Positions 1 to 47,032 of a stretch of 47,032 nucleotides of DNA are shown piece after piece. The notes under the pieces were generated by a model. The model saw only the letters and a program-made list of their open reading frames with translations. It was not told the DNA's origin and searched no databases. Both the position numbers and the translations under genes were made by a program. Position 1 is the first letter of the stretch. The number at the start of each line of letters is the position of its first letter. Source of the stretch: an uncultured Eubacteriales bacterium (lineage in GTDB: Bacteria; Bacillota; Clostridia; Christensenellales; Aristaeellaceae); the NCBI GenBank assembly GCA_902764875.1, contig CACWXP010000025.1, positions 1 through 47,032 on the forward strand. The letters run 5' to 3'.

Positions 1-61
1 AAATACTTGAAACCATGTTTCGATGTAGCGCCGTATACCAGACCGGTACGTACGGTGCAAT

Positions 62-88
62 GGGAGGGGCGAGGGTTAACGCCCTCCC
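62..88. other. GC-rich stem-loop after the L,D-transpeptidase gene
   Basis: GGGAGGGGCG (62-71) pairs with CGCCCTCCC (80-88), leaving one bulged base. It lies just beyond the stop codon of the L,D-transpeptidase gene read on the minus strand. No T-run follows on either strand, so it is not a typical intrinsic terminator; it may be a 3'-end stabilising hairpin. The rest of bases 1-94 shows no gene. Confidence 0.35.
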
Positions 89-94
89 TCTACC

Positions 95-1450
95 CTATCT
101 GTTATTCTTCTGGTTGATCTTGTCAATGGTTTTCCTGCGAGGCTGCGGGGCGCAGTAGGGACAGGGTTTCAGCTTGCTGTAAGGTTCCTCGTCCAGCTCC
201 CCGTAGGTGAACGGCGTCAGCGGCCAGAACTTTTCCTTGACGCCGTAGCAGGTCGGGCTGGAATGATACTGGGTTCCCTTGTTGGTATTGTAATACAGGG
301 TCAGCCGATCGTCCGGATAGGTCAGTTCACGGTTGGCGTCGTCCCAGATGATCACTTTTGTGTATTTCTGGCCTGCTTTGGTTCCGTCGCTGAGGTTCTT
401 CCACAGCCACTCATGATTGATGCCTTCCGGCGTGAATTTTCGCTGTACCCGGATGCATCCGTGGCTGGCTTTTTCTCCCAGATATCCTTCGCAGTTGTCG
501 TAGGTCCATTCGCCGGTGCTTTTGCTCAGCACCGAAGGCACCTCGTGAATCAGGATCCCGTCGTTGATCCGGATGGCTTTTTTGCAGATCATGTAGACTT
601 CCCCGGTGGTATCGTCCTTCAGAGTAAAATCTCCCGTCCAGCTGATGGCCAGGAACTCTCCCGCCGGCGTTTCGTTCCAGGGGTTTTTCTTCTGAGGGTT
701 GTAAAACCCCGTGGAGCACAGCAGGGTGGAATACAATTTCCCTTCCTTATAGAGGTATAGCCGCTGCCACTGTTTGTCAATCACAATCGCATAGGTCTGA
801 TCGACCTCCACCTCTTTCAGCAGACTTGTTTCCACATAGCCCTGGAACTTTTCCGCCCAGACCTTCACCTTTGAGCCTTCCGGCGAGGAGGAGTAGGCCT
901 CGATCAGCGACCACTCGTCGCCTCTTTCCAGCACATGGACGCCTTGGCTCGCGCCGGTCACTTCACCGGTATAAACTGTGCAGTTCTTGTCCGGCTCTTT
1001 CCGGATTTTCACCTGATGCCGCTGATTCGCATCCAACACCGTGATGGGCTGCATCAGCGTCTTCCAGACCGCCGCCTCATCCGTATAGCCCATGGGTGTC
1101 GTCCAATAACACACCTCATGGTCACATTTCACCAGGCTCCCTTCCGCTGGCGTATGCCATTGCCGGTCATGGGCCAGAAGCGTCGCGTCCGGCGGAAGAA
1201 TCTCCACTTCTTCCATGTCCTCTTCAAGTTCCGAAAGATCCAGCAGATCGTTCAGATCCACCACCTCCTCCGGAAGTTCCGTCAGAAGCTTTTCCGCCGG
1301 CACCTCTTCCGCGAAGGCAGTGCCAAAAAGCAGCACAAAGCCCGCCAGCAGAGAAAGAACTCTGCCGGCGGGTCTGTATTTCCGTATCGTCGTATCTCTC
1401 TTCATCATCCGTCTGTCTGTCAGCTGCCTGATCTTCTGGTTGCCGCCCAT
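95..1450 (-). CDS. secreted L,D-transpeptidase (YkuD) with SH3-like domain and C-terminal Cys cluster
   Basis: Probable peptidoglycan L,D-transpeptidase, making 3-3 cross-links or anchoring proteins outside the membrane. An N-terminal hydrophobic signal ends near AFAEE (residues 31-49). An acidic linker (50-85), an SH3-like region (about 144-213) and a YkuD domain (about 217-370) follow, with the catalytic HGCIR motif at 330-334 (Cys332). The last 60 residues carry HSSPTC and PCPYC, which resemble a metal-binding knuckle; that reading is inference. The start is uncertain: the ATG at 1450 overlaps the upstream gene by 31 bases and has only a weak RBS, and ATGATG at 1408/1405 would also give a signal peptide. 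It is cotranscribed with the upstream peptidoglycan-binding protein. Confidence 0.85.
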   Translation of the reverse strand: MGGNQKIRQLTDRRMMKRDTTIRKYRPAGRVLSLLAGFVLLFGTAFAEEVPAEKLLTELPEEVVDLNDLLDLSELEEDMEEVEILPPDATLLAHDRQWHTPAEGSLVKCDHEVCYWTTPMGYTDEAAVWKTLMQPITVLDANQRHQVKIRKEPDKNCTVYTGEVTGASQGVHVLERGDEWSLIEAYSSSPEGSKVKVWAEKFQGYVETSLLKEVEVDQTYAIVIDKQWQRLYLYKEGKLYSTLLCSTGFYNPQKKNPWNETPAGEFLAISWTGDFTLKDDTTGEVYMICKKAIRINDGILIHEVPSVLSKSTGEWTYDNCEGYLGEKASHGCIRVQRKFTPEGINHEWLWKNLSDGTKAGQKYTKVIIWDDANRELTYPDDRLTLYYNTNKGTQYHSSPTCYGVKEKFWPLTPFTYGELDEEPYSKLKPCPYCAPQPRRKTIDKINQKNNR

Positions 1451-3630
1451 CCCTGATCAATGGTTTCCTGATGGCTGGTGGCATAGGGTCCGATCGCCTC
1501 CACCTGGGCCTGGGTCCGCGGGAAGTGGATGCAGGTGTGACCGTCAAAGTTATTGCTGATATGGGAGGTTCCGTGAGGCGTATCATGGGTTGAACCCATG
1601 TAGACACTGCCGTCTGCAAAGATCACCCAGACCGGCTTCGGCGTCCAGGTGGTTTCCCCGCCGAAAGCCCGGATCATCTTCGCCGTATCGGATGCGGAAA
1701 CAGGTTCGCAGTCCGCATGCGCACCGACCGAGAAGATATGCACCTGCCAGGAGATACCCGTGCTGTAGTCATAAACGGTGGCATAAGGATACTTCTTGCA
1801 GACGTCCTTCACCGTGGTATACCAGTTGGCATAGATCACGCGGGAAGCACTGGGACGCCCCGCAAGCGCTTCCGTACCGCCGGGAACCGCCGTCGGCGCA
1901 GGCGTTGCCGTTGCCGTGGGTTTTGCCGTGGAAGAAGCGGCCGTGCCGCCCTTTTCCAGCTGCTGCAGCGTCTTTGCACCTGCAACACCGTCCGCCTTCA
2001 GCTGGTTTGCTTTCTGGAAAGCCTTCACCGCAGCCGTGGTCTTGCTGCCGAAAATCCCGTCTGCCTTACCTGTCAGATAGCCCATTTCAATCAGTTTGGA
2101 CTGCAGGTTTTTGACGTCTGCTCCGGTACTGCCCCGCTTCAGGGTTGTTGTTGTCTTGGCAGCGGACGAATCCGTTGAACCCGAGGCTGCCTTGGCCGTT
2201 CCGCTGTATATTGCCTTCAGGGTTTCAGGACCCGCGGTTCCGTCATCCTTCAGGTTGTTGGCTTTCTGGAAAGCTTTCACCGCAGCTGTGGTCGTATCTC
2301 CGTATTTTCCGTCCGGCTTTCCGCTCATATAGCCTAACTGGATCAGGTTTTCCTGAAGCTGTTTGACGTCAGTTCCGCTGTCACCGCTGCGCAGCGTCGT
2401 CCAGAAGGAGCTTTCAGACGAAGAATCGGTCTCTGTTGTATCTTCCACGGGAGCCGGCGACTCCGTTTCCGGCGAATTGTAAGCAACCGCCTGTGCGCTG
2501 AACAGCTTCGCATAGGTGCTCTTGCCGGCAACGCCGTCCGCCTTCAGACCGTTGTTGGTCTGGAAGTTTTTCAGGGCGTTCACGCTGGCTCTGCCGAATT
2601 TCCCGTCCACTTTGCCCTGGTAATAGCCCAGATCCTTCAGCCGGGTCTGTACGCTGCGGGCGTCCGCCCCATTGGATCCGTTTTTCACCGTGCTCTTCGG
2701 GGTTGTGTAGACAGGTTCCTTCGTCGGTTTGGGCGTCGGTGTTGCGGTCGGAGCCGGTGTCGCGTCGGAAGGGAGGCCCGCGCCGCTCTCAAGAAGGCTC
2801 CGTGTCTCCGCGCCGGCGACCCCGTCCGCTTTCAGGCCGTTCTTTTTCTGGAAAGCCGTCACAGCCGCCCGCGTTGCCATGTCATACCGCTTTGTGATCG
2901 TTCCGGTATAGTAGCCCAGATTCTGCAGCATCGTCTGCAGCTGGCCGACCGGTTCACCCGTATTGTTCAGGCGCATGGTGGCGCCCGCCGCCGGGCTCAC
3001 GGTATTGATCTTTGTCGCCGTTCCCTTTGCATTGAGGGGACTCCCGGAATACAGAAACGCCTGGATATTGGCATCCATCAGTCCCGTATCCGGATACTTG
3101 TTTCTCTGCTGGAAGGCAATGACCGCCTTCTCTGTTGCGTCGCCGAAGTTTCCGTCAGCCTTACCCGTCAGGAACCCGAGTTCAATCAGCGCTTCCTGCA
3201 GTGCCTGCACTTCCGCGCCTTTGGAACCTTTTTTCAGAACAACATATCCGCCGGCATCCTTTTCCGGTGCCGGGGTAGGCGCCGGGGTGGGCGTCGGCGT
3301 GACCGTCACTTTCTTCACTGTCTTCAGAACAATATATTCTGTCCGCACCCAACCCTTGCTTCCATTGTACTCCACTCGGGCCCAGTTCCCGTTCTTTTCA
3401 TATACGGTGATTTCAGCTTCGGCGGGAATCCGCTTCACCAGTCCGGACTTCACACTCCGGGCTTCCCGCAGGTTCACCTTGACCTTTGTGACCGTGGTGT
3501 AAGGATAACTGCTCACGATTTCCGACGTTTCCTCCGCCGAGGCGCGCCGGATTTCCCCGATCACGCCTGTCATGCACAGCATGAACGCAAGCGTCAGCAA
3601 TATTCCCCGAAACAAACGGTTCTTCGCCAT
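1420..3630 (-). CDS. secreted SH3 / five-repeat peptidoglycan-binding protein with HTCIHF C-terminal domain
   Basis: Cell-wall protein of 736 residues. A signal peptide (1-32) and an SH3-like domain (about 45-103, ending GWVRTEYI) come first. Five PG_binding_1 repeats follow, each with the LGY/LGF...DG.FG...AV.AFQ pattern, separated by Thr/Pro-rich linkers. The C-terminal ~130 residues contain H698-T-C700-I-H-F, which resembles the HGCIR motif of L,D-transpeptidases but with His after Ile. I infer a divergent transpeptidase-like catalytic domain. ATG 3630 is chosen because AGGAGGG lies 8 bases upstream; a longer frame to 3687 would start inside the promoter. It has its own sigma-A-type promoter and overlaps the following YkuD gene, so the two probably act together on the wall. 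Confidence 0.8.
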   Translation of the reverse strand: MAKNRLFRGILLTLAFMLCMTGVIGEIRRASAEETSEIVSSYPYTTVTKVKVNLREARSVKSGLVKRIPAEAEITVYEKNGNWARVEYNGSKGWVRTEYIVLKTVKKVTVTPTPTPAPTPAPEKDAGGYVVLKKGSKGAEVQALQEALIELGFLTGKADGNFGDATEKAVIAFQQRNKYPDTGLMDANIQAFLYSGSPLNAKGTATKINTVSPAAGATMRLNNTGEPVGQLQTMLQNLGYYTGTITKRYDMATRAAVTAFQKKNGLKADGVAGAETRSLLESGAGLPSDATPAPTATPTPKPTKEPVYTTPKSTVKNGSNGADARSVQTRLKDLGYYQGKVDGKFGRASVNALKNFQTNNGLKADGVAGKSTYAKLFSAQAVAYNSPETESPAPVEDTTETDSSSESSFWTTLRSGDSGTDVKQLQENLIQLGYMSGKPDGKYGDTTTAAVKAFQKANNLKDDGTAGPETLKAIYSGTAKAASGSTDSSAAKTTTTLKRGSTGADVKNLQSKLIEMGYLTGKADGIFGSKTTAAVKAFQKANQLKADGVAGAKTLQQLEKGGTAASSTAKPTATATPAPTAVPGGTEALAGRPSASRVIYANWYTTVKDVCKKYPYATVYDYSTGISWQVHIFSVGAHADCEPVSASDTAKMIRAFGGETTWTPKPVWVIFADGSVYMGSTHDTPHGTSHISNNFDGHTCIHFPRTQAQVEAIGPYATSHQETIDQGWAATRRSGS

Positions 3631-3667
3631 GGGATTCCCTCCTGTGCAATAAAAAGGGCATAAAAGC

Positions 3668-3723
3668 CCGTTGACAATCTGCCACATACCGATTTTACTC
3701 GTTCTGTTTCAGATTGTCAACGG
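3668..3723. promoter_or_regulatory. 14-bp inverted repeat bracketing the promoter
   Basis: CCGTTGACAATCTG (3668-3681) is repeated in exact inverted form as CAGATTGTCAACGG (3710-3723). The arm centres are 42 bp apart, close to four helical turns. The right arm contains the -35 box of the minus-strand promoter. The left arm lies just downstream of the expected transcription start. The likely role is a two-site operator for a dimeric regulator (inference). A hairpin in the transcript is unlikely, because one arm is untranscribed from this promoter. Confidence 0.55.
3692..3720 (-). promoter_or_regulatory. sigma-A-type promoter for the peptidoglycan-binding / L,D-transpeptidase pair
   Basis: On the minus strand TTGACA (3715-3720), a 17-base spacer and TAAAAT (3692-3697) form a near-consensus promoter. 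Transcription should start near 3685, about 55 bases before the ATG at 3630. It separates this pair from the plsX-acpP-rnc genes upstream. A small TTACA-TTGT-TGTAA palindrome (3729-3742) lies just upstream. Confidence 0.75.
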
Positions 3724-3750
3724 AATTTTTACATTGTTGTAATATTTTCG

Positions 3751-4446
3751 TTATCTTTTGTCGGAATTTGTTTCCGTTTCATCCTTTTTTTCAAGCCCAT
3801 TCAAAGCCGCCATGGCAGCGGCCTGTTCGGCCTGTTTCTTGGTTTTCCCGGTACCCCGCCCGATCTCCCGATCACCGCGGAATACCGCCGCCTCGAAGAC
3901 CGGCGCATGAGGCGGACCGCTTGTACCCGTGATCCGATAGCTCGGTGTTTCCCCGCCGTTTTGCTGCAGGATTTCCTGCAGCCGGCCCTTACTGTCCTGC
4001 ATTGGACGGCTGACCTCGCTCTCCGACGGCCAGCACCGTTCCATCACGGCCCGCGCTGCATCCATACCGCCGTCCAGGCAGACCGCTGCCAGCACTGCTT
4101 CCATCGCATCGCACAGGACGCTGGGTTTCGTTCGCCCTCCGGTCATTTCCTCGCCGCGGTCCATCACCAGGGCTTCGCCGATCCCGAGTCTTTGGGCAAT
4201 GGGGCTCAGTGCCGCTTCGCAGACAAGCAGCGCCCGCATATGGGTCAGCGATCCTTCCCGGTCCGACGGATGGTTCCTGTACAGCCGGTCACTCATCAGA
4301 TACTGCAAAACCGCGTCTCCGAGAAACTCAAGCCGCTGGTTGTCTTCCTTTCCCGCGGAAGGGTGCGTCAAAGCACGGCGGAGCAGCGCTTCGTCGTGAA
4401 AAGTATAACCCAGCGCGTCCATGACGCGCTTTGTCTGATCCGTCAT
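3751..4446 (-). CDS. rnc: ribonuclease III
   Basis: Double-strand-specific endoribonuclease that processes rRNA precursors and structured mRNAs in the cytoplasm. The signature NQRLEFLGDAVL sits at 36-47 (E40 and D44 metal ligands), and D113 and E116 in LCDAMEAVLAAV complete the active site. A dsRNA-binding domain runs from about 151 (DSKGRLQEILQQ) to 220, ending in KTKKQAEQAAAMAAL. The length of 231 residues is normal. It lies 14 bases after acpP in the common plsX-acpP-rnc order, although the usual fab genes are missing between them. Only a weak RBS precedes the ATG. Confidence 0.97.
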   Translation of the reverse strand: MTDQTKRVMDALGYTFHDEALLRRALTHPSAGKEDNQRLEFLGDAVLQYLMSDRLYRNHPSDREGSLTHMRALLVCEAALSPIAQRLGIGEALVMDRGEEMTGGRTKPSVLCDAMEAVLAAVCLDGGMDAARAVMERCWPSESEVSRPMQDSKGRLQEILQQNGGETPSYRITGTSGPPHAPVFEAAVFRGDREIGRGTGKTKKQAEQAAAMAALNGLEKKDETETNSDKR

Positions 4447-4460
4447 GTCCGCGGCCCGTT

Positions 4461-4691
4461 TCAGACTTTCGCCTTCGCCACATAGGCGGCCACGTCGCCT
4501 ACGGTCTTCAGTTTCATGATCTGGTCGTCTTCCACCGTGATTCCGAACTGATCTTCCAGATCCATAATCATCACCATGATGTTGGCAGAATCTGCTTTCA
4601 GATCTTCAATCAGCCGGCTTTCGGGCTTGATTTCATCCGGGTTCACTTTCAGCTGCTCCGCGATCATTCCTTTGATGGTTTCAAAATCCAT
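4461..4691 (-). CDS. acpP: acyl carrier protein
   Basis: Small acidic carrier of growing fatty acyl chains. The 4'-phosphopantetheine attachment serine lies in KADSANIM, a conservative variant of the usual DSL motif. The second ATG (MDFETIKGM, 76 residues) is preferred: AGGAGG abuts the first ATG at 4700 with no spacer but stands 9 bases before this one. It sits between plsX and rnc, tying it to fatty acid and phospholipid synthesis. Confidence 0.95.
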   Translation of the reverse strand: MDFETIKGMIAEQLKVNPDEIKPESRLIEDLKADSANIMVMIMDLEDQFGITVEDDQIMKLKTVGDVAAYVAKAKV

Positions 4692-4743
4692 GATTGTCAT
4701 CCTCCTGTTTTTTTCTGTATGTGGTCCGGCTTTCCGGCCGGGA

Positions 4744-5760
4744 TCACTCCTGTGTTTTTTCTTCCGGAGCCAGCTTGGCGACCCCTTCCTTAATTATATC
4801 CACTACATGGCCGTCAATCATTTTGACACACTGGCCGATAGCACTGCAGAAAGCGTATGCATTGCTGGAGCCGTGCGCCTTCACCACTGCGCCCTGCACC
4901 CCCAGCAGCGGGGCGCCGCCGATTTCGTCGGAGTCCATCGCCTTTTTTACGCGCCGAAAGGCCGGTTTCGCGATCAGGCCCGCAATCTTCCCGCGGGTAT
5001 CCGCCATCAGTTCCTTCTTGATCAGGCCCAGTAGTGCGGTCGCAAGGCCTTCCGTATACTTCAGAATCAGGTTGCCGCCGAATCCGTCCGTGACGACGAC
5101 GTCTGCCTGATTCAGCGGAATGTCGCGTGCTTCCACGTTACCGACAAAGTTGAAAGGTCCTTTTTCCATCAGAGGATAGGTTTCCTTGACCAGCGCGTTT
5201 CCCTTTTCAGCTTCCGCACCGATATTCACCAGGCCGACCCGCGGATTCTTCATGCCGAGCACGCCCTTCATATAGGCGTCACCCATGATGCCGAACTGCA
5301 CAAGGTACTCCGGTTTGCAATCCACGTTCGCGCCGCAGTCGATCAGCAGGAAATGACCGTTTCCGTTCGGCATCAGCGGTGCCAGGGCAGGACGTTCAAC
5401 GCCGGGAATCCGCCCCAGCCGGAACATACCCCCCGCGAGGGTCGCGCCCGTTGAACCGGCGGAAACAAAGCCGTCCGCTTCGCCGCTGCGCACCTTCAGC
5501 ATTCCCTGAACCGTTGCGCTGTTAACCTTTTTGCGCACACCCATCACCGGGCTTTCGTGATTGGTGATCACCTCCGGCTCCTCCTCGAGCGTCAGGCGGT
5601 CCTTCACATCTTCGTAATCTCCCAGGAGGGACGTAACTTCATCCAGCTTTCCTGCCAGAATAATTTCAAGGCCCGGATACTGGCGCAGCGCTTTCAGCGC
5701 GCCTTTCACCGGCGCTTCCGGTGCCAGGTCGCCTCCCATGGCATCCACGTAGATTTTCAT
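4744..5760 (-). CDS. plsX: phosphate acyltransferase PlsX
   Basis: Converts acyl-ACP to acyl-phosphate, the acyl donor for PlsY in the first step of phosphatidic acid synthesis. The start KIYVDAMGGDLAPEAPVKGA is diagnostic. GANVDCKPEYLVQFGIMGDAYM and VVTDGFGGNLILKYTEG match the family. The length of 338 residues is typical. A strong GGAGG lies 7 bases before the ATG. It is first of the plsX-acpP-rnc set and only 17 bases after proS, so it is probably read from the same transcript. Confidence 0.97.
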   Translation of the reverse strand: MKIYVDAMGGDLAPEAPVKGALKALRQYPGLEIILAGKLDEVTSLLGDYEDVKDRLTLEEEPEVITNHESPVMGVRKKVNSATVQGMLKVRSGEADGFVSAGSTGATLAGGMFRLGRIPGVERPALAPLMPNGNGHFLLIDCGANVDCKPEYLVQFGIMGDAYMKGVLGMKNPRVGLVNIGAEAEKGNALVKETYPLMEKGPFNFVGNVEARDIPLNQADVVVTDGFGGNLILKYTEGLATALLGLIKKELMADTRGKIAGLIAKPAFRRVKKAMDSDEIGGAPLLGVQGAVVKAHGSSNAYAFCSAIGQCVKMIDGHVVDIIKEGVAKLAPEEKTQE

Positions 5761-5777
5761 CTGGGCACCTCCAAATC

Positions 5778-7226
5778 TTAATACGCCTTCGCAAAGTACA
5801 TTACCCTGTCTGCCTTTTTACCGCAGCAGACGCAGGTATCGCCGAAACGGAATGCTTCCTGATCAAAGGGCATGTTGCGGGAAGATGCGTTAAACTTCTC
5901 CTTGATTTCATCCTCACAGGCCCGGTCCCCGCACCACATGGCTCTGGCAAATCCGTTTTCCACAGCCTTTCCAAGCTCGTCCATGTTATGCACTTCGCAG
6001 GTCCTCTCATCCCGGAAGGCTTTCGCCTGTTCATACAGAGTCTTCTGCACCTCGTCCAGCAGTTCCCGGACTTTCTCCTCAATACCGTCCAACGGAACGG
6101 TGAACTTCTCCAGCGTATCCCGGCGGAAGACGGTCACCACGCCGTTCTCCAGGTCTCTCGGGCCCACTTCCAGCCGCAGCGGAACGCCCTTCAGTTCCCA
6201 GTCGTTGAATTTAAAGCCGGCGCTGACGGTATCCCGTGTGTCCAGTTTCACGCGGATTCCGGCCTTTTTCAGCCCGTCGCGCAGCGCTTCGCACTTCTCC
6301 ATCACACCGCCCTTATGCGCCGCAATAGGCAGGATCACGGCCTGAATCGGCGCCACCTTCGGAGGCAGCCGCAGTCCGCGTTCATCCCCGTGGGTCATGA
6401 TGATCGCGCCGATCAGCCGGGTGCTCACACCCCAGCTGGTTTCATGGACATATTCCAGTTTTCCTTCCTTGCTCTGATACTGTATGTCGTAAGCTTCGGC
6501 AAAGTTCGTGCCGAAATTGTGGCTGGTACCCGCCTGCAGCGCTTTGCCGTCCTGCATCATGGCTTCCATGGAATAGGTAGCCCGGGCGCCGGCAAATTTT
6601 TCCTTGTCGCTCTTGCGGCCCACATAGACGGGCAGTGCCAGCACATCCTCCGCCACTTCACGGTAAACTTCCAGCATCTTCAGGGTTTCTTCCTCGGCTT
6701 CTTCCGCTGTGGCATGAATGGTATGGCCCTCCTGCCACAGGAATTCACTGGTGCGCAGGAAGGGACGCGTGGCCTTTTCCCACCGCATAACAGAACACCA
6801 CTGGTTATACATCATGGGCAGATCCCGCCAGGTCTGCACCCATTTTGAATACATGGAACAGAAAATCGTTTCGCTCGTCGGCCGGACCGCCAGCCGCTCC
6901 TGCAGCTGTTCCCCGCCTCCCTGGGTCACCCAGGCGACTTCCGGTGCAAAGCCTTCCACATGCTCTGCTTCCTTCAGCAGCAGGCTCTCCGGAATCAGCA
7001 TCGGGAAATAGACATTCTCCGCGCCCGTCTCCTTAAAGCGTACATCCATTTCCGCCTGAATCCGCTCCCAGATGGCGTAGCCGTAGGGGCGAATGATCAT
7101 GCAGCCGCGCACCGGAGCGTAGTCGCACAGTTCCGTCTGCTTGATCACATCCGTATACCACTGTGAAAAGTCTTCGCTCCGGGGAGTGATGTGAGTAACG
7201 AATTCCTGTTTCTGTTCCTTGGCCAT
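5778..7226 (-). CDS. proS: prolyl-tRNA synthetase, short (archaeal/eukaryotic-like) type
   Basis: Charges tRNA-Pro with proline. This is the compact class II form without the bacterial editing insertion, about 480 residues. It shows motif 2 ([20 protein letters not shown]), the [15 protein letters not shown] segment and a C-terminal extension with C..C.CCGKK cysteines typical of this type, ending in an aromatic residue near the C-terminus (YFAKAY). ATG 7226 is chosen because AAGGAGG stands 10 bases upstream; a longer frame to 7256 lacks an RBS. The 100-base gap upstream contains a loose GTCTTA/TAAGAC inverted repeat but no clear T-box. Confidence 0.96.
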
Positions 7227-7326
7227 AACCTGTTTTCCTCCTTCACTATTCTCCAAACGCTGTACCCAAAGTCCGGTGCGTCTTACCGCTTCCGATCCCT
7301 TACAGCTATAAGACGGTATCTGCTCA

Positions 7327-8511
7327 TCAGTTCGGCAGCGTCAGGGCGTACATGCTTTCGCCGGATGCGAGGAGCATTTTCCCGTCGCTGGTAATTCCGT
7401 AGGACGCGGTAATCTCTCCGCCGGTTCCTCCCGGAATCTTATAGCCGAAAAAGCGCTGACTGTTCGTATCCGCCCGGTAAACGTAGTCTCCTGAAACGGC
7501 GTAGATGTTACCGTTGTGCATATGGGCGCCGACGCAGGTTGCCGGCAGTGTATATCGCTTGTCCCTGTCACCTTCAAGCACCCGCAGCTCGCTGATCAGC
7601 TGTTCGCTGCTGGTCTGGGTGGTCGGCGCCAGCAGGAGCTTGGCCCGCCCGCGATCCGGAATCTCGTAGTCGATCAGCTTCCAGCCATACACCAGCATCG
7701 TCGCGTTCGTATCCTGAACGCATTTGTAATCGTACGTATACACCTGCTGCGTGGAGAACACGCGCAGCCGGGCGTTTTCGTACAGCACCTTGTAGGTCAT
7801 GGCTTCACCCAGGGAAATAACGCCCGTGTTCATCTTGCCGACCTGAAAGGTATTCATGATGGTATTCGGTGCCGTACCGAATACGTCAAGCGCCAGGGTC
7901 CACATATATTCACCCTGATCCCCGAAAAAACCCGCATCCAGAATCAGCAGTCCGCTGTAGGCTTCCGCCTCCACATCCACCTGTGCACCGTTCAGATCCT
8001 TGACAATGAGCTTCGGTTCCGTATCCGGCCCCACCACCACCGCGGCATACCGTTCACCCACCCGGGCAAACTGCACTTCACCTTCCAGGCTCTCGTTGTA
8101 GGTAGCGTTTCCGTTCCGATCCACCAGAAACAGCTGCCGTCCACTCCAGACAGCCATATGAGAAGGCCCTACGCTGAAGCGGATATCGCTTCCGGCCGGG
8201 AAGCTCCATCGGATGGTGCCCGTGCTGGCAAGATGGTGAATGCTGACGCCGTCATAATAGACCAGACCGTCCCGGAAAGGCGTCACACTCTGGTTTGAAT
8301 AGCAGGGCAGGCTTGTCAAACCGATTTCCTTGCCCTTGCCGTACCCCCGAAGAAAGTGAACCCCGAGCACAGCCGCCAGAACCACCGCCACCAGGATAAT
8401 CCAGCTGCGGATCTGTCGCTTCCGGACCGTCTCCTGATTGATCTGCCGCTCGGCTGCCGCGTTCCGGCTCTGACGCCGCTGCAGCTGATCATTCGAATTC
8501 TGTCTCGCCAT
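7327..8511 (-). CDS. single-pass membrane protein with extracytoplasmic propeller-like domain (DUF5711-like)
   Basis: Protein of unknown function, 394 residues. A basic, Gln-rich cytoplasmic tail (1-34) precedes one transmembrane helix (about 35-54, [19 protein letters not shown]). About 340 extracytoplasmic residues follow, with repeated beta-strand patterns such as [25 protein letters not shown] and LIVKDLNG. These look like a beta-propeller and resemble DUF5711 proteins of Firmicutes. AAGGAG lies 7 bases before the ATG. It follows the Mrp ATPase by 11 bases. I cannot assign a biochemical role. Confidence 0.7.
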
Positions 8512-8522
8512 GTACCGGCTCC

Positions 8523-9365
8523 TTACCCTTCAATGATCCTTTTCGGACAGGCAGCAACGGCGTCCATCACCGGGGTCATCCAGTCCTCATTGAACAGTTC
8601 AATGACGCCTGTGTCGCATTCCCTTGCAAGCGTCGGATCCAGCGGTAGCTGAGCAAGCAGCGGAATTCCTTGTTCCAGCGCCACCGATGCGGTTTTGCTC
8701 TCGCCGAAGGGATAGATCTTTTTCCCGCAGTCCGGGCAGGCAACCCAGCTCATGTTTTCCACAATGCCCAATACGGGAATATTCATCATCTTCGCCATGT
8801 TCACGGCTTTTTCCACAATCATCCCGACCAGTTCCTGGGGGCTTGTGACCACGATAATTCCATCCACCGGCAGGCTCTGGAAAACGGTCAGTGGGACGTC
8901 CCCTGTTCCCGGAGGCATATCCACGAACATATAATCCACATCACCCCAGATGACATCTGTCCAGAACTGCTTCACCGTACCGCTGATCAGCGATCCGCGC
9001 CAGACGACCGGGTCCGTATCATTCTCCAGCAGTAGGTTCACGCTCATCATTTTCACGCCCGTACGGCTTTCCGCCGGCAGAATTCCGTCTTCGCAGCCCA
9101 TGGCTTTGTCATGGATGCCGAACATTCTCGGAATAGAAGGGCCGGTAATATCCGCATCAAGAATCGCAGCTTTTTCGCCGCCCCGCTGTGCCAGAACAGC
9201 CATCAGTCCGGTGACAAGGCTTTTGCCGACGCCGCCCTTGCCGCTCATCACGGCAATCACTTTTTTCACATTGCTCAAAGCGTTTTGCGGTGCCAGAAGG
9301 CTCTCCGGTTTCCGGCTCGCACAATCCGCTCCGCAGGTTGAACAGTCATGTGTACATTCGCTCAT
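8523..9365 (-). CDS. Mrp/NBP35-family iron-sulfur carrier ATPase
   Basis: P-loop ATPase that likely binds and transfers Fe-S clusters. The N-terminus has Cys4, Cys8, Cys11 and Cys15 in an NBP35-like pattern. The deviant Walker A GKGGVGKS is at 42-49, followed by DADITGPSIPRMFG and VDMPPGTGD. The conserved C210-P-D-C213 pair that holds the bridging cluster is present. The length of 280 residues suits the family. AAGGAGT lies 7 bases before the ATG, inside the end of the caspase-like gene, whose stop is one base away. Confidence 0.92.
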   Translation of the reverse strand: MSECTHDCSTCGADCASRKPESLLAPQNALSNVKKVIAVMSGKGGVGKSLVTGLMAVLAQRGGEKAAILDADITGPSIPRMFGIHDKAMGCEDGILPAESRTGVKMMSVNLLLENDTDPVVWRGSLISGTVKQFWTDVIWGDVDYMFVDMPPGTGDVPLTVFQSLPVDGIIVVTSPQELVGMIVEKAVNMAKMMNIPVLGIVENMSWVACPDCGKKIYPFGESKTASVALEQGIPLLAQLPLDPTLARECDTGVIELFNEDWMTPVMDAVAACPKRIIEG

Positions 9366-9366
9366 T

Positions 9367-10479
9367 TCAGTTACTCCTTATAATATATGTTGCTTCAGGC
9401 ACAGGAATCTGACCGTAAAGGCCACGCCACGAGACGATCTGCAAAAGTGCCTTTCCATCCTCGCCCAAACGTTCCCGGCTGACACGGATCGACCGGTCTT
9501 TCTCACCCGGACTCACCACACCGCGCTTTTGGCCGCTGCGCTCCCGGTCCGGAATCTTCGCCACCCGGGAAAAGTCCCAGCCGTTCTCCCCCATGGGGAC
9601 AAGCCGGTATTCAAGCTTTACCTGCGTCTCCGTCCGGAAATGGAACTGCAGCGTTCCTTCTTCTGTCTCCGGATCAAATCGCAGATCCAGAAGCCGCTCC
9701 TGCGTCTGCGCCTCCGGAAGCAGAAACAGCGTTTCCTCATCCTCCTCCGGCAGCATAACCGCCGTACTCACACCGTAGATTTCCCGAATCCGTCCGGCCA
9801 GTTCCTTCAGGCTGACTTCGCCGTTTCCGTCCGGGTCAATCTGTTCCCGGGCGGATGCGCGCAGAGCGTTTTCCAGTGCTGCGGTGAAGTATCCTGTTCC
9901 GGTCACTTCCCCCGCCGCCCAGAAATAGCAGTCCTCCTCTGCCTCACACCCGGCAAGCAGCCGCCAGTCCGGGCCCGCAAACATCTCCGCGGAGGCTCCG
10001 GCATGACAGCAGTCCAGAATCAGAACTTTCTTTCCCTGAATCCGATCCATCATCATTCGCAGGGTTTCCGGTTCAAGTGCTTCTTCGTGTTCCCCGTCGC
10101 TCAGAATCCAGGCCGTCTTCTCCGTGCCTGCTTCTTCCCAGATCACCCCGTGGGTGCTCAGGTAGAGAATACTTGTATCTTCCTGCCCGGCATCACCGAA
10201 GGCCTCCAGGATCAGGCTTTCCATTTCCGCCCGCCCGGCAGGCCCGTTCACCCGGCGAATGATCTTTGTTCCTTCCGGCAGACAGTCTCCGAACAGTCCT
10301 GCCATGGTTTCCGCATTGTTGGCGGAACAAGGTGCCGTATTCTCCTCGTTCACAAACCGGTCCATCCCCACCGCAAGGCATCTGAATTCCGCTGCAGGCG
10401 GTTCCGGTTCGGCGTGTAATATCCGGTGAGGAAGAAGGAAGGCGGCCGCCGCAGTTAGCAGCGCGACCAACCTCTTCAT
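9367..10479 (-). CDS. secreted caspase-like (peptidase C14/metacaspase fold) protein with EF-hand-type loop
   Basis: Putative exported cysteine peptidase of the caspase clan. A signal peptide covers 1-23 (LLTAAAAFLLPHRILHA). The caspase-like domain (about 32-205) has the catalytic His in LYLSTHG (H110) and the catalytic Cys in LILDCCHAG (C157/C158). D215-P-D-G-N-G-E-V-S-L-K-E226 then fits a canonical EF-hand or dockerin calcium loop, and a beta-rich C-terminal domain follows. ATG 10479 is chosen for GGAG 9 bases upstream; the frame also opens at 10506 inside the previous gene. It lies 16 bases after a peptidoglycan-binding lipoprotein, suggesting work at the cell surface. The substrate is unknown. 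Confidence 0.82.
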   Translation of the reverse strand: MKRLVALLTAAAAFLLPHRILHAEPEPPAAEFRCLAVGMDRFVNEENTAPCSANNAETMAGLFGDCLPEGTKIIRRVNGPAGRAEMESLILEAFGDAGQEDTSILYLSTHGVIWEEAGTEKTAWILSDGEHEEALEPETLRMMMDRIQGKKVLILDCCHAGASAEMFAGPDWRLLAGCEAEEDCYFWAAGEVTGTGYFTAALENALRASAREQIDPDGNGEVSLKELAGRIREIYGVSTAVMLPEEDEETLFLLPEAQTQERLLDLRFDPETEEGTLQFHFRTETQVKLEYRLVPMGENGWDFSRVAKIPDRERSGQKRGVVSPGEKDRSIRVSRERLGEDGKALLQIVSWRGLYGQIPVPEATYIIRSN

Positions 10480-10495
10480 CGTACGAATCTCCAAA

Positions 10496-12496
10496 TCAAT
10501 AGCCAAACAACACGCTCAGTGTCTGACTTCCGCAGATGCCGTCCACTTTCAGGCCATGGGCACTCTGATAAACCTCCACGGCATCGCTTGTTGTTTTGTC
10601 GTATGCGCCCGAAATATTTTCAGGAGCCAAATATCCCTGCTGCACCAGGCAGTCCTGGATCTGAACAACGACTTCACCCGTGGCGCCGGGCCGTACCGTA
10701 TCATACAGGTCGCCCGCTGCAGCAGCCGGAATCGCAGCAGAGGAATACAATCTGCTCAGCGTCTGGTTACCTGCGACGCCGTCCACCGGCTTCAGGCCGT
10801 TCTCAATCTGGAAGGCACGAACCGCGTCGGACGTGGTCTGGCCGTATTTGCCGTCGATCGCGCCGTCATAATATCCGAGTTCATACAGCGTATACTGCAG
10901 GTTCCGTACGGGTTCGCCCGAATCGCCGGACTGTATAGTAGAATAGTTCACAGCGTTTTTCTGCGACGTCCCGTACAAAGCACGCTGCGTTGCGGGTCCG
11001 GCTTTGCCGTCCACCGTCAGGCTGTTGTTAGCCTGGAAGGCCATGACCGCGGCTTCCGTCGACGGGCCGAACTTTCCGTCCGTATACCCGGGGTTGTATC
11101 CCAGCGCATCCAGCCGGTTCTGCAGCTTCCGTACCGCTTCGCCTTCGCTGCCGTATTCAAGGGTTTCATAGCCCGTACTGGCAATGCCGGATGCATCCCG
11201 TCCCCCGGAGTTTTCGCTGGTAACCTTCACCGCGTTCCCGTTTGCCTTGTTTGCCGTACCGGAATACAGTTTATTTTGTGTGGCTGTTCCGGCCTTGCCG
11301 TCCGCCGTCAGGTTATTGCTCCGCTGGAACGCAATCACAGCCGCTTCGGTACCGACGCCGAATTTGCCGTCCACACTTCCGGCAAGATAGCCCATATCCT
11401 GCAGTTTCTGCTGCAATTTCTTAACCTCTTCGCCTTCGCTGCCGAACTCCAGGGTATTCGCGCCGCTGACGCCCGCCGCTTTTTTAGAGCGGGCAGCGTT
11501 CTTGGAATACAGAGCACGCAGCGTGTCCGGTCCGGCAATGCCATCCGTCCAAATGCCGGAAGTTGCCTCCTGGAAAGCGATCACCGCCGCCTCTGTCGCG
11601 GTATCATAATTCCCCGTGACCTTTCCGCCCAGCCAGCCCAACTCGATCAGCCGGCGCTGCAGGGTCTCCACCTTGCTGCCGGAAACACCCAGGCGCAGAT
11701 AATAATCCTTTTGCAGGTTCGCCGTTGCGGTGGGCTTCGGCGTCTTGGTGGCGGTGGGCTTTGAGCCGGAACCGGAACCGGAGCCGGAACCAGAGCCGGA
11801 TGCCTGCTTGGCCGTCTTGGCGTTTTTGTCGTTCAGCTTTTTCAGCGTCTGCTCGCCAACTTTGCCGTCCGCGCTTAGTCCGTTGGCCTTCTGGAAGGCT
11901 TTCACGGCCTTTTCCGTTTCCTTGCCGAAGTCTCCGTCAATGCTGCCGGTATAGTAGCCGAGTTCCCTCAGCCTCCGCTGCACCGTACGTACCGCTTCGC
12001 CCTGGAATCCCAGCCGCATGCTCTTGGGCGTGGGCGTGGGCGTAATCGGGGCAGGCGTGGTCGGCGCCGCCGGGCTCGGGCTTCCGGTCACGGTCTGTAT
12101 AGTGTTTTCCGCGCCCGGGGACGGTGATTCCTGATTGAAGACAATCGTCCCGCCGGTAGGTACGGTCGTAGGTGTCCCCGTTTCGGTAGCATTGCCCGAA
12201 TTGCCCCAGTCGTTCCAGTCTCCGCCGGAAGCCGTCGTCGGGGTCGGCGTGGAATTGTCCGGGAAGATATTCTGTCCCTGCTGACTCTGCTGATTTGAAT
12301 CAGGAGTCTCCACCGCCACCGTATCCGGTGTCATCGTCACAGTCGCCGTCGGCTGCAGCGTCTGGAATGGCAGATTGTTCCCGGCGTTGGTCTCCCCGCC
12401 GTTGTTCACATCGTCCGGTGCCTGATAGCAGCCCGTCAGCAGCAGGCACAGTACAAGCGCCGCTGCAAGTGCGATGATCTTTCCGCTTCTCTTCAT
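10496..12496 (-). CDS. lipoprotein with six peptidoglycan-binding repeats
   Basis: Surface lipoprotein of 666 residues. The lipobox LLTGC puts the lipidated Cys at about residue 22. A long Thr/Pro/Ser/Asn-rich spacer with TPTPTP tracts follows. Six PG_binding_1 repeats (LGY..G..DG.FG..T..AV.AFQ..NGL..DG..G..T...L) run to the C-terminus, with no catalytic domain. An SGSGSG linker between repeats 1 and 2 is encoded by hexamer repeats near 11763-11800. AAGGAGG lies 9 bases before the ATG. It probably anchors to membrane and wall together, acting as a scaffold next to the caspase-like protein encoded downstream. Confidence 0.85.
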   Translation of the reverse strand: MKRSGKIIALAAALVLCLLLTGCYQAPDDVNNGGETNAGNNLPFQTLQPTATVTMTPDTVAVETPDSNQQSQQGQNIFPDNSTPTPTTASGGDWNDWGNSGNATETGTPTTVPTGGTIVFNQESPSPGAENTIQTVTGSPSPAAPTTPAPITPTPTPKSMRLGFQGEAVRTVQRRLRELGYYTGSIDGDFGKETEKAVKAFQKANGLSADGKVGEQTLKKLNDKNAKTAKQASGSGSGSGSGSGSKPTATKTPKPTATANLQKDYYLRLGVSGSKVETLQRRLIELGWLGGKVTGNYDTATEAAVIAFQEATSGIWTDGIAGPDTLRALYSKNAARSKKAAGVSGANTLEFGSEGEEVKKLQQKLQDMGYLAGSVDGKFGVGTEAAVIAFQRSNNLTADGKAGTATQNKLYSGTANKANGNAVKVTSENSGGRDASGIASTGYETLEYGSEGEAVRKLQNRLDALGYNPGYTDGKFGPSTEAAVMAFQANNSLTVDGKAGPATQRALYGTSQKNAVNYSTIQSGDSGEPVRNLQYTLYELGYYDGAIDGKYGQTTSDAVRAFQIENGLKPVDGVAGNQTLSRLYSSAAIPAAAAGDLYDTVRPGATGEVVVQIQDCLVQQGYLAPENISGAYDKTTSDAVEVYQSAHGLKVDGICGSQTLSVLFGY

Positions 12497-12575
12497 GGTT
12501 CTACGCCTCCTTGCCCAAACCTGACCCTGCCTTCATACAGGGCTCGTTGTTCAAATCGAAGATTCCGACACATCC

Positions 12576-13160
12576 TCATCTGTCAGACGGAAAAAGCTCC
12601 TCAAAAGTTTCATAGTGGTCTTTCGTGTACCAAACATGGCCGTCGTTTGAATAAATAATTCGTTCCTCTCCGCGCTTTTTACCTTTGTAGTTCACGTCAC
12701 ATTCGTAAAACTTCCTGCCTTTGGCTTTGGGCAGCTGACCCTGATAGTTTCCGAAACGGTCGCCCCCGATGCTCTTACCGGGAGCCACATCGCCCACATA
12801 GTTCCGCCCGCTGTCCCAGCCGAGAGCCTTTGCCTCCTCTTTCGTAATGAAGTTATCCGGCAGTTCTCCATGAGTGAAAATATAATCCGCGATGGCCTGC
12901 GGGTCGGTAATCGGCCCGGACTCCTTCTCCTGCGTTTCAGCCGAAACTTCTTTCTTCTTCCGTTCCGCCGTTACAGGCGAAAGATCATCTTCTGCTGCCT
13001 CCGGGGCCTCTGTCGTCTTCGAAAGAGTCTCCGCCGTTGTCAGTGCAAAAGCGTCCGTTGGTGCTGTCGCTGATTCCTTCAGCGTTCCGCAGCCGGTCAC
13101 AACCGGCAGAACCGCCAACAGCAATGCAGCCAGCCAGGCTGCTTTTCTCTTTACTCTCAA
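12576..13160 (-). CDS. barnase-family ribonuclease exported as a lipoprotein
   Basis: Guanyl-type RNase related to Bacillus barnase, attached outside the membrane. The lipobox VTGC gives lipidated Cys24; a Thr/Glu-rich linker precedes the RNase domain (about 85-194), which contains DNFITKEEAKALGW and VAPGKSIGGD. Aligned by eye, barnase K27, E73, R83, R87 and H102 are kept as K107, E153, R163, R167 and H182. The base-contact residues R59 and E60 are Tyr139 and Gln140, so specificity or barstar binding may differ. The start is TTG, with GAGGG about 12 bases upstream. No barstar gene lies beside it or elsewhere in the window. It is 48 bases after rlmH. Confidence 0.85.
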   Translation of the reverse strand: MRVKRKAAWLAALLLAVLPVVTGCGTLKESATAPTDAFALTTAETLSKTTEAPEAAEDDLSPVTAERKKKEVSAETQEKESGPITDPQAIADYIFTHGELPDNFITKEEAKALGWDSGRNYVGDVAPGKSIGGDRFGNYQGQLPKAKGRKFYECDVNYKGKKRGEERIIYSNDGHVWYTKDHYETFEELFPSDR

Positions 13161-13208
13161 TGCCGGCTTTTCCCTCTTCCCTCTTTCGTTGCCCCTGAAT
13201 CCTGTTCC

Positions 13209-13685
13209 CTATTTATGGTACCTTTCCCCCGCGATGATTTTTTCCGCGCGGTACAGCTGCTCCAGCAGCATCACCCGCGCCAGCTGATGCGGAAAGGTCA
13301 TCGGACTCATGGACATCTCCTCGTCCGCCCGGGCAAGCAGGTTGTTTCCGAGCCCCAGGCTCCCGCCGATCACGAACACGATCCGTGAAACCCCGCTCAC
13401 TCGCAGTTCCTGCAGGTGCCGGGCCAACCCGAGCGAGTCCGTTTTTTTTCCGGGAATCGTCAGGGCGATCACCCGATCGCCGGGACGAATCCAGGAACGC
13501 AGCGTTTCCCCCTCCTTGGCCTTCACTTGCTCCTCCAACGCCGAACTTCCGGTGTTCTCAGGCAGATCCGGTACTTCGATCTCCTCAAACTTTCCGAACC
13601 GGCTCAGGCGTTTTAGGTATTCGTCCGCCATTTCCCGGTAAGGCTTTTCCTTCATCTTTCCGACGCAGAGGATAACCGTACTCAT
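13209..13685 (-). CDS. rlmH: 23S rRNA (pseudouridine1915-N3)-methyltransferase
   Basis: SPOUT-fold enzyme that methylates pseudouridine 1915 in helix 69 of 23S rRNA on the 70S ribosome. The SAM-binding knot is visible in IVFVIGGSLGLGNNLL and the conserved tail in SMSPMTFPHQLARVMLLEQLYRAEKIIAGERYHK (split here only by reading order). The length of 158 residues is normal. Its ATG overlaps the stop of the GntR regulator as ATGA, indicating translational coupling. Confidence 0.96.
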   Translation of the reverse strand: MSTVILCVGKMKEKPYREMADEYLKRLSRFGKFEEIEVPDLPENTGSSALEEQVKAKEGETLRSWIRPGDRVIALTIPGKKTDSLGLARHLQELRVSGVSRIVFVIGGSLGLGNNLLARADEEMSMSPMTFPHQLARVMLLEQLYRAEKIIAGERYHK

Positions 13686-14779
13686 CGGTTCTGCCTGTTT
13701 TTGTCCGGCAGGCTGTCCCGTTCAATCAGCGTCCATGGCATGCTCACGCTTTCTTCCTTTTCTCCGGCAATCATCCGCAGAATCTTCCGTGCCGCCAGTG
13801 AACCGAACGCTTCTTTCGGATGTCCGAGGGTTGTCAGCGACGGCTGCAGGATTCCGGAGAAGGTGGCATTGTCAAATCCGATCAGCCCCAGTTCCTCAGG
13901 CACCTTTACGCCCTGTTCCAGCAGCCTGGCCAGGAACTGGGCAGCGAAAATATCATTATAGCAAATCAGGCAGTCGGCTTCCTTGCGCTGAAGCACATCC
14001 AGCAATGCCTTTCCCTTATCGGAATCCACCAGATCGTTCCGCTCCTCTGTGCTGAAGCAGAGCAGGCGTTCATCCGGCACCGTAATTCCCCGGGTGCGCA
14101 GTTCGTCCCGGAATCCGGTCAGCCGTTCCGCGCCCTGGCGGTCATCCGTTTTGAACAGCCCTGCCGGCCGGGTATACCCTTTGTCCAGTGCCGTTTTTGC
14201 CGCCAGCCGTCCGCCGCCGTAGTCATCCATAACGACGTGAGGCAGGTGCTCCATTCCCGGATAGTATCCGTTCACAAACAGCACCGGTATGTTCCGCTGG
14301 GCAAAGCGCTCAAGAACGTCGCGGTTCGGCGTTTCCTTCGCCGTGCGGCATCCTTCCATAATCAGGCCGTCCACCGGCTCCTCCAGCATCCGCTCGAGAA
14401 TGTTCCTCTCGGTCCCGACGTCGTTGTACATGGCGTTGAGCGAAAGCACGGCGCCGTTCTCATTCAGCACGGATTCCATTCCCTGTGTAATGGAAGGGAA
14501 AATGTAGTCCGTAATGAATGTCGTAATCACCCCGACGTGGATGATTCCCTGCCGCCGGCGCGGCCCGTGCCGCACATAGGTTCCGCTTCCCCGCCGGCGG
14601 TCCACCAGGCCGTCATCCTCCAACAGTGAAATCGCCTGACGGATCGTCTGCCGGGAGACGTCAAAGCGCAGGCGGAGCTCTTCCTCCGTCATCAGCGTCT
14701 GTCCATCCCGGAAAATGCCCTCCGCGATTTCACGCCTCAGCGTATCCGCCACCTGCAGATACTTCGGCTGTTCAGCCAT
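13682..14779 (-). CDS. GntR/LacI hybrid (AraR-like) transcriptional regulator
   Basis: Sugar-type regulator of 365 residues. The N-terminus is a GntR winged helix (about 5-72; TEEELRLRFDVSRQTIRQAISLLEDDGLV then RRGSGTYV). The rest is a periplasmic-binding-protein-like effector domain (IIHVGVITTFITDYIFPSITQGME to IGFDNATFSGILQPSLTTLGHP), the AraR architecture. The start must be ATG 14779, because earlier in-frame ATGs fall in the -10 and -35 boxes of its own promoter. It faces the class III aminotransferase gene across a shared promoter region with an AraR-like box, so it may control that gene and itself. The ligand is unknown. Confidence 0.9.
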   Translation of the reverse strand: MAEQPKYLQVADTLRREIAEGIFRDGQTLMTEEELRLRFDVSRQTIRQAISLLEDDGLVDRRRGSGTYVRHGPRRRQGIIHVGVITTFITDYIFPSITQGMESVLNENGAVLSLNAMYNDVGTERNILERMLEEPVDGLIMEGCRTAKETPNRDVLERFAQRNIPVLFVNGYYPGMEHLPHVVMDDYGGGRLAAKTALDKGYTRPAGLFKTDDRQGAERLTGFRDELRTRGITVPDERLLCFSTEERNDLVDSDKGKALLDVLQRKEADCLICYNDIFAAQFLARLLEQGVKVPEELGLIGFDNATFSGILQPSLTTLGHPKEAFGSLAARKILRMIAGEKEESVSMPWTLIERDSLPDKNRQNR

Positions 14780-14813
14780 GGCAAACACATCCCTTCTTCG
14801 CGAGGTTGTTCCC

Positions 14814-14842
14814 ATTGTAACAGACAAATCCATGTTTTTCAA
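14814..14842 (-). promoter_or_regulatory. promoter of the GntR regulator operon
   Basis: On the minus strand TTGAAA (14837-14842), a 17-base spacer and TACAAT (14814-14819) fit a sigma-A promoter, with transcription expected near 14807. It would drive the regulator, rlmH and possibly the envelope genes beyond. Confidence 0.75.
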
Positions 14843-14854
14843 TAGAAAGACCCA

Positions 14855-14870
14855 AAAAGTACGAACAATT
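14855..14870. promoter_or_regulatory. candidate AraR-type operator between divergent promoters
   Basis: The minus-strand word AATTGTTCGTACTTTT resembles the AraR-box type TTGTnCGTAC. It sits between the two divergent -35 boxes, where a bound repressor could affect both promoters. The match is judged by eye from memory of the Bacillus consensus. Confidence 0.4.
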
Positions 14871-14886
14871 AAAAATGAATGAAGAA

Positions 14887-14915
14887 TTGACGGCCGGCCG
14901 ACGAAGGAATATAAT
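14887..14915 (+). promoter_or_regulatory. strong promoter of the class III aminotransferase gene
   Basis: TTGACG (14887-14892), a 17-base spacer and a perfect TATAAT (14910-14915). The spacer contains the palindrome CGGCCGGCCG (14891-14900), which may be a second regulator site. AAGGAA precedes the ATG at 14960. Confidence 0.8.
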
Positions 14916-14959
14916 CTCTCCGATACCGAAGACTAAGAGTATGAAAGGAACGAAGCGAA

Positions 14960-16291
14960 ATGGATATCACGAACAGCGGCAAGGGCCAGTTATTGTATAA
15001 AAAGGCAAAGAAAATCATTCCGGGAGGCACGCAGCTTCTGAGCAAGCGGCCGGAGATGTTCCTGCCCGAATACTGGCCGGCTTACTATTCAAAGGCCAAG
15101 GGCTGCAAAATCTGGGATCTGGACGGCAACGAATACATCGACGTCAGCTATATGGGCATCGGAGCCAACGTCCTGGGTTATGCCAACGACGAGGTCGATG
15201 CCGCCGCGAAGGAGGCCATTGACAACGGCGGCATGACCACCCTGAACGCGCCGGAAGAAGTGGCGCTGGCCGAAAAGCTGCTGGAGCTTCATCCCTGGGC
15301 CGGCGGTGTCCGTTTCGCAAAGGCCGGCGGCGAGGCCATGGCTCTGGCGTCCCGGATCGCCCGGGCATCCACAAAAAAGGATATCATCCTTTTCTGCGGC
15401 TATCACGGATGGCATGACTGGTATCTGGCCGCAAACCTGGCAAATAAAAACGCTCTGGACGATCTGCATATCCCCGGCCTGGAGCCTTTGGGCGTGCCCT
15501 CCGGACTTGCCGGAACAAACCTTCCGTTCCATTACAACAATATCGATGAGTTCAACGCCCTCATGGCAAAACACAGGGGAAAGATTGCAGCAGTCGTCAT
15601 GGAGCCGATCCGGAACGACTGGCCGAAGGACAATTTTCTGCAGAAAATCCGGGAAGCAACTGAAAAAGAAGGCATCGTCCTCGTGTTTGACGAAGTGTCC
15701 GCCGGATTCCGGCTGTGTGCCGGCGGAAGTCATCGGGTTCTCGGCGTCAATCCTGACATCGCGGTTTTCGCCAAGGGTATGACGAACGGATACCCGCTGA
15801 CAGCCATCGTTGGCCGGCATGATGTCATGGATGCCGCCCAGGGAACTTTCATCAGCAGCACCTTCTATACCGAGCGCGTTGCTTTCGCCGCAACGCTGAA
15901 GAGCATTGAGGTCTACGAGCGCGAGCGCGTGTGGGAAAAGCAGAGCGAATACGGCCGTCTGATCCAGGAAGGCTGGAAAGCAAAGGCCGACGAAGCCGGA
16001 CTGGATCTTGAGATCGGCGGCATCCTGCCCATGAGCCACTTTGCAGTCAAAGGCAGCGAAAGCCCGCTGGTCTACAAAACCTTTGTTACTCAGGAAATGC
16101 TGAAGCGCGGTTATCTTGCTTCCAATTCCTTCTATACCTCAAACGCCCACAGCCCCGAAATCATCGAAAAATACCTCTCCGACATCGGCGAGGTATTCAT
16201 GCAGATCAAATCGCTTATGGATGCCGGGATCAGCGTGGAGAGCCGGCTGCCCGGCGGCGTCTGTCAGTCCGGATTCGGAAGACTGAACTGA
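14960..16291 (+). CDS. class III PLP aminotransferase / glutamate-1-semialdehyde aminomutase-like enzyme
   Basis: PLP enzyme of 443 residues in the HemL-like branch. It has IPGGTQLLSKRPEMFLP, GYHGWHDW (148-153), VVMEPIRND, the cofactor aspartate in VFDEVSAGFR (D244) and the PLP lysine in FAKGMTNGYP (K272). Relatives occur both in tetrapyrrole synthesis and as sugar or polyketide-associated aminotransferases. No other heme gene is nearby and the gene is divergent from an AraR-like regulator, so a sugar- or amino-acid-related role seems more likely than hemL (inference). Its 3' end overlaps the convergent YfhO gene by 62 bases, and no terminator is seen. Confidence 0.82.
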   Translation: MDITNSGKGQLLYKKAKKIIPGGTQLLSKRPEMFLPEYWPAYYSKAKGCKIWDLDGNEYIDVSYMGIGANVLGYANDEVDAAAKEAIDNGGMTTLNAPEEVALAEKLLELHPWAGGVRFAKAGGEAMALASRIARASTKKDIILFCGYHGWHDWYLAANLANKNALDDLHIPGLEPLGVPSGLAGTNLPFHYNNIDEFNALMAKHRGKIAAVVMEPIRNDWPKDNFLQKIREATEKEGIVLVFDEVSAGFRLCAGGSHRVLGVNPDIAVFAKGMTNGYPLTAIVGRHDVMDAAQGTFISSTFYTERVAFAATLKSIEVYERERVWEKQSEYGRLIQEGWKAKADEAGLDLEIGGILPMSHFAVKGSESPLVYKTFVTQEMLKRGYLASNSFYTSNAHSPEIIEKYLSDIGEVFMQIKSLMDAGISVESRLPGGVCQSGFGRLN

Positions 16292-18521
16292 GAATGAAAG
16301 CGGCAATGGCCGCAAGTGAAATATACAGGCCAATCTCATAGCCGGGCGTCACATAGGTGAATTCGATTTCATGGTGACCTTCCGGCACAATCAGGAGCAT
16401 CATCCCCCCGGAGGAGATGATCTCCTGTTTTTTTCCGTCAATTTTTGCAGTCCATCCCTCTTCCCCCGGAACACTGAACCAGACTGCCCGGGGTCGGTCA
16501 TAGTCGGAGGTGCAGCAGAACCCCCGGCTGTCCCGGTCGAAATTCGTAACCCGGTTTTCCGTGTTCTTCGCAACAACGGCAGAAAGATCATCCTCCAGCG
16601 GAATTTCTTCCGGAAGCAGCGGATTGCACACACCGGCAAGAGCCGCCTCGTCCACCGGATCAATCACTGCCGCATACAGCAAGGCAATACCCCGGTGATC
16701 CCTGTCAATCGCCATCAATTGGTCCCGCAGGATATAATGATCCATTGCAAAACCGATCGGGCAGACATCCTGCGTCAGCACATGCAAAACTTCACCGTTC
16801 TCTACCATCGATTGCAACGGCGTCTGATCTCCCGGATCGGAAGAAAAGCGATATTTTCCGGCGAACAGTTCCCTCAATCCCGGAACCAGCGCTTTGCTCA
16901 TAGTCTGATTCTTGGAAACATAATCAAACAACAGATCAAACTCTTTTTCCCCCAACGGCTGAGTGGAACTGAAAATACCCAGGCCTGACCCACCGCCCGG
17001 CAGCATGATCTGATTTTCCGCAACACCGTACCTGTACTGCGGATCATGCGTCTCTAACCGTGCCCCGCGCTCGATGTAAGCCTTATCCTGGCTGAAATCC
17101 CAGAAACTTCTGTAAGCCCCGAGCGTCAGTGCCGTAGTCCCGGCACAAAACAGGCAAAGAAGTATCACGGACAGCCGTGAATTCAGCTTTCCGAAACGAT
17201 ACAGTCCCAAGGCACAGAGAATCCCGCCCAGCGCGATCCCTCCGTATGCCAGAAAGCGGCCCGGAAACCGTACAATATCCGGATCCTCCGGGGAAAAAGC
17301 ATGCGCAATAAACACCCCGGTGCAAAGCGCAGCCACCGCCCCGGCAGAAAACAGCAGGCTCTTTTTCACAGGGTATTCCGCCGCATCTTCCATCACCTTT
17401 GCGGAAGCAAGCGCCAGCAGTAGCGTCCACATATACCACCAACGCCAGGTGACCTCCCGGAACAGGTCAAAAACGGACGCCAGCAGCGGTGAAAAGGAAA
17501 GAAGCAAAAGTACCGGAATCATCCGGGAAAGCCAGGTACTTTTCTTCCGTCTGTTTTTCAGGCAGTATGCCAGCGCGAAGCCCATGCCGGCCATCGGAAT
17601 CCAGGCGGCTACGGAGTCGTAAACGTCCTCATAGAAAGCGCTCTGCCAGGCCATCGTGTCCCCGGGCAGCAGTATTCCCCGCAGCGTGAAGAACAGCCAC
17701 CGGAAACTCCAGAAGAGATCGGAACGGGAAACGGAAACACCCGCTCTGGACGACCGCATCACATACATCAGGCTCGGCACCAGCAGCACCGCGGCCATCG
17801 CCATTCCCCAAAGGCCGCACAGGATGCAGTTCAGCACGTCCTTTCCAAGCCTGCGGAATTCCGGCTTCCCTCCGTCGAAGCAGCGGAACAGGAAATATAA
17901 TGCGGCAAACACTGCTTCCATTACAAAGAAATAATAATTATTCAGCGCATTGATGAAAACCGCAAAAACGAGACATCCCCGGTCCTTCGGATCCTCCAGT
18001 ACCTTCTCAATTCCGGTCAGAATCAGGGGAAACAGCGCGACGACGTCGTGAAAATGGTAGTACATCAGGTTTGTGGTCTGATAAGCTGAAAACGCATACA
18101 TCAGGGCGCCCAGAATCGCGGCTGTATCACTCTTCGTGTAGCGACGAATGAAGCAATACGCCGCCATGCCGGCCACGGTGTATTTCAGAATAAAAATCCA
18201 TCCGACCAGATAGGGATACCAGGTGACGGGAAACAACAGACTCAGCCAGTAGAACGGGCTTCCCATCGCGTAGAAGGAAAATGCCTGAATAGTGGACATG
18301 CCCAGCGCGTAGCTCCAGGTCCAGCCACCCGGATTCAGGCTGGCAAGCGAATTGTGAAGTGCCATGCCGAAGGGAATCTGCTGCAGGTTAAAATCAGACC
18401 AGATCAGCAGGAAGCCTCCGTATCTGAACAGAAACGGAACGATGGACACGAAAGCACTCAGCGCGCAAAGCGCAGCGCACTGCCACATGCCTTTTTTTCC
18501 TCGTTCCGGCCGATAGATCAT
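16230..18521 (-). CDS. YfhO-family multispanning membrane protein
   Basis: GT-C-like integral membrane protein of 763 residues. Many hydrophobic helices carry YfhO hallmarks: WSDFNLQQIPFGMALHNSL near residue 41, GSPFYWLSLLFP, and YAFSAYQTTNLMYYHFHDVVALFPLIL. An extracytoplasmic beta-rich region follows, with a final helix (about 735-750) and a basic tail. YfhO proteins take part in glycosylation of lipoteichoic acid or related surface polymers. Its ATG overlaps the TrmH-family stop as ATGA, with AAAGGAG upstream. It is the last gene of the acyltransferase-cytidylyltransferase unit, in line with surface decoration. Confidence 0.85.
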   Translation of the reverse strand: MIYRPERGKKGMWQCAALCALSAFVSIVPFLFRYGGFLLIWSDFNLQQIPFGMALHNSLASLNPGGWTWSYALGMSTIQAFSFYAMGSPFYWLSLLFPVTWYPYLVGWIFILKYTVAGMAAYCFIRRYTKSDTAAILGALMYAFSAYQTTNLMYYHFHDVVALFPLILTGIEKVLEDPKDRGCLVFAVFINALNNYYFFVMEAVFAALYFLFRCFDGGKPEFRRLGKDVLNCILCGLWGMAMAAVLLVPSLMYVMRSSRAGVSVSRSDLFWSFRWLFFTLRGILLPGDTMAWQSAFYEDVYDSVAAWIPMAGMGFALAYCLKNRRKKSTWLSRMIPVLLLLSFSPLLASVFDLFREVTWRWWYMWTLLLALASAKVMEDAAEYPVKKSLLFSAGAVAALCTGVFIAHAFSPEDPDIVRFPGRFLAYGGIALGGILCALGLYRFGKLNSRLSVILLCLFCAGTTALTLGAYRSFWDFSQDKAYIERGARLETHDPQYRYGVAENQIMLPGGGSGLGIFSSTQPLGEKEFDLLFDYVSKNQTMSKALVPGLRELFAGKYRFSSDPGDQTPLQSMVENGEVLHVLTQDVCPIGFAMDHYILRDQLMAIDRDHRGIALLYAAVIDPVDEAALAGVCNPLLPEEIPLEDDLSAVVAKNTENRVTNFDRDSRGFCCTSDYDRPRAVWFSVPGEEGWTAKIDGKKQEIISSGGMMLLIVPEGHHEIEFTYVTPGYEIGLYISLAAIAAFILSSVFRIRTDRRRRAAGSPR

Positions 18522-19249
18522 ACCAAAGCTCCTTTGGATGCGAAATGATAAATCCCGATGCCCGCCGCAATTGCAAGGTTCAGGGAGTCCACCTTGTCAT
18601 TGCTCTCAATCCGAACAGCCTGTCCCATGGCGGCAAATTCCGCCGGCAGGCCGCTTCCTTCGTTCCCGAAGATCAGAGAATAAACGTGCGGAACCTCCTT
18701 GATCTCCCCCATCGGAACAGAAGCGTCCAGCATAAAGGGATACAAAGGCCGTCCCGAAAAAGTATTGCGGTATTCCGCAAAGGAATCATACACGTGCACC
18801 CGAAGGCGGAAGAGGCTTCCCATACTGGCGCGAACCGTGCGGGGATCAAAAACATCCACGCAGGGACGGATCAGCGCCACATCTTCAATCCCGAGGCCGA
18901 GAGCCGTGCGCAGAATTGTGCCGACGTTGCCGCTGTCCCCCGGACAATGGAGTACCACATGGGGACAGTCGTTCTGAAGTATGTCGCTGAATTTTGTGAA
19001 TACAGCGGCTGCCCAACAGTTTTCCTTCCCACTGATGCGGGCAAGGACACGGTCAGCTTCCTCGATTCGAATCCTGTGCGTTTCTGCCAATGCGATCAGC
19101 TTTTCGATGCCATCCCGGCCGACTGCCGCGGAATGCACCAAGAGGCGGCGGACACTCTCAGGGCGGTGCAGCAAACACTCCATGGCCGGAAAGATTCCCG
19201 GGGCATAGGAATAGTCCAGTTCATTGCGATAGGGTTCAAGAGACGGCAA
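18518..19249 (-). CDS. TrmH/SpoU-family RNA 2'-O-methyltransferase
   Basis: SPOUT methyltransferase of about 243 residues. A substrate-binding N-terminus (about 1-100) is followed by the SpoU knot: VVLHCPGDSGNVGTILRTALGLG, VRASMGSLFRL and LIFGNEGSGLP...VRIESNDKVDSLNLAIAAGIGIYHF (motifs 1-3). The target, rRNA or tRNA ribose, cannot be told from sequence. The start is taken as TTG 19249, which has AGGTG 8 bases upstream and begins 7 bases after the NusG-like stop. The longer frame to 19378 only mirrors the end of that gene. It is cotranscribed with the antiterminator and YfhO. Confidence 0.85.
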   Translation of the reverse strand: MPSLEPYRNELDYSYAPGIFPAMECLLHRPESVRRLLVHSAAVGRDGIEKLIALAETHRIRIEEADRVLARISGKENCWAAAVFTKFSDILQNDCPHVVLHCPGDSGNVGTILRTALGLGIEDVALIRPCVDVFDPRTVRASMGSLFRLRVHVYDSFAEYRNTFSGRPLYPFMLDASVPMGEIKEVPHVYSLIFGNEGSGLPAEFAAMGQAVRIESNDKVDSLNLAIAAGIGIYHFASKGALV

Positions 19250-19256
19250 TTTCTGA

Positions 19257-19769
19257 TCACCTCTGCTCTGGTTTAATAGGCGTAATGCCGTCGACGGCGA
19301 TCCATGCGTGGCAGTCGTTGCCTTCAAACTTGAAGTCCACGCGGGCGCGCTCCTTCCGGTAGTCGATCTTGGTAACAACGCCCTCGCTGCCGTCGAACAG
19401 GGAATCCTCCAGCCGGACCGTTTCGCCGACTTTAACCATCTTCAGTGCGCCGACTTTTCCATCCTTGTTTAGCAACCCGAAGGCAAAGTCCCGATCTGCC
19501 CCTTCCAGTTCATAACCCGTTTCCGTCCTTCCGACCCGGCGGATCACGCCATCGATGCCTGCAAAGGTTTCATAGTCAATCAGGCGCTCTTCATTAAAGA
19601 TGAACACATATCCCGGCAGCAGATCCCGCTCCCGGTCATAATTCTTCCCCTGCTTGCGCTGTTTGGAAAGAATCTTCGGGGAAAATGCGCGATCAACTCC
19701 CTTGATCTCCAGCAGCTGCGCAATCCTGGTGCAGCGCTGTGTGCGGCAGAACAGACAGTATGCGTACAA
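19257..19769 (-). CDS. NusG-paralogue transcription antiterminator (LoaP-like)
   Basis: Specialised NusG homologue of 170 residues. The NGN domain (about 1-105) has YCLFCRTQ at the start and DLLPGYVFIF in the middle. A KOW domain (about 112-165) has VGETVRLEDSLFDGSEGVVTKID. It is not housekeeping nusG: secE and the L11 operon are absent and it sits among polysaccharide-modification genes. LoaP and related paralogues load onto RNA polymerase at an RNA or DNA element and allow read-through of long operons; the 22-kb polysaccharide operon nearby is an obvious candidate client (inference). TTG start, with AAGGAGG 10 bases upstream. Confidence 0.85.
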   Translation of the reverse strand: MYAYCLFCRTQRCTRIAQLLEIKGVDRAFSPKILSKQRKQGKNYDRERDLLPGYVFIFNEERLIDYETFAGIDGVIRRVGRTETGYELEGADRDFAFGLLNKDGKVGALKMVKVGETVRLEDSLFDGSEGVVTKIDYRKERARVDFKFEGNDCHAWIAVDGITPIKPEQR

Positions 19770-19820
19770 AGTTCGTTTTCCTCCTTACGTGATCCGCGGT
19801 AACCGCTTTCAAAGTCCGGT

Positions 19821-20531
19821 TTACTTCATGCCGAGTTTCCGCCGGATAATCAAAAGATCTTCCGGGTTGTCAATTTCGCCGCAAAGGCGTTCACCCGTGT
19901 CCATCGCGTACATATTTATGGCACCCTCCAGCGCATTCAGGGCGTTTTCGGCATACACCTTCGTGTTTCCGGCCTCGCAGAACTCCCCGATTTTTCCGAG
20001 CCACTGCAGCCAGTCTTCCTTCCGGAGAGAATACAGCGGCTGCGCTGCCGCAGCGTTGTCGAAGAATTCAATCCCGACCTTCAGAATCCGGTCTCCGTCC
20101 AGAACAGCCTTGAAATCCTTTTTCGGCAGCGGCACCGCAGAAGACACCGTCATGCAGGAAACCGGAGACACAAGCATATCGTCCAGAACGCTCTTTTCAA
20201 ACACGAGATCCCCGTGCAGGAGGAGAATATCATCCTCCAGATATTCCCGGGCGCAGTAAATCGAGTAAATATAATTCGTCTCGCGGCAGCGGGGATTCAA
20301 TACATACGTGATCTGCAACGGCAGCGCCAGGCTGTCACAGTATTCACGTAAAACGTCCGCAAACACTCCGGTTGTCATGACAATCTCCCGAATGCCGGCT
20401 TCTTTCAGCATCTTCAGCTGCCGTGAAACGATCGTTTCGCCGTTCCCGATCTCCGTCATGCATTTCGGGTGTTCCTTCGTCAAATCTCCCATCCGGGATC
20501 CCAATCCTGAGTTCAGAATCAACGCTTTCAT
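19821..20531 (-). CDS. LicC-like sugar/choline-phosphate nucleotidyltransferase
   Basis: Rossmann-like nucleotidyltransferase of 236 residues. The signature LNSGLGSRMGDLTKEHPKCM is at 4-23, LLLHGDLVFE gives the metal-binding Asp, and KVGIEFF and GEIDNPEDLLII complete the fold. The pattern is closest to LicC-type phosphocholine or phosphoglutamine cytidylyltransferases. The product could feed the LicD-type transferase encoded at 42026-42838, but no choline kinase or transporter gene is in view. ATG 20531 is chosen because AAAGGAGG lies 5 bases upstream; it starts 11 bases after the acyltransferase stop. Confidence 0.8.
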   Translation of the reverse strand: MKALILNSGLGSRMGDLTKEHPKCMTEIGNGETIVSRQLKMLKEAGIREIVMTTGVFADVLREYCDSLALPLQITYVLNPRCRETNYIYSIYCAREYLEDDILLLHGDLVFEKSVLDDMLVSPVSCMTVSSAVPLPKKDFKAVLDGDRILKVGIEFFDNAAAAQPLYSLRKEDWLQWLGKIGEFCEAGNTKVYAENALNALEGAINMYAMDTGERLCGEIDNPEDLLIIRRKLGMK

Positions 20532-20542
20532 GCAAGCCTCCT

Positions 20543-21664
20543 TTATGCTTTGCCCCATTTTTCCATCAACCGGTCTTCAAATCTCTGCCACCGTGAAATC
20601 ACGCCCGGCAGTTTACGGTCCAGCATGGCAAAAAAAGGTTTTTCGATCAGCCGGGCACACAAAGAATCGATCAGTGCGCAGACCGTGAAGACCCCGACAA
20701 CCGCCACGATAATATGCAGGTACCCGATCGGTTTATAAAAATATTCCACATTTTTCAGCGTATCCTGCCAAAGCCAGCGGCGCATAACGTCACTGCTCGT
20801 ATGAATGCAGAAAACGCCGAAGACAGTCGCCGCAATTGCGTTGATCACCCGATTCGGTTTCATCCGCAGGTTCCGGAAGAATAGGAACACGGCAATACCT
20901 GTACATACCGCCAGAAGTGTATTGACATCGGTCACCAGCACATAGTAGTACGTCTTTTCAATTCGTTTGCTGACAAAGGCACAGGCAACCACGGAAAGAG
21001 CGGACATCAGAACAAATGAGCCCGCAATCAGGCCCCAACGCTTCGTTCCTTCGAAAAACCGTTTCGGATAGCGGCGGATGTATGATGCAATCAGGAAAAG
21101 AACCATAAACCAGGAGATGTAATTCATCGTCACCGAAAAAAGCGGCCGGAAAGTACCAAAGAAAACGTAGACAAAGCAAAGCAGCGCCAGCAGGCGAAGG
21201 TGTTGCCGTTCGGTCAGATGGTGTATGAGAATATTCAGGAACGGAATAAAAAGGAAGAAAACCAGATAGGTTTCAGCAAAACTGTCCGCCAGTTCCCGGA
21301 TCGGAATCAGCGCATTCAGGACGCCGTTCAGGGTAATCTTTTCGTAGCCTGTCAGCCAGAAAACCAGCGCGATCACAATCCGGTAGAACATAAACTCCAG
21401 CAGAAGTTTCAGGAATTTGCGAAGTGAAATGGTTTTCTCGCACATAAACCAGCTGCTGAGAAGGACAAAGCAGTTAATTCCGATCTTGCCCCAGGCGCCC
21501 CAAAGCAGAAGATAAAGCGCATGAGGAGCGGTCGGATTGGCAAAAATCGGGCCGTCCACAGCCGCAATACCAGAATTCACCACATAGTGATGGGCAATAA
21601 TGAGCAACATCAGCAAAATGCGGAGAAGTTCGAAATTGGAACTTCGCTGTTTCTTTTCTGTCAT
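20543..21664 (-). CDS. acyltransferase 3 family membrane protein (O-acetyltransferase type)
   Basis: Integral membrane acyltransferase of 373 residues that probably transfers acetyl or another acyl group to a surface glycan. The N-terminus RSSNFELLRILLMLLIIAHHYVVNSG carries the conserved R..H pattern of the family. About ten hydrophobic segments follow, with CIHTSSDVMRRWLW late in the protein and a basic C-terminus (DRLMEKWGKA). GGAGGAGG lies 4 bases before the ATG. A possible promoter and a 12-bp palindrome lie in the 94-base gap upstream. Confidence 0.87.
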   Translation of the reverse strand: MTEKKQRSSNFELLRILLMLLIIAHHYVVNSGIAAVDGPIFANPTAPHALYLLLWGAWGKIGINCFVLLSSWFMCEKTISLRKFLKLLLEFMFYRIVIALVFWLTGYEKITLNGVLNALIPIRELADSFAETYLVFFLFIPFLNILIHHLTERQHLRLLALLCFVYVFFGTFRPLFSVTMNYISWFMVLFLIASYIRRYPKRFFEGTKRWGLIAGSFVLMSALSVVACAFVSKRIEKTYYYVLVTDVNTLLAVCTGIAVFLFFRNLRMKPNRVINAIAATVFGVFCIHTSSDVMRRWLWQDTLKNVEYFYKPIGYLHIIVAVVGVFTVCALIDSLCARLIEKPFFAMLDRKLPGVISRWQRFEDRLMEKWGKA

Positions 21665-21688
21665 CGTTCCTCCTCCAAACTGTTCCTC

Positions 21689-21718
21689 ATTTTATGTCCC
21701 CAATCTCCCATTGATCAA
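21689..21718 (-). promoter_or_regulatory. possible promoter for the acyltransferase-LoaP-YfhO unit
   Basis: On the minus strand TTGATC (21713-21718), an 18-base spacer and TAAAAT (21689-21694). The -35 box lies in the perfect palindrome CATTGATCAATG (21709-21720), which could be an operator. The match is moderate, and read-through from the SGNH hydrolase gene is also possible. Confidence 0.4.
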
Positions 21719-21758
21719 TGCGTCATAAAACATTACTTTCAAACTTCTATCTCAGCAA

Positions 21759-22592
21759 TCAACGGTTCGCTTCATCAGCCTGCAGAGCCTCGATGATCCT
21801 GTCGGCAATCGCCTGCATCCCGATGTCTCCGGGGTGAGCGGCGACATCAGCGTTTTCCACCGTATGCGGATTCCCGGCCGCATCATACACAACAGCGCCT
21901 GTTCCGGCCTCCATACCAACGCTTCCCTGAATATCTTTCAGGGAGATAAATTCGGCGCCGGTCTTTTCGGCAGCGCTCTGCTTCATCCGGCTTCTTTCCC
22001 CATTGGGCCAAAAATCGTCAATCACCAGCATCCTTGCCCCGGGAGACTTCGCCTGCACATAGCGGATCAGTTCCTCAAAATCCTGTTCGAAGGTTGAAAG
22101 ATCCTCCGCATTCTCCCCCAGCTGGATTGTCACCAGATCCAGTCCCGGATCCAGAAACGGATCCAGGAGGGAAAGTTTCGATGAACGGTCCTCCGCAGTT
22201 TCCCAGGCGTAAAAGTAATATGGATGGCAGGCAGTCTTTCCGCGAGATGCGAAAAGATAAGCAGCAACCAGATGAACATAGTCGTGATCCGCATCGGACG
22301 CAGCCATGCCGACCTCGTTCCACCAAACTTCGTTCGGAGCGTGAACCGTGATGCTATTGCCAAGAGGGAAGTATATATAGGAAGCTTCTGCATAATCCGA
22401 TTTGATCTCAAGCCGCGTCAGTCTGGCGGACAGCTCTTCCGCAGCGGCCAGGGCAGCAGATTGGCGGGACTGCAATTCGCGCAGATCCTCATTCTGGGCC
22501 TTTTCATGCCGGTAAAGCCAGAATCCGAGAAAGGCCGCGGCTGCAAACACCAGAATGGCTGCGATGCAAAGAATCGTTTTCGGTTTCTTCAA
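21759..22592 (-). CDS. membrane-anchored SGNH/GDSL-type hydrolase
   Basis: Putative extracytoplasmic esterase of 277 residues. One N-terminal transmembrane helix (7-26) and a short coiled coil (30-62) are followed by an SGNH fold. Block I is PLGNSIT with Ser80 as likely nucleophile, block III is IQLGEN (Gly159, Asn161), and the C-terminal AAHPGDIGMQAIA supplies His253. The spacing of the acidic partner is slightly unusual. It may remove acyl groups that the downstream acyltransferase adds (inference). TTG start, with GGGAGG 8 bases upstream. A TATAAT box (22624-22629, minus strand) lacks a good -35 element. Confidence 0.78.
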   Translation of the reverse strand: MKKPKTILCIAAILVFAAAAFLGFWLYRHEKAQNEDLRELQSRQSAALAAAEELSARLTRLEIKSDYAEASYIYFPLGNSITVHAPNEVWWNEVGMAASDADHDYVHLVAAYLFASRGKTACHPYYFYAWETAEDRSSKLSLLDPFLDPGLDLVTIQLGENAEDLSTFEQDFEELIRYVQAKSPGARMLVIDDFWPNGERSRMKQSAAEKTGAEFISLKDIQGSVGMEAGTGAVVYDAAGNPHTVENADVAAHPGDIGMQAIADRIIEALQADEANR

Positions 22593-22671
22593 TCGTCTGC
22601 CCTCCCGGTTTCTTATTTATGTTATTATACCGCGCAGCAAAATGTCAGGGAAGGTCAAAGTTCGAAACGGG

Positions 22672-22700
22672 CAAAAAAAAGACCGATTTTTGAAAACCGG
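22672..22700 (-). terminator. intrinsic terminator of the small orphan gene
   Basis: On the minus strand CCGGTTTT pairs with AAAATCGG (one G-T pair, tight loop), followed by TCTTTTTTTT. It lies about 55 bases past the stop of the 73-residue gene, so that gene is probably monocistronic. Confidence 0.7.
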
Positions 22701-22755
22701 CCATATTGCAAACATTCGGAAGTCCATTTTTCCCCGTTTCCATGTACTTACCGCC

Positions 22756-22977
22756 TTAAGCAGAAGCATCGCCTTCCTCAAGGATTATACCAATCTCATC
22801 ATCTACAGCTGCAATGGATTTGATTCTGTAAGAGCGGTCAAAAACGACTGTAGCAAGCTCTGTTCCGTTCTTATAGCTCACCTTGCTGTGATCCGGAAAA
22901 ATCAGGTTAATCGGGGAAACAATCCTGTCCAGTCCTTCCTCCAGTCTGAAGGTTCCGTTCTTCTTTTCCACAGCCAT
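22756..22977 (-). CDS. small hypothetical protein (73 aa)
   Basis: Soluble, acidic protein with no signal peptide or membrane segment and no family I recognise. It has alternating beta-type stretches (NGTFRLEEGLDRIVSP, TELATVVFDRSYRIKSIAAVDDEIGIILEEG). AAAGGAG stands 10 bases before the ATG and an intrinsic terminator follows, which supports a real gene. It is divergent from the YerB-like gene, and the two share a 138-base intergenic region. Confidence 0.65.
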   Translation of the reverse strand: MAVEKKNGTFRLEEGLDRIVSPINLIFPDHSKVSYKNGTELATVVFDRSYRIKSIAAVDDEIGIILEEGDASA

Positions 22978-23032
22978 TGTCTGAAAGCTCCTTTTTCTTT
23001 ATCGTTTCGGGTGTTTTCCCCGGAAGGACCGT

Positions 23033-23061
23033 TTGACATTCGGTGCTTCCTGTGGTACTAT
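23033..23061 (+). promoter_or_regulatory. promoter of the YerB-like gene
   Basis: TTGACA (23033-23038), a 17-base spacer and TACTAT (23056-23061): a perfect -35 and a good -10. Transcription should start near 23068, just before the palindrome. Confidence 0.8.
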
Positions 23062-23073
23062 GTGTCATGATTT

Positions 23074-23089
23074 TACCATAGATATGGTA
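23074..23089. promoter_or_regulatory. perfect palindrome at the transcription start of the YerB-like gene
   Basis: TACCATA-GA-TATGGTA, 7-bp arms around a 2-bp centre and flanked by TTT and GAAAA. Its position, a few bases after the expected start of transcription, suits a repressor operator. The cognate regulator is not identifiable here. Confidence 0.5.
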
Positions 23090-23115
23090 GAAAATTACAG
23101 AAGGAGTGATCAATT

Positions 23116-24465
23116 TTGAAGAAACTGCTGAGTTTGGTCCTGGTTCTCGCTCTTGTGCTTTCTTCTGCCGTCGCGCTGGCTGACATCAGCAGCGCCAAGG
23201 TAGTGGACACCAAAGAGCGCAAAGTCAATGTCAAGCCCGCCGGCGACAATGAAGTCGAAGACGGTATCAGCCCCACCACAGGCCGCAGCCTGGACGAACT
23301 GGCTGATCTGGCGGAGCCCGGTACGCTGGGTATGGCCATCACCGGCGAATATTACCCCGTCATGGTGCAGCACTGCGGCTACAACAGCGCTCTCGGTGTT
23401 GCCGCTCCCTGGTACGGCAGCTATGCCGACATCATCTATGAGCTGCCGAAAGCTAAAGGCGGTGTGACCCGTATGTGCTTCGTCTTCAACGACTATCTGC
23501 CACCCTTCGCCGGCGCCTCCCGTTCCACCCGTGTGGGTTACATCTCCATTCGTCAGGAGTGGGGTGCTCCCTACTTCTATGCCGGACAGCAGGATGACGC
23601 CTACGACTGGCAGAAGGGAAAGTGCGACACCAACGTGAGCAGACTGGTTCGAGAACTGGGCCTCATCACTGACGTTTCTGCCAACGATCAGAAGCTCCCG
23701 CAGTCTTCCATCCAGGTTTTCAACGGCTTGGACAATAAAAAGTTCAGAACGTATACATACCGCTGGACCGGTGACAAGAGCGGATACAACAACTATCTGT
23801 GGGGTCTGTCGGATCTGTATACCAACATCCTGACCGTAGACGCCGAAACCCCGCGTGAATTTAAGAATCATACCTTCAAGTTCGCAGATGACGTGCCGGA
23901 TGCCGGTGACAGTGCGGAAACCGTTTATGTGTTCTTCGATAAGGATAATGCGACAAACGGCGACGGCGACTGGTATTTCAACTGCATGTATGAATACGAT
24001 GAAGATGAAAATGCCTACTACCGTTACGCGATCACCGATCTGAGCAATCCGGAAAACAATCCGATTCTCTTCGAGGAGCAGGTGGTTGCACCCGGTACCG
24101 AAACCAAGGTCACGCCCGTCAACGGCGGCGGCAATACCATCGATATCCAGTCCGTCCCCGGTGACCCCATTACCTTCGCAAATATCATTATTCAGGGTAT
24201 CGAAGACAAGTGGCCCGGCAACGAAATGCCTTATCCGGTTCTGACCGGCACCGGCAACGCGGACTACTTCATGGGCGGTAAACATATTGCCGGCGTCTGG
24301 AAGCGCGACACCATCGAAGACCGCACTGTGTTCTATGATGAGAACGGTGAAGAGATTGAACTCCAGCCCGGCAGAACCATCATCATCGGTATGGATTACG
24401 ATTCTCTCTATCAGAGAAACAAAGACGACAAGGGCCGTAATCCCCGCGAAGTCCGGTACGAGTAA
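23116..24465 (+). CDS. secreted YerB-like (DUF3048) protein
   Basis: Exported protein of 449 residues with a clear signal peptide (MKKLLSLVLVLALVLSSAVALA) but no lipobox Cys, unlike YerB lipoproteins. The N-terminal DUF3048 domain has YPVMVQHCGYNSALGV, SYADIIYELPKAKGGVTRMCFVF and GASRSTRVGYISIRQEWGAPYFYAG. The C-terminal part has GGKHIAGVWKRDTIEDRTVFYD and LQPGRTIIIGMD. The biochemical role of the family is unknown. TTG start with AAGGAGTGAT upstream, a strong promoter, a palindromic operator candidate and a strong terminator mark a self-contained unit. The plus-strand location among minus-strand genes is unusual. Confidence 0.85.
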   Translation: MKKLLSLVLVLALVLSSAVALADISSAKVVDTKERKVNVKPAGDNEVEDGISPTTGRSLDELADLAEPGTLGMAITGEYYPVMVQHCGYNSALGVAAPWYGSYADIIYELPKAKGGVTRMCFVFNDYLPPFAGASRSTRVGYISIRQEWGAPYFYAGQQDDAYDWQKGKCDTNVSRLVRELGLITDVSANDQKLPQSSIQVFNGLDNKKFRTYTYRWTGDKSGYNNYLWGLSDLYTNILTVDAETPREFKNHTFKFADDVPDAGDSAETVYVFFDKDNATNGDGDWYFNCMYEYDEDENAYYRYAITDLSNPENNPILFEEQVVAPGTETKVTPVNGGGNTIDIQSVPGDPITFANIIIQGIEDKWPGNEMPYPVLTGTGNADYFMGGKHIAGVWKRDTIEDRTVFYDENGEEIELQPGRTIIIGMDYDSLYQRNKDDKGRNPREVRYE

Positions 24466-24492
24466 GATTCCGGTCAACCCGCGAAAGGGTAT

Positions 24493-24527
24493 AAAAGACC
24501 CGGAGTGCGTTGCACTCCGGGTCTTTT
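24493..24527. terminator. strong bidirectional intrinsic terminator
   Basis: A perfect 16-bp stem (AAAAGACCCGGAGTGC / GCACTCCGGGTCTTTT) around the loop GTT. T-runs end the stem on the plus strand and, through the complementary A-run, on the minus strand. It closes the YerB-like gene and faces the end of the polysaccharide operon at 24584. Confidence 0.9.
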
Positions 24528-24583
24528 TGATCCGGCAAAAAGTAAAACAGTAAATCCTTCTTCCCGGCACTGGCACCGGGGGC

Positions 24584-25999
24584 TTACTTGATTAACACCT
24601 GCAACAGTCTGTACTTCTCGAGTGTGTCCAGAATGCTCTGCACACTGTGAATCGGAATCGCGTAAACAAAGTCCGGAACTTTATCCATCACCGCGGGAAA
24701 AACCGTTTCAACAAGTTCTGCCAGTGTGTCGTCCGTCAGATCAAACAAACTGTAATCCGTAATGATATCACCGATCATATATTCGAGCGGTCCGCCATAG
24801 GAAACCGGTGTGAACTGTCCCGTAACAGTGAATACCGGCTCTGCATCCGGCTTATCCGGATTGCTCAGTGTCAGTTTCACCGAACCGTTTGCTCCGGCAA
24901 CAACTCCGTGAATCAGATAATCAAAGTTCGGAAGAAAAATCCCTTCCACTTTGGCCCGTCCGGAAAAATCGGAATCGACCGGGAATTCTGCAGGAAGGTG
25001 GTCGATATTGGCTTTGATGCGAAGCAGCGTCTCCGGCATGTTTTCATTCTCAGATGTCTCCTCCGCAACCTTGTCCCAGGAAACATCCAGGCTGAAGGAA
25101 GATTCTTTTTCTGTCTTCTCACTGCTGAAGGAATAGGCCGGCATATAGTTTGAACTGCTGCCCGGCAGCGTCAGCTCTTCTTCAAAAGTGTTCGGAGTCT
25201 TATGCGACCGGTAGAGGGTTTCCCCACGATGATTCAGCCATCGGACGTCTTTCAGTTCGTCTGTTTTCTCCATTTCCATCGTCAGGTTCTGTCCGTCCGC
25301 CGCAACAGCCAGCAGATCCGGTAAACGATGAATTTCATCCAGTGCAAGCCCGGAATCTGCCATAGCCTTTGTTGCGGCATCCACCAGTTTCGTCACCCGG
25401 ATATCGTCAGTAAACTGCAATCTCAGTTCTTCCATAATCCGATCCATGGCTTCAACCGTGAGGGTATTATCCTCCATCACTTTGGTTTCATTCCACCAAC
25501 ACTCAGCCAGTTCCACCCAGGCATCCGGAAGGATTTCCGGCGACAGAATCGCAAAATGGAACAGCGGAATCTGGAAGAAATCCCAAGCCCGCATGGAAAA
25601 GCTGAGCATATCATCCGGTTTAAAACAGACTGCCTTGTCTCCCATCAACGGAGAAGAAACGTTGAGCCAGTTGGCAATCCAGCCAAACACTCTGAACTCC
25701 AGAGCTGCCTCCGGATCGGCGTCGGGAATCACCTGTACATGCAGATCCATACAGTCGGTTTCCGGACAGTAGGCAAAATTCCCTTTGAACTGTATTGCAT
25801 CCAATAGTTCTTCGTACCCTTGAATATACTTCCGATCCCTGAAAGGGAAGGTGTCCGCTTCCAGATGAAAACGAAGATCAAAGTCATAACAGTTAATCAC
25901 GGGCGTTTTTGTCTCTTCCGCCACTGTTCCTGGAAGTAGCCCCAGGATCAGGATACTCGCTAGCACCACAGCGAGTATCTTTTTTATGAAGTTTTGCAT
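24584..25999 (-). CDS. secreted protein of unknown function at the end of the polysaccharide operon
   Basis: Exported protein of 471 residues with a signal peptide ([29 protein letters not shown]). I recognise no family. The mature part is acidic and rich in predicted beta-strands, for example DFDLRFHLEADTFPF, TLTLPGSS-like turns and VKLTLSNPDKPDAEPVFTVTGQF. It ends in a helical segment (DTLEKYRLLQVLIK). ATG 25999 overlaps the rfbA stop as TGATG, with GGAAAGG upstream, so translation is coupled to rfbA. A longer frame to 26218 is only the shadow of rfbA. Its place as the last gene before a terminator suggests an accessory surface role (inference). Confidence 0.75.
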   Translation of the reverse strand: MQNFIKKILAVVLASILILGLLPGTVAEETKTPVINCYDFDLRFHLEADTFPFRDRKYIQGYEELLDAIQFKGNFAYCPETDCMDLHVQVIPDADPEAALEFRVFGWIANWLNVSSPLMGDKAVCFKPDDMLSFSMRAWDFFQIPLFHFAILSPEILPDAWVELAECWWNETKVMEDNTLTVEAMDRIMEELRLQFTDDIRVTKLVDAATKAMADSGLALDEIHRLPDLLAVAADGQNLTMEMEKTDELKDVRWLNHRGETLYRSHKTPNTFEEELTLPGSSSNYMPAYSFSSEKTEKESSFSLDVSWDKVAEETSENENMPETLLRIKANIDHLPAEFPVDSDFSGRAKVEGIFLPNFDYLIHGVVAGANGSVKLTLSNPDKPDAEPVFTVTGQFTPVSYGGPLEYMIGDIITDYSLFDLTDDTLAELVETVFPAVMDKVPDFVYAIPIHSVQSILDTLEKYRLLQVLIK

Positions 26000-26886
26000 C
26001 AGTATCTGACCTTTCCTTCCGCAACCGCCTTCAGGTGCTCCCCATAGGGGCTCTTCCCGTACATTTGAGCGGATTCCAGCAGTTTTTCCTTCCCGATAAA
26101 CCCGTTGACGTAAGCGATTTCTTCCGGCGCGGAAATCGTAATTCCCTGCCGGCTCTGGATCATTTCGACAAAGTTGGCCGCGTCGAGCAGACTCTTCATC
26201 GTTCCGGTGTCCAGCCACGCAAACCCCCGGCCCAGCAGCTGCACATCCAGCAGCCCGTCGTTCAGATACATATCGTTCAAAGTTGTAATCTCCAGTTCTC
26301 CCCGGGCGCTGGGTTTCACCAGATTCGCCCGGTCTGCCACTCCCGCCGGGTAGAAATAGAGGCCAGTCACCGCATAGTTGCTCTTGGGTTTCTTCGGCTT
26401 TTCCTCGATGCTCAGCGCCTTTCCGTTTCCATCAAATTCAACCACTCCGAAGCGTTCCGGATCCGGCACATAGTATCCGAAGACGGTGGCCCGTCCGTTT
26501 TTTTCCGCGTTGGCAACCGCAGACTTCAGCATGCTCCGGAATCCGTTCCCATAGAAAAGATTATCGCCCAGCACCATGGCTCCGGCGCCGCCCGCAAGGA
26601 ATTCCTCGCCCAGGATGAATGCCTGCGCCAGACCGTCCGGAGAAGGCTGCACCTTGTATTTCAGGCTGATCCCGAATTGACTTCCGTCACCGAGAAGCGT
26701 CTCAAACCGCGGAGTATCCTCCGGCGTGGAAATGATCAGGATATCCCGGATTCCGGCAAGCATCAGCGTGGAAAGAGGATAGTAGATCATGGGTTTGTCG
26801 TAAATCGGAAGCAGCTGTTTGGAAGTAACCTTGGTCAGAGGATAAAGCCTTGTCCCTGAACCGCCTGCCAAAATAATGCCTTTCAT
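25999..26886 (-). CDS. rfbA: glucose-1-phosphate thymidylyltransferase
   Basis: Makes dTDP-glucose from glucose-1-phosphate and dTTP, step 1 of dTDP-rhamnose synthesis. The start [20 protein letters not shown] is diagnostic, followed by [26 protein letters not shown] and [20 protein letters not shown]. The length of 295 residues is normal. ATG 26886 is chosen for AGGAGG 4 bases upstream; the frame runs on to 26937 into a hairpin repeat. It is the penultimate gene of the operon, 101 bases after rfbD. Confidence 0.97.
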
Positions 26887-26911
26887 AAAACCTCCTGTTA
26901 TACTGAATAAG

Positions 26912-26975
26912 CCACATAATACAAGGCTTTCCGGCACGATTTATTTGCTGATGCGCCGGAAAAGCCCGTGCCGTG
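26912..26975. repeat. intercistronic hairpin, copy D (rfbD/rfbA gap)
   Basis: Core GGCTTTCCGGC (26925-26935) pairs with GCCGGAAAAGCC (26955-26966), with one bulge and weaker outer pairing (CACATAATAC side against GTGCCGTG). The 19-base loop contains CATCAGC on the minus strand. It has the same core and loop type as the copies at 29001, 41921, 42855 and 43900, and sits just upstream of the rfbA RBS. Confidence 0.7.
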
Positions 26976-26987
26976 AAACTTACACTG

Positions 26988-27914
26988 TTACAGTTTCGCT
27001 TCTTTCAGGTAACGGGCCACCGCGTCCTGCCATGGCGGAAGCGGTCTGAATCCGGCAGCTTCCAGCTTGCTTTTGTCCAGCCGGCTGTTTTCCGGCCGGG
27101 CGGCTTTGGAAAGGCCGTACTCCGCCGTGGTCACGGGGATCACCTGTGTGGAAAGGCCTGCCTGCCGGTAAAACTCACAGCAAAAATCATACCAGCTGAT
27201 ATATCCGCCGGGTTCGGATTCACTGTTCGTCGCGTGATAATAACCGTATTTGTCCGTTTCAATCATGTCCGCCAACAGACGAGCCAGATCCAGCGTATAG
27301 GTCGGCGTACCGATCTGATCGTTCACAACACGGACGACGTCGTGGGTTCTGCCCACATTGATCATGGTCCGGATAAAGTTCTTTCCGTTCAGTCCGAAAA
27401 CCCAGGCAATCCGAACAATAAAATATTTCTCCAGAATTGAGGAAACCGCCAACTCCCCATCCAGTTTGCTCTGCCCGTATACATTCAGCGGGGCATAACA
27501 CTTGTCATCCGGCTCCCAGGGGCGCTCCCCTTTTCCGTCAAACACATAATCCGTGGAAGTGTAGACCATCTTCGCGTCCGCAGCTTTGGCCGCTTCGGCA
27601 ATGTACCGTGTCCCCAGATGGTTGATCGCGTCCACTTTCACCCGGTTTTCTTCTTCTTCCGCCGCATCCACCGCCGTCCAGGCAGCGCAGTGAACAATTA
27701 CATCCGGACGGATTTCAGTGATCGTCTCTTTCACCGCTTCCGGATTCGTGATATCCAACCGGACATAAGGGGCAAAAACCACGGCTGTTCCGTCCAAAGC
27801 ACCGGAATAGGATGGCTGTATGTCCGAACCGACAGCCTCATGGCCCCTGGAAATCAGCTCATTCACACAGTCATGGCCCAGCTGGCCGCAGACGCCTGTC
27901 ACAAATACTTTCAT
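26988..27914 (-). CDS. rfbD: dTDP-4-dehydrorhamnose reductase
   Basis: NAD(P)H-dependent SDR enzyme for the last step of dTDP-L-rhamnose synthesis. VFVTGVCGQLGHDCVNEL is the nucleotide-binding start, TSTDYVFDGKGERPWEPDD the active-site strand, and YGQSKLDGE the catalytic Y..xK motif; AWVFGLNGKNFIRTM follows. The length of 308 residues is normal and there is no fused epimerase (rfbC). It begins directly before the rfbB stop region, with no gap worth noting. Confidence 0.95.
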   Translation of the reverse strand: MKVFVTGVCGQLGHDCVNELISRGHEAVGSDIQPSYSGALDGTAVVFAPYVRLDITNPEAVKETITEIRPDVIVHCAAWTAVDAAEEEENRVKVDAINHLGTRYIAEAAKAADAKMVYTSTDYVFDGKGERPWEPDDKCYAPLNVYGQSKLDGELAVSSILEKYFIVRIAWVFGLNGKNFIRTMINVGRTHDVVRVVNDQIGTPTYTLDLARLLADMIETDKYGYYHATNSESEPGGYISWYDFCCEFYRQAGLSTQVIPVTTAEYGLSKAARPENSRLDKSKLEAAGFRPLPPWQDAVARYLKEAKL

Positions 27915-28934
27915 TTATCTGTTCCCATACATCTTTTCATAGTAATGCTGATATTCGCCGCTGATGATTTCCTCCCACCATTCACGGTGATCCAGGTACC
28001 ATTGAATGGTTTTTTTGATCCCGTCGGCAAACTTCGTTTCCGGCAGCCATCCCAGCTCCTGATGAATCTTCGTCGGATCAATGGCATATCGCAGGTCGTG
28101 CCCCTTGCGGTCGGTCACATAGGTGATCAGATCCTCGCTCTTACCAAGCTCTTTGATGATCAGCTTCACAATGTCGATGTTCGCCATCTCGTTGTGGCCG
28201 CCCACATTATAGACTTCCCCGATACGGCCCTTCCGGACAATCAGGTCGATCGCCTTGCAGTGATCCTCCACATACAGCCAGTCCCGGACATTCTTCCCCT
28301 CGCCGTAAACCGGCAGGGGCTTGTCGTTCAGACAGTTGGCGATCATCAGAGGAATCAGTTTCTCCGGGAAATGATAGGGCCCATAGTTGTTTGAGCAACG
28401 GGAAATCGTCACCGGAAGCCCGTAGGTCCGGTGATAGGCCTGCACCAGGAGATCCGCGCCGGCCTTGCTGGAGGAATAGGGTGAAGAAGTATGAATCGGC
28501 GTTTCTTCGGTAAAGAAGAGATCCGGCCGGTCCAGGGGCAGGTCGCCGTACACTTCATCCGTGGACACCTGGTGATAGCGGATGTTCCCGAAAGCGCGGC
28601 AGGAGTCCATCATGGTCGCCGTACCGATAATGTTGGTCTGCAGGAAGATACCCGGGTTGTCAATGCTCCGGTCCACATGGCTCTCCGCTGCGAAATTGAT
28701 GACCGTGTCCGGTTTTTCTTCTTCAAAAACCTTGAATACACCTTCCCGGTCGCAGATGTCCAGTTTGCAGAAGCGGAAATTCGGGTTGTCCATCACCGGG
28801 ACCAATGTGGAAAGATTTCCGGCATAGGTCAGCTTGTCGATGCAGACCACACGGTCCTCCGGATGCTTCTTCAGATGATAGTGAATGAAGTTGCCGCCTA
28901 TGAATCCGGCGCCGCCGGTAACGATAATGGTCAT
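27915..28934 (-). CDS. rfbB: dTDP-glucose 4,6-dehydratase
   Basis: Converts dTDP-glucose to dTDP-4-dehydro-6-deoxyglucose. It shows TIIVTGGAGFIGGNFIHYHL, AAESHVDRSIDNPGIFLQTN, the STDEVYGDL motif and the catalytic YSSSKAGADLLVQAYHRTYGLP, then NNYGPYHFPEKLIPLMI. The length is 339 residues. ATG 28934 is chosen because AAAGGAG lies 8 bases upstream. The intermediate it makes can go to rhamnose through RfbC and RfbD, or to dTDP-4-amino sugars through the DegT enzymes in this operon. Confidence 0.97.
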   Translation of the reverse strand: MTIIVTGGAGFIGGNFIHYHLKKHPEDRVVCIDKLTYAGNLSTLVPVMDNPNFRFCKLDICDREGVFKVFEEEKPDTVINFAAESHVDRSIDNPGIFLQTNIIGTATMMDSCRAFGNIRYHQVSTDEVYGDLPLDRPDLFFTEETPIHTSSPYSSSKAGADLLVQAYHRTYGLPVTISRCSNNYGPYHFPEKLIPLMIANCLNDKPLPVYGEGKNVRDWLYVEDHCKAIDLIVRKGRIGEVYNVGGHNEMANIDIVKLIIKELGKSEDLITYVTDRKGHDLRYAIDPTKIHQELGWLPETKFADGIKKTIQWYLDHREWWEEIISGEYQHYYEKMYGNR

Positions 28935-29000
28935 GAACAGGTCTCCTTTCTGTTTTTCACAATGAAACATGGTCCGCATCGGACAAAGCTCTCAACCCGC

Positions 29001-29056
29001 CTGCATTGGGGTTCCGGCGCATGAATGTGCTGAAGCATCGGAAAACCTCAATGCAG
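29001..29056. repeat. intercistronic hairpin, copy E (FnlB/rfbB gap)
   Basis: Arms CTGCATTGGGGTTCCGGCGC (29001-29020) and the 22-base arm 29035-29056 (GCATCGGAAAACC then TCAATGCAG) pair over about 20 bases. The 14-base loop reads TTCAGCACATTCAT on the minus strand, close to copy B. It lies between the FnlB stop and the rfbB RBS; the remainder of the 170-base gap shows nothing else. Confidence 0.72.
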
Positions 29057-29104
29057 ACCGCAAAGCGCCTGTTCTGCGATGCAGTATATATCTGTCACCG
29101 AATA

Positions 29105-30304
29105 CTAAACCAGTTCCCGGAACGTGTCCGGCCGGTCCGGATCAAAAGGTTCATTGGCCCACATGAGGGTCACCAGGTTTTCGGTTTCGGAGAGGTTGAT
29201 GATACTATGCGCATATCCCGGCAGCATATGCACTGCCTGTATCTTATCCCCGCTTACCTCAAACTCCCGAATCTCATTTTTCCCGATTTTGCGTTCCCGG
29301 ATCAGGCCGTGACCGGACACCACGATGAAGAATTCCCATTTGGTATTATGCCAGTGCTGGCCTTTGGTCACACCGGGTTTGGAAATATTCACGCTGAACT
29401 GGCCGCAATCCGCGGTTTTCAGAAGTTCCGTAAAGGAACCCCGGTCGTCAACATTCATTTTCAGATCAAAGATCGTTTTCTCCTTCGGCAGATAACTCAG
29501 GAACATGGAATAGAGCTTCTTCTCAAAGCTGCCGGCGGGCATGGAGGGCATTCGCAGCGTTTTCGGCTGATCCCGGAAGGTTTCGAGCAGCTCCACAATC
29601 CGCCCCAGCGTGGCCTTATGCGTCACCGGGCAGAAACAGTAGCGGCCGTTCTCCGCAGGAACCGGGTTCACCCCGTCATATTCGCAGCGATGCGGCCGGC
29701 CTTCCATGCAGTCAAAAAGCTCTTCTATCAGATCGTCGATGAACAGCAGTTCCAGCTCCACCTTCGGATCGTTCACCGTGATCGGAAGATCGTTGGCAAT
29801 ATTGTTGCAGAAGGTGCCGATGGCACTGTTGTAATTCGGGCGGATCCATTTTCCCGCCAGGTTCGGAAAACGGTAGACATACACCGGTGCGCCGGTTTCT
29901 TCCCCGTAGGCGAACATCAGTTCCTCTCCGTCCCGTTTGCTTCGACCGTATTCGCTGTCGCCGAAGCGGCCGCTGAGCGTGGCCTGCACTGAGGAGGAAA
30001 TCATCACCGGCGCTTTATTGCTATGTTTCTTCAATGTATCCAGAAGCTGTGACGTAAAGCCAAAATTCCCGTTACGGAATTCCGCCGGATCCTTCGGACG
30101 GTTCACGCCGGCCAGATGGCAGACCCAACCCGCCTTCGCGCAGTAAGCATCCAGGTCTTCCGGCGTGGAATCGAGATCATACTCGTAAATCTCCCCGACG
30201 GAAAGACCCGGCCGCGTCCGGTTCTTCCCGTCCCGGATGCATTTCAGGTTCTCAACGATGTTCCGTCCGGCAAACCCCTTCGCGCCTGTCACCAGAATAT
30301 TCAT
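29105..30304 (-). CDS. fnlB: UDP-2-acetamido-2,6-dideoxy-hexose reductase, CapF/WbjC (FnlB) family
   Basis: Bifunctional enzyme of UDP-L-FucNAc synthesis: an N-terminal SDR reductase (MNILVTGAKGFAGRNIVENL, SSSVQATLSGRFGDSEYGRSKRDGEE) and a C-terminal cupin (about 280-399). The cupin metal site is seen in KGQHWHNTKWEFFIVVSGHG and YAHSIINLSE. The length of 399 residues is as expected. The ATG at 30304 overlaps the stop of the epimerase gene as TGATG, with GAAAGGAT upstream. Together with the two genes before it, it makes a complete set. Confidence 0.93.
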   Translation of the reverse strand: MNILVTGAKGFAGRNIVENLKCIRDGKNRTRPGLSVGEIYEYDLDSTPEDLDAYCAKAGWVCHLAGVNRPKDPAEFRNGNFGFTSQLLDTLKKHSNKAPVMISSSVQATLSGRFGDSEYGRSKRDGEELMFAYGEETGAPVYVYRFPNLAGKWIRPNYNSAIGTFCNNIANDLPITVNDPKVELELLFIDDLIEELFDCMEGRPHRCEYDGVNPVPAENGRYCFCPVTHKATLGRIVELLETFRDQPKTLRMPSMPAGSFEKKLYSMFLSYLPKEKTIFDLKMNVDDRGSFTELLKTADCGQFSVNISKPGVTKGQHWHNTKWEFFIVVSGHGLIRERKIGKNEIREFEVSGDKIQAVHMLPGYAHSIINLSETENLVTLMWANEPFDPDRPDTFRELV

Positions 30305-31473
30305 CAGATATCCTTTCTCCACACCATCTTATTCACAACCCCGACATAGCTCTGAATAATCTTCACAACCTTATCGGAGACATTGATGTCCTTATAATCC
30401 GGCACGGGAACGGCACCGCCGTCTTTTTCCTGCCGAACCATTTCCACCGCCGTATCAACCGCCTGCAGCAGGCCCTTTGTGTCGATGCCGGAAAGGATGA
30501 AGCAACCCTTGTCCAGGGCTTCCGGACGTTCGGTGCTTGTGCGGATGCAAACCGCCGGCACAGGCTTTCCAATGGAAACAAAGAAAGAGCTTTCCTCCGG
30601 CAGTGTGCCGGAATCAGACACTACACAGAAGGCGTTCATCTGCAGACAGTTATAATCGTGAAAACCGAGAGGTTCGTGCCGAATCACCCGGGGATCCAGC
30701 GCAAATCCGCTCTCTTCCAGTCGTTTCCGGCTTCTTGGATGGCAGGAATACAGGATCGGAAGATCATATTTCTCCGCCATTTGGTTGATCGCCGTGAAAA
30801 GCGAGGTGAAATTCTTTTCGGTGTCAATATTCTCCTCCCGATGGGCTGAAAGCAGAATGTATTTTCCCTTTTCCAGGCCGAGCCGTTCAAGAATATCCGA
30901 GGCTTCTATTGCAGCCAGATTCTCCGTCAGAACCTCCGCCATAGGGCTGCCGGTCACATAGGTCCGCTCCTTCGGCAGGCCGCAGTCCGCCAGATACCGG
31001 CGGGCATGCTCGGAATAGGCAAGGTTCACGTCGGAGATGATATCGACAATCCTGCGGTTCGTTTCTTCCGGCAGGCACTCGTCCTTGCAGCGGTTTCCGG
31101 CCTCCATGTGGAAAATCGGAATATGCAGGCGCTTCGCCCCGATCACCGACAGGCAGGAGTTCGTATCTCCGAGGACCAGCACCGCCTCCGGCTGCAGGGA
31201 AACCATCAGCTCATAGCTTTTCGCGATGATGTTTCCCATCGTTTCACCCAGATCTTTTCCGACCGCCTCCAGATATACGTCCGGATCGTCCAGGCCGAGG
31301 TCTTTGAAAAACACGCCGTTCAGGTTATAGTCATAGTTCTGTCCGGTATGGGCCAGCAGCGTATCGAAATACTTCCGGCATTTTTTGATGACCGCCGCCA
31401 GGCGGATGATTTCCGGCCGCGTGCCGACAATAATCAGCAGCTTCAGCCGGCCGTTGTTATTCCAGTCTGCCAT
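30304..31473 (-). CDS. fnlC: UDP-GlcNAc 2-epimerase family, CapG/WbjD (FnlC)
   Basis: Non-hydrolysing 2-epimerase, final step to UDP-L-FucNAc. It shows LLIIVGTRPEIIRLAAVIKK, LAHTGQNYDYNLNGVFFKDLG, VLVLGDTNSCLS, HMEAGNRCKDECLPEETNRRIVDIISD and SDSGTLPEESSFF. The replacement of the usual R..PEE.NR context by CLPEETNRR and the neighbours favour the FnlC branch over WecB. The length is 389 residues. It starts 3 bases after the fnlA stop. Confidence 0.92.
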   Translation of the reverse strand: MADWNNNGRLKLLIIVGTRPEIIRLAAVIKKCRKYFDTLLAHTGQNYDYNLNGVFFKDLGLDDPDVYLEAVGKDLGETMGNIIAKSYELMVSLQPEAVLVLGDTNSCLSVIGAKRLHIPIFHMEAGNRCKDECLPEETNRRIVDIISDVNLAYSEHARRYLADCGLPKERTYVTGSPMAEVLTENLAAIEASDILERLGLEKGKYILLSAHREENIDTEKNFTSLFTAINQMAEKYDLPILYSCHPRSRKRLEESGFALDPRVIRHEPLGFHDYNCLQMNAFCVVSDSGTLPEESSFFVSIGKPVPAVCIRTSTERPEALDKGCFILSGIDTKGLLQAVDTAVEMVRQEKDGGAVPVPDYKDINVSDKVVKIIQSYVGVVNKMVWRKDI

Positions 31474-31476
31474 TCC

Positions 31477-32532
31477 TTATGCCTCCACCAAATGGGGTCT
31501 GCCTTCCAGTTCTTCCTTCACATAGTCCGTGGTACTGATTTTTCTGACGACACCGTCCACATCCAGTCGGTTGGTGTTGTGGCTGGTGTAGGCTACCTCA
31601 CCTTCCGTGCGAACCGTGCCCTGGACATAGAATTTATCATAGTTCAATCCCCGGGAATCCGGTGCGATCCGGAAGTATTTGCCCATGTCCGTAGCCCGCA
31701 GGCGTTCTTCCCGGGTCATCAGGGTCTCATACAGTTTTTCTCCGTGGCGGCTGCCGATAATCTTGCATTCGGTCTCACCGAACAGCTTCATCACGCCCTT
31801 GGCCAGGTCCCCGATGGTACTGGCATCGGCTTTCTGGATAAACAGATCCCCCGGCTCCGCGTGCTCAAAGGCAAAGGCCACCAGGTCTACCGCCTCGTCC
31901 AGGTTCATCAGGAACCGCGTCATATTCGGATCGGTGATGGTAATCGGCGCCTTGCGCTTAATCTGGTCAATGAACAGCGGAATCACACTGCCCCGGGAAC
32001 ACATGACGTTGCCATAACGGGTGCAGCACAGCACGGATCCGCTGCGTTCAAAAGCCACCTGAGCCCTTGCCTGGACGATCTTCTCGGCCACAGCCTTGGT
32101 CATGCCCATGGTGTTGATCGGATAGGCAGCCTTGTCCGTAGAAAGGAAAGCCACCCGTTCCACCCTGTTCTCCACCGCGGCGGTGATCACGTTGTCCGTG
32201 CCCTGAATGTTGGTCTTCACCGCTTCCATCGGAAAAAACTCACAGGAGGGAACCTCCTTCAGCGCCGCCGCGTGGAAAACATAGTTCACACCGTACATTG
32301 CCTCCCGGACGGAGTCCGGATTGCGAACATCGCCGATGTAGAATTTCACTTTTCCGGCGTGTTCCGGGTAATTGGCCTGCAGGCTGTGGCGCATCCAGTC
32401 CTGTTTCTTTTCATCACGGCTGAAAATACGGATCTCTCCGATGTCCGAGGAAAGAAAGTGTTTGAGAACCGTGCTGCCGAAGGATCCGGTACCTCCGGTA
32501 ATGAGAAGGGTTGAACCGTTCCAGCTGTTCAT
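31477..32532 (-). CDS. fnlA: UDP-GlcNAc 4,6-dehydratase/5-epimerase, CapE/WbjB (FnlA) family
   Basis: First enzyme of UDP-L-FucNAc synthesis. NAD site LLITGGTGSFGSTVLKHFL; FHAAALKEVPSCEFFPMEAVKTN; and the unusual catalytic MGMTKAVAEK, with Met in place of the SDR Tyr, which is a CapE hallmark. The length of 351 residues is normal. Its ATG overlaps the stop of the polymerase gene as ATGA, with AGGAG upstream. It could also supply a 4-keto substrate to the aminotransferases. Confidence 0.94.
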   Translation of the reverse strand: MNSWNGSTLLITGGTGSFGSTVLKHFLSSDIGEIRIFSRDEKKQDWMRHSLQANYPEHAGKVKFYIGDVRNPDSVREAMYGVNYVFHAAALKEVPSCEFFPMEAVKTNIQGTDNVITAAVENRVERVAFLSTDKAAYPINTMGMTKAVAEKIVQARAQVAFERSGSVLCCTRYGNVMCSRGSVIPLFIDQIKRKAPITITDPNMTRFLMNLDEAVDLVAFAFEHAEPGDLFIQKADASTIGDLAKGVMKLFGETECKIIGSRHGEKLYETLMTREERLRATDMGKYFRIAPDSRGLNYDKFYVQGTVRTEGEVAYTSHNTNRLDVDGVVRKISTTDYVKEELEGRPHLVEA

Positions 32533-34028
32533 GATTGTTTTTCTCCTTTTTGCATTTCGCGTGCAAACGCGATCGTCAATCCTGCAAACAGATACAGGAG
32601 GGTCATCGGCGGTTTGCCAAAATTACAGTAACCAGCAACGTCGACCATATCGGCAAGCCAGCAGAGAAATGCCGGTAGCGGAATCAGACGCTGCCAGAAA
32701 GGCAGCTTCCTGTTTCGGAAAAGAAGGAAAGCGTTCCAAAGGAAGATCCCGAAGAAAGCCGTGAATAGCAGAAATCCCGGAATGCCGCTTTCCCAAAGCG
32801 TCTGGATGAAAGTGCTGTGAAAATGGTAGATGTACGGCAACGCCAGGCCGTAACGGATATAGTAATTTATGTGGTGCATCGGATCATGGACGCCGGCGCC
32901 GATCAACGCATAAATCGGATAGTGGCTGATGCCAGAGCAGCAGTGAATCCAGATCTGCCATCTGCCGGTCAGGAAGCCGTCGATCCCTTCATCGCTGACA
33001 AAAGACCTGGTCCCCAGGCGGTTGTCGTCTGCTTCACCACTCTCTTCGGCAGGATCCCGCATTTCGGATGGGTCAGTTTCTGCAGGCTTCTCTGCTTTTT
33101 CTTCCGCCGCAGCTGTTGAAATCAGGCTTTGGGATTTCAGGGAGTTAAAGACAGGAATCGCCTGCATCTGGACAAAGAGTAAAAGGAAGGTCAGCGCAGC
33201 AAAAACCGTGAAGGAAGCCCCAAGCCGAAGGAACGCAGACCTTTTCCCCTGTTTTTTCCGTTTCTGAAGCGTTTCATAAAGCAGCATGGCCGGCACAATA
33301 GCCACGGCCATGGCTGAAAGGATATAGCTGGTACGGGAAGCGCAGAAAACATTCAGCAGGAAAATCGCGAGGATCGCGGGGATATACAGCCATCGGAGCA
33401 GCTTCCGTTTTGTCATGAAGAAACCAACGAACGCCACCGCGATGCTGAGCGCCGCCAGGGTGCCGGCCTCCACCGGATGATAAACAGGCCAGAGACGCTT
33501 TTCGTTAGCAGGAAGCGTAAAAGGCCTGTTCCCGAAATTCGGAACCTCAACCCCCGTAAATGCCGTATACAGTCCAATACAGGAGTAAACTACCATCGCC
33601 AGCGTCCACAGAGCGCAGAACAGGGAAATGAATCTTTCTCTGTCTTTTCCGCCGAGGACGCGGCCGGCGCCGTAACAGATGTAGAAAGCATAAATGCAAA
33701 GTTCGTATACCGTCTGGGTTTCGCTGAGAAGCTCCGGCGTCGGGATCGCAATCCGCAGGATTTTTATCAGCAGCAGAACCGTCAGGATCCAGAAGCACTT
33801 GTCCTCCCACATCCGGCCGAGTATGATTGTAACTCCCGCCCAAAGTACCCAAACGAACCGCAACGGTATCGCACCGTTTTCCGGAAAAGGGAAAAAAACC
33901 GTCACATAAACATGATGCAAAAGCATCACCAGCGTGAAAGCCGTGTAGATCCAGGTGATCCATCGGGGCCTGGCTACCGGACCCATGATCCGTGTATTCG
34001 CGGTTTTACGAAAGGATTCTTTATTCAA
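32529..34028 (-). CDS. O-antigen polymerase/ligase-like membrane protein (Wzy-type)
   Basis: Integral membrane protein of 499 residues with about a dozen hydrophobic helices and a large extracytoplasmic loop (about 300-385) that contains an acidic, Pro/Glu-rich insert. The C-terminal H.....F.Q.LWE.GIPGFLLF motif (YHFHSTFIQTLWESGIPG) is typical of the Wzy/WaaL superfamily. It is either the repeat-unit polymerase or a ligase onto the cell wall. The start is TTG 34028: GGAGG lies 8 bases upstream and it overlaps the previous stop as TTGA. The longer frame to 34214 is a shadow. Confidence 0.82.
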   Translation of the reverse strand: MNKESFRKTANTRIMGPVARPRWITWIYTAFTLVMLLHHVYVTVFFPFPENGAIPLRFVWVLWAGVTIILGRMWEDKCFWILTVLLLIKILRIAIPTPELLSETQTVYELCIYAFYICYGAGRVLGGKDRERFISLFCALWTLAMVVYSCIGLYTAFTGVEVPNFGNRPFTLPANEKRLWPVYHPVEAGTLAALSIAVAFVGFFMTKRKLLRWLYIPAILAIFLLNVFCASRTSYILSAMAVAIVPAMLLYETLQKRKKQGKRSAFLRLGASFTVFAALTFLLLFVQMQAIPVFNSLKSQSLISTAAAEEKAEKPAETDPSEMRDPAEESGEADDNRLGTRSFVSDEGIDGFLTGRWQIWIHCCSGISHYPIYALIGAGVHDPMHHINYYIRYGLALPYIYHFHSTFIQTLWESGIPGFLLFTAFFGIFLWNAFLLFRNRKLPFWQRLIPLPAFLCWLADMVDVAGYCNFGKPPMTLLYLFAGLTIAFAREMQKGEKQS

Positions 34029-35689
34029 ACAGCTTCCTCCGACATTTTTGATTGTGATTTCCCGCTCTGGAACAGGAATGCGGCAATCATCGGGTGGCAC
34101 AGGAAGATCCCTGCAAAATACCGCAGCAGCACCAAGGGGACAAAAGCGTTGCCGATCATATACAGCAACATCGCCCCGACAGGCAGCAGGAGCTTTGTCT
34201 TTCTCCGGTACCACAGATAAAAAAACAACAGCACCACCAGCCAGAGCTGCGCACCAATGGAAAAGAACATGCGCACCACCGGGATTTTCTCAAAGGAGAT
34301 CCGCAGGCCGATCGTCGTATAGAAATTCAGCAGCCATGGCAGCATGGTCCCGTGGCCCACCGGCTCCTCGTTCTCCGGCATAATGGCAAAGTAGCATTTA
34401 TCGTATCCCCAATAGGGATCTCCCGGCTTCGTGAAATACTGATTATAGCCATCAATCACGGCGTACGGATCCCACATTTTCTGCGTCTGGGCCAGAATAG
34501 CGTCAAGACAGATCCCGGGATATTTCATCCCGATCTTTCCGCAGAAGACCGCGTATTTGAACGCGTTCACCCGGATCCGGGCCTTGGTATCGTCCGCATA
34601 GGACGGAATATACCGCAGCCCTTCCAGATCCATGTATTCCGCGATGGTCTCCCGGTCTTCCTCCGGCCAGTTCTCTCCTTCCAGCACATACGCCCGACTC
34701 AGGGGCTGACTCAGAAGAGACATGGAGGAGGCCGGCGTCGGGCCATAGAGCACCGGCCGGCAGATCAGGCTCAGGATCCCGCCGATCAGCAGGAAGGATC
34801 CGATGCCGGAAACGGCCCAGACGGCCGCCCCGAGGAAATACTCCCTCCGGTTTTTCAGGAAAACACAAAGACTGACCAGGATCACCAGGATCAGAAACAG
34901 AATGCCCGCGTTGTTGTTTCTGGACTGGAACATCAGGCTCATCACGACGGCGCATCCGGCTGCTTTCAGAGGATTTCCTAGAATTCGCTCCTTCTCCGTG
35001 CGCAGCAGGTACAGGCAGAACACCGTATATGTAAACAACGCCGCAAACGTCACGTCCCGCAGTTCCTGAACCGCCAGCATCTGGACCACCGGGAACAGCG
35101 TACAGTAAAGCAGTCCATACCGGATCACATACCGGTGTACACCCTTTCGGATCAGCGTTCGCAGGATGTGGGTATACATCCCCGCCATCAGCAGCATCTG
35201 GAGAACCACATAGACCGTGACGCCGGTATCCCAGCTGCCCGTGAGGGAATGCATCGCCGGCAGCAGAAAGGTCACGATCGCCGAATGCAGCATCGGATAG
35301 TCGCCCCGGAAACCGAGCTGCTCTGTCACCTGGGCCAGTTCTCCCGAAGCATCATACCGGAACCCGCCCGGGTACTCAGCCAGAAACGCCGGCAGCCAGC
35401 AGAGCAGCAGAATCAGCGGAATCAGCCATTTCTTCCGGGCCAGGATTCCCGTTTCAGGCCCTTCTGCACGGTCTGTTTTTTCGAGCACCAGCCAGACAAG
35501 CGAGATCCCCAGGGCAAGCACGGGCGTCAACAGCAGAATTCCCGGCAGCTGTCCAAAGAAATCCACGCTGCCCTTCGCATCCAGTGCCCGGCCCCAGGAA
35601 GTCAGCGCCGAAAAGATCAGCCCAACAACCCCCGTGAAAACCCACCGCCGCCTGTCCGTCAGTGTTTTTTTCAGAATGTCCGTCATCAT
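34025..35689 (-). CDS. large multispanning membrane protein, DUF6020-like
   Basis: Integral membrane protein of 554 residues with about twelve hydrophobic segments. LPAFLAEYPGGFRYDASGELAQV and HSAIVTFLLPAMHSL near residue 110-150 resemble the first-loop region of GT-C-type glycosyltransferases and the DUF6020 family, with a possible acidic catalytic residue (inference). It could add a side-branch sugar outside the membrane. The start overlaps the DegT stop as ATGA; a second ATG follows at once, so the start is uncertain by one codon. Confidence 0.75.
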   Translation of the reverse strand: MMTDILKKTLTDRRRWVFTGVVGLIFSALTSWGRALDAKGSVDFFGQLPGILLLTPVLALGISLVWLVLEKTDRAEGPETGILARKKWLIPLILLLCWLPAFLAEYPGGFRYDASGELAQVTEQLGFRGDYPMLHSAIVTFLLPAMHSLTGSWDTGVTVYVVLQMLLMAGMYTHILRTLIRKGVHRYVIRYGLLYCTLFPVVQMLAVQELRDVTFAALFTYTVFCLYLLRTEKERILGNPLKAAGCAVVMSLMFQSRNNNAGILFLILVILVSLCVFLKNRREYFLGAAVWAVSGIGSFLLIGGILSLICRPVLYGPTPASSMSLLSQPLSRAYVLEGENWPEEDRETIAEYMDLEGLRYIPSYADDTKARIRVNAFKYAVFCGKIGMKYPGICLDAILAQTQKMWDPYAVIDGYNQYFTKPGDPYWGYDKCYFAIMPENEEPVGHGTMLPWLLNFYTTIGLRISFEKIPVVRMFFSIGAQLWLVVLLFFYLWYRRKTKLLLPVGAMLLYMIGNAFVPLVLLRYFAGIFLCHPMIAAFLFQSGKSQSKMSEEAV

Positions 35690-36816
35690 TTCCGGCAGAC
35701 CACCACAATTTCGCAGATCCGGTCGATGTCTTCCGTCTCCAGATCCGCGTACATCGGCAGCGTCAGCACATTCTCGCTGACCTTCAGGGCCACGGGCGTC
35801 TCCCTCGGGTCATATTTCCCTGCAAAGGCGGCGAAGGCGCTGGTCAGGGGCCAGAAATATTTCCTGGCGCCGATGTTGTGTTTGGCCAGCGCCTCAAAAA
35901 CCTCATTCCGATCCGCTCCGAATATTTCTTTATCAAACACCGCCGGAAAATAGCCGTAGTTGTGCCGCACTCCGGGCTGTACGCAGTTCAGTTGCAGGCC
36001 GGGAATTCCTTCCAGATATGTCCGGTAGCGAAGATCCGCCTGCCGCCGTTTTTCGATCTCCTTTTCCACGTGACGCAGATTGCAGAGGCCCATGGCCGCG
36101 CAGAATTCGTTCATCTTGGCATTGGCGCCGACCGCCCGTACCTCCTCCGGCCCGTGAATGCCGAAGTTCTTGAGGTTATACAGCTTTTCGCCGAGTTTCC
36201 CGTCCCGGAAACAGGCCGCGCCGCCCTCAATGGTATTGTATACTTTCGTGGCGTGGAAAGAGAAGCAACTCGCGTCCCCGAAAGTTCCGACACCTTTCCC
36301 GTTCACGGTTTCCCCGAAGGTGTGGCAGGCATCGTAGATCACTTTCAATCCATGTTTCCGGGCGATTCTTTCAATCGCCTCCGTATCGCAGATGTTCCCA
36401 TAAACATGCACCGGCAAAACCGCGCAGGTTTTCTCCGTAATTTTTTCTTCCAGCCTGTCCGGATCCATGGTAAAGGTTTCCGGATCAACGTCGCAGAACA
36501 CCGGTTCCAGCCCGTTACGCACGATCGCGTGGGTCGTGGAGGCGAAGGTGAAAGGTGTCGTGATTACCTCGTTCCGTCCGTCCTGCCCCAGCCCCATCGC
36601 CTGAAGCGTCAGCTCAATAGCCATGTGACCGTTGGTGAACAGGTCGATTCGTTCCACCCCCAGATATTCCCGCAACTTTTCCGCCAGCTCCGCGTGCTTT
36701 GGGCCCATGTTGGTCAGCCAGTGGCTGTCCCAGATGGGTCGGATTTCTTCCATGTATTCCTCAAAGGAAGGCATGGAAGAGCGGGTCACCAGGATTTCTT
36801 TCATGTTCTGAGTCAA
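35686..36816 (-). CDS. DegT/DnrJ/EryC1-family sugar aminotransferase
   Basis: PLP-dependent aminotransferase acting on a nucleotide-linked 4- or 3-keto sugar. It has FTNGHMAIELTLQAMGLG, TTPFTFASTTHAIVRNGLEPVFCDVD, YDACHTFGE (cofactor Asp) and the PLP lysine in SFHATKVYNTIEGG (K191). The length is 376 residues. The likely substrate is the RfbB product dTDP-4-dehydro-6-deoxyglucose, but FnlA's product is possible. TTG 36816 is preferred for AGAGG 8 bases upstream; ATG 36804 is the alternative. It lies 16 bases after the flippase. Confidence 0.9.
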   Translation of the reverse strand: MTQNMKEILVTRSSMPSFEEYMEEIRPIWDSHWLTNMGPKHAELAEKLREYLGVERIDLFTNGHMAIELTLQAMGLGQDGRNEVITTPFTFASTTHAIVRNGLEPVFCDVDPETFTMDPDRLEEKITEKTCAVLPVHVYGNICDTEAIERIARKHGLKVIYDACHTFGETVNGKGVGTFGDASCFSFHATKVYNTIEGGAACFRDGKLGEKLYNLKNFGIHGPEEVRAVGANAKMNEFCAAMGLCNLRHVEKEIEKRRQADLRYRTYLEGIPGLQLNCVQPGVRHNYGYFPAVFDKEIFGADRNEVFEALAKHNIGARKYFWPLTSAFAAFAGKYDPRETPVALKVSENVLTLPMYADLETEDIDRICEIVVVCRK

Positions 36817-36832
36817 ACTCTTTTCCTCTTTA

Positions 36833-38260
36833 CTATTTTTTATATCGGAAGTTTTTCAGCACATCCAGCAGATAGCGGTAGCTTTCGTTTTTTGTTGCCG
36901 CGGAAAGTCCGGCGTAAAGGGCCGCGCCGAGGACAACCTGAATCAGCAGCGTTGCCCAGTCCGGAAGGCCGATCAACCCGACAACAAACACGCATCCTCC
37001 CATCACAGCGGCCAGCAGGATGTTCGGCAGAATATCCCTGATCTGATCCCCGTAGCTGTAGTCCAGCAGCTTCCGGTTCGGCCAGGTGTTGATCAGTTGA
37101 CAAAGCAGGCTGTTGACCAGCGTGCTCAGCGCCATCGCCAGCACGCTGATGTGCATCGTGATCAGGATCAGTGCAATGCCGATCACCTTTTTCAGAATCT
37201 CCAGTTTCAGAAAAAGGTCGCTGCGGCCCAGAGCCTTGATAGCGTTCAGGTTCGCGGTATGAATCGGGAAGAAAAGCATCGACGCGCAGAAGATCTGCAG
37301 ATACGGCACGCAGGGCATCCACTTCTCCGTCAGAATCAAACGGACCATCGGCGTTCCGACGCAGGCGATGCCGATCATCAGCGGCGCCATGATATAGGTG
37401 CTCGTCATGATGGCCCGGCGGGTCATCGCGCGGACCTTATACCGCTCATCCTGTTCCCGGCTCATGGTCGGCAGCAGCACGCTGTCGATAGAGGTATTCA
37501 CATTGGCGGCGATGACCTGGGGAAAAAGCTCGCCCCGGTTGTAGAAAGCCAGGTCTTCCGACGTGTATTTCCGGCCGATAATCAGCGACCGCGCCTCGTT
37601 GTACAGCGTGTCCAGCAGGGCTGAAAGCAGCAGCTTCCATCCGTAGGAAAGCAGGCCTTTCAGCCGTTCGAAAGAAAACATCCTTCTTGGATGCCATTTC
37701 ACCGTAATCGTCAGGATCACCGTGTCCGTCAGCACGTTGAACAGCTGCTGGGCCACCAGCGCCCACACCCCGTATCCCCGGTAGGCCATCGTGATACCGA
37801 TCACCGCGGCGCCGACGGTACCGCCCAGGGTCGAGAAAAAGAACTTCCGGAACTGCATCGTCCGAGAGACATAAGCTTGGTAGACGTTCTTGACCCCTGA
37901 GATCACGATCTGGAGTCCCAGCACCCGCAGGATCAGCGTCAGTTCCTCCCGGTGATAGAAGGAGGCCACCAGCGGGGAAATCAGGAACAGAATCCCGTAG
38001 AGCACAATGCACCAGACCACGTTGAACCAGAAGACGCTGGAAAAATCCAGGTCGTCCGCGTCCTTCTTCTGGATCAGGGCGTTGCCCAGGCCGCTGTCCA
38101 CAAACACGTTGAATACCGTGATGAAAACCGCCACCATGGCGATCACGCCGTACTGCTCCGGCAGCAAAATCCGGGCCAGCACCAGCTCCACCAGCAGCTT
38201 CACGCCCTGGGCCCCGACGCGCTCTGCCAAGCGCCACAGGAAATTTTTGATCACGTTCAC
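36833..38260 (-). CDS. Wzx-type polysaccharide flippase (WzxC-like)
   Basis: Exports the lipid-linked repeat unit across the membrane. It has 475 residues with hydrophobic helices throughout. The start IKNFLWRLAERVGAQGVKLLVELVLARILLPEQYG and the DSGLGNALIQKKDADDLDFSSVFW segment are typical of the WzxC/EpsK branch. GTG 38260 is chosen because it overlaps the previous stop as GTGA and has GGGGA 8 bases upstream. The longer frame to 38341 mirrors the glycosyltransferase. Confidence 0.92.
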   Translation of the reverse strand: MNVIKNFLWRLAERVGAQGVKLLVELVLARILLPEQYGVIAMVAVFITVFNVFVDSGLGNALIQKKDADDLDFSSVFWFNVVWCIVLYGILFLISPLVASFYHREELTLILRVLGLQIVISGVKNVYQAYVSRTMQFRKFFFSTLGGTVGAAVIGITMAYRGYGVWALVAQQLFNVLTDTVILTITVKWHPRRMFSFERLKGLLSYGWKLLLSALLDTLYNEARSLIIGRKYTSEDLAFYNRGELFPQVIAANVNTSIDSVLLPTMSREQDERYKVRAMTRRAIMTSTYIMAPLMIGIACVGTPMVRLILTEKWMPCVPYLQIFCASMLFFPIHTANLNAIKALGRSDLFLKLEILKKVIGIALILITMHISVLAMALSTLVNSLLCQLINTWPNRKLLDYSYGDQIRDILPNILLAAVMGGCVFVVGLIGLPDWATLLIQVVLGAALYAGLSAATKNESYRYLLDVLKNFRYKK

Positions 38261-39231
38261 TTCCGGATTCCCCGAATCATATCTTTCACCCTGTTCATGG
38301 GCCCCGGAATCACCGTGCGGATCTTCTCCAGTGTCCGCCACACCGGCGACGCGTCGTCATAGGCGTGCAGGTATTTTTTCATGTTTTCCCGGTCCCCAAG
38401 GTTTGCATACATGTCAAACAGCTGGCGATCCCGTACTTTCCGGATCAATTCCGTGTATTTTCCTTCCGTATAAGCGTCCATTCGGTCCATCATGTTCGCG
38501 AATTCGACCACGCGCGCCCTGTAAACCTCCGGCCGCTTATGCGTGTCGTCAGAAAAGGAACCGGAATTCCCGATCCGGTAGGCGCCGGTCAGCCGGTCGA
38601 TGTAATGCACCTTTCCCTTCAGCGCCATATACACCATCCGCGCATAATCCTCGTTCACGCAGGTGCCGAGGAACGGAATAATCACGTCCTCTTCCAGGCA
38701 GGCCTTCCGGTAGACCACGGTGTTGGTGGCCGCCTTCCAGCCTTCGAGAATTTCTTCGACGGTCAGATCCCGTGAAGCAGTGTACGTCCGGAAAACCTTA
38801 TCTGTCCGCAGGGTGCCATCCGGGTTTGCGTAGTGGGAGGCCGTGACGCACATGCTGCAGTCCGGATGGCTTTCCAGCCAGTCTGTCTGGATCTGCAGTT
38901 TTTCCGGATCCGTCCAGAAATCGTCGCCTTCGCAGATCGCGATATATTTCCCCCGGGCCATGGCAAACATCTTCGCGAAGGAATCGTTGGTCAGACCCCG
39001 GCTGAAATGGTTGAACTCCAGAATGAAGGGGATCACCAGGCCCGGGTATTTCTGCGCGTATGCCCGGATGATGTCCCCCGTGCCGTCGGTAGAGCAGTCG
39101 TCCCGGACGATGATTTCAAAAGGGAAATCCGTCTTCTGCGAAACCATACCGTCCAGGCATTGGGCAATATACTTTTCGTGGTTATATGTCGTTACAAGCA
39201 CGCTGACCAGGCATTCGTATTCCTGATCCAA
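38257..39231 (-). CDS. family 2 glycosyltransferase
   Basis: Inverting GT-A glycosyltransferase that adds a sugar to the growing repeat unit on the cytoplasmic face. CLVSVLVTTYNHEKYIAQCLDGM starts the fold, IIVRDDCSTDGT binds the nucleotide, and ICEGDDFWTDPEKL is the DXD-type metal motif. The length is about 324 residues. TTG 39231 gives 9-base spacing from AAGGAG; another TTG at 39237 lies only 3 bases from it. It is packed between a polymerase-like gene and the flippase. Confidence 0.9.
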   Translation of the reverse strand: MDQEYECLVSVLVTTYNHEKYIAQCLDGMVSQKTDFPFEIIVRDDCSTDGTGDIIRAYAQKYPGLVIPFILEFNHFSRGLTNDSFAKMFAMARGKYIAICEGDDFWTDPEKLQIQTDWLESHPDCSMCVTASHYANPDGTLRTDKVFRTYTASRDLTVEEILEGWKAATNTVVYRKACLEEDVIIPFLGTCVNEDYARMVYMALKGKVHYIDRLTGAYRIGNSGSFSDDTHKRPEVYRARVVEFANMMDRMDAYTEGKYTELIRKVRDRQLFDMYANLGDRENMKKYLHAYDDASPVWRTLEKIRTVIPGPMNRVKDMIRGIRK

Positions 39232-39237
39232 GTCCAA

Positions 39238-40578
39238 TCACTCCTTCTGAATGCCCGGCAGGGGCTTGAAACTCTCCGGCACATCGGGAACCGGATCACC
39301 GCTGTCATACCCGCCCCAGACCAATCCCGCTGCCAGCAGGATAAACACCACAGTCAGATCGCTGTGGATCAGGAACATTCCTTTGAAATTGACGATGCCG
39401 AAGACAAACAGCCACAGTACCGCCCAAAAGATCCCGGTCTCCCGACGGACGGCCTTACTGCGCATCATCCGCCACAGGGTCAGCAAATACGTCCCGTACA
39501 TCGCTACACAATACACCAGACCGCCGCGCCAAAGGTCGTTCATAAAGCCAATGTCCGACGCCGTGCCGTATTTTTCCTCCACTACGCCGCCGATAATTTC
39601 CGTGCCGGCGCCGAAGATCAGCTTCAGCCCCTTCGGAAAATGATCCGGCGAAAGCATCCAGGCAATTTCCCCGAAGTACCCGTCCGAATATCCCGTTTCC
39701 TCGCCCGCCACAAAGGTGGAAACCTGCTCAAGCCCCCGGGTCAGCCATTCGTGGGTCATCGGATTAACAAAGCGCACAAGCCCGAGGCCGAAATACGCAG
39801 CCGCCGCGAAACCAAGCGCGATTCCGATATATGCCAGAATCCGTTTCCAATCCTTCGTGAACAGCAGGGCAATACCGACTGCCGCCATACCGGCCGCCAG
39901 CAGGTATACCGATACCCTGGCATTGATGTTTGCCGAGAAAGCCAGCACAGGAAACGCGATCAGCCACAAATGTTTTCCCCGCACACCGCGCCAGAAGGCG
40001 ACACAGGCAAGAATCGCCTGCACATAGGCCGCCGTGGAGGTCAGATTCGCCGCCAGGCCGAAGTTCCGGTAAGCGGACAGCTTGACAGCGATCATTTTGG
40101 ATGACCCGTAGGCAATGGTTTTCTCCGTAAAGAACTCTTTAACAGCAGGGATAAGGAAAGCCGCTATGACGGTCGCCGCCATCAGCAAACCCGTCCAAAG
40201 AATATGATCCAGCAGTTCGGAAACCCCAAGGCCCCGTTTTCGAAGCGCAACCCAGCAGACCAGCGCGAAAGGGATATCTGCCGCCATCCAGTAGGCAAAA
40301 AAGCCGTGCTGCGAGAAGGGATTGCCATTCAGCTTTGACAGCACCATGAGATAAGCAAAAACAACGCCGAGGAAAACCTCTGTCCAAATAACCGTCCGAA
40401 GCTTCACAAATGCCTTCAGTTCCTTCCAGTTCAGCAGAAGGTAAACGACGGAAGGAATCATCACCAGCCAGGCGCTGTTGGATGTGAACAGCGGCGAGAG
40501 GATCGGCGGATTGTAAATCAGCAGGTACATGAACAGGATCATGGGAATGCTGATCATTTTCTTTCCGATTTTGATCAT
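39238..40578 (-). CDS. second polymerase-like integral membrane protein
   Basis: Hydrophobic protein of 446 residues with about eleven transmembrane segments. A soluble loop at about 270-340 contains FPKGLKLIFGAGTEIIGGVVEEKYGTASDIGFMNDLWRGGL, the GxGT...sDxGf..........G pattern of Wzy-type polymerases. The operon therefore encodes two such proteins; this one probably polymerises while the other ligates, or the reverse. The ATG has AAGGAT upstream and lies 20 bases after the preceding gene. Confidence 0.78.
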   Translation of the reverse strand: MIKIGKKMISIPMILFMYLLIYNPPILSPLFTSNSAWLVMIPSVVYLLLNWKELKAFVKLRTVIWTEVFLGVVFAYLMVLSKLNGNPFSQHGFFAYWMAADIPFALVCWVALRKRGLGVSELLDHILWTGLLMAATVIAAFLIPAVKEFFTEKTIAYGSSKMIAVKLSAYRNFGLAANLTSTAAYVQAILACVAFWRGVRGKHLWLIAFPVLAFSANINARVSVYLLAAGMAAVGIALLFTKDWKRILAYIGIALGFAAAAYFGLGLVRFVNPMTHEWLTRGLEQVSTFVAGEETGYSDGYFGEIAWMLSPDHFPKGLKLIFGAGTEIIGGVVEEKYGTASDIGFMNDLWRGGLVYCVAMYGTYLLTLWRMMRSKAVRRETGIFWAVLWLFVFGIVNFKGMFLIHSDLTVVFILLAAGLVWGGYDSGDPVPDVPESFKPLPGIQKE

Positions 40579-40598
40579 TCGGTTATATCCTTATTGTT

Positions 40599-41903
40599 TC
40601 ATGCTTTGCTCGCAGCATCGACAAGAGCTTTGCGAACAGTTTCCCGGGTTCCCTCCGGAGAATGGTTCTTTCGGGCCAGTGCTTTCGCGTTTTCCATCAT
40701 TCTCCTGTATTCCGCCTCGTCTGTAAACATGCGTTCCAAAATCCCCGGCAGTTCTTCCGGAGCAGTTGCAATAAACGCTGCATCGTTGCGGATCAGATAA
40801 TCCATGGAAGCAACCTCCGCCGGACCGAAGGCCAGCAGCCCTGTCCCGCTGGCCAGGCAATCCGGAATCTTCGTCGAAAAAGAGTATCGCACCTGCGCCC
40901 GGATCATGGGGTCAAAGGATTCCGTGTGAATCACAGCCTTGGCTTTCCGGATGATGCCAGCCACCTGATTCCCCGGAACCGCTCCATGAAAGTGGATTCC
41001 CGGATGGTTCTTCAAGGGAACCAAATAAGCCGGGTCTGTTTCCGCAGAGTAGACATCCACTGCCTCCGGAATCCCGTTTCCGCCGCATTTCTTCAGTGCA
41101 TCCGCAATGGCGCACAGCTGTTCATTTCGCCCCAGGCTCACATCGCCGAGATAGACAATCCCCGCCTTTTCCGTCGTTTCCATTTCTTCTCCGGTCCCGG
41201 ATGCCGCATAAACCACGCCGCACTTGCGGCCGAACAACTCACTGTATGCCTCCGACATCATCTCGTTCAGCGTCAGAATCCCGGCCGCGCCGTCCATGGT
41301 CTCCCGAACGACCTTCATGAAACATCTCTGGCGGAACTCCCCCAGGAACATCTCCCGGTTGGGGTTAAAAAGATAGAAATCGTCAAAACAGCAGACTACA
41401 TACGGAACGCCCAGCCGTCTTGCGAGAAACTGTGTGATCCGATAGGAAAAGGCATAATCCCCGGAGGCATAGAAAATCACGTCCGGTTTGAAATTCTCCG
41501 CCCATTCCACCATGCCGGAATGCTTCCATCCGGAGACATGCCACATTGCGTCACGCCCGAGGAAAATCAGCGGTGTCCGCCGCCGACCGTAGTTGTAAAC
41601 GCCGGTGAGGTTCCCTTTGTCCAAAGTACTTCCGCGATCCGTCCGAACATCCGATTCCGAATAGATTTTCCCCCGACGACGGCGCCGGAAGACGGATTTC
41701 AGCGCATCGGGATCCGTGAACCGGAAATAGTTTCCGCAAAGAGGATCTGTCGGCACTTCCGATTGAATGTACAACTGCGCAATGGCATCAGAAGGCCAGC
41801 CGGAAAAATAGGTATCCATGGTTCTTCCCATACCGGTGGTCCTGGACAGCACCTCATGGCTGATGATCAATACCCTTGGATAGTGACGTTCGGTGTCGTG
41901 CAA
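40599..41903 (-). CDS. glycosyltransferase, GT-B fold (family 4-like)
   Basis: Probable retaining glycosyltransferase of 434 residues. The N-terminal half starts RVLIISHEVLSRTTGMGRTM, and the nucleotide-binding half has IVYLGDVSLGRNEQLCAIADAL and GIHFHGAVPGNQVAGIIRKAKAVIHTES. The usual E..G.P..EA motif is weakened to SFSTKIPDCLASGTGLLAFGP, so the donor is hard to guess. TTG start with AGAGGT upstream. The long hairpin copy A ends about 18 bases before it. Confidence 0.82.
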   Translation of the reverse strand: MHDTERHYPRVLIISHEVLSRTTGMGRTMDTYFSGWPSDAIAQLYIQSEVPTDPLCGNYFRFTDPDALKSVFRRRRRGKIYSESDVRTDRGSTLDKGNLTGVYNYGRRRTPLIFLGRDAMWHVSGWKHSGMVEWAENFKPDVIFYASGDYAFSYRITQFLARRLGVPYVVCCFDDFYLFNPNREMFLGEFRQRCFMKVVRETMDGAAGILTLNEMMSEAYSELFGRKCGVVYAASGTGEEMETTEKAGIVYLGDVSLGRNEQLCAIADALKKCGGNGIPEAVDVYSAETDPAYLVPLKNHPGIHFHGAVPGNQVAGIIRKAKAVIHTESFDPMIRAQVRYSFSTKIPDCLASGTGLLAFGPAEVASMDYLIRNDAAFIATAPEELPGILERMFTDEAEYRRMMENAKALARKNHSPEGTRETVRKALVDAASKA

Positions 41904-41920
41904 CGTTTATACCTCTGAAC

Positions 41921-41986
41921 AGCCCGGGATACAAGGCTTTCCGGTGTAGTATTACTGATACACCGGAAAGCCTGTATCCCCGGGCT
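41921..41986. repeat. intercistronic hairpin, copy A (licD/GT gap)
   Basis: The longest copy: two 28-base arms (41921-41948 and 41959-41986) pair almost perfectly around a 10-base loop. The inner stem is GGCTTTCCGGTGTA / TACACCGGAAAGCC and the outer stem AGCCCGGG / CCCGGGCT, with small bulges. It lies between the licD-like stop and the RBS of the next gene. The remainder of the 122-base gap shows nothing else. Confidence 0.8.
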
Positions 41987-42025
41987 CACCGGTTCGTCTC
42001 CATCTGCAACGGAGGGGACATCCCT

Positions 42026-42838
42026 TCACTCCAGATAGCTTTGATGCAGATCGCAGGAAAGAAAGTCGTGGTTGGTAACGCGCTTTTCTTCCGGCGGCAA
42101 CTGATGCCAGTCACCAAAAAGAGCGGTCAGAAATTCATCAGCATGCTCGGCTCCGAGAATCTGATGCCCTTCAAAGGGATAATCAGTTGGGGTTCCAAAA
42201 AGTTCCCGCAAAACAACGGAACGATCCGACAAATCTTCCAGCAAACTTCCGACCCATTTCGAACGGTCGAAATCGTACTTCGTGCACATCCGGCTGATTT
42301 CCTTGCGCAGAACAGTATTGTCCACAATGCGGTCCGGGATGATCTTGGCCAGCACCGCAGCCAAGTTTTTCAGCGCGCTGCGCCCTTCCCGCACAACAGT
42401 AACCCGGGCCAGATAGAGCCAGGCCTTGCGCTTGATTTTTCCGTAATACTTCAGGTCCGGACCCTCACCGTTCCCGATACCGTCCAGCGGGAAAACATCC
42501 AGAAACAGGCCCCTTTTCAGCCCGGTAGCGACGTCTTCCTGCAAAGTCGTTGATGTGTCATATAGTTTTGAGAAGAAATAGCAGAATTTCGGATCCGGGG
42601 AGTTTTCGGTTTCAAGAACATAGCCGTCGCGGATTTCACTGCCCATCAGTTCGGCAAGGCGCTCGTAGTCCGGCCGGGGCATGCCCACGTCCACATCGTC
42701 GTCCCAGGGGATGAAGCCCTGATGGCGGCAGGCCCCGAGAAGCGTACCACCCAGAGCGTAATAACGCAGGTTGTTCGCCCGGCAGAAGCCGTCGAACCAC
42801 ACCAGCATATCGAGGAGTTTTTTCTGAATTTCGGTCAT
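42026..42838 (-). CDS. LicD-family phosphotransferase
   Basis: LicD-type enzyme, known for moving phosphocholine or another phospho-group from a CDP-activated donor onto a glycan. It has 270 residues. The diagnostic block YYALGGTLLGACRHQGFIPW then DDDVDVGMPRPDYERL is at about 27-61, with its Asp triad. ATG 42838 is chosen for AAAGGAT 5 bases upstream; a longer frame to 42898 runs through hairpin copy B. A LicC-like cytidylyltransferase is encoded about 22 kb away in the same window. Confidence 0.88.
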   Translation of the reverse strand: MTEIQKKLLDMLVWFDGFCRANNLRYYALGGTLLGACRHQGFIPWDDDVDVGMPRPDYERLAELMGSEIRDGYVLETENSPDPKFCYFFSKLYDTSTTLQEDVATGLKRGLFLDVFPLDGIGNGEGPDLKYYGKIKRKAWLYLARVTVVREGRSALKNLAAVLAKIIPDRIVDNTVLRKEISRMCTKYDFDRSKWVGSLLEDLSDRSVVLRELFGTPTDYPFEGHQILGAEHADEFLTALFGDWHQLPPEEKRVTNHDFLSCDLHQSYLE

Positions 42839-42854
42839 AACAGATCCTTTAAAG

Positions 42855-42918
42855 CCACAGGACACAAGGCTTTCCGGTGTCGAATGATGCTGAAACACCG
42901 GAAAGCCTGTGCCTGCGG
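42855..42918. repeat. intercistronic hairpin, copy B (GT2/licD gap)
   Basis: Arms 42855-42880 and 42895-42918 pair through the core GGCTTTCCGGTGT / ACACCGGAAAGCC and an outer CCACAGG / CCTGCGG section. The loop is CGAATGATGCTGAA (TTCAGCATCATTCG on the minus strand). It lies just upstream of the licD RBS. Confidence 0.8.
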
Positions 42919-42962
42919 TCTCCGACGTAGTTTTATGCTGAAGCCTGTGTCTGCGACCTCCG
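42903..42962. repeat. tandem partial copy of the hairpin arm
   Basis: The 22-base word AAGCCTGTGYCTGCGRYCTCCG occurs at 42903-42924 (the second arm of copy B) and again at 42941-42962, a period of 38. The second occurrence also has ATGCTGAA directly before it, so it looks like an arm plus loop end without its partner arm. Confidence 0.6.
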
Positions 42963-43002
42963 GCTTGGGTTCAGCGGTGAATGAAAGGTTTTTATCGAAG
43001 AA

Positions 43003-43854
43003 TTACTCTCGCGCGAGTTTCCGGAAGATCAACCCTCGCAGTCTGTTGGGCATCAGCACCTGCAAAACAAATCGCTCCGCCACGTTAACACAGTACCTGG
43101 GGAATGAAATCATTTTGTTCCGGAGCATCAGTTTCTGAAGTCCGGCTTCGCTTCTGAAATATTTGCGGCCGCCGCGACGCTGATACATTTCTTCGCCCAC
43201 CCGGACGTTCACAAGGTTTTCGGGAATGTTTCCAAATTTCCTGCCGGCCAGGCCCAGACGAATCCAGAGGTAGTAGTCCTCGTTCTGATAGTAACCGTCC
43301 ATGTATCCGCCGCAGGCGGCAACGTCGTCCTTTTTCACCATCACCGAAACATGGTTCATCGGGCAGCGTTTTTTCATGTATTCCCGGATTTCCGCGTCGG
43401 TTTCCGGAACCGTCCGGGTGCCGGCCTTCCGGGAAAGATCCGCAGGATCTTCCGCAGAAACAAATTCCGTAATATATCCGCCAAAGACGGAGATATCCGG
43501 ATGATCGGCAAAATATCGTATCTGCTTTTCAAAGCGATCCGGTACGGACACGTCATCCGCGTCCATCATGGCAATCAGCGGGTACCGGCATTCTCCGAAG
43601 CCGAGACGCTTGGCCCCGCCGCAACCGAGATTCGTTTCGGAGCGGATCACCCGGAAATCGGTTCCGCCGGAAGCAAGCTCTTCCGAGTACTTCCGGATCA
43701 CTTCCTCCGTTCCGTCCGAAACCGGCCCGTCCACCACCAGCACGATCTCCGCGGGCGGCAGCGTCTGGCCGGCGATGCTGCGCAGGGCCAGATCAAAATG
43801 CTCCGGCCGGTCGCCGGCATAAACCAGCATCAGGACCGAAAAGTCATTTCCCAT
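43003..43854 (-). CDS. family 2 glycosyltransferase
   Basis: GT-A glycosyltransferase of 283 residues. FSVLMLVYAGDRPEHFDLALRSI then EIVLVVDGPVSDGTEEVI and the metal motif MMDADDVSVPDRFEKQI identify it; GYYQNEDYYLWIRLGL is the conserved ED block. Similar enzymes add rhamnose or galactose in exopolysaccharide repeats. The ATG has AGGAG 12 bases upstream. It follows the sugar-phosphate transferase across hairpin copy C, so it may add an early sugar to the primed lipid. Confidence 0.88.
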   Translation of the reverse strand: MGNDFSVLMLVYAGDRPEHFDLALRSIAGQTLPPAEIVLVVDGPVSDGTEEVIRKYSEELASGGTDFRVIRSETNLGCGGAKRLGFGECRYPLIAMMDADDVSVPDRFEKQIRYFADHPDISVFGGYITEFVSAEDPADLSRKAGTRTVPETDAEIREYMKKRCPMNHVSVMVKKDDVAACGGYMDGYYQNEDYYLWIRLGLAGRKFGNIPENLVNVRVGEEMYQRRGGRKYFRSEAGLQKLMLRNKMISFPRYCVNVAERFVLQVLMPNRLRGLIFRKLARE

Positions 43855-43899
43855 TCAGTCATAAAACTCCTGTCTGTTTACGGCATCGCGTATGGTGCC

Positions 43900-43956
43900 C
43901 GGACACAGAATTTACGGCGTTTCAGCATCATCATACGCTGTAAAGCCCTGTGTCCG
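43900..43956. repeat. intercistronic hairpin, copy C, overlapping the end of the sugar transferase gene
   Basis: Arms 43900-43920 and 43935-43956 pair around the loop TTCAGCATCATCAT (plus strand). The loop is that of copy B in inverted orientation. The stem has pair-preserving changes against copy B (C-G to A-T and T-A to C-G). The second arm encodes the last residues and stop codon of the sugar-phosphate transferase. Confidence 0.72.
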
Positions 43957-44671
43957 AAGTCTCGTGCAGCAATTCACGGGCTTCTTTCTGCTTCGCGTCG
44001 TATTCTTCCCGGGTGATTCTGCCAGCCTTGAGCAGCGCGTCGCCGTAGTCGTCGGTCACGTCCAGCTCGCTGCTGCTTTCCTTTTTCCCAAATATCTTCA
44101 GGATCGTTTTCATCACGATCGCAAAATCCCCGGCGAAGGTGATCTTTTCGATGTATTGCAGGTCGTATGCAAACTTCTGTTCCCAGCCGATCGCGTTCCG
44201 GCCGCTGATCTGGGCCAGGCCGGTCAGGCCGGGCTTCGCCGTGTGGCGCCTGCGGACCCGCTCGTCCATGAACACCATGTCGCGCACCAGCTGGGGCCGC
44301 GGGCCCACCAGCGACATATCGCCCCGGAGAATGTTGAACATCTCCGGCAGCTCGTCGAGACTAGTGCCGCGCAGGAATCTTCCGAAAGCCGTCAGCCGCT
44401 CTTCATCCGGAAGCAGATTGCCGGCCGCGTCCTTTCCGTCCGTCATCGTGCGGAACTTGTACATGCTGAAGATCTTTTCGCTTCCGGTCTTCGGATCGAT
44501 GAGGCCGGGGCGGGGCTGCCGGAAAATCACCGGCGAACCCATCTTCACCCGGACCAGCACCGCCAGGATCAGATACAGCCAGCTCAGCAGCACCACCGTC
44601 AGCAGCGCCAGCAGGAGATCCAGCAGGCGCTTTATCACCTTTTCATAGAAGCCACGCTTCCGTACCGTCAT
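43931..44671 (-). CDS. initiating sugar-phosphate transferase (WbaP/EpsL type)
   Basis: Transfers a sugar-1-phosphate from a UDP-sugar to undecaprenyl phosphate, starting repeat-unit assembly. It has 246 residues: one N-terminal membrane helix (about 18-42) and a catalytic domain with PVIFRQPRPG, MYKFRTM, the SLDELPEMFNILRGDMSLVGPRP block and AKPGLTGLAQISGR. The C-terminal ~50 residues extend past the core (FGKKESSSELDVTDDYGDALL). ATG 44671 is chosen because it overlaps the previous stop as ATGA with AGGTG upstream. The aminotransferase gene just before it suggests that an amino sugar is the first residue. Confidence 0.95.
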   Translation of the reverse strand: MTVRKRGFYEKVIKRLLDLLLALLTVVLLSWLYLILAVLVRVKMGSPVIFRQPRPGLIDPKTGSEKIFSMYKFRTMTDGKDAAGNLLPDEERLTAFGRFLRGTSLDELPEMFNILRGDMSLVGPRPQLVRDMVFMDERVRRRHTAKPGLTGLAQISGRNAIGWEQKFAYDLQYIEKITFAGDFAIVMKTILKIFGKKESSSELDVTDDYGDALLKAGRITREEYDAKQKEARELLHETSDTGLYSV

Positions 44672-45927
44672 CTGAAACACCTGTGAATGATTTCAATGAT
44701 GATGTCCTGCTCTTCGCGGGTCATCTTGTTGTCGCTGGGAAGGCACAGCCCCCGGCGGAAGAGATCCTCTCCAACGTCCACGCCGCTTACAAACGCGTGA
44801 TTGCGGTAGATCGGCTGCATATGCATAGGTTTCCAGAGCGGCCGACCTTCCGCGCGGAAGGCAGTCAGCGCCGCCAGGATTTCACCCGGGCAGGTTTTGC
44901 CTTTCGTCCGTGTCCATTTTTCGTCCAGTTCACCCCGGCTGTGCCGTGCCATGGCGCTTTCGTCAATCAGCATGCAGGAAAGCCAGTAGTTCGGAATGGA
45001 TTTTTGCGCATCGAAGGGATTCATCGTCACCGGCAGATCCTTCAGCCCTGCCTTATACCGTTCGTAAATGGCCTTCTTCTGCTCAATGTGGGCGTTCAGG
45101 AAGGGAATCTGGCCCCGGACCACCCCGGCGATCAGGTTCGACATGCGGTAATTGTAGCCGATTTCCTCGTGCTGATACCAGGGCGCGGGTTCCCGGCTCT
45201 GGGTGGACCATTTCCGAACTTTGTCGGCGTCCTCCTTGCTGTCGGTCAGGAACATTCCGCCAGAGGAACCGGTGATGATCTTGTTGCCATTGAAGGAAAT
45301 GCAGTTATAGTCGCCGATGGCGCCGGTTTCAACCCAGCGGCCCTTCAGCCTGTACTTCGCGCCCAGGGATTCCGCCGCGTCCTCTATGATCAGGGCGCCG
45401 TGGGCGTCCGCGATCTTCCGGATCTCGTCCATTTTCCCGGGCGTACCGTAGAGGTGTGCCAGCACGATCAGTTTCACTTCCGGATACCGCCGGAAAGCTT
45501 CCTCCAGCGCGTCCGGGTCCATGTTCCAGGTGTCCCGCTCCGTGTCGATGAACACGGCTTCTCCGTCCTCATAGGCCACGGGGTTCACCGAGGCGTCAAA
45601 CGTCATGTCCGAGCAGAAAACCCGGTGCCCGGCCAGAGTGCCCTCATTCGGCTTCGCCCGGCCGTACAGGCGTTCCCCGGCGAGCTTTGTCGCCAGGTGC
45701 AGCGCGGCAGTGCCGGCAGACAGGCCCACCGCGTACTGCACGCCGATGATCTCCGCGATGGCTTTTTCTGCCTCGTCAATGTTCCGGCCCACGGTGCTGA
45801 CCCAGTTGGTGGCAATGGCGTCATCCACAAAACGCTGTTCGTCCCCGTGCATGGTCGGCGAGGAAAGCCACACCCGGTTTGCAAAGGGTTCGAGGCCCCG
45901 GAACCGGGGATCTGTTTTCATATCCAT
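44668..45927 (-). CDS. DegT-family aminotransferase, EpsN/PglE-like
   Basis: PLP enzyme of 419 residues that probably aminates a UDP-4-keto-6-deoxy-HexNAc. VWLSSPTMHGDEQRFVDDAI then NWVSTVGRNIDEAE opens the protein; GLSAGTAALHLA, LIIEDAAESLGAKY and the PLP lysine in SFNGNKIITGSSGG (K216) follow. This version of the start and lysine motif is that of PglE/EpsN. ATG 45927 overlaps the preceding stop as TGATG, with AGGTGAG 8 bases upstream. Its 4-keto substrate must come from FnlA or an enzyme outside the window, since the adjacent PglF-like protein lacks a dehydratase domain. Confidence 0.92.
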   Translation of the reverse strand: MDMKTDPRFRGLEPFANRVWLSSPTMHGDEQRFVDDAIATNWVSTVGRNIDEAEKAIAEIIGVQYAVGLSAGTAALHLATKLAGERLYGRAKPNEGTLAGHRVFCSDMTFDASVNPVAYEDGEAVFIDTERDTWNMDPDALEEAFRRYPEVKLIVLAHLYGTPGKMDEIRKIADAHGALIIEDAAESLGAKYRLKGRWVETGAIGDYNCISFNGNKIITGSSGGMFLTDSKEDADKVRKWSTQSREPAPWYQHEEIGYNYRMSNLIAGVVRGQIPFLNAHIEQKKAIYERYKAGLKDLPVTMNPFDAQKSIPNYWLSCMLIDESAMARHSRGELDEKWTRTKGKTCPGEILAALTAFRAEGRPLWKPMHMQPIYRNHAFVSGVDVGEDLFRRGLCLPSDNKMTREEQDIIIEIIHRCFR

Positions 45928-46928
45928 CAAAAGAAGCTCACCTCTTCTCCGGTGTCTTCCTTGTGCTGCTGTGCCCATTCTTCATAGCCCGCATAAGCCG
46001 CAGGAGAAGCTTTTCTCAGGTAAATCCGGGCATCCCGGATTTCATCCACTTCCACCTGCTCCTGCAGGGCCTTCAATGCTTCTTCCCCGTCCGTAAAGGA
46101 TTTTTCCGTACCGTCCTCCGCCACCAGGGTCACCGGACCCCGGGCCAGTTCCAGCAAGGAAGCCACCGGCACCCGGCCTCCCAGGTTGGCCAGTGCGCCC
46201 GTATAGTCCTGCACCTCGATGCCCTCAGCCTCGCACCGTTCGCGGATCTCCTTGCGTTTTTCGGGATCCAGTTTGCGGTCGGCGATGAAAACCGCCTTCA
46301 CCGAGGACAGGCCTTTTTCATAGTCAGCCACCACCGGTACGCCATTCAGGGTTTTCCCGGCGCTCTTTTCGTCCGCGGCCATCACCGCCCGGTAGGGCGT
46401 ATCCTCCATGTGCGCAATGGCCTTGCGGGCGGTTTCGCCGGCCCCGATGATCATCGCGGGGATCACGGAGACCTTCCGCCCGGAGACTTTTCGCTTCTCC
46501 ACCATCAGGATCCGGTAGCCGAAGCGGATCATCGCAATGAAAATGAACTGCAGCAGGGCGCCGATGATGTAATAGGTCAGCGGCATCCGGGGATAGTTTT
46601 CCGGCGGCATGATCAGCCAGGTGCCAATCACCTGGATCGCAGTGGTAACCGCGTTGGCGGCAAGAATACGGTTCATGTCGTTGATGCCGGCAAACTGCCA
46701 CATGCCGCCGTAGAGGCGGAACAGCGCGAACACCAGGATCGCCAGCACCGTATAATAGGGCGCGAAGCGCTCAAACGCGGGCAAATAGAAATCCTTGGCC
46801 ACGTCGCGCATGGAATTGTTGACATAGAAACGCAGTAACAGCGCCAGATACCACGACGCGTTGACCGCAACGATATCGAGAATCACCGTCCAGAGGTTCT
46901 GGGCGACTGTTTTGCCTATTTTCTTCAT
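45927..46928 (-). CDS. truncated PglF/CapD-like membrane protein lacking the dehydratase domain
   Basis: A 333-residue protein matching only the N-terminal half of PglF/EpsC/CapD dehydratases. Four transmembrane helices (about 15-140) are followed by a first nucleotide-binding domain (VIPAMIIGAGETARKAIAHM, VVADYEKGLSSVKAVFIADR). Where full-length proteins continue into the catalytic TGAGGSIG Rossmann domain, this one has an unrelated acidic helical tail ending EDTGEEVSFF. The gene is intact, with GGGAGG 6 bases before the ATG. I infer a regulatory or scaffold role at the start of the operon rather than catalysis. Confidence 0.82.
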   Translation of the reverse strand: MKKIGKTVAQNLWTVILDIVAVNASWYLALLLRFYVNNSMRDVAKDFYLPAFERFAPYYTVLAILVFALFRLYGGMWQFAGINDMNRILAANAVTTAIQVIGTWLIMPPENYPRMPLTYYIIGALLQFIFIAMIRFGYRILMVEKRKVSGRKVSVIPAMIIGAGETARKAIAHMEDTPYRAVMAADEKSAGKTLNGVPVVADYEKGLSSVKAVFIADRKLDPEKRKEIRERCEAEGIEVQDYTGALANLGGRVPVASLLELARGPVTLVAEDGTEKSFTDGEEALKALQEQVEVDEIRDARIYLRKASPAAYAGYEEWAQQHKEDTGEEVSFF

Positions 46929-46982
46929 AGAAAACCTCCCCATTTTGTCAAGTAACAAATTCAGTAGAATCAACACTTTTTT

Positions 46983-47027
46983 CATCCGAGTCATCACCCG
47001 AATGAGCCTTCTACGGATAGTTTCCGT
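46983..47027. other. two small stem-loops upstream of the first visible operon gene
   Basis: On the minus strand CATTCGGGT pairs with ACTCGGATG over 9 positions including two G-U pairs (46983-47004). ACGGA pairs with TCCGT around a 5-base loop (47013-47027). They may be part of an operon leader, or lie within the 3' region of an upstream gene beyond the edge. Confidence 0.3.
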
Positions 47028-47032
47028 GCTTC

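Follow-up and report, generated by a model that had tools for sequence, protein, structure and literature searches.

A palindromic repeat family, probably REP/MITE-like and lineage-specific, in the surface-polysaccharide genes of an uncultured Eubacteriales bacterium

Our analysis of a 47,032-nucleotide stretch of DNA from an uncultured Eubacteriales bacterium (contig CACWXP010000025.1; hereafter the window) revealed long hairpins in a surface-polysaccharide gene cluster, which probably represent a lineage-specific, non-autonomous family of palindromic repeats, REP/MITE-like in kind and with one in-frame insertion of the Rickettsia type, rather than a conserved riboregulator of polysaccharide genes. 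The features of REP/MITE-like repeats in the broad sense were found: related palindromes stand at unrelated sites and in both orientations, and relatives carry element-free sites (at the copies designated F, G and H). The original prediction had offered two candidate roles, a tuned intercistronic RNA element and a REP/MITE-like repeat, of which the second is favored here and the first is not. So far, the family has been found in one bacterial species, judging from the genomes searched. As far as the literature and Rfam were searched, it is undescribed, in agreement with the earlier statement that no known family has this core: no relevant paper was found, and no Rfam match at or above the gathering score was obtained for the window or for loci L021 and L023.

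The five copies in the window (Table 1) lie in a cluster that, according to Pfam, encodes sugar-nucleotide enzymes, DegT, LicD, glycosyltransferases and Wzx/Wzy-like proteins, with a few open reading frames left without a match. Hairpins had been predicted at all five places, and RNA folding of copies A to E (-30.7, -35.3, -52.5, -46.0 and -27.4 kcal/mol) against 200 shuffles each confirmed them, with 0, 7, 0, 0 and 5 shuffles, respectively, folding as well. A covariance model (R3) built from C, D and four copies from outside the window, with A, B and E left out, retrieved E and A at high scores and B weakly (E-value about 2e-4). Thus, A to E are related members of one family, the most divergent being B, with 53-60% identity to the other copies. 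Copy E is inverted relative to A-D, scoring 49.7 bits on the forward strand and 24.2 on the reverse. The probable truncated copy D' was recognized from a direct repeat and alignment, the score of R3 there being only 8.0 bits.

Table 1. Repeat copies and the enclosing gene cluster in the window
Feature	Positions	Strand	Neighbors or content	Score or remark
Copy A	26912..26976	-	between RmlD-like gene and NTP_transferase gene	47.3 bits, model built without A
Copy B	28998..29057	-	between PF14667 gene and GDP_Man_Dehyd gene	24.7 bits, model built without B
Copy C	41922..41986	-	between LicD gene and glycosyltransferase gene	
Copy D	42855..42917	-	between GT2 glycosyltransferase gene and LicD gene	
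D', probable truncated copy	~42926..42962	-	directly upstream of D	left arm and TCAGCATAAAAC loop; boundaries by eye
Copy E	43898..43960	+	overlaps Bac_transf gene end	inverted relative to A-D
Surface-polysaccharide gene cluster	25999..46997	-	holds copies A-E	assigned by Pfam

The element has a core of about 63 bases, extended up to about 80 by outer arms, and forms in its best copies a stem of at least 23 pairs, usually with one bulged base, closed by a loop of about 10-15 bases in which TCAGYA is kept. The stem core proposed as common to the family is identical letter for letter only in C and D and varies in A, B and E. Pairwise identity among the copies ranges from 53 to 92%. The pair-preserving character of the stem changes was confirmed over all nine copies known in the genome, where 9 of 23 pairs changed on both sides with pairing kept, a number reached by none of 500 shuffles. 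Inspection of the nine sequences by eye revealed no T-run after the stem. The terminator scan admits loops of 3-8 bases only and is therefore unable, by itself, to test these hairpins.

The source genome (3.27 Mb, 93% complete and in 67 contigs, judged from the assembly) contains nine copies according to two models: five in the window, three on contig C10 and one on contig C5, so that the family is not confined to the operon in the window. Synteny with the relative G030 suggests that C10 and the window contig are probable neighbors, in which case eight of the nine copies would fall in about 30 kb. This is neither of the outcomes on which the original prediction had rested its choice between roles, namely hundreds of copies genome-wide or copies in surface-polysaccharide loci only. 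Seven copies separate genes of one cluster that are read in the same direction, with E extending partly over a gene end; the C5 copy is flanked by genes for an FtsX permease and a PfkB protein, outside the polysaccharide genes. Gene ends are reached twice: E covers the last nine codons and the stop (43931-43933) of the upstream sugar-transferase (Bac_transf) reading frame, contrary to the claim that every copy lies between a stop codon and the next ribosome-binding site, and a stop also lies in the outer arm of H. No further place resembling a partial copy was present among the BLAST matches listed for the genome. The copy number is very low for a mobile repeat, yet the divergence between copies is strong, and the crowding of eight copies is not predicted by free transposition; both observations speak against a mobile family.

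Comparison with relatives revealed sites without the element. At G and H it is absent in G030 and G035, in which the flanking genes align; such unstructured gaps in close relatives were the finding that the original prediction had named as telling against it. A coding gene harbors copy F in frame, its reading frame being kept open, and this gene shows a net in-frame gain of 57 bases, element included, relative to five orthologues, all of which are without the element and align with each other without a gap at the insertion place. In both orthologues examined, Pfam recognized a MarR-type HTH domain (best E-values 1e-4 and 4e-5, both matches falling short of its curated cut-off), and none was detected at E-values up to 0.1 in the protein carrying F; the NTP-transferase domain downstream of F retains a third-position-biased pattern of change. 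At A-E, the neighboring gene order differs from that of G030, and for this reason insertion and rearrangement are indistinguishable there; the element-free sites of relatives are those of G, H and the gene-internal F. Model R3, run with default filters over 11 loci (105,430 bases; pieces of the G030, G035 and G025 clusters and two own-genome stretches outside the copies), found nothing above 15.4 bits.

The scan of 45 genus genomes, the source genome among them, gave no convincing copy in any of the 44 congeners, and none was found elsewhere in the scans of 308 family and 396 order genomes, sets that overlap and each include the source genome. In the two larger scans, in which 17 and 13 candidates from the first look were scored per genome, respectively, all nine own places were recovered with a model that contains these copies. 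A single GTDB-wide pattern scan, which may exclude records near the genome of the window, gave one match, rejected for lack of an element-type fold (9.3 bits); the pattern fits six of the nine known copies and could therefore miss diverged ones. In the plasmid and phage collections, each queried with one copy, no match was obtained, and in viral contigs the full pattern matched nothing and a half-element pattern matched 20 loci, by pattern alone.

Weaker matches in relatives are mostly read as other hairpins. Out of five in the genus (23-28 bits), four do not form the long hairpin (L026-L029) and one, in G043 (L025), folds but is without the TCAGCA loop. The family scan gave G241 (32.7 bits), G141 (30.3 bits) and G156 (28.3 bits). 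With more candidates scored, matches at E-values up to 1 appeared in seven of eight chosen genomes, the source genome included; G141 then gave 15, the best at 39.8 bits, a level of resemblance that counts against a family restricted to one lineage. Those of the 15 that were inspected represent either a hairpin resembling a terminator or a separate hairpin family that has flanking sequences of its own. The one look-alike in G241, with the same bulge and another loop, is a borderline case. The order-level match (38.1 bits, in G375) differs in its loop and forms a perfect hairpin that is longer.

A functional RNA element between the genes of polysaccharide operons, tuning stability, processing or antitermination between segments, would agree with the placement of seven copies between co-directional genes, the stable folds, the two-sided pair changes and the absence of T-runs, which indicates that the copies are not simple terminators. 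We nevertheless regard such an element as unlikely, given that the G and H sites are element-free in relatives with the same neighbor genes, that R3 retrieved nothing above 15.4 bits from the searched pieces of relatives' clusters, and that one copy lies within a reading frame and another outside polysaccharide genes; the inversion of one copy is weak evidence, because a palindrome folds in either direction. A conserved riboregulator in particular was rejected on account of the element-free sites and the in-frame copy. A derivation from decayed or read-through intrinsic terminators could be argued from the stem word GGCTTTCC/GGAAAGCC, shared with hairpins of terminator type in this bacterial family: a seven-T run follows the word in a G141 match, and a G156 match has a weaker T-rich tail. 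An origin of this kind is hardly credible for nine copies without a T-run, with a specific common loop and mostly a bulge, standing mid-operon or inside a gene.

Conceivably, glycosyltransferase and sugar-enzyme genes were exchanged at the palindromes, which would either mark the exchange points or bring them about, so that the cluster is shuffled there. Relative to G030, conservation is lacking at five of the seven scored cluster junctions that hold an element, compared with three of the 18 that do not (Fisher p 0.017), in a hand-scored, post hoc table against this one relative. Although suggestive, this excess at rearranged junctions is fragile: p becomes 0.066 if the copy C junction is counted as conserved, 0.076 if three left-out junctions are added as not conserved, and 0.21 with both changes. 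None of the matches obtained in the other 44 genomes (six candidates scored per genome) spans the FtsX-PfkB junction of the C5 copy, both halves of which were matched on different contigs in G008 and G036; D and E, an inverted pair, stand on either side of GT2a. Against such a role, G and H stand at conserved junctions, and rearranged junctions may simply have longer, insertion-accepting gaps. We consider the exchange of genes at these palindromes quite improbable, and give equally little credence to its fuller form, in which folded hairpins would be recombination or insertion sites for gene swaps in a modular cluster and an in-frame drop-in would have removed a regulatory domain while the enzyme was kept. 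If true, this fuller form would account for the gathering of eight of the nine copies in a single cluster and for their position mostly at rearranged junctions.

Under the preferred reading of a mobile palindromic family, insertion of the copies would have followed the split of the source species from the sequenced relatives, with most entering tolerant intergenic gaps of one polysaccharide cluster, two extending over a gene end and one entering a gene in frame. A transposase or recombinase may move the hairpin as DNA, and the palindrome could be kept by selection or by the copying mechanism. As a side effect, by analogy with what is held for classical REPs, intercistronic copies may act as stable RNA hairpins protecting or separating operon segments. 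The Y1 transposase (RAYT, PF01797) gave no match in the 93% complete source genome, whereas five of 14 control genomes matched, and no target-site duplication was seen by eye in the flanks; both results weigh against a mobile repeat, and a RAYT-driven REP was rejected on the former. The finding contributes a hitherto undescribed family of palindromic repeats, unusual in its distribution, and an apparent Rickettsia-type in-frame insertion in another bacterial lineage. Furthermore, the element-free sites in relatives provide a handle on repeat movement where no transposase is known and on whether repeats shape surface-polysaccharide diversity.

Among known systems, MITEs such as ERIC, BOX and RUP are short, palindromic, dispersed both ways and able to donate stops or coding sequence. 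The present elements resemble them as short palindromes, dispersed in both orientations, that can supply stops or coding sequence, and differ in having nine copies, no known parent transposon and no visible target-site duplication. The JUMPstart/ops element is likewise associated with polysaccharide operons, where it stands as one copy in the leader, in contrast to the several intergenic copies here. REP elements of the GTAG/CGTC superfamilies are described as mostly intergenic hairpin repeats with family-specific stems and complementary changes, some being intragenic (PMC3733652). Our family shares the mostly intergenic hairpins, the complementary stem changes and an intragenic copy; it differs in its stem, of at least 23 pairs in the best copies compared with 5-13 bp in REPs, and in its nine copies in a genome with no Y1/RAYT gene found. 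By eye, no GTAG or CGTC end tag stands out in the copy alignments. Rickettsia palindromic elements, according to a review, are palindromic, lineage-specific repeats, some of which lie in frame in coding genes (PMC10969869). These are longer, at about 150 bp compared with 63-80 here, and belong to a different bacterial lineage; by description, they are alike in being palindromic and lineage-specific and in the in-frame insertion with the gene kept open, seen here in one copy of nine.

The hairpins A-E of the window had been predicted to form one family, and this was borne out by a covariance model (R3) built only from copies C, D, F, G, H and I, an independent test of A, B and E. In the window R3 recovered copies E (49.7 bits), A (47.3 bits) and B (24.7 bits, E 2e-4), the top score away from the five copies being 11.6 bits; copy B, with the lowest recovery, is therefore the least certain family member. 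Run against the own genome with an E limit of 1, model R1, built from the five copies, revealed 16 matches, of which 14 (both strands counted) represent nine places: five in the window, three on contig C10 (copies F, G and H) and one on contig C5 (copy I); the two remaining matches were weak (E 0.29 and 0.98). Model R2, built from nine copies, also gave 16 matches at the same nine places. The core regarded as common to the five hairpins is exact in C and D and occurs with variants in A, B and E.

Hairpins A-E are hosted by a minus-strand polysaccharide cluster, the Pfam content of which comprises sugar-nucleotide enzymes, DegT aminotransferases, LicD, glycosyltransferases, Wzx/Wzy-like proteins and a bacterial sugar transferase. 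Copy E is inverted, its arm order and TTTCAGCAT loop matching those of copy D when the + strand is read, and R3 scores it at 49.7 bits on the + strand vs 24.2 bits on the - strand. The placement of each hairpin between a stop codon and the next RBS fails for copy E, which overlaps the end of the upstream sugar-transferase ORF and takes in its stop codon. A probable truncated copy adjoining copy D (42926-42962), with a C10-type loop TCAGCATAAAAC, was recognized by eye; its R3 score is only 8.0 bits, spanning 12 positions, and it suggests nested or tandem insertion. Outside the cluster, the protein encoded at window 9367-10506, which matches a caspase domain weakly (Peptidase_C14, E 3.5e-5), adjoins a protein of peptidoglycan-binding repeats.

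Table. Hairpin copies and repeat-like sequences in corresponding gaps of relatives. Fold energies refer to stretches of 83-91 bases, with 200 shuffles each.
Feature	Position	Fold (kcal/mol)	Shuffles as stable	Junction vs G030
Copy A	26912-26976 (-)	-30.7	0/200	not conserved
Copy B	28998-29057 (-)	-35.3	7/200	not conserved
Copy C	41922-41986 (-)	-52.5	0/200	not conserved
Copy D	42855-42917 (-)	-46.0	0/200	not conserved
Copy E	43898-43960 (+)	-27.4	5/200	not conserved
Copy G				conserved
Copy H				conserved
RATCCTTCG...CTCAGRATGAC type, corresponding gaps of G030 cluster	L091 8258-8365 and 12974-13093			
RATCCTTCG...CTCAGRATGAC type, corresponding gap of G025 cluster	L092, gap before LuxE			

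Pair-preserving stem differences between copies were confirmed by the nine-copy alignment, in which 89% of cells are paired and two-sided changes occur at 9 of 23 pairs. The covariation score, the paired percentage and either two-sided count were reached by none of 500 shuffles and the 'further pair types' statistic by 66 of 500, with a bias in favour of the structure tested, as it was derived from the same nine sequences. The family thus keeps its palindromes, or copies them as palindromes; since the copies are paralogues within one genome, covariation does not prove an RNA function.

Copies F, G and H lie in or between the genes of C10 for a permease/HTH/NTP-transferase fusion, transketolase subunits, an AMP-binding enzyme, a thioesterase and LuxE, and copy I lies between FtsX-permease and PfkB genes. 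The relatives G030 and G035 have the same neighbours at the site of copy G (transketolase C / AMP-binding) and keep both genes at that of copy H (thioesterase / LuxE), in each case without the element. Across 11 loci (pieces of the clusters of relatives, together with two stretches of the own genome) R3 found nothing above 15.4 bits. By eye, a different repeat-like sequence (RATCCTTCG...CTCAGRATGAC) lies in the gap at G in G030 and in that at H in G025, and recurs in the G030 gap preceding u356. Because this type is found there in relatives, the gaps at G and H seem receptive to unrelated repeats.

Copy F is located inside the N-terminal HTH part of an HTH-NTP-transferase region that shares a single open frame with an ABC permease (L021 9806-12445). 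The frame is kept in five congeners (L187-L191), whose orthologues are 69-75% identical across the matched part, with open frames of 860-944 aa; their mutual alignment is gap-free at the point of the own gene's net gain of 57 bases (19 codons), element included. The local HTH sequence is replaced, beyond mere interruption. In each of the two orthologues submitted to Pfam a MarR-type HTH was seen (E 1.2e-4 and 4.2e-5, neither reaching the curated score cut-off), and in the own copy-F protein none at E up to 0.1. The enzyme domain 3' of copy F stays open, with changes concentrated at third codon positions (differences at positions 1, 2 and 3 of 0.16, 0.17 and 0.57 vs L187, and of 0.20, 0.20 and 0.42 vs L190, the lowest contrast), and most of its divergence may predate the insertion.

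Beyond the own genome, the overlapping genus, family and order sets gave matches in 6 of 45 (E up to 0.01), 4 of 308 and 2 of 396 genomes, respectively, the own genome being one each time. The five other genus matches were weak (23-28 bits) and not convincing; the other three at family rank scored 28-33 bits and, besides that in G241, were terminator-like hairpins, and the one at order rank, of 38.1 bits, is a perfect hairpin of another kind. The lone G241 hairpin (L125 1501-1557), with the core and the bulged base of the family but another loop and other neighbouring genes, is possibly a distant relative. A looser search matched 7 of 8 chosen genomes, own included, with up to 39.8 bits in G141, where the matches examined were other hairpins. 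This genome, of a different genus in the same family, carries a separate family of hairpin repeats, alike in their flanks and variable in the stem (L161, L173, L175). A GTDB-wide scan with an exact pattern, which fits six of the nine own copies, gave a single match that is not an element. Searches of viral, plasmid and phage sequences yielded nothing usable, apart from 20 candidate loci listed by one of them. No description of the family was found in the term-located passages of PMC10969869, PMC3733652, PMC8040213 and PMC2267715 or in search listings.

Copies A-I probably form a young, lineage-specific palindromic repeat family of the REP/MITE/RPE class, which accounts for the inverted copy, the element-free sites, the copy inserted in frame, the overlaps with gene ends and the copy outside the cluster. 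These same features are not explained by a conserved riboregulator; of the RNA element and the REP/MITE-like repeat originally offered, the repeat is supported. A Y1 transposase, a candidate mover from this class, was not found in the own genome. The main part left unexplained by the repeat-family reading is the clustering of copies. In G030, C10-type and window-type genes are consecutive on one contig; C10 and the window contig are thus very probably neighbours, which would place eight of nine copies in about 30 kb. The chance of at least eight of nine so clustered is about 1e-13, with a generous 60 kb allowed.

Clustering and an excess of the element at non-conserved junctions are the basis for regarding the hairpins as recombination joints of the polysaccharide cluster, which we consider very unlikely. 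In a table hand-scored against G030, 2 of 7 junctions with the element are conserved vs 15 of 18 without it (Fisher p 0.017); however, p becomes 0.066 if the junction of copy C, whose scoring is debatable given a distant LicD at that place in G030, is counted as conserved, 0.076 if three left-out element-free junctions are added as not conserved, and 0.21 with both changes. These three are permease-NTP gene / next HTH-NTP gene, the latter / PglD-like gene, and the last two ORFs, 24584-26218 / 23110-24576; also left out were the F gene (copy inside) and I (beyond the cluster), and the LuxC/u356 junction was scored only via the inferred join of C10 and the window contig. As p shifts with scoring choices, the excess is suggestive at most, and these rescorings made the recombination-joint reading slightly less probable to us.

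Our comparisons with JUMPstart, ERIC, BOX and RUP draw on general background. Those with RPEs follow the review PMC10969869.
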